This document shows positions 1 through 23,242 of a stretch of 23,242 nt of DNA, piece by piece. The DNA is from a virus, in the IMG/VR virus record IMGVR_UViG_3300037245_000726, positions 1 to 23,242 of that record, one strand, 5' to 3'. The translations under genes and the position numbers were made by a program. Under the pieces are notes generated by a model. That model was given only the letters and a program-made list of their open reading frames with translations, did not search any database and was not told the DNA's origin. How positions within the stretch are numbered: position 1 is the first letter of the stretch; every line of letters begins with the position of its first letter.

Positions 1-93
1 CAGAGACGTCTTAACGGGCATGTCATCGATCACGACAGAGCCACGGTCAAGCCATCGCTGGATTAAGGCTCGCATTTCTTTATCGTCGGTCAT
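1..93 (-). CDS. Partial small hypothetical protein (C-terminus off the left edge)
   Basis: The reading frame opens with ATG at 93 on the minus strand and stays open for 31 codons to the window edge (MTDDKEMRALIQRW...). Its start overlaps the stop of the preceding leftward gene in an ATGA arrangement (90-93), which suggests translational coupling within the leftward operon. The visible part is charged and probably helical. No family is recognisable. Confidence 0.55.
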   Translation of the reverse strand, partial: MTDDKEMRALIQRWLDRGSVVIDDMPVKTSL

Positions 94-278
94 TTCAGCT
101 CACCTGCGGCTTTCAGGGCGGCTTCGGCAATATCACCCATAATGCTGTTATCTCGTTGGTGAATCGACATCAACGCATCTACCAGCCCCTGATAAGCATC
201 GGCCTTGCGTTCTTGCTCGGCTTGCCTGTCAATAGCTCCTTGAACAGCAAGTACTATTTTTTGTTCTCCGTCGTGCAT
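90..278 (-). CDS. Small hypothetical protein, 62 aa
   Basis: A leftward gene starting MHDGEQKIVLAVQGAIDRQ. The start is supported by an AGGAG Shine-Dalgarno site seven bases upstream, which lies inside the end of the upstream gene; the two overlap by 25 bases. The protein is Ala/Gln/Glu rich and looks helical throughout, with no signal peptide or membrane segment. It resembles the small helical unknowns common in phage early regions. Function unknown. Confidence 0.65.
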   Translation of the reverse strand: MHDGEQKIVLAVQGAIDRQAEQERKADAYQGLVDALMSIHQRDNSIMGDIAEAALKAAGELK

Positions 279-583
279 TTCATTTCTCCTAACTTTTCAA
301 GAGTAGCTTGGAAGTACCCATAGAACAGGGCTTCGGTTACGGTTAATTCGTCTTCGGCATCTATACTCGACTTTAAAGCATCAAGAAAAAGCTTAATCCC
401 GCCCACAAATTCAGGATAAGCATTGCCGGCTTTTACGAGATGCTCGGCGTGTTCTGCCGCCTCTTCAAAGGTGCAAGCTAATTTGGGAACGGCCAATGGC
501 ATACAGTTTGCAATAACTTTGCCATTCTCGCTGACAATAAGTACCATTGACGACAGATTATACTTGTTCGGTAATTTAGCCAT
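254..583 (-). CDS. Hypothetical protein, 109 aa
   Basis: The frame is open from 613, but the ATG at 583 (MAKLPNKYNL...) is chosen because GGAGAGG and AGGATAGG purine runs lie just upstream and the ATG shares bases with the stop of the 31-aa gene before it (TAATG). The N-terminal third reads as beta strands (SSMVLIVSENGKVIAN), followed by a helical part (about residues 33-100) rich in Ala, Glu and Leu. It has no membrane segment. It is part of the leftward string of small phage genes. Family not recognised. Confidence 0.7.
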   Translation of the reverse strand: MAKLPNKYNLSSMVLIVSENGKVIANCMPLAVPKLACTFEEAAEHAEHLVKAGNAYPEFVGGIKLFLDALKSSIDAEDELTVTEALFYGYFQATLEKLGEMKCTTENKK

Positions 584-678
584 TATCCTATCCTCTCCAA
601 AAGAGACTTCCAATTAAACCCTGCTAAGGCGTATATGCCAGCCAGCAGGCCGTATTTAATAGCGGTGAGATACTTCAT
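583..678 (-). CDS. 31-aa membrane micro-protein
   Basis: A short leftward gene: basic start (MKYLTAIKYG), one hydrophobic helix (about residues 10-21, LLAGIYALAG) and an amphipathic tail ending SLLERIG. Its stop overlaps the ATG of the 109-aa gene (TAATG at 581-585), so the two are probably translationally coupled. The ribosome site is weak (AAAGAG). The single membrane span, coupling and tight packing support a real gene, but length alone gives little certainty. Function unknown. Confidence 0.45.
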   Translation of the reverse strand: MKYLTAIKYGLLAGIYALAGFNWKSLLERIG

Positions 679-680
679 AA

Positions 681-860
681 TTACTCTTTCTGTTTAGCTT
701 CTCTGATGGCCCGCTCAATACATCTAATCTCTTTGACGCACTTTTCAAGATCGTCTGAATCCGTGTTGGTGTGCCAAAATGAGTATGTAGCAGCTAGATT
801 CTCAAGCCTTTTAAGCTTGACCGTAAGTTGTTCTTCTAATAATTCAACGATACCCTTCAT
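681..860 (-). CDS. Small helical hypothetical protein, 59 aa
   Basis: A leftward gene starting MKGIVELLEEQLTVKLKRLE and ending AKQKE. Its heptad-like pattern of Leu/Ile with many Glu, Lys and Arg residues suggests a coiled coil over most of the length. It ends 2 bases before the next gene start (678) and begins 2 bases after the stop of the 98-aa gene, exactly filling the space between them. That fit, plus phage-like composition, supports it as real. Family unknown. Confidence 0.6.
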   Translation of the reverse strand: MKGIVELLEEQLTVKLKRLENLAATYSFWHTNTDSDDLEKCVKEIRCIERAIREAKQKE

Positions 861-862
861 AA

Positions 863-1159
863 TTACACCCCCTTCTCGGCGGCGGCGATGGCTTGTTCGG
901 CTTGTTGTGTAGACCTGAGACGTGTCAAGCCTGGATCGTTGTGCTTGGCGATTAGCGGTATATCAAAAGCTTTAAGCAAGCCCTTACAAGCTGCTAACAG
1001 ATCATCCCTTTGCTTCTTAGTTTCAGGAGCGGCGGCGATCAGAGCGGCGAGCAATTCAGCTTCCTTGCCGTCACCGATAACCATTGCGGCAACATCACCG
1101 CCAAAGTCAATACAACGTGTTTCTTTGATTTCGTCTAAAACTGTACCTTCTGTAATCAT
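863..1159 (-). CDS. Hypothetical protein, 98 aa
   Basis: Begins MITEGTVLDEIKETR, with an AAAGGGA Shine-Dalgarno site seven bases or so upstream. The central part (ETKKQRDDLLAACKGLLKAF) and the end (QQAEQAIAAAEKGV) match a general pattern of small phage proteins that have an 'LLAA-KxLL' helix followed by a 'AIAxAE' C-terminal helix. These are widespread in phage accessory regions and have no assigned function. The frame on the opposite strand is also open but lacks a ribosome site. Confidence 0.65.
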   Translation of the reverse strand: MITEGTVLDEIKETRCIDFGGDVAAMVIGDGKEAELLAALIAAAPETKKQRDDLLAACKGLLKAFDIPLIAKHNDPGLTRLRSTQQAEQAIAAAEKGV

Positions 1160-1261
1160 ACTATCCCTTTCTAATAAGTGAGTGGTAATGTTAGCCTAGC
1201 TCAAGTGCCAGGTGTACAAAGAGTTCCGAAGCCGTTTAAGACGCGATTTCAGCCGTTATAG

Positions 1262-1603
1262 TTAATATTTGGCGAGAAACTCACGAGCCTGTTTGATGCG
1301 GTCATCCCATTGGTCACAAGATAGCCCACATCGCTCAGGGTCGCCGTTTGAGTCCAGACCGTCCATAAGTAGGCTTAGATGTAATACGGCCTCTGACTGA
1401 TTACTAAACTCACCTTGACCGTCGCCTAATCCAAGCTCAAGGGCGATAATGTTGGCGATATACATAGGATCACAAATCCCGCTGATGTTGTACGACCGGC
1501 AAATACGCTCGGATAATGTCCTAATATTAGCAGGCACATTGCAATCAGTAAATACATTGTTGAACCAAGCCACTGAGTGTGTTTCTAAGTGTTGAATGTC
1601 CAT
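1262..1603 (-). CDS. Hypothetical protein, 113 aa
   Basis: Begins MDIQHLETHSVAWFNNVF, preceded by AAAAGGATTAAAC, a good Shine-Dalgarno site. It is Asp/Cys rich with five cysteines (around residues 21, 35, 44, 92 and 95), which is unusual for this region and could allow metal binding, though no known zinc motif is evident. It is cytosolic by composition. About 100 bases of apparently non-coding DNA (1160-1261) separate it from the next leftward gene. Family not recognised. Confidence 0.65.
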   Translation of the reverse strand: MDIQHLETHSVAWFNNVFTDCNVPANIRTLSERICRSYNISGICDPMYIANIIALELGLGDGQGEFSNQSEAVLHLSLLMDGLDSNGDPERCGLSCDQWDDRIKQAREFLAKY

Positions 1604-1605
1604 GT

Positions 1606-1747
1606 TTAATCCTTTTCCATAAATGTTATTAAATTGCTAACACTTGCCAAACATAACAACAAAATAGCCGAAATGCAGATAACAAGCTTTATAAGCGAAG
1701 CTTTTGCGAATCCAAAAACCGAACTGATCTGATTTCCATGATTTCAT
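1606..1747 (-). CDS. Small membrane protein, possibly frameshifted
   Basis: An ATG at 1747 with a GAAGGG site upstream opens a 36-codon frame (MKSWKSDQFGFWIRK...) that ends at 1637. The +1 frame, entered at the T5 run (1714-1718 on the plus strand reads A5), gives a much more gene-like product: MKSWKSDQFGF joined to a strong membrane helix (KLVICISAILLLCLASV), ending with a stop 2 bases before the next gene start. Either the short version is real, or one base of the homopolymer is a sequencing error, mutation or slippage site. I cannot tell these apart from the sequence. Confidence 0.35.
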
Positions 1748-1783
1748 AATCTATTCCCTTCTAAATTAAACTCGATTAACTTG

Positions 1784-2041
1784 CTATGCCAGCTTGGCCG
1801 CCAGCGATGTCTTGACCTGCGTTGTGATGTTGGTTATATTATATCGACCTGTTTTGTGGTCATATTCGTTTAGGGTGATTTGGTCGGCTACCCTGTAATA
1901 ATCTTGGTGCATATCAGGTTCCTCGCGTACTATGGTATATCCGCTTGCTAATGCTACAATGTACCGTGTCTCAAGCGTGCCAGCAAAAGCATAAACGGCG
2001 GCAAGCATTACATCCTCGAAATCACCTTTGTTATATCGCAT
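1784..2041 (-). CDS. Hypothetical protein, 85 aa; first gene of the leftward operon
   Basis: Begins MRYNKGDFEDVMLAAVYAF with a GAAGGG ribosome site 8 bases upstream. It is the gene nearest the divergent control region and the predicted leftward promoter at 2095-2122. The predicted structure is mixed, with several beta-like stretches (RYIVALASGYTIVREE; YRVADQITLNEYD). It has no membrane segment or DNA-binding motif, so a regulator role is not supported. Family unknown. Confidence 0.65.
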   Translation of the reverse strand: MRYNKGDFEDVMLAAVYAFAGTLETRYIVALASGYTIVREEPDMHQDYYRVADQITLNEYDHKTGRYNITNITTQVKTSLAAKLA

Positions 2042-2094
2042 TATCTTACCCTTCTAATTAAATGATTATTAACTTACTACTACTATCGGAGTAA

Positions 2095-2122
2095 AGCATA
2101 CCACAGCATAAGCAATAGTCAA
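2095..2122 (-). promoter_or_regulatory. Probable leftward sigma70-type promoter with extended -10
   Basis: On the minus strand TTGACT (2122-2117) is followed after 16 bases by TATGCT (2100-2095), with TG one base before the -10 (TGG-TATGCT), giving an extended -10 element. It points at the 85-aa gene and the leftward operon, with a start predicted near 2088. The match is to consensus only. Confidence 0.5.
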
Positions 2123-2265
2123 TTAAAATCTAAGATAATTATTCAAACAGTTATAACTACACGCTATCAAAGGACTTGCAAGCCAAGTTCTATAAGACAT
2201 GAAACGTATGAATAAGGTCAAAGACAAGCAAGGTAATTAAATTGAACGAACCGAAGGTGGTATAA

Positions 2266-2322
2266 ATGATAAAGAAAACCGTATTAAGCTTCATCTTGGT
2301 TATGTTGACCTGCGGGGTTTGA
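2266..2322 (+). CDS. 18-aa stand-alone signal-peptide-like micro-ORF
   Basis: ATG at 2266 follows GAAGGTGG with a short spacer. The product, MIKKTVLSFILVMLTCGV, has a basic n-region (KK), a hydrophobic core and a Cys-Gly end, and then stops. It matches the leaders of the secreted-type proteins of this phage in charge, length and the cysteine near position 11-17. It may be the remnant of a gene truncated after its signal peptide, a leader peptide for the downstream gene, or a functional membrane peptide. It ends 26 bases before the next start. Confidence 0.35.
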   Translation: MIKKTVLSFILVMLTCGV

Positions 2323-2348
2323 TCTTTTGGATGATAAGGACGAATGAT

Positions 2349-4019
2349 ATGAAAAAGTTTTTTATAATATTAATAATGACCTCGGTTTCATGTGTTATTG
2401 CGGGCACTAATGTTGAACGGATTGGGTACAATTTCCCCATCCAGATCCCTGACGGGGTGGCGGTTATATCGATAATCTCTGATGATCCGATACTGACTGC
2501 CCACTCTGTTTTGTATCAAGAGTGTAAGAAGCGAGGTATTCCTATAACTCTATCTACACCATCAATGATTTCAAGCTTAAGTCCAATCCAGCTATATCAC
2601 GCAACACCATTGCAATTAGCCGAAATGTTATGTAAAGGTGGGTCCACTTACGCATACCACTCAACATCACACTGGCAATGGCAAGGGCACAGTGATGATC
2701 CCTGGTTTACAAGGGAAGTTGCGGAGGGGCATTCATACGGAGGCAGTGGAACGGTCAGGGATTTACTTGGGCCTCCACCAGTAAACCCTGCTTATGGAAG
2801 AACGCAGACAGTAGTTGAAACACCTGGCGATGTAGTTGCTGCAATTATACAAGCATCCGGTACGGCCATTTTTGACACGTCCGATGTAGGTGCGGAATAT
2901 ATAACGGCTGACTGTTTTCATGCTCCAGGTCAATGGTATGAGGATGGAGAAGTAGAAGCCCTTGTACCTGGCTCCGAGTATTGGCAGATATTAAGAAACG
3001 AATGGGGTGAAAGTGTTGTCTTAGAGGGCGCTTCGTGGGTTCAGAGTATACCGACGAATAAGAGGCATGATCGGCAGACGATCGGTAGTTATAGCAACTC
3101 AAGCCAGTTAGTCAATGCTTTAGATGGCGTGGTCGAGGTTGGCGGTGCTGCTCATTACTTCGCTCATGAGTGGTTGGCAGTAGGTGAAACAGGTGGCACT
3201 AATGAGGGTTCGGCTAGACCGGGTCAAGAGGCATATACAGATGCCATCCTTAACGCTACGCTTGTAACTTTCCTTGATGCTATTGAGGATCATGTCCAGG
3301 CAGGTAACTTGATAGTCATGGGTTCAGGTGCTATCGCAAACGCTGTAAGAGGCACTCCATTAAACTTAATAAGTAACTCTGACTTTACAATTGACCATCA
3401 CACATCAGCTTCCGGGGTTGAGGGCTGGGGAAGGGTTAGTGATAAATCGTCTACTGAAATAACAGAGCTTTATAAAGGCTCTGATTCAGGCCATGACTAT
3501 GTATTGATTAACAAAAAAACAAGAACCGTTAGGATCGGGTTTTACACCTTTGGCGAAAACATGACCGATACTGAGGCGTTCCTCATTACTGGATGGGTTA
3601 AGGTGTCGACCGGGACGACAGATCCACAGATTGTAATCTATGGAGGTGATGCGGCGGCAGTACCTACCAGAACAATAAGTTCGAGCGTAACACGAATGGT
3701 CGAGCCGGCAGATAAGTATGACGAGGACGCTGCGGGACAGGCTCCACTTGGCGGGCTTATGTCACAACCGCTATACACTTATGAGTTTGATGGCACTGAG
3801 GCACTTGCAGCGAACGGTACATGGGCATATTTCACTGTTCCGTTTTCACTACCCAAGCCTTTATGTCGATGGGCTATAATGCTCACGACAACGAACGGCG
3901 ACGATTCAGAGATATGGTTTTCAGATGTCAAGATACATCCTAATAGCGGGATAGTTCCGGCTAACCGAGGGACAACCGCAATACCTACTGGTACATATCG
4001 TGGGAGATACAACCCATAA
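2349..4019 (+). CDS. Secreted-type polysaccharide-deacetylase-like protein, 556 aa, probable tail-associated enzyme
   Basis: The frame is open from a TTG at 2319, but the ATG at 2349 is preferred: AAGGA lies 8 bases upstream and the product then begins with a signal peptide (MKKFFIILIMTSVSCVIAG). Residues about 36-280 resemble the NodB/CE4 deacetylase fold: VAVISIISDDP (44-46 SDD, motif 1), YHSTSH (104-108, the H-[ST]-x-x-H metal motif), FHAPGQW (190-196, loosely motif 3) and HYFAHEW (269-275). Residues about 340-545 are beta-rich and look like a galactose-binding or carbohydrate-binding jelly roll. The last residues are RGRYNP, a motif shared with three other proteins here. Inference: a virion or exported enzyme that trims acetyl groups from host surface polysaccharide. 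The family assignment rests on motifs, and the third motif lacks the usual Arg. Confidence 0.65.
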   Translation: MKKFFIILIMTSVSCVIAGTNVERIGYNFPIQIPDGVAVISIISDDPILTAHSVLYQECKKRGIPITLSTPSMISSLSPIQLYHATPLQLAEMLCKGGSTYAYHSTSHWQWQGHSDDPWFTREVAEGHSYGGSGTVRDLLGPPPVNPAYGRTQTVVETPGDVVAAIIQASGTAIFDTSDVGAEYITADCFHAPGQWYEDGEVEALVPGSEYWQILRNEWGESVVLEGASWVQSIPTNKRHDRQTIGSYSNSSQLVNALDGVVEVGGAAHYFAHEWLAVGETGGTNEGSARPGQEAYTDAILNATLVTFLDAIEDHVQAGNLIVMGSGAIANAVRGTPLNLISNSDFTIDHHTSASGVEGWGRVSDKSSTEITELYKGSDSGHDYVLINKKTRTVRIGFYTFGENMTDTEAFLITGWVKVSTGTTDPQIVIYGGDAAAVPTRTISSSVTRMVEPADKYDEDAAGQAPLGGLMSQPLYTYEFDGTEALAANGTWAYFTVPFSLPKPLCRWAIMLTTTNGDDSEIWFSDVKIHPNSGIVPANRGTTAIPTGTYRGRYNP

Positions 4020-4033
4020 GAAAGAAGGCAATA

Positions 4034-4483
4034 ATGGCTAAGAAAGCCGAAAAGAAGAAAACAGAAGAAGTTGACTACAGCAAGCCTCTCTTAAGCATAC
4101 AGTACGAGAAGTTCTGCCAGGCGTACATGCTGACAGGCAACGCCACACAAGCAGCAAAAGACGCGAAATACAGCGAAAAAACGGCTAATGTCAAGGGTAG
4201 CCAATTATTAACAATAATTAGTATTAAGAATCGCATGGCAGTATTACAAGCCCAGCTATCAAAAGAAACAGGTATATCGATCAAGATGGTAGCCGAAGGG
4301 TTTAGGAAAATAGCGACAGGCGTCCTGGATAAGGGCCTTACGAATAAGAATAAACTCAGGGCTTATGAGAACTTAGGCAAGCACGTGGGCTTTTACCGAG
4401 AAGATAACAAGCAAAAGGTTGATGCTCTTGGTGAATTGCTTGCAAGCCTGGACGGAAACAGTAAGGGGCTGCCGACACAATAG
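4034..4483 (+). CDS. terS: Terminase small subunit
   Basis: 149 aa. Recognises packaging DNA and delivers it to the large terminase. Residues about 24-75 follow the Terminase_2 pattern closely: YEKFCQAYMLTGNATQAAKDAKYSEKTA then a helix 'GSQLL...IKNRM', corresponding to an N-terminal helix-turn-helix. The rest is helical and Lys-rich, ending in a flexible tail. An AAAGAAGG ribosome site precedes the start. The large terminase follows about 460 bases later, with small genes between. Confidence is high from motif and context. Confidence 0.88.
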   Translation: MAKKAEKKKTEEVDYSKPLLSIQYEKFCQAYMLTGNATQAAKDAKYSEKTANVKGSQLLTIISIKNRMAVLQAQLSKETGISIKMVAEGFRKIATGVLDKGLTNKNKLRAYENLGKHVGFYREDNKQKVDALGELLASLDGNSKGLPTQ

Positions 4484-4549
4484 TGCATTATTGAGCTGTG
4501 AGATACATGTTTGCGCCCTACGGAGTAACTTTTAAAAGGAGACAGAGTA

Positions 4550-4716
4550 ATGGCTAGATTTATGATAAAAAAAAGGACAGTGGTGCAACATTCATGGTTA
4601 TCAAGGAAATGGTGTTTATTTCTTCTGTGGTGGGCATCGGTATAATGAAACGGTTCAAAGACATAAACTGGGCGATAGGCATGATGTTGTTATGTTTAAT
4701 ATTGGGAGAGAAATAG
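4550..4716 (+). CDS. Small two-helix membrane protein split by an A8 run (frameshift or slippage)
   Basis: A strong AAAGGAG site precedes ATG 4550, which opens MARFMIKK and then runs out of frame to a stop at 4645. The -1 frame, reachable at the A8 run (4567-4574), continues KKDSGATFMVIKEMVF with two hydrophobic stretches (VFISSVVGIGIM; WAIGMMLLCLIL) to a stop at 4716, two bases before the next start. The run contains A-AAA-AAA in the correct phase for -1 slippage. Alternatives are an indel, or separate translation of the 40-codon internal frame from ATG 4594, which has no good ribosome site. The two-helix layout could suit a holin-like or envelope peptide, but there is no family match. Confidence 0.4.
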
Positions 4717-4717
4717 A

Positions 4718-4912
4718 ATGAAGATTAAGATGTATTTGCATGGAAGTAAAGAGTCTGCCATTGAGAGAGCGGAAGAGATGGGACTGGACGAAGTGGCCGA
4801 GAAGAAGTTTATGTATGCTTTGTATGAAGTCGAGTTTGAGTTGGAGGTAGATAAGTTGACTGGTGATTACAAGATACTATCGGTTAAAGATGGCGACCAA
4901 GAACTAAGTTAA
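4718..4912 (+). CDS. Small acidic hypothetical protein, 64 aa
   Basis: Begins MKIKMYLHGSKESAIERAEE, with GGGAGAG upstream, and starts two bases after the preceding frame stops. Pattern: short beta strand, an amphipathic Glu-rich helix (about residues 10-30), then two or three beta strands (FMYALYEVEFELEVD; GDYKILSV). A compact alpha/beta protein is plausible. It sits between the two terminase genes, a common place for small unknowns in podoviruses. Function unknown. Confidence 0.7.
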   Translation: MKIKMYLHGSKESAIERAEEMGLDEVAEKKFMYALYEVEFELEVDKLTGDYKILSVKDGDQELS

Positions 4913-4940
4913 ACTCCGAGCTACTTATAGTAGGAACTGA

Positions 4941-6485
4941 ATGACAGAAGCGGAACTAAAAAAGAATATGAGTGACCGGCTATGGCGGCTTAACAACCTG
5001 TACTGGATCACTAACGAGCAGGGCCAGCGTGTCAAGTTTAGCTGCCGGGCGGTCCAGCTATTGCTTTATCACGCCTTGCATTGGCTCAATATCATCCTGA
5101 AGAGCCGACAGCACGGGATAACAACCTTCTGTTGTATTATGATGCTTGATATGTGCATGTTTAACAGTAACACGAACGCAGGGATCATAGCCCATGACCT
5201 GAAGGCGGCAGGCGAGATATTTAGAAGCAAGATCAAATACCCATTCTCCCAGCTACCGAAGTCACTACAAGAGAGCTTGAAGCCGACAAAGAACGATGCG
5301 GGACAATTAATCCTTGCGAACAACTCAATGATTATGGTTGCAACGTCTTTGCGGTCTGGTACTTATCAGTGGGTACACATAAGCGAATATGGCAAGATAT
5401 GTGCTAAGACACCCGAAAGAGCGGTTGAGATACGATCAGGTACGCTTGAAACAGTACACGAAGAAGGCATTGTAACGATCGAAAGCACTGCCGAAGGTTC
5501 AGCGGGCGACTTCCACGACAGGTATAAAGACGCCGAATCCTTCGAATTGAGCGGCAAGCCTCTTGGCCCCATGAATTACAAGCGGCATTTCTTCGCATGG
5601 TTCCAAGACCCAAAGAACACGACCGATCCGCAATACATTGATATTCCCGTTGGAATCAATGAGTATCTCGACAAGCTTGAAGTGGGCCTATCCCTTCAGT
5701 TCACACCTGGACAGCGAGCCTGGTATGCACAAAAGAAGCACACTCTAAAGCTTTTGATGTACCGGGAGCATCCTTCGACCGCAGATGAATGCTTTAAGGC
5801 GTCTGTTGAAGGCGCTTACTACGGTACTGAAATGGCGATAGCCCGTGAGAACGGTAGGATATGTCGCGTAACACACGAGAGAAACGCCGATGTCCACACA
5901 GTTTGGGACTTAGGCCACAAGCACACAGCGGTATGGTTTGTGCAGTTCATCGGCCAAGAGATACGATTGATCGACTTTTACTACGACAAAGAAGGCCAGG
6001 GGATGCCAGAGTACGCTTTAATGCTACAAGACAAGCGGTATAAGTATGGCAAGCATTTTGCACCATGGGATGTTGACGGCAAGCAGGGCGGGCCTAACGC
6101 TAGAAGTATGCAGACCGGCCGTGATCTGGTTGATGTTGCTCGTGAAGCTGGCATTGATTTTGAGATGGTAACTAAATGTTCGGTGTCTGGCGGGATCAAA
6201 GAGGCAACCGAGATAATCGCCCGATGCTGGTTTGATGTTGATAAGTGTGCTCATGGGATTAAATGCCTTGAAATGTACAGGGCAAAGTGGAACGAAGACG
6301 CAGGGTGTTATGATACAAAGCCATTGCATGACTGGGCAAGCCACGGTGCGGATGGATTCAGGTATCTTGCCACGGTCTACAGGTGTTCAAGCTTTGCCGG
6401 TGAACGTGTCGGAGCGACCAAGCAGACGATCCCGATCAGGATAGGGCATTCAGCATATCAACGCCCATTAAAGAAACTAGCATAA
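4941..6485 (+). CDS. terL: Terminase large subunit (packaging ATPase and nuclease)
   Basis: 514 aa, normal length for a phage TerL. It drives ATP-dependent packaging of DNA into the prohead through the portal and cuts concatemers. N-terminal ATPase: Walker A-like KSRQHGITT (54-62), Walker B VHISEYGK (145-152, catalytic Glu149), coupling motif VTIESTAEGSAG (from 178). The C-terminal RNase H-like nuclease begins at VWDLGHKHTA (321-330, Asp323), with a further acidic site near APWDVDGKQGG (about 376-386) and the typical LHDWASHGADGFRYLA near the end (acidic residues). AGGAA precedes the start. It lies upstream of the portal gene, as in BPP-1- and P22-like phages rather than T7. Confidence 0.93.
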   Translation: MTEAELKKNMSDRLWRLNNLYWITNEQGQRVKFSCRAVQLLLYHALHWLNIILKSRQHGITTFCCIMMLDMCMFNSNTNAGIIAHDLKAAGEIFRSKIKYPFSQLPKSLQESLKPTKNDAGQLILANNSMIMVATSLRSGTYQWVHISEYGKICAKTPERAVEIRSGTLETVHEEGIVTIESTAEGSAGDFHDRYKDAESFELSGKPLGPMNYKRHFFAWFQDPKNTTDPQYIDIPVGINEYLDKLEVGLSLQFTPGQRAWYAQKKHTLKLLMYREHPSTADECFKASVEGAYYGTEMAIARENGRICRVTHERNADVHTVWDLGHKHTAVWFVQFIGQEIRLIDFYYDKEGQGMPEYALMLQDKRYKYGKHFAPWDVDGKQGGPNARSMQTGRDLVDVAREAGIDFEMVTKCSVSGGIKEATEIIARCWFDVDKCAHGIKCLEMYRAKWNEDAGCYDTKPLHDWASHGADGFRYLATVYRCSSFAGERVGATKQTIPIRIGHSAYQRPLKKLA

Positions 6486-6512
6486 TAGTATTAAGACGAA
6501 AGATGTGGCCAA

Positions 6513-6731
6513 ATGGATACGAGCGATGACGTAAGCAGTTTATTCGGTGGTGGCGGCGATAGCCCAGACCTCCCCAGCCAGGAAGCGACACAGTCCAAGC
6601 GTACAGCGACAGCATTGCCGCAGAGTTCGCAGGCTTCTGATGAGGCTAAGCGATTAAGGGCATCCAGTCTGACAAAGGGTTTTGCCCCCGTAAGATTAGG
6701 CGAACAGGGTTTACTAGGCATAGGAGCTTGA
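6513..6731 (+). CDS. Small hypothetical virion-module protein, 72 aa
   Basis: Begins MDTSDDVSSLFGGGGDSPDL, a disordered Ser/Gly/Gln-rich segment, and ends with LRASSLTKGFAPVRLGEQGLLGIGA. That C-terminal element recurs in the next gene (LLASSLTSGFA...GQGI), so the two genes share a motif or are paralogous at their ends. Short proteins ending in 'LLTGG...LLG' are common between terminase and portal genes in podoviruses; their role is unclear. The ribosome site is weak. Confidence 0.65.
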   Translation: MDTSDDVSSLFGGGGDSPDLPSQEATQSKRTATALPQSSQASDEAKRLRASSLTKGFAPVRLGEQGLLGIGA

Positions 6732-6732
6732 T

Positions 6733-7113
6733 ATGACCACCAGCGATGATCCAGCTACATTAGCAGTGATGGCGGCAGTAGGTGCAGGCGTTGGAGCGGG
6801 GACCGCTTCCGCGACGGGTGGCGATGTTGGTAAAGGTGCTATCGGTGGTGCTATCGGAGGTTTAGTTGGCGGCCCGGTCTTTGGCGGCGCTCTCGGCGGT
6901 GCTTTTGGTGGACAGCAGGGTAGAAAGAATAAAGGCTCTAACGACCCTGCGGCAGTCCAGCGGCGGGAGGATGCGAAGAACGTCAGAGATTCAAAAGAGA
7001 AGAAAATAGCATCAGACAAGGCGTTGAAGAAACGAAGACTATTAGCATCTTCATTAACATCGGGCTTTGCAGCAACTTCACCAGTAGGCAATATATCAGG
7101 TCAAGGGATATAA
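6733..7113 (+). CDS. Gly/Ala-rich hypothetical virion-module protein, 126 aa
   Basis: Begins MTTSDDPATLAVMAAVGAGV, preceded by AGGAGC. Residues about 10-60 form a glycine-zipper-like hydrophobic stretch (GGAIGGLVGGPVFGGALGG), compatible with membrane insertion or tight helix packing. Residues 62-105 are a highly charged, Lys/Arg-rich helix, and the C-terminus LLASSLTSGFA...SGQGI resembles that of the previous gene. Glycine-zipper proteins occur in phages as ejected or membrane-active virion proteins, but that is inference. It is separated by one base from both neighbours (TGATATG, TAATATG), suggesting tight coupling. Confidence 0.7.
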   Translation: MTTSDDPATLAVMAAVGAGVGAGTASATGGDVGKGAIGGAIGGLVGGPVFGGALGGAFGGQQGRKNKGSNDPAAVQRREDAKNVRDSKEKKIASDKALKKRRLLASSLTSGFAATSPVGNISGQGI

Positions 7114-7114
7114 T

Positions 7115-8872
7115 ATGGCACTATGGGACGGAAAACCAGTTTACGACAGAGTTCTTGAACTGCTCGCGCAGAGGAAGAAAGCTTATGTCAAGTTCAACGC
7201 CGCCAGGGATAGCATTGTAGACTTAATGCGTCCTGATCTCGGCAGTGATACAACCCCAGACGGTGACGGCTCTTTCTTCGGCGACCAGATATACGATGGC
7301 ATCGGCTCATGGGCTGTTGGTGTTATGGCTCGTGGATTCCAGGGCGGGCTTGTAAGTGCTGACGCTGACTGGTTCTCGCATGATATGGAAGATGACCGCC
7401 TTGATGATGTCAAGGTTCTTTCCGAGTGGCAGCAAGAGATTGATAGCCACATGTCCAAGGTTTACCAAAAGAGCAATTTCTACAGAGTTCTCCCCCGCTT
7501 CACAAAGGATGGCGTATCGATCGGTTCACCTGTGATGTTTGTTGAGGAAGAGGACATACTAACCGGCGAGATTGCTTTTAAGCCCCAGCACTACAAGAAA
7601 GTATACCTGTTTTATAATGGCAATAACAAGCTTGAAGGCGTTATTATCAAGGACGATACGTGGACGATCAAGCAGATTTCCGATAAGTTCGCTCAGTCAG
7701 CAGAAGAACAGAAGGCAAAGCTTTCGACCAGCATCAACAATGAGATTGGTAACGGCAAGTATTACACAGAGAGAACGATCATCCGGGCGGTATTTAAGTC
7801 TGATAATCCCGTATGGGACGTTGAAGGGTTTAAGCGGCCCGAAGGCGATGGCGAGTGGTTAAGCGTTTACTTTGAGGAAAAGACCGAAGAGGATCGCAAG
7901 AACACACCTTTATTGACTGAACAGTATTTCAGCCGTCCGTTTGTTGTGTGGGATTACGACAAGCATGAGGATGAGTCTGTATCGAGAACCCCGGCATTCG
8001 ACGCTATCCATGATGTACTGGCACAACAGCAGGAGTCCTTAGACCTTGCCGAGAACCGGAAGTTGAAGAATAATCCTCCAATGGCCGTGCTTGAGGATCA
8101 TAGAAACATAGTAGATTTTACTCCGCAGGGCATTACGCCGATAGCAAGTGGGGACTGGAACATGTTACCCAAGGCGATCGACATGGTTGGCGACATACAA
8201 TTAACCCGCGAAAACCTTGAGTTTAACGCTGAGAAGGTTAAGCGTTGGTTCCATACCGCAGATTTTGTGAAGTTCACAGACCTGACCAATACTCTAAGAC
8301 AGCAGCCATCCGCGACACAGATAATCAAGATCGCAGCCGAGCTTGCAACACAGGTCAACCCGGGCATCGCATCCTACACAACTGGATTCCTCAAAGATGT
8401 TGATACTCGGATGATCGACATTGAAGTACGTGCAGGTCGTGGGCCGTTCCATCCGCTAAGAATGCAGGAGATTGCCGATGTTATCCGTGCTCATACAGGC
8501 GAAGAGGTCAGCAGTATCAGTGTTGTTCCGGTATTCATTGGCCAGCTTGCAAGGGCACAGAAGGTAAAAGCCGAGCTTGACCCGATCCTTGAAGGGCTTG
8601 GCGTTGGTTCTGAGATGTTCCAGATATGGCCGAACCTTAAACACGCCATAGACGAGCACGGTACGCTTCAGGACGCCTTAAAGGTTATGAACTTCCCGAT
8701 GGACAGGTTTAAGTCCAAAGACGACTACAACGAGATTGTGGAGCGCATACAGGCAGCGGAGGCAGCGGCACTGAAACAGCAACAGACACTTGAAATGTTA
8801 AAGGCTTCACCGGCGGTACAAGGCCCGGTGGATGAAACAAGTATAATGAGTCAAGTACAGGGAGCGGGATAA
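7115..8872 (+). CDS. Portal / head-to-tail connector protein
   Basis: 585 aa. Forms the dodecameric portal at one capsid vertex through which DNA enters and leaves, and on which the short tail is built. It fits the podoviral head-tail connector family (T7 gp8 type; Pfam Head-tail_con): N-terminal DRVLELLAQRKKAYVKFNAA, then GSWAVGVMARGFQGGLVSAD near residues 65-85, the DPW-like core replaced by ADWFSHDM, and a helical C-terminal half ending in a Gln/Ala-rich coiled segment (QAAEAAALKQQQTLEML). AAGGGA precedes the ATG. It overlaps the next gene by one base (TAATG). Confidence 0.9.
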   Translation: MALWDGKPVYDRVLELLAQRKKAYVKFNAARDSIVDLMRPDLGSDTTPDGDGSFFGDQIYDGIGSWAVGVMARGFQGGLVSADADWFSHDMEDDRLDDVKVLSEWQQEIDSHMSKVYQKSNFYRVLPRFTKDGVSIGSPVMFVEEEDILTGEIAFKPQHYKKVYLFYNGNNKLEGVIIKDDTWTIKQISDKFAQSAEEQKAKLSTSINNEIGNGKYYTERTIIRAVFKSDNPVWDVEGFKRPEGDGEWLSVYFEEKTEEDRKNTPLLTEQYFSRPFVVWDYDKHEDESVSRTPAFDAIHDVLAQQQESLDLAENRKLKNNPPMAVLEDHRNIVDFTPQGITPIASGDWNMLPKAIDMVGDIQLTRENLEFNAEKVKRWFHTADFVKFTDLTNTLRQQPSATQIIKIAAELATQVNPGIASYTTGFLKDVDTRMIDIEVRAGRGPFHPLRMQEIADVIRAHTGEEVSSISVVPVFIGQLARAQKVKAELDPILEGLGVGSEMFQIWPNLKHAIDEHGTLQDALKVMNFPMDRFKSKDDYNEIVERIQAAEAAALKQQQTLEMLKASPAVQGPVDETSIMSQVQGAG

Positions 8873-9192
8873 TGGCCAATAAAGAATACATGAAACTTCT
8901 GGAAGTTGAGCTTGCGAAAGTCAGGGCGTTGTCCTCGAAAGAAGGTAATACAAATGAAGAGTTTTCTTGGGGTTTGCTTGCCAAGAGGTGTGAAGTCGGT
9001 GATTATGGCGAGGATGGTGTTGCTATTGTTATCTCGGCATCAGGAAATTCAGACCGAAGAGAGTTTGACGAGCATGACCCGCCTACCGAGGGATTTGTGA
9101 AAAATGCCATTCTTGAGGCTTTAGAGCGGCTACAGTCGGTAACTAAGGGAAAGATAAGAGAATTGAGAATCGCAATGAAGAGGACTATGTAA
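8872..9192 (+). CDS. Hypothetical protein, 106 aa
   Basis: Starts in the TAATG overlap with the portal stop, with GGGAG nearby. N-terminal helix (EYMKLLEVELAKVRAL), a central beta part containing YGEDGVAIVISAS, and a C-terminal amphipathic helix (FVKNAILEALERLQSV) followed by a basic tail. It has no membrane segment. Position between portal and scaffold suggests a morphogenesis-module protein, but no family is recognised. Confidence 0.75.
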   Translation: MANKEYMKLLEVELAKVRALSSKEGNTNEEFSWGLLAKRCEVGDYGEDGVAIVISASGNSDRREFDEHDPPTEGFVKNAILEALERLQSVTKGKIRELRIAMKRTM

Positions 9193-9422
9193 TGCCAAAT
9201 AAGAAACTAACACAGACAGGAATAAACCGGGCAATGTGGATCATGCTGAAGAAGCTTAAAGGCAAGGTCACTATTCCTGAGAGACTATTGGAATCGCCTA
9301 ACGTAGACGATGCGATGCAGATACAGTACGATCCGTCAACAAGTAGCTTTACATTCTCATTGCATAAGGTTAAGGGCGAGAAGAAATCGCCTATAATTCA
9401 AGTACCGAGGATTCACGCATGA
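9192..9422 (+). CDS. Small basic hypothetical protein, 76 aa
   Basis: Starts in a TAATG overlap with the previous stop. It has a Lys-rich N-terminal helix (INRAMWIMLKKLKGK) followed by beta-type sequence (AMQIQYDPSTSSFTFSLHKV) and ends VPRIHA. The net charge is strongly positive, compatible with contact with DNA or an acidic partner. Function unknown. Confidence 0.68.
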   Translation: MPNKKLTQTGINRAMWIMLKKLKGKVTIPERLLESPNVDDAMQIQYDPSTSSFTFSLHKVKGEKKSPIIQVPRIHA

Positions 9423-9688
9423 TGGACGGCGAACTACTATCAACATGCTACAGGCTCGCGGGCAATGATTTTCTTGCATCTGACCTTGAAAGCATATTCA
9501 GGGACTTAAAGACGCCGGAAGATATTGCCCTGCATAACGTCATGGTCAAGAAGGTCGTCAAAATGGTAGGGCAGGACAAGCTAAAAGCAACGTTCTTTTA
9601 CCGGGCGTTGTCTCACAGGTTACTACGTAAACGGGCTAAACAAAGCCTATTAAAACAAATAGCACAAGTATTAAATAAAAGGGAATAG
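9419..9688 (+). CDS. Small helical basic protein, 89 aa
   Basis: ATG lies within the end of the preceding gene (ATGA overlap). The product appears all-helical, with an acidic N-terminal half (DLESIFRDLKTPEDIALHN) and a very basic C-terminal half (RLLRKRAKQSLLKQIAQVLNKR). It is compatible with a small DNA- or RNA-binding protein or an assembly factor, but no specific fold can be named. It lies in the short string of small genes between portal and scaffold. Confidence 0.68.
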   Translation: MMDGELLSTCYRLAGNDFLASDLESIFRDLKTPEDIALHNVMVKKVVKMVGQDKLKATFFYRALSHRLLRKRAKQSLLKQIAQVLNKRE

Positions 9689-9690
9689 TC

Positions 9691-10101
9691 ATGGCAAACA
9701 TTAGCAAGAAAGAAGTTATTAGAAGGCTCGGCGACTTCAATGTCATCATTGATGGCATCACGGATTATAAGGTTTTGTGCGGGATGCTGAGAGAAGTGAC
9801 TACTCGCGTGCCCGTCGAAGAAACTACCCCGGAGCCAGTTGTACAAGAGCCATCGCCGGAGCCGGAACCTATTGTGGAAGAATCTATGCCTACCATTATC
9901 CACCTCGAAAGCCGTATTCCCAAGCGAAATACGTTCCTGGCCGATGCAGTACGCGATGACCGAGACGCAGTAGTATTGAATACCGAGCTTCGCAATCGCA
10001 TTCACAAGGGCAAGGTTGTCAAGATCGTCACAACGAAGTATGCCGAAGTTACCGCCGATGGTGACTGGTTGACAGAATTTGATATTGAATTGAAAGGTTA
10101 A
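9691..10101 (+). CDS. Hypothetical protein with Pro/Glu-rich linker, 136 aa
   Basis: Begins MANISKKEVIRRLGDFNVII after AAAGGGA. A small helical N-terminal part (1-45) is joined by a Pro/Glu-rich linker (EETTPEPVVQEPSPEPEPIV, about 47-70) to a beta-rich C-terminal part (KVVKIVTTKYAEVTADGDWL). The flexible acidic linker resembles a spacer between two folded units. It sits directly before the scaffold gene. Function unknown. Confidence 0.72.
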   Translation: MANISKKEVIRRLGDFNVIIDGITDYKVLCGMLREVTTRVPVEETTPEPVVQEPSPEPEPIVEESMPTIIHLESRIPKRNTFLADAVRDDRDAVVLNTELRNRIHKGKVVKIVTTKYAEVTADGDWLTEFDIELKG

Positions 10102-10106
10102 GAGTT

Positions 10107-10967
10107 ATGGGAGACGAGAATAACACAGGCGAACAGAATTGGTCAGAAACATTTGAACATGGATCTGTGACGACTGAGAATCGCGCCGACTTTACAAAGG
10201 CAATGAGTAAGTATGCAACGGAAGGCGATGCGCTTGTCGGCAGCTTTAACGCCCAGAAACTTGTGGGTAAGCCGTACAATGTACCTGAGAACCTGGACGC
10301 ACTGGATGACGCTGGCAAGGCTGATTTTAGGTCTAAAGCAAACGCGGCGATGGGTATTAATATATCCAAAGACGCTGAAAGCTTCAAGGACTTCAACATG
10401 GGTGCGGGGATGGCAGAGGGTGGTGTGGCAAATGAGGCTATGGGCGAACTGCTGAAGGCTACGGCTATCGAAAAGGGCTGGCCGGTCAGCGTTGTCCAAG
10501 ACCTTGCAGAGTTCTACAACGGCCCGCTGGGAGCGTTTGCCGCAGAACACCGCGAGAAAGCTTCTCTTGAAACCGCTGAAGCCGTTGACAAAGAGCTTGA
10601 AGGCAGGATGGGCAGAGAAGCCCTTGACAAACAATCAGAGCTATTCAAACGTGCGATCATAGCGAAATGCGGTAGTGATGTTGAAAAGGCCACAAAGATT
10701 GCTAACGCGATGGCTAAGGCTGGGTTGACACAAGACGCTGATATGGCTGAAATGCTACTCGGTTTCATCGCACCCTACGCTGCCGAAGGTGGCTCTTTGG
10801 CGGGCGATGGTGCAGGTGGTGGTGGTATTATTAAGCAAGCTTCGCCGTATGAAGCTAAAAAGGCACTGTTTGATAAGTCTCCTGAAACATGGGGCAAAGA
10901 GTCTGATACATGGGAGAATGAAAGCGCCCAGTCAAAGAGAGCTTTAGGATATAAACAAGCAAGCTAA
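10107..10967 (+). CDS. Probable capsid scaffolding protein
   Basis: 286 aa, immediately before the capsid gene, the usual place for a scaffold. Scaffold protein templates procapsid assembly and then leaves. It is acidic and mostly helical, with the phrase GSFNAQKLVGKPYNVPENLD (about 48-67), which follows the 'xxAQKLIGxxxxxPxN' pattern seen in podoviral scaffolds. A long helical part (about 130-215) follows, then a Gly-rich linker (GDGAGGGG) and a short basic C-terminal helix ending SKRALGYKQAS, which would suit capsid binding. Assignment rests on position, composition and that motif. Confidence 0.75.
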   Translation: MGDENNTGEQNWSETFEHGSVTTENRADFTKAMSKYATEGDALVGSFNAQKLVGKPYNVPENLDALDDAGKADFRSKANAAMGINISKDAESFKDFNMGAGMAEGGVANEAMGELLKATAIEKGWPVSVVQDLAEFYNGPLGAFAAEHREKASLETAEAVDKELEGRMGREALDKQSELFKRAIIAKCGSDVEKATKIANAMAKAGLTQDADMAEMLLGFIAPYAAEGGSLAGDGAGGGGIIKQASPYEAKKALFDKSPETWGKESDTWENESAQSKRALGYKQAS

Positions 10968-10978
10968 AAACCATAAGC

Positions 10979-11106
10979 GCCCGGACTATCCGGGGACCGT
11001 TGAAAGGTTATAAATGAAAAAAACTCAGGGACTCTAACCACTGGTTGGACCTGATAGACAGCCTTGAAAGTAAGGTGACTAGCGCAGTCTGTTGCGTTAG
11101 GCGGGC
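10979..11106 (+). ncRNA. Structured RNA leader of unknown class upstream of the capsid gene
   Basis: The 198-base gap between scaffold and capsid holds a run of hairpins: CCCGGA/TCCGGG with a CTA loop (10980-10994), AACC/GGTT (11036-11046), CCTT/AAGG (11062-11075) and an 8-pair stem CTAGCGCA/TGCGTTAG with one G-U (11079-11100). GCCCG (10979-10983) could instead pair with CGGGC (11102-11106), enclosing the others and competing with the first hairpin. No U-tract follows, so these are not simple terminators. I could not match it to a tRNA, group I intron, hammerhead or known riboswitch. It may be a translation or processing control element for capsid expression. Confidence 0.4.
11014..11037 (+). 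CDS. Possible 7-codon leader peptide in the capsid leader
   Basis: ATG 11014 follows GAAAGG with a suitable spacer and encodes MKKTQGL then a stop. It lies between the first hairpin and the remaining hairpins of the capsid leader, a layout like leader peptides whose translation alters downstream RNA folding. It is very short and may be chance. Confidence 0.18.
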   Translation: MKKTQGL

Positions 11107-11165
11107 CCAGAAATGGACACCTCTCCGACAATTAAAAATATTAATTTAATTACGGAGTATTAATC

Positions 11166-12176
11166 ATGGCTCAAAAAGATTTAGGTTCAAGATACAATCT
11201 TATCGATTGTCTCAAGAACGTACAGGACAATAAGTTTGTCCCGTGGGCAGAAACGCTCACAGAAGACAGTCCGTTCCTGTTCGACCTTCAGATTGAAAGT
11301 GCAACAGGCATTTTATCGAATGAAGGATCAAGGGAAGTATCGCTTCCAACACCGCAGATTATTAAAGTCGGCGATGGTCACGATTCCAGTACGGTTCGAT
11401 GGGACACGTTCACAGAGAACATTAGTATCTTCAAGGATAGAGTAGCGATCCCCGAAGATGTTTATGACCTCAAACCGGACAAGATTGCTTATCGTGCAAA
11501 GATCGTTGATCGCCACATGGCAGGTTTCGGCCAGGGCGTGACAAACCATTTCTTCTATGGCACGTCTGTTGCAACGCCTGAGAAGTTTGACGGCCTGGAT
11601 GTTAGGTATTCGATACCTGACGCCACCGATCCGACAAACCCATCGAGTGCAAGTGCTGATCCGTTTGTATTCGATGCCGGTGGTATTGGTTCAAACACGA
11701 TGTCTGTATGGATGATCCAGCAGGAAATGGATAAGTTTTCGGGTATTGCCCCGATCAATGATCCGCAGATGGGTATTGACAAGCAGGACATGGGCAGGGT
11801 CTATGCTGACGCAGAAAACTCTAAGGAACGTCTTGAGTACCGGACGGAACTGAAATGGAAAATCGGCTTGAACATCGCCGACCAGCGTGCGGTTGCTCGT
11901 ATTCGCAACATTCAAGCCAGCGTAGCAGAGCTTGACGCAAGCTTCTTACAGCTTATCTTCCAGGCGGAAGAAGAAGTCTTTAAGGGTTCTGGGCAGATTT
12001 TTGCTTATGTTCCAAAACGCATGATGACATTCCTGAAGATTATGGCAGAAGCCAAGCAGAATGTTATTTATGACACAAACAACATTTATGGTATTCCGCT
12101 GCATCGTATCGGCAATATTCTTCTCAGGTCTGAAGACGCGCTGAACATCACGGAAGCTGCCGTAGCTGCTGTCTAA
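11166..12176 (+). CDS. Major capsid protein
   Basis: 336 aa, the expected size for an HK97-fold coat protein. The start MAQKDLGSRYNLIDCLKN follows a CGGAG site. An early segment (WAETLTEDSPFLFDLQ) and a late one (QDMGRVYADAENSKERLEYR then LKWKIGLNIADQRAVARIRN) match the major capsid pattern of BPP-1-type podoviruses, in which a 'Y-T-x-x-x-W-x-x-G-L-x-x-x-D-x-R-x-V-x-R-I-x-N' stretch is typical. The final domain (SGQIFAYVPKRMMTFLKIMA) also fits. It follows the scaffold and precedes the cement gene. The family assignment is from memory of the motif. Confidence 0.85.
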   Translation: MAQKDLGSRYNLIDCLKNVQDNKFVPWAETLTEDSPFLFDLQIESATGILSNEGSREVSLPTPQIIKVGDGHDSSTVRWDTFTENISIFKDRVAIPEDVYDLKPDKIAYRAKIVDRHMAGFGQGVTNHFFYGTSVATPEKFDGLDVRYSIPDATDPTNPSSASADPFVFDAGGIGSNTMSVWMIQQEMDKFSGIAPINDPQMGIDKQDMGRVYADAENSKERLEYRTELKWKIGLNIADQRAVARIRNIQASVAELDASFLQLIFQAEEEVFKGSGQIFAYVPKRMMTFLKIMAEAKQNVIYDTNNIYGIPLHRIGNILLRSEDALNITEAAVAAV

Positions 12177-12207
12177 TCAAACATAATTCCAATGAAAGGG
12201 TACTCTT

Positions 12208-12702
12208 ATGGGTGCACATGAAAATTTAGGCGTCTTGAGTGACGCCCAGGCAATTGCGGCGGATGATACCGCATCAACGAATACAATTGATTTGAGACAG
12301 ACCTCTCCGAAAATCGGTGTTGGTCAGCATTCTCCTTATCTTTGTATTCGTACTGCGGTAGCCCCAACTGCTGTAAGTAACGATACATTGTCTATCGAAC
12401 TTCAGTCTGATGCTGATGATGGTTCTGGCGATCCTGCTGGCACTTGGACTCACGTAGTATTCATGCCGTTAGTTGGTGTTAATGGCGCCGAGGTCAATCA
12501 AAGCGATGCGAGACTCGCTACTGCTGGTGCTTGGATAAATCGTATCCAGCTTCCGTATGACCTCAAGAATCCTCATATCCGGCTGATGTATAGGAATACT
12601 ACCTCTGTTGGTGTATTCACGATCGACGCATGGCTTGAAGATGTTCCGGCATCCGATTTCCGCGGTGGGCAAGTATTGTTCAGCAATGTTGGCAATCCGT
12701 AA
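12208..12702 (+). CDS. Capsid cement/decoration protein (Bbp16-like)
   Basis: 164 aa directly after the capsid gene, with GAAAGGG upstream. It follows the pattern of the BPP-1 cement protein Bbp16 family: an N-terminal arm (NLGVLSDAQAIAADDTASTN then TIDL), a jelly-roll-like middle (DTLSIELQSDADDGSG; GTWTHVVFMPLVG) and RIQLPYDLKNPHIRLMYRNT near the end. Such proteins bridge capsid subunits and stabilise the full head. It has no signal peptide, in contrast to the four genes that follow. Confidence 0.75.
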   Translation: MGAHENLGVLSDAQAIAADDTASTNTIDLRQTSPKIGVGQHSPYLCIRTAVAPTAVSNDTLSIELQSDADDGSGDPAGTWTHVVFMPLVGVNGAEVNQSDARLATAGAWINRIQLPYDLKNPHIRLMYRNTTSVGVFTIDAWLEDVPASDFRGGQVLFSNVGNP

Positions 12703-12711
12703 ACAATAACG

Positions 12712-12740
12712 GCCGGGGCTTAGTCCCCGGCACTTCTTTT
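12712..12740 (+). terminator. Rho-independent terminator after the cement gene
   Basis: GCCGGGG (12712-12718) pairs with CCCCGGC (12725-12731) around a 6-base loop, followed by ACTTCTTTT. This perfect 7-pair GC-rich stem with a short U-rich tail would reduce read-through from the highly expressed capsid genes into the signal-peptide gene block. Confidence 0.75.
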
Positions 12741-12753
12741 AAGGAGCTTTAAA

Positions 12754-13755
12754 ATGAAAAAGTTTATCATATTAATCATGCTCTTATGTGCTGTCACGGC
12801 GTATTCCTATACTGCCGACGATTACATAAGGGGTCGAACTTATTTCGGTTCGGGCACCAAGACGCTTGACCCGATGTATCTGCACATGGTCGATGCGGCT
12901 AACGGTTTTGGCCAGCTCGGTACTGGAAAAGTGTTCTACGTTGACAGCGGTGTTACTACTGAAGGCGATGGTACTTCGTGGACGCGAGCCAGAGACACTA
13001 TTGACGAAGCTATTGGGCTTTGTACTGCAAGCCGTGGGGACGTAATTTATGTCGCACAGGGACATGCCGAAACCGTGGCAAGCGCCACAGGTCTTCTATG
13101 TGATGTCGCGGGCATATCTATCATCGGTATCGGAAACGGTAGCTTGATACCTACGATTTCGCTTGGAACCGCTGACACTGCTAAAATCTCTGTCACGGCG
13201 GCTAATGTCCGGTTAAGTAACCTAAAGATTGTGTCGGCACTGGCGGACGTAGCTGAAGGCATTGACCCCACTGCGGACGCTGATGGGCTTGTGGTTGACA
13301 ACTGCATCTTTACAGATGGAGGTGCAGCCTTAGAGCTCGTTATTGCGATTAATGTTACAGCCGATTGCGACAACATACGCTTGATCAACAACAGGTTTAA
13401 TTCAACCGCCGCAAGCGATACGACTAATGCTATCGTTCTTGCTGGTGGTTCGGACAACTCGGTCATTTCTGGTAATACGATCTATGGAACGTACACAGCG
13501 GGGGGCGTTCTCGCATCTGCCGCGGCGTCTATAAATCTGACTGTTACTGACAATGTAATCGGTGCTATCGATGCTATTGGCTGGGACAGCCACGCTTCTA
13601 CTACAGGCGTATTTGCAAGGAACTTGATTGGTGCGAATACAACGTCTATAGCGGCGGCACTTACTGGATTGGACGCTATGTTCTGCTGGGAGAACTATGT
13701 CACAGGTGCTCTTAATGCCAGTGGTATTATTATCCCTGCGATTGATGCAGACTAA
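12754..13755 (+). CDS. Signal-peptide-bearing right-handed beta-helix protein, 333 aa
   Basis: AAGGAG precedes ATG 12754. The N-terminus MKKFIILIMLLCAVTAYS is a classic signal peptide (KK, hydrophobic core, A-Y-S cleavage site). Residues about 59-100 carry the pectate-lyase-like opening FYVDSGVTTEGDGTSWTRAR then AIGLC...GDVIYVAQG, typical of phage and bacterial beta-helix proteins. Residues 115-300 have repeated strand-turn units (ISIIGIGNGS; NVRLSNLKIV; DGLVVDNCIF; IRLINNRF; SVISGNTIYG), about one coil every 20-25 residues. No catalytic set is evident. Its place beside the capsid suggests a head or surface fibre, or an exported protein; both are inference. Confidence 0.8.
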   Translation: MKKFIILIMLLCAVTAYSYTADDYIRGRTYFGSGTKTLDPMYLHMVDAANGFGQLGTGKVFYVDSGVTTEGDGTSWTRARDTIDEAIGLCTASRGDVIYVAQGHAETVASATGLLCDVAGISIIGIGNGSLIPTISLGTADTAKISVTAANVRLSNLKIVSALADVAEGIDPTADADGLVVDNCIFTDGGAALELVIAINVTADCDNIRLINNRFNSTAASDTTNAIVLAGGSDNSVISGNTIYGTYTAGGVLASAAASINLTVTDNVIGAIDAIGWDSHASTTGVFARNLIGANTTSIAAALTGLDAMFCWENYVTGALNASGIIIPAIDAD

Positions 13756-13760
13756 AAAAA

Positions 13761-13791
13761 GGAGGTGGGTTCGCGCTCACCTCCATCTTTT
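13761..13791. terminator. Strong terminator, possibly bidirectional
   Basis: GGAGGTGGG (13761-13769) pairs with CTCACCTCC (13776-13784) in 9 pairs (one G-U) around a TTCGCG loop, followed by ATCTTTT and preceded by seven A. The A and T tracts on opposite sides allow termination on either strand. The 5' arm also reads AAGGAGGTG, a perfect anti-Shine-Dalgarno complement with no start codon at working distance. Confidence 0.8.
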
Positions 13792-13805
13792 CAAGGAGTA
13801 AAGCA

Positions 13806-14135
13806 ATGAAAAAGTTATTAGTGATTATAATACTGGTATGCATGGTTGTTATACCCGTTCTTTATGCCAGCGTGGGCGGCAAGATGGACGCTTTGAACAC
13901 CTCTCACGAGCAGACCGCTAAGGCTATTCAGGCCAGAGCTTTATTGCAGGGAGCAAGGGCCTACCTCCGGCAAGTCAACTTGCAGGTTAAAGAAATCGCT
14001 GACAGTGGGACTTTTGAGACACTTGACCCCAGCATAAAACAGGCGTTGAACTCGGCATGGATTATCACGAAACAAGCCGAAGCCGCATTGGATGCAAACG
14101 AGGAAGTAACCGAACTACTTGATTGGCGGAAATAA
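13806..14135 (+). CDS. Signal-peptide- or membrane-anchor-bearing helical protein, 109 aa
   Basis: AAGGAG precedes ATG 13806. The N-terminus MKKLLVIIILVCMVVIPVLYA is a long hydrophobic stretch that may be a cleaved signal peptide (Y-A-S) or an uncleaved anchor. The remainder is predicted alpha-helical (AKAIQARALLQGARAYLRQV; AWIITKQAEAALDANEEVTE), soluble and without cysteine. Its stop shares a base with the next ATG (TAATG). The layout, membrane segment plus helical domain, is compatible with an envelope-facing small phage protein such as a spanin-like or virion-anchoring peptide, but no family is recognised. Confidence 0.7.
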   Translation: MKKLLVIIILVCMVVIPVLYASVGGKMDALNTSHEQTAKAIQARALLQGARAYLRQVNLQVKEIADSGTFETLDPSIKQALNSAWIITKQAEAALDANEEVTELLDWRK

Positions 14136-15343
14136 TGAGATATTCATTTATCTTTTTGGCTCTTTGTGGAGCCGTTTTTGCAACTATCCCAACGTTAGAG
14201 GCTGACGCTGGCGCAACCACTCTGCGGATAACGGATGGAACTTCCCTTGACCCTGTTACATGGAATGATGTCTGGGCTTTTGGTGCTGGTGGCGGTGCGG
14301 GGCTTGTACCCCTTGACGGCGGCGGCACAGCAAGAGTTGACACCTTTATAACCGAGATTATCGCTGATGCGATGTATCTTATCTTAAAGGATATTGATTT
14401 TGGCGACGGCAGTACATCGACATACTTTACAAGCTTAAATGAGCAGCTTTATTTTGTAGATGACGCTTTGCCATTTATCGCTGCAAATGCTAGATTTGAT
14501 ATGGGTGAAGCCCTTGGCGATTGGAGTAAGAATGGTTCTTGCATGTCAATAGGCATTACGGGTGGGGCTGGACATAGTATATCAACCTCAGCTAGTGCTG
14601 TTTTTGCTACTTACGGTTCTATGATAATTCGCAGAAATGCTTCTAATTATTCGACACTTGCTCTGTCCGGTGGGACTTGGATAGCTCGAAATTTTACTTA
14701 TATTGGTTTTGGTTTGGACTACATACATCTTTCGACGGGTACGGTTGATTGGGACACTGTTACAATATTAGATCCTTTTATATTCCAAATGTCTCTTACG
14801 CCGACAAATTTTAATAATATTCATGTTCATGGGGCATATACTGGGCTTTTCTCGTATCAGCCTATCACGGCAACAAATATGTTGATAACAGATGCATCGA
14901 TAGAAGTACAAATGAATGTCGCTGGTAACTTAATTCTAAAAAACCCACGTTTTAATATTAACGGTTCTAAAGTAACTATCACAAACGCTAGTGGCAATAT
15001 TATTGAACAATACACTTGCAACATTCACGTCAATGATAAAGATGGCGTAGACCTTGAAGGCGCTAGTGTGTTATGCGAAGACGAGGCCGATGCGGAAGTG
15101 TTTAGTGTTTCCACAGATGTCAATGGGGATATTGCCGAACAGTTAATCAACTATAAGCAGTGGGTAGGCACAGACGAAACACTGACAGACTTTAGTCCGC
15201 ATGTGTTCACAATATCAAAAGCAGACCTTGTGACACTGGTGATTGACGCTGTAACTGTTGACGACCCAATATCCTTCCTGTATGAGCAATTACTAGAGTC
15301 TGCAAGCGGGGGCGGAGGCATTAGATCAAGGTATAATCCATAA
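14135..15343 (+). CDS. Signal-peptide-bearing beta-rich surface protein with C-terminal RYNP motif, 402 aa
   Basis: The frame is open from TTG 14123, but ATG 14135 is chosen because it overlaps the previous stop (TAATG) and begins directly with a signal peptide (MRYSFIFLALCGAVFATIP). Residues about 90-300 are beta-strand rich with repeated Ser/Thr/Asn turns, like a beta-helix or beta-solenoid. Residues about 305-375 (DGVDLEGASVLCEDE... then STDVNGDIAEQ) resemble the carboxypeptidase-regulatory-like beta-sandwich found in phage surface proteins. The extreme C-terminus is GGGGIRSRYNP, a flexible Gly stretch ahead of the shared motif. Likely a displayed or exported structural protein; no enzymatic site is seen. 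Confidence 0.75.
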   Translation: MRYSFIFLALCGAVFATIPTLEADAGATTLRITDGTSLDPVTWNDVWAFGAGGGAGLVPLDGGGTARVDTFITEIIADAMYLILKDIDFGDGSTSTYFTSLNEQLYFVDDALPFIAANARFDMGEALGDWSKNGSCMSIGITGGAGHSISTSASAVFATYGSMIIRRNASNYSTLALSGGTWIARNFTYIGFGLDYIHLSTGTVDWDTVTILDPFIFQMSLTPTNFNNIHVHGAYTGLFSYQPITATNMLITDASIEVQMNVAGNLILKNPRFNINGSKVTITNASGNIIEQYTCNIHVNDKDGVDLEGASVLCEDEADAEVFSVSTDVNGDIAEQLINYKQWVGTDETLTDFSPHVFTISKADLVTLVIDAVTVDDPISFLYEQLLESASGGGGIRSRYNP

Positions 15344-15389
15344 TAAAACCGTGTTGTGAAAAATAAACTGAATTTTAAGGAGCAAAAGC

Positions 15390-16253
15390 ATGAAAAAATT
15401 AATTACACCAGCAATAGTATTATTACTGGTTGTGTGCGGCGCATCATTAACCCACGTAAGCCAGATAATCGGTAATGCGTTACATACGGTGCAGAACGCT
15501 TGGATTATTGCCGAGACCGAGACTTCAGCATCGACACAGACAGACGCACTTGGAGTAACCGAGCGAACCAAGAAGATAGTTGACGCTTTGATTTTAGCGA
15601 ATGCGAACGAAGAGGCTCAAATATCTATCCGGGCGATCCCTCCTCACTGGAACGCTATAAGGGCAAGGGCTATCGGCATCACTGACGCTGGTACTGTAAC
15701 GCACCAGATATACTTAGGTACGCTTGGCGGTGAGCTTGATTGCGAATTGTCTCACTCCGCTCAGTTAGCTTGGGTTATTGGTACTCAGCAAAGCATCTAT
15801 GAGCAGATAACCTTTACGCTTGGCGGCGCTGGGACTGCATACGTCCCTCAGATCGGCGACACTGTTACTGGCAATACAAGCGGAGAAACTGCGGTCATCG
15901 TTTCTATATCAGACTTGTCTTCTGGGGCATGGGCAGATGGAGACGCCGCGGGTACGATTACATATAGATCGCCATCCGGGTTATTCACTGCCGCAGAGAC
16001 AGTTTCGATATTAAGAGCCAATAGGGTTATAACCAGCGACGCATTGAAACACGCGAACTCTGTGTTTGTTGAATTTGAGTTAGCCGATACACTGGTTATT
16101 ACTGCGGGTGCATGGGGTTCTACATGGACCACTACTTCGCCCGCCGACAATACCAACGCAGAGGCAGAGGTAGATGTCAAAGGGGCTGATTTTATGGTTA
16201 TCGTAACATCAGCGACTTCGGTTGATAGCAAGTTACTCATTAGAGGATTCTAA
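15390..16253 (+). CDS. Signal-peptide-bearing phage structural-module protein, 287 aa
   Basis: AAGGAG precedes ATG 15390. The N-terminus MKKLITPAIVLLLVVCGAS is a signal peptide. Residues about 15-70 are helical. Residues about 150-200 (GDTVTGNTSGETAVIVSISD then WADGDAAGTITYRS) match a small beta module seen in many phage structural proteins, with the pattern 'GDTVTGxTSGxTAxVV...W..GDAAGT'. The C-terminal part is beta-rich and ends LLIRGF. It is the last of four consecutive signal-peptide genes and ends two bases before the gp11-like gene. Role unknown; a virion surface or exported protein is likely. Confidence 0.72.
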   Translation: MKKLITPAIVLLLVVCGASLTHVSQIIGNALHTVQNAWIIAETETSASTQTDALGVTERTKKIVDALILANANEEAQISIRAIPPHWNAIRARAIGITDAGTVTHQIYLGTLGGELDCELSHSAQLAWVIGTQQSIYEQITFTLGGAGTAYVPQIGDTVTGNTSGETAVIVSISDLSSGAWADGDAAGTITYRSPSGLFTAAETVSILRANRVITSDALKHANSVFVEFELADTLVITAGAWGSTWTTTSPADNTNAEAEVDVKGADFMVIVTSATSVDSKLLIRGF

Positions 16254-16255
16254 TT

Positions 16256-17251
16256 ATGGCTTCTGATTTAGCAGGCATTGCCAATAATGCAGGTGGCAGG
16301 ATAGGCGGGTTTGGCGACCAGTTAAGCGCAAGCGGGCAGATTACAGCTTCACAACTGACCGCTAACGCTGATCCGGTGAGCCAATGGATTAACGAGAAAT
16401 ACCCTATTATCCGGCGTAAGGTTATTGCTGACTTTGCTGGGATGAAAGCTCCTTTCAAGGAAACTCGTAAATTCGCAAGCCTTGGCCCTGATTTAAAGCA
16501 AAGCGATGTTGCGATTACGTCGATAACCTCCGTTGCTACTGTTGTCACCGTGACCACAAAGACGGCTCACGGCAGGATCACGGGCGATACGGGCTTTCTT
16601 GCAGAGATTGAGGGGGTTGACGTTGAAGGACAGCTAATAACTTCCCTAAACGGCACAACTCCGACTATCACAGTGCTTACCACAACCACCTTCACCCTGG
16701 ACGGTGTGGCGGGCGTTGACGCGACATGGGACTACACCGCTGATACAGGGATTATTAGTTATGTCCCTGAAATCGGTGCATGGAATTACGCCTTTAAGCT
16801 GCCGAGTGACTACTTTGCTGCTGTCAGGCAAACCGACGAATCACTGGCAACTACTGGCGGCGTTAAGACTAAATACCAGTTCAAGGCCATTCTGAATCGT
16901 GACGGTGACGGGTTCCTATGGCTCACCAACGATCTTACAAACAACGACGGCGACAGTGCTTATATTGAGTATTGCATCGACCAAACAACGTTTACGCTGT
17001 TTAGCCCGGGCCTTGAAGAATCTATTGCGATGCTTTTAGCTGCTGAACTATGCCCGAATCTTGGCAGGAACCTTGAAACAAGACAACAGTTGCTTTTAGA
17101 ATACAAGCAGTTGACCGTCAAAGAAGCAAAACGGAACAACCAAAGCCAGCTTGACACCACGGCTCATGTGCCGAGTAATTATCTCGGTGGCAGAACAAAA
17201 AGAATATCAGGCATATCAAGTACAACGAGGAGAAGTTCATGCAGAGATTAG
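16256..17251 (+). CDS. Tail tubular protein A / head-tail adaptor (T7 gp11-like) with inserted beta domain
   Basis: 331 aa. In T7-like phages this protein forms the ring between portal and tail nozzle. N-terminal part (about 1-82) contains GRIGGFGDQLSA and SQWINEKYPIIRRKVIADF, the helical start of the family; the later part has YAFKLPSDYFAAVRQ and, near the C-terminus, LEESIAMLLAAELCPNL, also typical. Residues about 86-155 (ITSITSVATVVTVTTKTAHG ... TTFTLDGVAG) look like an inserted beta domain of the FCCH-like type ('V-T-x-x-x-H-G...G-D...V...LNG...TFTLDGV'), which accounts for the length above T7 gp11 (196 aa). It has no signal peptide. Its end overlaps the next gene by 13 bases. Confidence 0.82.
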   Translation: MASDLAGIANNAGGRIGGFGDQLSASGQITASQLTANADPVSQWINEKYPIIRRKVIADFAGMKAPFKETRKFASLGPDLKQSDVAITSITSVATVVTVTTKTAHGRITGDTGFLAEIEGVDVEGQLITSLNGTTPTITVLTTTTFTLDGVAGVDATWDYTADTGIISYVPEIGAWNYAFKLPSDYFAAVRQTDESLATTGGVKTKYQFKAILNRDGDGFLWLTNDLTNNDGDSAYIEYCIDQTTFTLFSPGLEESIAMLLAAELCPNLGRNLETRQQLLLEYKQLTVKEAKRNNQSQLDTTAHVPSNYLGGRTKRISGISSTTRRSSCRD

Positions 17252-20200
17252 TGGTAAAATTATTACTAATAATTCTATGCTCAAGCTGTTTAGCGGTTAG
17301 CCCGACGGTAAAATCGTTTAACACAGGTCAAGTGTCGCCACTCATGGAAACAAGGACGGATTTTCAGAAGTATCAGTCGTCAAACAGGACGGTTGAAAAC
17401 ATGCTCGTCACGGTTCATGGCCCGGCACAGCGAAGACCCGGTACGAAGTTTATCGCCGAGACTAAAGACAGTAGCAGTGTATCAAGATTAATACCCTTTG
17501 AAGCCTCGACAGATGATGCTTACCCGATTGAGTTGGGCAATATCTACGCCAGATTCTACAGGGCAGGCGGGCAGGTGCTTACTTCAGGCGGCACAGAAGA
17601 TTTAACCGCTTTGGACAACATTATAGCACATTGGCTCATAAACGATAACGCCGCAAATACGCAAGTGCTTGACGATGACGGGGCTACTCATAACGGCGTA
17701 GCGAGCATTAACACAGACGTTATACATGAAGACGGTAAGGTTGGTACTGGAAGTTTCGACCTTGCCGCACAGTACGCAGTTTCAGTAGCAGACAGCGCAG
17801 ACTTTACTTTTGTTGAGGGCGTTGATGGAGATTTCAGCCTCACGGGATGGGTGTATATAAAAGACACCGAAACAGAACAGGTCATAATCTCAAAGTGGGA
17901 CGAAACCGCCGGAAGCACTGCAAGGGAATGGAAGCTTTTATTGGACGAAGACCTTAAACTAAAAATGGTACTCGCTGACGAGAGTTTGTTTTTAGATCAA
18001 GACTTAGTTGCTCAATGGAAAATGAATGACAGTCTTGCCACTGATGTTGTTTTAGACGCTCTTGCTGCTAATAATGGGGCGTTGACGGATGGAGGGGATA
18101 ACTTCACCTCAGACCATAGCGTACCAGGGATAACAAACAATGCCCTTAGCTTTGATGGTACTAACGACATTGTTACGGTTCCAGATGCGGCCGCATTCTC
18201 GTTCTCTTCTGGCGGAGGCACTGACACAGCGTTTTCGATAAGCGCATGGGTAAACATGACCGACGCTACCAGTTTTGCTATTATAAATAAGCGGGTCAAT
18301 AGTGTGTCACAAGGCGAATGGATGCTCACTACTGGAGCGGACGACAAGCTCTATTTTAATTGCACGTTGGACGATTACACTAACAGGATTGGACGTGGGT
18401 ACAACACGGCGTTAGGCGAAGGGTCATGGATACACGTAGTAGCCACCTACGACGCTACAAAAGCATCGTCTGGGATAATCCTATATGTCAATGGGTCTGC
18501 TGTCGATGATATTGACGACAATGCAGGTTCGTACACGGGCATGGTTGCTGGAAGTTCTGATGTCAGAATTGGAAGGGACGTTACAACTGGATATTCAGAG
18601 GGAAAGATTGACAACGTAATTATTTTCAATAAGAAATTATCCTCTGGCGATGTCACCCTTTTATACAACGGCGGTGCAGGCACGGAGAGTTTGGATAATG
18701 GGTCTATCTCGGCATTGTCCGATGATGCACTAACCGCAGGATGGCGATATGTTGCGATGACTTATAACGGCCAAAACAACGGCGGTGCTGCTGCGGCAGA
18801 TGACATGATATTATACGTGGACAGCGTTGTAGTCTCTTCTACGGCAACTAATCTGTCAACCTACTCGAAAATGGAGGACACTGCTGCTGTAGTTAGAATA
18901 GGCTCACAGGAATCTTCGGCAGGGGCAATCGAAAAGATATGGGCAGAGAGATTGGACGAGTTTGCCGTATTCGGCGATGTTTTGACGCCAACGGAAGTAG
19001 CATCTTTGTTCTCAGATACCTCAATATACGAAATAATAACACCTTTTAGCTCAGAAGAAATATCCGAAATACAATACGCACAGAGCGATGACGCAATGTA
19101 TATCGTAAACGGCACGGATGTCCCACAGGTCTTAATAAGAATAGAGCATGACGAGTGGACTATTGCCGACGGTGTTTTCGAGACAGGCCCATTCCAAACT
19201 GAAAATACAGATTTATCTTTAACAATAACACCATCAGCGACTACAGGGAGCGTTACACTCACCGCGAGCAGTCTTCTTTTTGAAGTTGGTCATGTTGGGT
19301 CTATCTGGGAGATAAGCCAGCCACGAGACACTTCGGTTTTCACTGGTTCTGTGACTGACGGGGCTTTGACGGGCGCGAGCACGGCTTTCTTTAATGGGGG
19401 CTACAGCTTTACCACTGACGGAACATGGGACGCGACGGTAACACTCCAAAGAAGCACAGATGTTGGCGTTACGTGGGAAAACGCATTATCACCGCTTAAT
19501 TCTACAAATTTCGACAATCCTGCCGAGACCGAAGAGACAGGGGCTATTTATAGGGTATTAATGAGCGATTGGGTTTCTGGGACTGCAAACTGGACTTTCA
19601 TTATATCAGATTCTTTGAACCGCGGCATAGTTAGAATAACAGGCTTCACCTCCTCGACCGTTACTACTGCAACCGTAATCACTGATTTAGCGAATACGGA
19701 CGCGACAAGCAAGTGGCGGGAGGGTTATTGGTCTGACTTTAGGGGCTGGCCTAAAACAATAGCCTTTCACCAGCAGCGATTAGTGTTTGGAGGGTCACGT
19801 TCCTTCCCGCAAGTCCTTTGGTTTGGCAAACAAGACCCGGACGATTACACAAACTTCAATGAAGGCACACTTGATACCTCGTCGTTCACAGCCGCCCTGG
19901 AAGGCCAAAACCCTATTCGGTGGTTATTGAGCCAAGAATACCTAACTATCGGCTCTAGCGGCTCGTGTGGCTTGTGGGGCGAGCGTGGCGTGAATGTTAC
20001 GCCAACAAGCCCAGCCTACCAAGACCAGACTTCTCACGGATCAGCGTCTATCAGCGCAGTAATGGGCGGCGATTCGATTATCTACATTGAGCGTGGGGCA
20101 AGGAACGCCAGAGAGTTATCGTTTAGTCTTCAGGTTGACAAGTATCTCTCGCCGAATTTAAGCGTTTTATCGCCGGAAATCACCGAAAGCGGGATGAAAG

Positions 20201-21006
20201 AGATCGCTTTTCAGCTTCGTCCTTCGCCGATTTTATGGTGCGTCTTAAATAATGGAGATATGGCAACGCTCACTTATCAGAGCGATCAGGCTGTTGTTGC
20301 ATGGTCAAAGCAGGTCACGGATGGAAACTTTGAAAGCGTAACCTCAGTTCCAAGCATCACCGGGTCAGAAGACGAGGTGTGGGTTATTGTACAAAGGACT
20401 TTCTCAGGCGTTAATTCCGGCAACCCCGTAAGATATGTCGAGCAGTTCCAGCCGAGGGATTGGGGTACTGATGACAATGACGCATGGTTCCTCGATTCAG
20501 CTTTATCTTACAACAGCACGCCCCAGACCTCATTTACCGGATTAGGTCACTTAGAGGGTGAAACAATGTCTATCTACGCGGACAGGCTTATCGAGAACCC
20601 GGAAATAGTCGTAAGTGGTTCAATAACGATCGACAACGCGGCATCGAGAGTGTTGGCTGGATTACCGTTTACATCAAAGCTTGAAACCTTCCCGATAGTT
20701 ATCGACCCACAGGACGCCGCTTTCAATAAGAAAATCAAATTTGTTTGGGCTGACCTGTTTGAATCTGGCGCGTTGGAATATGGTGGCTCTTCTGCCGCGA
20801 CTTTGATGACTGTCAACTTTGAAAACAGTTTGATAAACAACCCCGCCGCGACTGCACAAGACCTTTACACTTCGGCGGTATCACAGAAAAAGCTTATGTG
20901 GTTCTTTGGATCGCTAAAGAAACAAACGATATACTTGGAAACATCAGAGCCAATGCCCTTAACTGTACGCGGATTGACGCCTGATTACGACTTGACGGGA
21001 AACTAA
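17239..21006 (+). CDS. Tail tubular protein B-like tail protein with signal peptide and nested LamG domains, 1255 aa
   Basis: AGGAG precedes ATG 17239. The first 19-20 residues (MQRLVVKLLLIILCSSCLA) form a signal peptide. They are followed at once by the family start SFNTGQVSPLMETRTDFQKY and RRPGTKFIAETK. No ATG, GTG or TTG occurs between codon 5 and this conserved start, so the leader must be translated with it. Residues 127-591 are a LamG domain interrupted by another LamG domain. The tail protein then resumes at YEIITPFSSEEISEIQYAQS and runs through RGWPKTIAFHQQRLVFGGSR, typical of the family. Without residues 127-591 the protein is 790 aa, close to T7 gp12 (794). It forms the tail nozzle in T7; here it also displays lectin-like domains that may bind host glycans. 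Confidence 0.87.
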   Translation: MQRLVVKLLLIILCSSCLAVSPTVKSFNTGQVSPLMETRTDFQKYQSSNRTVENMLVTVHGPAQRRPGTKFIAETKDSSSVSRLIPFEASTDDAYPIELGNIYARFYRAGGQVLTSGGTEDLTALDNIIAHWLINDNAANTQVLDDDGATHNGVASINTDVIHEDGKVGTGSFDLAAQYAVSVADSADFTFVEGVDGDFSLTGWVYIKDTETEQVIISKWDETAGSTAREWKLLLDEDLKLKMVLADESLFLDQDLVAQWKMNDSLATDVVLDALAANNGALTDGGDNFTSDHSVPGITNNALSFDGTNDIVTVPDAAAFSFSSGGGTDTAFSISAWVNMTDATSFAIINKRVNSVSQGEWMLTTGADDKLYFNCTLDDYTNRIGRGYNTALGEGSWIHVVATYDATKASSGIILYVNGSAVDDIDDNAGSYTGMVAGSSDVRIGRDVTTGYSEGKIDNVIIFNKKLSSGDVTLLYNGGAGTESLDNGSISALSDDALTAGWRYVAMTYNGQNNGGAAAADDMILYVDSVVVSSTATNLSTYSKMEDTAAVVRIGSQESSAGAIEKIWAERLDEFAVFGDVLTPTEVASLFSDTSIYEIITPFSSEEISEIQYAQSDDAMYIVNGTDVPQVLIRIEHDEWTIADGVFETGPFQTENTDLSLTITPSATTGSVTLTASSLLFEVGHVGSIWEISQPRDTSVFTGSVTDGALTGASTAFFNGGYSFTTDGTWDATVTLQRSTDVGVTWENALSPLNSTNFDNPAETEETGAIYRVLMSDWVSGTANWTFIISDSLNRGIVRITGFTSSTVTTATVITDLANTDATSKWREGYWSDFRGWPKTIAFHQQRLVFGGSRSFPQVLWFGKQDPDDYTNFNEGTLDTSSFTAALEGQNPIRWLLSQEYLTIGSSGSCGLWGERGVNVTPTSPAYQDQTSHGSASISAVMGGDSIIYIERGARNARELSFSLQVDKYLSPNLSVLSPEITESGMKEIAFQLRPSPILWCVLNNGDMATLTYQSDQAVVAWSKQVTDGNFESVTSVPSITGSEDEVWVIVQRTFSGVNSGNPVRYVEQFQPRDWGTDDNDAWFLDSALSYNSTPQTSFTGLGHLEGETMSIYADRLIENPEIVVSGSITIDNAASRVLAGLPFTSKLETFPIVIDPQDAAFNKKIKFVWADLFESGALEYGGSSAATLMTVNFENSLINNPAATAQDLYTSAVSQKKLMWFFGSLKKQTIYLETSEPMPLTVRGLTPDYDLTGN
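17617..19011 (+). other. Outer LamG (concanavalin A-like) domain split in two, within the tail protein
   Basis: Residues 127-249 (from DNIIAHWLINDN to KLKMVLADES) give the first half of a LamG jelly roll: W at the start, GKVGTGSFDL, VSVADSADF, FSLTGWVYIKD, IISKWDETAG. Residues 486-591 give the second half: AGWRYVAMTYNGQ, DDMILYVDSVVV, VVRIGSQES, RLDEFAVFGDVLTPTEVASL. Together they make about 229 residues, the normal size for one domain. It sits between GGQVLTSGG and YEIITPF of the tail protein, at a loop where related proteins have no insert. Confidence 0.8.
17986..18693 (+). other. Inner complete LamG domain inserted into the outer LamG
   Basis: Residues 250-485 hold a full LamG pattern in order: DLVAQWKMNDS, NNALSFDGTNDIVTVPDAA, FSISAWVNMTD, IINKRVNS, GSWIHVVATYDATK, GIILYVNGSAVDD, VRIGRDVTTG, KIDNVIIFNKKLSSGDVTLL. 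It is bounded on both sides by the two halves of the outer domain, so the insertion is within a strand-to-strand loop. Confidence 0.82.
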
Positions 21007-21453
21007 GTGATAGAGATTAGAAAAATCCAAGATGGCGATTTAGAGCAAATTCTTGCCGATCCGTTTCAGGACTCCCTTAAGAAGTACCCTGAACTAAATG
21101 AGGATCAAAAGAGAATTGTCAATGAAACATCTTTCGCTGGCGTGCAAGATGGCGAACTACTTGGCATTGGTGGAGTTGTTGACAGGGGAGATGGCATCGG
21201 CGAGGCGTGGCTGATGTTGGTTAAAGATATTGGCAAGAGCGGGGCAAGCGGACTCATGGCTTTTCATGCGATACGTAAAAAGCTTGACGAGCTTTGCGAA
21301 CCGTTCGATAAATGCCAAGCACTTATAAGGGACGATTTCCCGAAAGCTCAGGCAATGATTAAGGCTTTAGGGTTTGAGTTTGTTGAAACTTTTATTGAAA
21401 GATCGCCTGACGGCGTAGATATGCACTTATTCTTGAAAGTGTCCGATGAATAG
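21007..21453 (+). CDS. T7 gp13-like protein with acetyltransferase (GNAT-like) fold, 148 aa
   Basis: GTG start two bases after the tail gene stops (residues MIEIRKIQDGDLEQILADPF). Strand and helix order, the opening EIRKIQDGDLEQIL and LIRDDFPKAQAMIKALGFEF near the end follow the GNAT layout of small phage proteins related to T7 gp13 (138 aa). T7 gp13 is needed for internal core assembly and is not a proven enzyme. The acetyl-CoA P-loop is degenerate (KDIGKSGASGLMAFH), so activity is doubtful. It sits between the gp12-like and gp14-like genes, exactly as in T7. Confidence 0.78.
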   Translation: MIEIRKIQDGDLEQILADPFQDSLKKYPELNEDQKRIVNETSFAGVQDGELLGIGGVVDRGDGIGEAWLMLVKDIGKSGASGLMAFHAIRKKLDELCEPFDKCQALIRDDFPKAQAMIKALGFEFVETFIERSPDGVDMHLFLKVSDE

Positions 21454-22120
21454 ATATAACCGATACAATAGAGAAATACCGGAAGATTGTCGTGTTGTCG
21501 AACATAATGGTCATGCGTTCATTATAGGCACTACTCCTGAAACTATGCGGCGAAGATACGACCCCTTAACGATCGCGTTAGGCGCCGCCGCAGCCGGAAC
21601 AGCATTACAGGTTGCCAGTACGCTCAAAGAGGGCAAGCAGGCCGAGAAGCTGGCAGAACAACGCGCCGCTATCGACCTTCAAAACGCCGACCAGGTTAGA
21701 AAACAAGCTGTCGAGGCCGCAAGGATTGAAGCCGATAAAGGCAGGAAGGCACTAGCTACCGCTAAGTCAACCGCCGCCGCTTCAGGGATCAGGATAAACA
21801 TAGGTTCCCCGCTGGTTATCGATACCGAGATAAGAAACAATATTGCTAAAGAAACTGGCTTCATTCTTGAAAGAGGTCGTGCGCATGAATTAAGCTTCAG
21901 GGATTCTGCGGCTATAAATATCGCACAAGGCAAAAACATAAGACGTAATTCTAAAACAAGTGCTATCGCACAAGGCTTATTTGGGGCCAGTTCGATTGCC
22001 TTTATGGGCATGCAAAGCGGGGCTTTTACTGGCGGGACAACCCCGGTCGCCTCACCTTCAGGCCCATCGTCTTTAAATAATCTTAACACAGGTGGCGGCT
22101 CTAGGAGATTTACAGCATGA
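21446..22120 (+). CDS. T7 gp14-like internal virion protein, 224 aa
   Basis: Overlaps the gp13-like gene by 8 bases. After a polar N-terminal stretch (MNRYNRYNREIPEDCR...) comes MRRRYDPLTIALGAAAAGTA, a short Pro followed by a hydrophobic Ala/Gly-rich helix, as in gp14-type proteins ('C-D-P-x-T-...AAAAGTA'). Residues about 55-115 are a long Ala/Glu/Lys-rich coiled coil (KQAEKLAEQRAAIDLQNADQ). A Gly/Ser/Pro-rich tail ends the protein. gp14-type proteins are ejected into the host and line the conduit through the outer membrane. The N-terminal R-x-R-Y-D-P motif replaces the usual Cys-Asp-Pro. Confidence 0.72.
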   Translation: MNRYNRYNREIPEDCRVVEHNGHAFIIGTTPETMRRRYDPLTIALGAAAAGTALQVASTLKEGKQAEKLAEQRAAIDLQNADQVRKQAVEAARIEADKGRKALATAKSTAAASGIRINIGSPLVIDTEIRNNIAKETGFILERGRAHELSFRDSAAINIAQGKNIRRNSKTSAIAQGLFGASSIAFMGMQSGAFTGGTTPVASPSGPSSLNNLNTGGGSRRFTA

Positions 22121-23169
22121 AAAAACTAATATTGATTCTATTTATGATAATGCTCTGTAATGACTGTTTTGGGTATAGATTCAGGTATAACCCTCTTTGG
22201 ACAAGAAGTAACGGCACGTTGTCACCAGCGAACCCCAGCGACAGTCTTTCGATAGGTGGGGATTTTTCCTTGCTCAACGGAAAAGATTTAAGATTTTATG
22301 ACGTTGGCAACTCAAATTACGTGGGATTCAAAGCGCCTGCCCTTACCGCTAACCAGATATGGACACTTCCGATTGCCGATGGCGATCCAGGTGCAGTATT
22401 AACAACAGATGGTGCGGGAATTACAATCTGGACCGATAACGCTTCCGAAAAGACATGGGCGTTTATGAGCCGGGACGCTTCCAGTGGAACAAACTACATT
22501 GGCGGCTTCTATAAATTTGGCGCAACTGACAACGATTTTAATCCAGCGGCCACACATGGCACGGCTAACGTGGCATACGCCGCCCACTTCTTCTTAGTGC
22601 AAGCGGCGGGTGCAAGTGGCGGAACCGATACGGTGATTAGGATAACTGGGACAACTATTGACGATCAGGGAAACCGAGCAACGGCAGTTGATGTTGATTT
22701 AACAGTTGACGACGCTGGTGCGGCTGGAACGTACTACGAGACGACTCAAAAATGGCTTGGTCAAGTAACAATAACAAAGATTTCCGGCCCTGACCTTTTG
22801 TGCAACTTTGGGTTCTGCAAGTATTGGGACAATAACAATACAGATTTCAAGGTGGCTGGAATTGAGGCTACTTGGCTTGGTGCAAAGAATGACGCTAATC
22901 CCGACATTCATTTACATCACCATAAAACTACAGGCTGGACTTACAACGCAGGCGCAGAGCCTACCACACCGCCGGAGATTGCAACCATGAACGGCGACCA
23001 TGTCACAGAGATACAAATCGCCACCGACCAGGAAGGCGCGTGGAAGCGTGACAATCTAGGCACGGACATCATGGGTAGTGCGGGCGAGGGAACTATAATC
23101 GAGCTAACCACAACTACTAACAGAACATACGCAATAGGCAATTTCCTTGTAAGGATAACGCCACAATAA
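22117..23169 (+). CDS. Signal-peptide-bearing tail-fibre-like protein, 350 aa
   Basis: ATG overlaps the previous stop (ATGA) with AGGAG upstream. Signal peptide MKKLILILFMIMLCNDCFG is followed directly by YRFRYNPLWTRSNG, so cleavage would expose the RYNP motif as the mature N-terminus. Residues about 60-110 (LRFYDVGNSNYVGFKAPALT then WTLPIADGDPGAVLTTDGAG) match the repeat-like stem found in many phage tail-fibre and head-fibre proteins. The C-terminal half is beta-rich, with His-rich HLHHHK near residue 268 and a final TYAIGNFLVRITPQ. A fibre or receptor-contacting role is inferred. Confidence 0.75.
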   Translation: MKKLILILFMIMLCNDCFGYRFRYNPLWTRSNGTLSPANPSDSLSIGGDFSLLNGKDLRFYDVGNSNYVGFKAPALTANQIWTLPIADGDPGAVLTTDGAGITIWTDNASEKTWAFMSRDASSGTNYIGGFYKFGATDNDFNPAATHGTANVAYAAHFFLVQAAGASGGTDTVIRITGTTIDDQGNRATAVDVDLTVDDAGAAGTYYETTQKWLGQVTITKISGPDLLCNFGFCKYWDNNNTDFKVAGIEATWLGAKNDANPDIHLHHHKTTGWTYNAGAEPTTPPEIATMNGDHVTEIQIATDQEGAWKRDNLGTDIMGSAGEGTIIELTTTTNRTYAIGNFLVRITPQ

Positions 23170-23196
23170 CACTAAACCACCATCAACGAGGACAGT

Positions 23197-23242
23197 ATGG
23201 CTAAAATAGTAATACCAGAACGAACGCAGACGCCACCCAGAG
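23197..23242 (+). CDS. Partial N-terminus of the next structural gene
   Basis: ATG 23197 with GAGGACAG upstream opens MAKIVIPERTQTPPR and runs off the right edge. Only 15 codons are visible. Position after the gp14-like and fibre-like genes would suit a gp15/gp16-like internal virion protein, but the sequence cannot show that. Confidence 0.5.
   Translation, partial: MAKIVIPERTQTPPR

Follow-up and report, generated by a model that had tools for sequence, protein, structure and literature searches.

The question raised by this locus is why the same short peptide, R-x-R-Y-(N/D)-P, occurs in four different proteins encoded within 23,242 nucleotides of viral DNA, the whole of which is referred to here as the window. 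A first-pass annotation had proposed a docking peptide at exposed protein termini that is recognised by one common partner. The window belongs to a podovirus, as seen from Pfam and PHROGs matches for a major capsid protein of GP7 type, a head-to-tail connector, a tail protein like T7 gp12 and a gp14-like protein. All four copies of the motif are present where they had been described (Table 1), apart from RGRYNP, which starts at 3999 and not three nucleotides later at 4002. Beyond these four, R.RY[ND]P is absent from all six frames of the window, and a scan with the pattern at the DNA level gave four hits on the forward strand, none on the reverse strand and none with the reversed pattern as control.

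Table 1. Features of the window, C-terminal tails of the slot proteins (each followed by a stop) and starts of signal peptides
Feature	Position	Strand	Remarks
Protein A, 556 aa	2349..4019	+	Signal peptide MKKFFIILIMTSVSCVIAG; directly before the terminase small subunit
RGRYNP (GTYRGRYNP-stop)	3999..4016	+	Last six residues of protein A
Protein J, 402 aa	14135..15343	+	Signal peptide, domain, SGGGG linker, tag
RSRYNP (GGIRSRYNP-stop)	15323..15340	+	Last six residues of protein J
Protein K	15390..16253	+	Conserved, with signal peptide; marker of the second slot
gp14-like internal virion protein	21446..22120	+	Without signal peptide; phrog_418, E 1.6e-20
RRRYDP	21548..21565	+	Ahead of the hydrophobic helix of the gp14-like protein
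Fibre-like protein, 350 aa	22117..23169	+	Signal peptide, RFRYNP, linker, head domain
RFRYNP (FG-YRFRYNP)	22177..22194	+	Predicted mature N-terminus of the fibre-like protein
Tails, terminase small subunit slot			Window GTYRGRYNP; G017 GGYRSRYGGSYRARYQGIGRY; G018 ARSRPRYSGGGR; G001 TNRRRRYKGRR
Tails, protein K slot			Window GGIRSRYNP; G016 TGIRSRYIEYRITYRTRHAF; G023 phage DNRNRYDSSAFLLGRNRY
Signal-peptide starts, window	17239-21006, 2349, 12754, 13806, 14135, 15390, 22117		
Signal-peptide starts, relatives	L012, L013, L028-L032, L037, L045, L050, L061, L084		

A comparison with chance frequency, as suggested in the first-pass annotation, favours the motif: composition predicts 0.0012 copies in 7,166 residues and 2,996 of 3,001 shuffles contained none, an expectation that is weakened as evidence by the choice of the motif after the data had been seen. 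Some exact 5-of-6 pattern common to three proteins was obtained in 76 of 300 shuffled proteomes, and in 14 of 150 four proteins shared some 5-of-6 pattern in which one position was degenerate. Agreement of two C-terminal hexamers at five of six positions was found in 39 of 20,000 random sets. The placement of the motif is thus harder to ascribe to chance than its presence, and the statistics of the window alone are suggestive. The strongest support comes from independent relatives.

The codons for arginine and tyrosine vary among the copies, as had been reported, which indicates that the constraint acts on the protein. A signal at the DNA level, for which the promoter-like TATAAT in the copy of protein J was a candidate, was rejected on account of these codons and of an inconsistent position relative to genes. 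Recent duplication inside the window was dismissed as well, since both the codons and the surrounding residues differ.

Relatives were retrieved by searching with an alignment of three gp12-like proteins, which yielded G017, G018, G001, G014, G015, G016, G019, G020 and G023; G024 was added by a gp14 search. Searches with protein A or the gp14-like protein singly gave no relatives. An initial alignment of gp14 proteins proved too divergent for searching, and a smaller one led to one new locus, which lacks the N-terminal extension described below. The capsid proteins of G017 and G018 have 90% and 75% identity to that of the window. G001 is a record of 50,710 bases (50.7 kb), both ends of which (L025 1-1195 and L027 11216-12709) fall in the same stretch of gp12; they appear to overlap, and the genome is probably complete and permuted, though classed as linear. 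G023 is a contig assigned by binning to a Phycisphaerae MAG, and the presence of a related phage genome in such a bin (L061, JAQTMR010000018.1) hints, from binning alone, at planctomycete hosts for the clade.

Two gene slots were defined, one just before the terminase small subunit and one just before protein K. In six genomes (the window, G017, G018, G001, G016 and G023) seven slot proteins were found, and all seven end in a tail with R-x-R-Y, a count to be read with the reservation that the slots were drawn up only once the tails had been seen. The tails of the relatives are YRSRYGGSYRARYQGIGRY, RPRYSGGGR, RRRRYKGRR, GRNRY and GIRSRYIEYRITYRTRHAF, alongside RGRYNP and RSRYNP in the window; they diverge strongly outside R-x-R-Y. 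In G017 and G018 the slot protein lies about 2 kb from the terminase small subunit, and that of G017 extends past the end of its contig with its N-terminus unseen. No slot protein was found in G014, G019, G020 and G024, and the sequence of G015 ends at the terminase side. What is conserved in the relatives is a C-terminal R-x-R-Y, often as Y-R-x-R-Y or I-R-x-R-Y. The definition as R-x-R-Y-(N/D)-P was therefore too narrow: the N-P ending is peculiar to the window, and R-x-R-Y alone is the common core. The exact hexamer was rejected as the conserved unit because it is not present at comparable places in proteins of the relatives, and when viral contigs were scanned for Y[RS]xRYNP followed by a stop, with restricted codons, 39 stretches came up, none with a long ORF having that end. 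The homologue comparison by which the motif was to stand or fall thus had a divided outcome, the exact hexamer being absent from homologues and the core R-x-R-Y being kept in the same slots on non-homologous proteins.

In the relatives, with the window excluded, R.RY was detected nine times in the 11,880 residues of C-terminal 30-mers compared with six times in 104,116 internal residues, making it about 13-fold commoner per residue. The permuted patterns RR.Y, Y.RR, RY.R and R.YR do not rise at C-termini; YR.R does (5 against 8), partly since tails like YRSR and YRAR include it. Six proteins of relatives carry a terminal R.RY. Whole-protein shuffles gave a mean of 0.9, with none of 500 reaching six, and when the composition of the tails was preserved the mean was 1.2-1.3 and P about 0.003 for six. 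Among these, L074 5197-5676 is outside the slots and without signal peptide, and its terminal R.RY may be due to chance.

The bodies of the seven slot proteins show no similarity to each other by BLASTP at E 0.01, except for a 50-aa piece common to G017 and G001. Their tails align better than in all of 1,000 shuffles (540 compared with a maximum of 433), a result biased upward because the tails were picked for R-x-R-Y. The best BLASTP alignment between protein A and the slot protein of G017 is the tail itself (GTTAIPTGTYRGRY against GTVLVPGG-YRSRY), at an E value of 0.72 that is not significant alone. The slot before the terminase gene contains a different secreted body in each phage, for example L076 10812-11771 and L026 12713-13969, which marks it as a cargo hotspot. 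The assumption of a terminal short linear motif selected at the protein level is supported by these data, R-x-R-Y being C-terminal on unrelated bodies in five other genomes and encoded by differing codons.

Signal peptides had been noted on three of the four motif proteins, and inspection together with a simple heuristic gave the same result. In this clade, Sec-type signal peptides stand at the start of the tail nozzle (T7 gp12-like) and of most proteins resembling spikes or fibres, and are missing from the head proteins, gp11, the acetyltransferase and gp14. The gp12 homologues of Pelagibacter phages and of many more distant contigs are also without signal peptide. The gp12 of G014 is divided among three consecutive ORFs, each with its own signal peptide at the start (L028 9941-14945). 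The gp12 protein of the window contains an insertion of about 480 residues (residues 115-597, about 17581-19029) that is missing from L012 and L013 and reads like LamG-type repeats. The association between signal peptides and a terminal R.RY in the relatives (3/67 against 3/329, P 0.06) is not significant alone, two tagged proteins having been scored as lacking a signal peptide owing to truncated pieces. Export of the motif carriers is predicted from their N-terminal sequences alone.

For protein A no family was recognised; its assignment as a polysaccharide deacetylase was tried and is unsupported by Pfam or PDB sequences. Only the L061 protein gave a Polysacc_deac_1 match, which is weak and under the curated cut-off. 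Structure predictions were poor, with a mean pLDDT of 35 for protein A and 40 for protein K. Protein J visibly reads as a chimera: its main domain is present in other phages, where signal peptide and tag are both missing, while in the window a signal peptide is placed in front of this domain and SGGGGIRSRYNP behind it. Homologues of protein J outside the clade have neither tag nor signal peptide. In the fibre-like protein, a single residue (Y) separates RFRYNP from the apparent signal peptide, and the head domain (about residues 108-349) recurs in seven further contigs, behind different N-termini. RFRYNP here may represent the tag in N-terminal form; its membership is plausible from a single case, and an N-terminal copy of this type is absent in the relatives.

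The fourth protein does not appear to belong with these, as the first-pass annotation had assumed. Its assignment to the T7 gp14-like family is based on the profile match to phrog_418 and on its location between the nozzle and acetyltransferase genes and later virion genes, an order that is the same in the Pelagibacter phages Greip and Skadi-7. What the window protein adds to this family is an extension at the N-terminus that ends in [KR]R[YF][DN]P and is lacking in the Pelagibacter phage homologues and in some clade members (G016, the G023 phage, G024 and G019), whose proteins begin at the hydrophobic helix. Where the extension is present, its end follows the wider pattern [KR]R[YFC][DNA]P: RRRYDPLT in the window, KYRFDPLT in G001, FRRYDPIT in G015 and G017, NRRYAPII in G018, KYRCNPIP in G014 and FKRFDPVS in G020. 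Asp-Pro or Asn-Pro at the start of a helix, flanked by basic residues, is an ordinary arrangement in terms of helix capping and of the placement of charge beside hydrophobic helices. RRRYDP is therefore probably a separate helix-capping element, which is the simpler explanation for a motif within a clade-specific extension. In addition, the gp14-like protein, having no signal peptide, would be in a different compartment before lysis from the other three if those are exported, so that one partner for all four becomes awkward. The protein starts with MNRYNRYNRE (21446-21480), in which RYN is doubled, a repeat that the relatives do not show.

Taken together, we propose, with a probability of about 0.45, that the motif is a transplantable terminal R-x-R-Y tag, mainly C-terminal, that tethers apparently Sec-exported cargo to a common partner. 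This reading is drawn from the terminal position, the recurrence in the same slots on unrelated bodies, the varied codons and the enrichment over internal sequence. The tag would be joined to phage proteins that are apparently exported by Sec and have bodies swapped between phages; the tagged bodies comprise one domain taken over from other phages, one beta-helix, one domain with a weak resemblance to polysaccharide deacetylases and others left unassigned. The flexible tail, rich in Arg and Tyr, would then dock the cargo on the common partner, which is probably part of the phage tail or of another structure at the phage surface, in the way that receptor-binding proteins of K1-5/SP6-type phages are held on their adapters by short terminal peptides. 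Both this binding partner and the presence of the carriers in the virion are inferred. Of the original proposal, a short terminal motif that is probably a docking or tethering tag can be retained, and the hexamer definition and the gp14-like member are given up.

The main rival is a nonspecific basic and aromatic tether, by which the tail would bind a polyanion or the envelope (surface glycan, peptidoglycan, lipopolysaccharide or DNA) with no specific protein socket. Exported phage proteins would then be held at the surface of the infected cell, and membership in the virion would be unnecessary. Tails rich in Arg, Tyr and Gly that are loose outside R-x-R-Y, such as RRRRYKGRR and RPRYSGGGR, fit this explanation, as do the signal peptides on the carriers, but R.RY rises at C-termini and RR.Y, Y.RR, RY.R and R.YR do not, so order matters beyond charge, and R-x-R-Y-N-P is exact in three copies of the window. 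On balance we regard it as unlikely. That the tail is instead a part of the fold of spike-like oligomers, such as a C-terminal strand or clamp, is suggested by its C-terminal place on proteins including a beta-helix body; this is quite improbable given that the tag comes after Gly-rich or low-complexity linkers (SGGGG, IPTGT), is common to bodies without detectable similarity and is N-terminal in the fibre-like protein.

A host sorting signal, read by the export or anchoring machinery of the host, would likewise be terminal and on proteins with signal peptides. It is very unlikely in view of the absence of R.RY from the last 30 residues of all 614 proteins from 800 kb of that Phycisphaerae MAG in which a related phage is present, a set in which 90 have a signal-peptide-like start and which is linked to the phage by binning only. 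There is also the explanation by chance, that is, a post hoc pattern in four proteins joined to unrelated basic C-termini in relatives. The 14 of 150 shuffled proteomes with an equally common pattern and the lack of the hexamer in exact homologues speak for it; the enrichment in independent relatives and the tags on seven of seven slot proteins make it rather improbable.

Short conserved docking peptides are known from receptor-binding proteins of other phages: 7-11-residue N-terminal peptides dock these proteins in K1-5/SP6 and Klebsiella phages, comprising the hepta- and undecapeptides of K1E, K1-5 and SP6 and the MALxxLV heptapeptide of KP34virus (PMC6872550). The tag resembles them in being about 6-10 residues long, in its place at a protein end and in being conserved within a group of phages whose cargo varies, as in all seven slot proteins; the K1-5, SP6 and KP34 systems also have different peptides in different phage groups. 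It differs in being mostly C-terminal (in proteins A and J and the five slot proteins of relatives, the sole N-terminal copy being that of the fibre-like protein, after the signal peptide), Arg/Tyr-rich and on proteins with signal peptides, for which a role in the virion is putative. No T4gp10-like adapter was recognised with Pfam or PHROGs among ten proteins of the window, which is a fragment from a divergent clade. Because of the different position and the lack of a recognised adapter, the tag was not assigned to the K1-5/SP6 type. In phage G7C, gp63.1 docks on gp66 via positive charge, holding a second receptor-binding protein (PMC6872550); the charged surface there is that of a folded domain, whereas here it is a terminal linear peptide. 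Neither tags of this kind nor tail proteins with signal peptides were the subject of any paper found in the literature searches made.

If the motif is a tether, it would be a compact C-terminal counterpart to the known N-terminal docking peptides of phage receptor-binding proteins, and, in uncultivated phages where homology is of no help, would provide a sequence handle for finding genes of surface cargo. With export signals on the carriers, the place at which these tails assemble becomes a testable question. A rather doubtful extension of the tether reading is that Sec exports the tail nozzle and the spike-like proteins of this clade and that the C-terminal R-x-R-Y attaches the exported cargo to a part of the tail beyond the cytoplasm, in which case completion of the tails would take place in the periplasm or on release instead of in the cytoplasm.

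What the first reader, a model, noticed from the sequence alone, without database searches (positions are those of the whole stretch)
12754..23169. Secretory signal peptides on multiple phage structural proteins, including a core tail protein
Six genes in this region (12754, 13806, 14135, 15390, 17239, 22117), plus the one at 2349, open with basic n-region, hydrophobic core and small-residue cleavage sites, most directly behind strong Shine-Dalgarno sites. Tailed-phage virion parts are made and assembled in the cytoplasm, so Sec leaders on them are unexpected. In the gp12-like gene the leader cannot be an annotation error, because no start codon lies between codon 5 and the conserved family N-terminus. 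Hypotheses: tail or surface parts are staged at or across the inner membrane and added at lysis; the leaders tether assembly to the membrane; or some are exported effectors. I know of no described podovirus with this arrangement, though I cannot search.
Basis: partly seen in the sequence, partly recalled or inferred. Interest (0 to 1): 0.88.

Follow-up and report, generated by a model that had tools for sequence, protein, structure and literature searches.

The report
Phage tail parts with secretion signals
A family of uncultured short-tailed phages puts a secretion signal on the outer parts of its tail, including the core tail nozzle, but not on its head or internal proteins, which suggests the tail is sent out of the cytoplasm and joined to the head elsewhere; no described tailed phage that I could find does this.

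Summary
The window is a fragment of an epsilon15/BPP-1-type podovirus. Its tail nozzle (17239-21006; same family as the solved nozzle 8ck1) and up to six other genes begin with Sec-type signal peptides. The nozzle leader occurs in all 15 related phages examined and in none of more than 85 more distant nozzles, including epsilon15, BPP-1, Pelagibacter phages and planctomycete prophages. Leaders diverge to about 37% identity yet remain signal peptides. Predicted cleavage restores the canonical nozzle N-terminus, and basic residues are rare just after it. In one phage the nozzle is split into separate genes and each piece has its own signal peptide. Across the clade, leaders sit on nozzle, fibre/spike and decoration-like proteins, but not on terminase, portal, scaffold, capsid, gp11-like adaptor or internal proteins (1 doubtful call in 91). 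Best reading: the external tail module is exported by Sec and cleaved, and heads meet tails at or after lysis. Export is well supported by sequence; where assembly happens is inference. Single fibres with signal peptides exist in cultured phages (BcepC6B, PBR31), so the new part is the nozzle and the systematic split. Host unknown.

The parts
17239..21006 (+). tail nozzle (gp12-like), leader MQRLVVKLLLIILCSSCLA|VSPTVKSF at residues 1-19, conserved nozzle from about residue 20, extra ~480 aa insert at residues ~115-596
   Evidence: phrog_376 E=1.8e-163 from residue 20; profile of five clade nozzles matches solved Tail Nozzle 8ck1_A E=4.8e-109; signal-peptide score 5.04; insert seen in alignment
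12754..13755 (+). signal peptide MKKFIILIMLLCAVTA + right-handed beta-helix protein (spike/decoration-like)
   Evidence: signal-peptide score 6.1, SD TAAGGAG; PF13229 1.3e-6; relatives in five other phages, four of them with leaders
13806..14135 (+). 109-aa protein with long hydrophobic N-terminus (MKKLLVIIILVCMVVIPVLYA), leader or anchor
   Evidence: KD10 3.88, SD AAGGAG; outside the rule's limits
14135..15343 (+). signal peptide MRYSFIFLALCGAVFA + 386-aa protein of unknown function
   Evidence: signal-peptide score 4.7, no SD, start overlaps the stop of 13806
15390..16253 (+). signal peptide MKKLITPAIVLLLVVCGA + virion-module protein of unknown function, conserved in the clade
   Evidence: score 5.49, SD TAAGGAG; homologues in six of six phages carry a signal peptide, also in a second lineage, L017 and L018
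22117..23169 (+). leader-like N-terminus MKKLILILFMIMLCNDCFG + 331-aa protein, possible distal tail part
   Evidence: KD10 3.53, SD AGGAG; fails the strict rule because of Asp in the c-region
2349..4019 (+). signal peptide MKKFFIILIMTSVSCVIA + 538-aa protein of unknown function upstream of terminase
   Evidence: score 5.21, SD TAAGGA; leader DNA close to that of 12754
16256..17251 (+). gp11-like adaptor, NO leader
   Evidence: phrog_394 5.3e-12; 0 of 14 homologues with a signal peptide
7115..8872 (+). portal, NO leader
   Evidence: PF12236 3e-40; 0 of 7
11166..12176 (+). major capsid protein, NO leader
   Evidence: PF20911 1.7e-47; 0 of 11
12208..12702 (+). Bbp16-like capsid protein, NO leader
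   Evidence: PF21190 1.2e-9; 0 of 4
21007..22120 (+). gp13-like and gp14-like internal virion proteins, NO leader
   Evidence: phrog_308/4177 and phrog_418; 0 of 8 and 1 (doubtful) of 12

Best explanation
The leaders are working Sec signal peptides, cleaved by the host's signal peptidase I. They send the external tail module (nozzle, fibres/spikes, decoration-like proteins) across the inner membrane while DNA packaging, capsid, portal, gp11-like adaptor and ejection proteins stay in the cytoplasm. The virion is thus made as two half-products in two compartments: DNA-filled heads capped by the adaptor inside, tail nozzle plus fibres outside. They are joined at the adaptor-nozzle interface when the inner membrane opens at lysis, or at the membrane. 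Shown by sequence: presence, conservation and selective maintenance of the leaders, cleavage sites, and the split between exported and retained parts. Inferred: that export and cleavage happen, and where head and tail meet.
For: Leader on the nozzle of 15 of 15 related phages and on none of 85+ outgroup nozzles. Leader-bearing nozzles form one clade with SH-aLRT 100 for 13 of the 14 rows. Mean leader identity is 37% against 66% for the adjoining nozzle; simulated neutral drift to that divergence keeps a leader call in 5-13% of runs, 1-3% at score 4.3 or more. Cleavage sites are of signal peptidase I type (Ala at -1 in 52 of 72, Ala/Val at -3 in 45, Phe at -2 in 23). After cleavage the nozzle starts 6-10 residues before its SF motif, as leaderless homologues do with their Met (7-12). 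Lys/Arg in that stretch: 3 of 16 against 43 of 52 (Fisher P 5e-6). Several clade members have no other start codon at all before the conserved domain (L015, L037, L047). L041: nozzle split at residue ~100-104 into separate genes, each with its own leader. Category table: terminase, portal, scaffold, capsid, Bbp16, adaptor, gp13, gp14 and internal proteins 1 of 91; nozzle 14 of 15 (the 15th, L044, by eye), fibres 8 of 9, decoration-like 9 of 10, 15390 family 6 of 6, distal spike 3 of 3.
Against: No biochemical data. No SignalP run; the caller is home-made and its -1/-3 counts are partly imposed by the rule. The host is unknown, so the topology of its envelope is unknown. No cysteine enrichment in exported nozzles, so no periplasmic advantage is visible. 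A packaged head must still meet the exported tail across a membrane, for which no mechanism is shown. The counts are not independent, because the phages are related.
Confidence: 0.57

Rival explanations
1. Uncleaved membrane tethers: the N-terminal helices anchor nozzle and fibres in the inner membrane so that assembly takes place on the membrane, without transfer into the periplasm.
For: A few leaders are long and lack a clear c-region (13806); membrane-associated morphogenesis is known in other phages (general knowledge).
Against: Most leaders have short cores (median leader 18 residues) and good signal peptidase I sites; predicted cleavage restores the canonical nozzle length and the residues after it are depleted in Lys/Arg, which a tether does not need.
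Confidence: 0.17
2. Exported for a job other than building the virion (receptor masking, superinfection exclusion, secreted depolymerase or decoy), with virions using only some of the protein.
For: Single fibres or structural proteins with leaders occur in BcepC6B and PBR31; some clade proteins are spike or depolymerase-like (L003 1010: PF12708 1e-6).
Against: The nozzle is a core virion part, no second leaderless copy was found in the clade contigs searched, and some phages have no downstream start that could give a leaderless form.
Confidence: 0.13
3. The hydrophobic N-terminus is a virion device that inserts into the host membrane at DNA ejection, as the hydrophobic loops of the phi29 tail knob do (comparison from general knowledge).
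For: It sits on a tail-tip tube protein.
Against: The same kind of leader is on fibres and decoration-like proteins; n-region charge and cleavage sites are signal-peptide features; other nozzles of the family manage without.
Confidence: 0.06
4. Mis-called starts or chance hydrophobic N-termini.
For: None found for the nozzle; possible for 13806 or 22117 taken singly.
Against: No alternative start codons in several phages, conservation across 15 phages, drift simulation, chance about 2e-10.
Confidence: 0.02

Closest known systems
Salmonella phage epsilon15 / Bordetella phage BPP-1 / BcepC6B-type podoviruses (Uetakevirus, Rauchvirus, Ryyoungvirus)
   Same: gene order portal-scaffold-capsid-Bbp16-(decoration)-gp11-gp12-gp13-gp14-internal proteins; homologous portal, capsid, Bbp16, adaptor and nozzle
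   Different: their nozzles begin with a plain Met 7-10 residues before the SF motif and have no leader
Solved podovirus tail nozzle 8ck1
   Same: full-length sequence match, profile positions 23-761, E=4.8e-109
   Different: the match starts after the leader; the solved protein has no counterpart of it in the alignment
Pelagibacter HTVC010P-type podophages
   Same: the closest cultured nozzles, about 35-38% identity
   Different: no leader; starts of the type MARVAVELTNF
BcepC6B gp19 and Xanthomonas phage PBR31 orf035
   Same: annotated tail-fibre/structural proteins of cultured podoviruses that carry a signal peptide
   Different: a single distal protein; BcepC6B's nozzle, portal and other fibre have none
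Filamentous phages (Inoviridae)
   Same: virion proteins made as Sec-dependent precursors (e.g. M13 G3p, PMC8310372)
   Different: extruded through the envelope without lysis; no tailed-phage head, portal or packaging into a capsid
SAR/Sec endolysins and spanins of tailed phages
   Same: phage proteins that use host Sec
   Different: lysis proteins, not virion parts

Membership tests
epsilon15/BPP-1-type podovirus virion module | homologous portal, capsid (GP7), Bbp16, gp11-like, gp12-like and gp14-like proteins in this order | tested here: met
   reference maps
epsilon15/BPP-1-type podovirus virion module | nozzle without N-terminal leader | tested here: not met
   a feature of known members, not part of the family's formal definition
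podovirus tail nozzle (T7 gp12-like) family | sequence match over the whole nozzle to a solved member | tested here: met
   (8ck1_A)
podovirus tail nozzle (T7 gp12-like) family | nozzle fold | tested here: inconclusive
   AlphaFold2 model with five sequences too poor to use (pLDDT 32)
Sec signal peptide, signal peptidase I type | basic n-region, hydrophobic core, small residues at -3 and -1 | tested here: met
   rule-based, not SignalP
Sec signal peptide, signal peptidase I type | export and cleavage in the cell | not testable with these tools
   needs virion N-terminal peptides and fractionation
lipoprotein signal peptide (signal peptidase II) | lipobox with Cys at +1 | tested here: not met
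   1 of 61 leader genes, a small lipoprotein of L015 that is not a tail part; 0 of 14 nozzle leaders tested
Tat signal peptide | twin-arginine motif | tested here: not met
   0 of 61
filamentous phage | no capsid or terminase; extrusion apparatus | tested here: not met
   terminase, portal and capsid present

The most novel reading that the evidence does not exclude
A lineage of tailed phages builds its virion in two cellular compartments: the complete external tail is secreted by host Sec, processed and assembled outside the cytoplasm, and joined to cytoplasmic DNA-filled heads only when the membrane barrier is broken or crossed.
Probability: 0.5. Interest if true: 0.93.

Novelty: new variant of a known kind. 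Interest (0 to 1): 0.83.

Why it matters
Tailed phages are taught to complete their virions in the cytoplasm, and the absence of signal peptides has been used as a mark that proteins are of phage origin (PMC6199706). A clade that systematically puts Sec signals on the outside of the tail, and nowhere else in the virion, breaks that rule and gives a clean prediction of which parts are made where. It also warns annotation pipelines not to treat signal peptides on spikes and nozzles as evidence of host genes or of wrong starts. The question can be tested directly by virion N-terminal proteomics, cell fractionation and cryo-tomography.

Tried and rejected
Mis-called starts: rejected for the nozzle. 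Disulfide-driven export: mature nozzles have 1-11 cysteines with no consistent number or pairing, no more than leaderless ones, so not supported. Phage-encoded signal peptidase (PF10502): none in eight phage records. Planctomycetota as host: one whole phage contig (44.7 kb) is binned in a Phycisphaerae MAG and one 3-kb piece in a Bipolaricaulis MAG. However, the contig carries no recognisable host genes, Planctomycetota prophage nozzles found by search have no leader where their start could be read, and DNA matches in 298 genomes of the class were mostly the phage's tRNA-Met. The host stays open. AlphaFold2 on the nozzle (pLDDT 32) and on the 15390 family (pLDDT 50) gave no usable models and no fold search was run. 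Matching the fibre N-terminal domain to solved T7-type fibres by profile found nothing. Weak mid-domain relatives of 15390 (L019, L024, L028, L030, L031 and the L025 contig) belong to phages with none or one signal-peptide gene. Literature searches found no report of leaders on tailed-phage nozzles; only open-access papers were searched.
Full report
WHAT THE WINDOW IS. G000 is a 23,242-base viral record. Its genes follow the map of the epsilon15/BPP-1/BcepC6B podoviruses: terminase (4034, 4941), portal (7115, PF12236 3e-40), scaffold-like protein (10107), major capsid protein (11166, PF20911 1.7e-47), Bbp16-like protein (12208, PF21190), gp11-like adaptor (16256, phrog_394), gp12-like nozzle (17239, phrog_376 1.8e-163), gp13- and gp14-like internal proteins (21007, 21446) (reference maps). 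A profile of five clade nozzles matches the solved 'Tail Nozzle' 8ck1_A at 4.8e-109.

THE OBSERVATION. SignalP was not available, so I wrote a rule-based signal-peptide caller and calibrated it on E. coli K-12: 29 of 30 exported proteins found, 2 of 97 cytosolic proteins called, both at scores of 3.95 or less. 13806 and 22117 are leader-like by eye. In all seven the N-terminus is the most hydrophobic stretch of the protein; of the 16 other window genes all but one are far lower. Chance, from the window's codon usage, is about 2e-10 for five of 23 genes at score 4.5 or more. In the nozzle the only possible start codons before the conserved domain are codons 1 and 5, and both give a leader.

CONSERVATION. 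Scans of IMG/VR and of bacterial genome contigs with the nozzle and with the 15390 protein brought in 14 further phages with this type of nozzle. Every one has a leader before the conserved '(S/N)FxxGQ' N-terminus (L044 fails the strict rule because of a Glu but reads MKKILFVSVLLFFTEGLLA). I then collected more distant nozzles: 80 IMG/VR loci, epsilon15, BPP-1, BcepC6B, HTVC010P, a Vibrio phage, a groundwater phage, a predicted methanogen virus and prophages of Planctomycetota. Those whose start could be read begin 7-12 residues before the motif, and none is called as having a leader. In the tree 13 leader-bearing rows form one clade with SH-aLRT 100; a 14th (an odd long-branch row from L041) is placed apart and is not informative.

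SELECTION ON THE LEADERS. Leaders share on average 37% identity, the next 60 residues 66%. In neutral-drift simulations from seven real leaders, only 5-13% are still called at that divergence, and 1-3% at score 4.3 or more. The predicted cleavage leaves a mature N-terminus 6-10 residues before the motif, about the canonical length. Lys/Arg between the new N-terminus and the motif occur in 3 of 16 leader-bearing nozzles against 43 of 52 distinct leaderless ones (Fisher P 5e-6; relatedness makes the P value optimistic). Sites are of signal peptidase I type; lipoboxes and twin-arginine motifs are absent from the tail-part leaders.

A NATURAL EXPERIMENT. In L041 the nozzle is broken into genes: 9938-10279 aligns to reference residues 1-104 and 10279-12351 to residues 100-760, and an upstream gene (7344-9941) carries another copy of the N-terminal domain with a long insert. 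All three have their own signal peptide. A fragment cut off from the original leader would be stranded in the cytoplasm, so the second leader is what an export requirement predicts.

THE PARTITION. Across the clade: terminase 0/7, portal 0/7, scaffold 0/11, capsid 0/11, Bbp16 0/4, adaptor 0/14, gp13-like 0/8, gp14-like 1/12 (doubtful), two internal proteins 0/11 and 0/6. Against this: nozzle 14/15 by rule and 15/15 by eye, fibre with a conserved N-terminal domain and variable distal part 8/9, decoration-like protein 9/10, 12754 family 5/6, 15390 family 6/6, distal spike (phrog_4636 9.5e-21) 3/3. The line runs between the gp11-like adaptor and the nozzle: what is outside and distal carries a leader; what is inside or head-bound does not. 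A second lineage (G008, L018) with a related terminase but no nozzle of this family also has leaders on fibre-like proteins.

MECHANISM. The best-supported reading is Sec export and signal peptidase I cleavage of the external tail module, with heads completed in the cytoplasm and joined at the adaptor-nozzle interface at lysis or at the membrane. Steps shown by sequence: leaders present, conserved, selected, and confined to the external module. Steps inferred: export, cleavage, place of assembly. No phage-encoded signal peptidase was found, so the host's would be used. A weak Rz-like spanin match (phrog_739, 0.0018) and an SLT-like lysis candidate just under Pfam's cut-off hint at a diderm bacterial host. 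Why export pays is unknown: cysteines give no hint of disulfide use. Keeping the tail away from the packaged head until lysis, avoiding cytoplasmic sensors of tail parts, or coating the cell surface are speculations.

KNOWN PRECEDENT AND NOVELTY. BcepC6B gp19 and PBR31 orf035 carry single signal peptides on a tail-fibre/structural protein, and vir555 several on distal tail genes. I found no paper describing leaders on a tailed-phage nozzle or a systematic partition, and one paper takes the lack of signal peptides as a mark of phage proteins (PMC6199706). I therefore rate it a new variant of a known kind (epsilon15-type podovirus) with a possibly quite new assembly logic.

LIMITS. The host is unknown; the two MAG bins that hold clade contigs disagree (Phycisphaerae, Bipolaricaulis) and may be mis-binned. 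Structure prediction failed for lack of alignment depth. All evidence is from sequence.

Noticed in passing
L041:7344-12351: Nozzle broken into three consecutive genes (two N-terminal-domain copies, one C-terminal part), each with its own signal peptide.
   Followed up: yes
window 17239-21006, residues ~115-596: The window's nozzle carries a ~480-residue insert, LamG-like by eye but without a Pfam hit, near the point where the L041 nozzle is split; an insertion hot spot.
   Followed up: partly
window 2349 and 12754: The two leaders share nearly identical DNA over ~27 bases (ATGAAAAAGTTT..ATATTAAT.ATG), suggesting copying of a leader cassette between genes.
   Followed up: partly
NC_005887 20959-22032 (L085) and MT119766 24674-25483 (L090:2932-3741): Cultured podoviruses BcepC6B and PBR31 have an annotated tail-fibre/structural protein with a clear signal peptide next to the lysis genes.
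   Followed up: partly
L081:25132-25644 and 38140-43157 (vir555): A predicted Methanomicrobiales virus of the same virion type has signal peptides on several tail-region genes but not on its nozzle.
   Followed up: no
L172, L173, L017, L018: A second phage lineage with related terminase but a different tail has many signal-peptide genes in its virion module, including a tail-fibre match.
   Followed up: partly
L035/L048/L049 (JAQTMR010000018.1) and L036 (JAQTNX010000189.1): A whole phage contig of this clade is binned in a Phycisphaerae MAG and a fragment of another in a Bipolaricaulis MAG; species genomes thus contain phage contigs whose bin assignment is doubtful.
   Followed up: partly

Follow-up and report, generated by a model that had tools for sequence, protein, structure and literature searches.

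The tail nozzle protein encoded in the metagenome-derived virus fragment IMGVR_UViG_3300037245_000726 carries a LamG domain that is interrupted by a second, complete LamG domain, and the pair is lodged in a loop of the nozzle. This LamG-in-LamG architecture is real, and it recurs in related nozzles of other uncultured phages. In the window, by which we mean the whole analysed stretch of 23,242 nt, the nozzle belongs to an epsilon15-like virion block, in which it is accompanied by the portal, the major capsid protein, the adaptor and internal virion proteins.

The nested insert in the window nozzle

Full-length homology and neighbourhood assign the window nozzle ORF to the T7 gp12 type. The ORF is free of internal stops and matches phrog_376 (tail protein) over residues 20-1253 (E 1.8e-163). 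A profile of six relatives, the window protein included, matches PDB 8ck1_A, "Tail Nozzle" (E 2.3e-205). Both matches bear out the T7 gp12-like host protein that the first-pass annotation had proposed. T7 gp12 (phrog_376), epsilon15 gp12, the Carin1 nozzle and 8ck1 are homologous to the window nozzle on both sides of the insert, and the gene order is common to all, with the nozzle beside a gp11-like adaptor and before the internal virion proteins. In contrast to the window, the loop of these known nozzles is without LamG, and the sites in epsilon15 and Skadi are empty. Positions of the features are listed in Table 1.

Table 1. Features of the window, with the parts of the nozzle protein and the basis of each assignment
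Feature	Position	Strand	Residues or size	Basis
Portal / head-tail connector	7115..8872	+		Pfam Head-tail_con, E 3e-40
Major capsid protein, epsilon15 gp7-like	11166..12176	+		Pfam GP7, E 1.7e-47
Tail adaptor, gp11-like, adjoining nozzle upstream	16256..17251	+		phrog_394, E 5.3e-12
Tail nozzle protein, T7 gp12 / epsilon15 gp12 type	17239..21006	+	1255 aa	phrog_376, 8ck1_A
N-terminal stretch, Sec signal peptide-like	17239..17298	+	1-20	Translation, crude hydropathy scans
Nozzle part N-terminal to insert	17302..17586	+	22-116	Alignment with empty-site homologues
Outer LamG, first half	17596..17985	+	120-249	Joined-halves Pfam match, L109 alignment, model strands
Inner, complete LamG	17986..18693	+	250-485	Laminin_G_3 69.1 bits, VIA-align Z 21
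Outer LamG, second half	18694..19023	+	486-595	Laminin_G_3 profile 75-151, L109 alignment
Remaining nozzle after insert	19024..21003	+	596-1255	phrog_376, empty-site homologues, 8ck1_A

Comparison with two empty-site homologues (L001 and L002, ~60% identical) delimits the whole insert to residues 117-595 (17587-19023), following ...FYRAGGQVLTSGG and preceding YEIITPFS. The pair had been placed at 17617-19011 (residues 127-591), with outer halves at 127-249 and 486-591 around an inner domain at 250-485. These approximate limits hold, and only the extent of the insert was refined, which also corrects the host protein from ~790 aa to about 775 aa.

Pieces of the insert were scanned separately with Pfam Laminin_G_3 (PF13385; gathering score 27.6 bits). 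The inner LamG matches full-length and above gathering (69.1 bits, profile positions 1-150 of 151), and the outer halves, when joined with the inner domain left out, match without a break along positions 16-151 (48.9 bits). On its own, the second outer half reaches 30.8 bits, while the first gives no Laminin_G_3 match in the same piece scan. The whole protein has no Laminin_G_3 or LamG match in Pfam or NCBIfam scans, so a routine scan overlooks the nested LamG. The joined outer halves also align with the uninterrupted LamG at the same site of the L109 nozzle (46% over 239 aa, no large gap).

A single-sequence AlphaFold prediction of residues 100-620 failed (pLDDT 31). An AlphaFold2 model was made from 15 nested sequences, with single-LamG rows excluded from the input, so that pairing was not forced by the alignment (mean pLDDT 83.3, pTM 0.60; pLDDT at least 70 in 440 of the 520 residues). 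In this model the inner LamG has nine predicted strands before and six after a hairpin at model residues 277-284, followed by a helix. The outer halves repeat this series: in the first, eight strands plus a short helix extend to position 148, and in the second, six strands begin at 389 and a helix spans 485-491, the inner domain taking the place of the hairpin. The strand order fits nesting, and it would fit closure of an outer jelly roll by the two halves.

Fold comparison by VIA-align covered essentially the inner part (about model residues 149-383), and the absence of the outer LamG from the resulting list of PDB folds is not evidence. The inner LamG matches domain 4 of AbnA (5hon), a LamG-type domain of a GH43 arabinanase, among its best-ranked hits (Z 21, model residues 155-379, rmsd 2.8-3.0 Å, 17-18% identity), and other jelly rolls as well. 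The AbnA domain is terminal in a secreted enzyme, unlike the phage inner LamG. Taken together, Pfam pieces, the L109 alignment and the nested-only model agree with the proposed two-level insertion, a LamG within a LamG within the nozzle; neither two side-by-side LamG domains nor a first half folding alone was seen in any of them.

States of the nozzle loop among relatives

IMG/VR was searched with a protein and with alignments, and ORFs were labelled by small HMMs for the nozzle flanks and LamG halves. Pattern scans kept 80 of 591 candidates in one case and 80 of 81 in another. The survey set holds 157 ORFs, 127 of them distinct; after dropping duplicate contigs and one-flank nozzles, 113 with both flanks were left. 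Two scans started from nested inserts and favoured nested forms, so the following frequencies are those of this sample and not of nature. The loop is empty in 55 of the 113 distinct nozzles (gap of 2-8 residues), has an insert of E1_FCCH size in 24 (21 with a gap of 78-85 and three with 148-150), and holds one uninterrupted LamG in seven (gap 241-246). Nested LamG-in-LamG, in which two first halves precede two second halves (N-N-C-C), occupies it in 26. In one further nozzle, L170, an F5/8 type C-like domain (L170:5555-6037; Pfam E 0.003, below gathering) interrupts a single LamG, but at another of its loops. One and the same site is thus found with zero, one or two LamG domains, in line with the successive loop insertions suggested beforehand.

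The smaller E1_FCCH-type inserts share the insertion point of the LamG insert, although they are of a different fold and uninterrupted. The sole small insert scanned with Pfam (L034:4917-5174) matched E1_FCCH at 3.8e-12. In phage tail and fibre proteins, Laminin_G_3 halves are contiguous, as N-C or tandem N-C N-C, unlike in the window. Among the survey ORFs outside nozzles, N-N-C-C was found in one protein only (L195), where it is arranged differently.

All 15 members of the nested-insert alignment match Laminin_G_3 and N-N-C-C is present in 26 distinct two-flank nozzles, which places the nesting beyond chance. The window is a metagenome-derived fragment, and such an arrangement might be mimicked by contig chimerism or by random read-through in frame. 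We give this virtually no probability, since it is refuted by recurrence: the 25 other distinct nested nozzles come from 21 IMG dataset numbers (hand count from contig names), the insert length between flank models is narrow (474-495 aa in 25 of 26), and the window ORF lacks stops. The exception in length is L010, nested as well, with an extra stretch within its inner LamG (gap 553).

Searches elsewhere also returned LamG proteins. With the insert as a query, a cultured-phage collection gave six records, all of them cyanophage LamG proteins (27-32% identity), and the nozzle insert was not found there. A genome scan gave two loci, both LamG proteins in MAG contigs, with no nozzle flank model match beside the LamG.

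Several other placements of LamG were observed in the survey. The extra stretch of L010 (L010:6742-6990) has a counterpart in L112; it comprises ~70-100 residues inside the first part of the inner LamG, has no Pfam match in L010, and would be a third nesting level if it is a domain. The L127 nozzle has a third LamG in a later loop (residues 1157-1375), and in L154 the insertion loop is empty and a LamG lies farther on (residues 774-1001). In L195, an 822-aa non-nozzle protein (L195:5905-8370), LamG is apparently split by a beta-propeller-like region enclosing a complete LamG; this region is GH43/130-like by eye and without a Pfam match.

Pairing and history of the LamG halves

The order N-N-C-C by itself fits equally well a nested pair and a crossed (swapped) one, in which the first N belongs with the first C and the second N with the last C. 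Pairings were scored against a profile built from the seven uninterrupted nozzle LamG domains, in 25 of the 26 nested loci (L010 left out, as also in the direct-repeat test below); N1 and C1 denote outer halves, N2 and C2 inner ones. For the window, the outer pairing scores 245 bits, the inner 125, and the crossed ones 204 and 168. Over all loci, crossed pairs nearly match (medians 214 and 216 against 234 bits), and the outer N1C1 beats N2C2 in 19/25 loci, N1C2 in 21/25 and N2C1 in only 17/25. This score comparison supports nesting, if not strictly.

Divergence was compared pairwise over the 26 nested loci (Spearman, 300 permutations). Distance matrices of all four half-domains correlate with each other (0.39-0.68), as could also be the case in a crossed pair, but the correlation is strongest between N1 and C1 (0.68) despite ~240 residues between these halves. 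Partial correlations point the same way, with 0.60 for N1-C1 given C2 against 0.27 for N1-C2 given C1, and 0.38 for N2-C2 given C1 against 0.23 for N2-C1 given C2. Furthermore, N2 and C2 of tail-fibre affinity fall in the same eight loci, and the inner LamG by itself makes a complete Pfam domain and a jelly roll. We consider crossed pairing very improbable, and read the halves as nested in what follows.

Divergence of the two nozzle flanks is correlated (0.44; none of the 300 permutations as high), whereas between nozzle and LamG parts the values range from -0.11 to 0.09. LamG divergence is thus uncoupled from nozzle divergence, and the cassette therefore appears to have been swapped between nozzle lineages. 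As an illustration, L091 shares 73% identity with the window in N1 and 37% in the flank that follows the insert; for L101 the N flank is 69% identical to that of the window and N1 48%.

A tree of 108 nozzles (five short ones dropped) puts the 29 LamG-bearing nozzles within a set of 34 (SH-aLRT 97). Nested, single and empty nozzles are intermixed in it and at least 18 state changes are required; the window nozzle groups with the empty-site L001 and L002 (SH-aLRT 97). Trees of half-domains are poorly resolved: in the N tree the outer halves are not gathered in a single clade, and singles are scattered. In the C tree, all 26 C1 fall in a starred set of 32, together with one C2, one further sequence and the C halves of four of the seven singles. 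N2 and C2 of the same 8/26 loci, including the window, join LamG domains of other phage proteins, although the supports, 90 and 86, do not reach the program's star.

As judged from these trees, in which it lies among LamG domains of tail-fibre type, the window inner LamG belongs to a tail-fibre-like lineage and did not arise as a fresh duplicate of the outer domain; the inner slot was thus re-filled separately in the window's group. The history may have begun with the insertion of a first LamG into the nozzle loop, followed by insertion of a second LamG into the first. The pair may then have spread from one nozzle lineage to another, with later replacement of the inner domain in the window's group.

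In the window, the inner domain is flanked on either side by a 9-bp direct repeat, GAGAGTTTG (17980-17988 and 18685-18693). We rejected it as a target-site signature, since such repeats are hardly commoner in nested loci than in control windows: the control fraction is no higher than 0.02 in only 2/25 of these loci.

Possible role of the nested pair

The T7 nozzle is described (PMC6702177) as a hexamer located below the adaptor ring, with a beta-propeller core, a platform and, close to the adaptor, a dock for the fibres. If the window nozzle likewise forms a hexamer, the tail would be ringed by six LamG pairs, 12 jelly rolls in all. Such a ring could bind surface glycans or another cell-envelope ligand, auxiliary to the adjacent fibres, and nesting would hold the inner domain off the tube by two strand connections, with no free end. 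Given also the lectin-like fold, auxiliary receptor binding would be the likeliest role of the cassette; a multivalent glycan-binding role of the pair may be inferred in the same way.

The fibre dock of T7 gp12 also agrees with another possibility, namely that the insert decorates the tail for structural or docking purposes, as a tail-ring stabiliser or fibre anchor, and is not a ligand-binding module. The same loop holds E1_FCCH-type domains in other nozzles, and we know of no ligand for these. However, a cassette that moves among nozzle lineages and has its inner domain replaced resembles receptor-binding parts more than a docking surface, which has to match its own fibres, and the closest solved folds include the arabinanase domain, in a structure (5hon) solved with an arabino-oligosaccharide, although fold alone does not show function. 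We regard the decoration as unlikely, if worth keeping in mind. The reading we favour, and think probable, is a domain-accepting nozzle loop with an exchangeable nested LamG cassette whose hexameric ring would serve as an auxiliary receptor binder. Of this reading, the hexameric ring and its binding are the inferred part. What the data show is that a loop near the N-terminus of the podophage nozzle takes whole domains, that the outer LamG houses the second complete LamG between its predicted strands nine and ten, and that the pair, recurrent in many phages, behaves as a cassette decoupled from the history of its carrier nozzle.

Signal-like N-termini were also observed, as called by our own crude and uncalibrated hydropathy rule. 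By this rule, Sec-type N-termini are found in 17/23 nested and 3/5 single nozzles, against 5/55 empty and 0/24 with small inserts. Among long ORFs in loci of at least 8 kb, the signal pattern is present in 39/193 (nested), 6/39 (single), 8/277 (empty) and 0/204 (small-insert). In the window, signal-like starts belong to putative virion proteins at 17239, 12754, 13806, 14123, 15390 and 22117 and to the ORF at 2319. Many of these stretches end in AxA, and the capsid and adaptor are without them. This enrichment in the LamG-bearing group is unexpected for a tailed phage. A broader proposal, which we hold to be rather doubtful, treats the loop as an exchangeable receptor-binding slot that allows nesting: by stacking domains (window, L010, L112 and L170), and not only by swapping fibre tips, these phages would alter what the tail ring binds on surfaces. 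In this view the export-type signal peptide, borne by the nozzle in most of them, would mean a tail part handled at or across the host membrane.

Nested insertion and phage-tail LamG domains are each known, but as far as our search of the open-licence PMC literature reaches, their combination, an exchangeable nozzle cassette with one fold nested in the same fold, is undescribed; the search turned up no paper dealing with nested LamG of a nozzle and none dealing with nozzle signal peptides. It is unusual for a domain to be split by another of its own kind. Here, one site in related phages preserves every step, from empty through one LamG to LamG-in-LamG and a likely further level, and the order of successive domain insertions is therefore testable. 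The nozzle ring would be a second place, besides the fibres, where podophages may alter binding.
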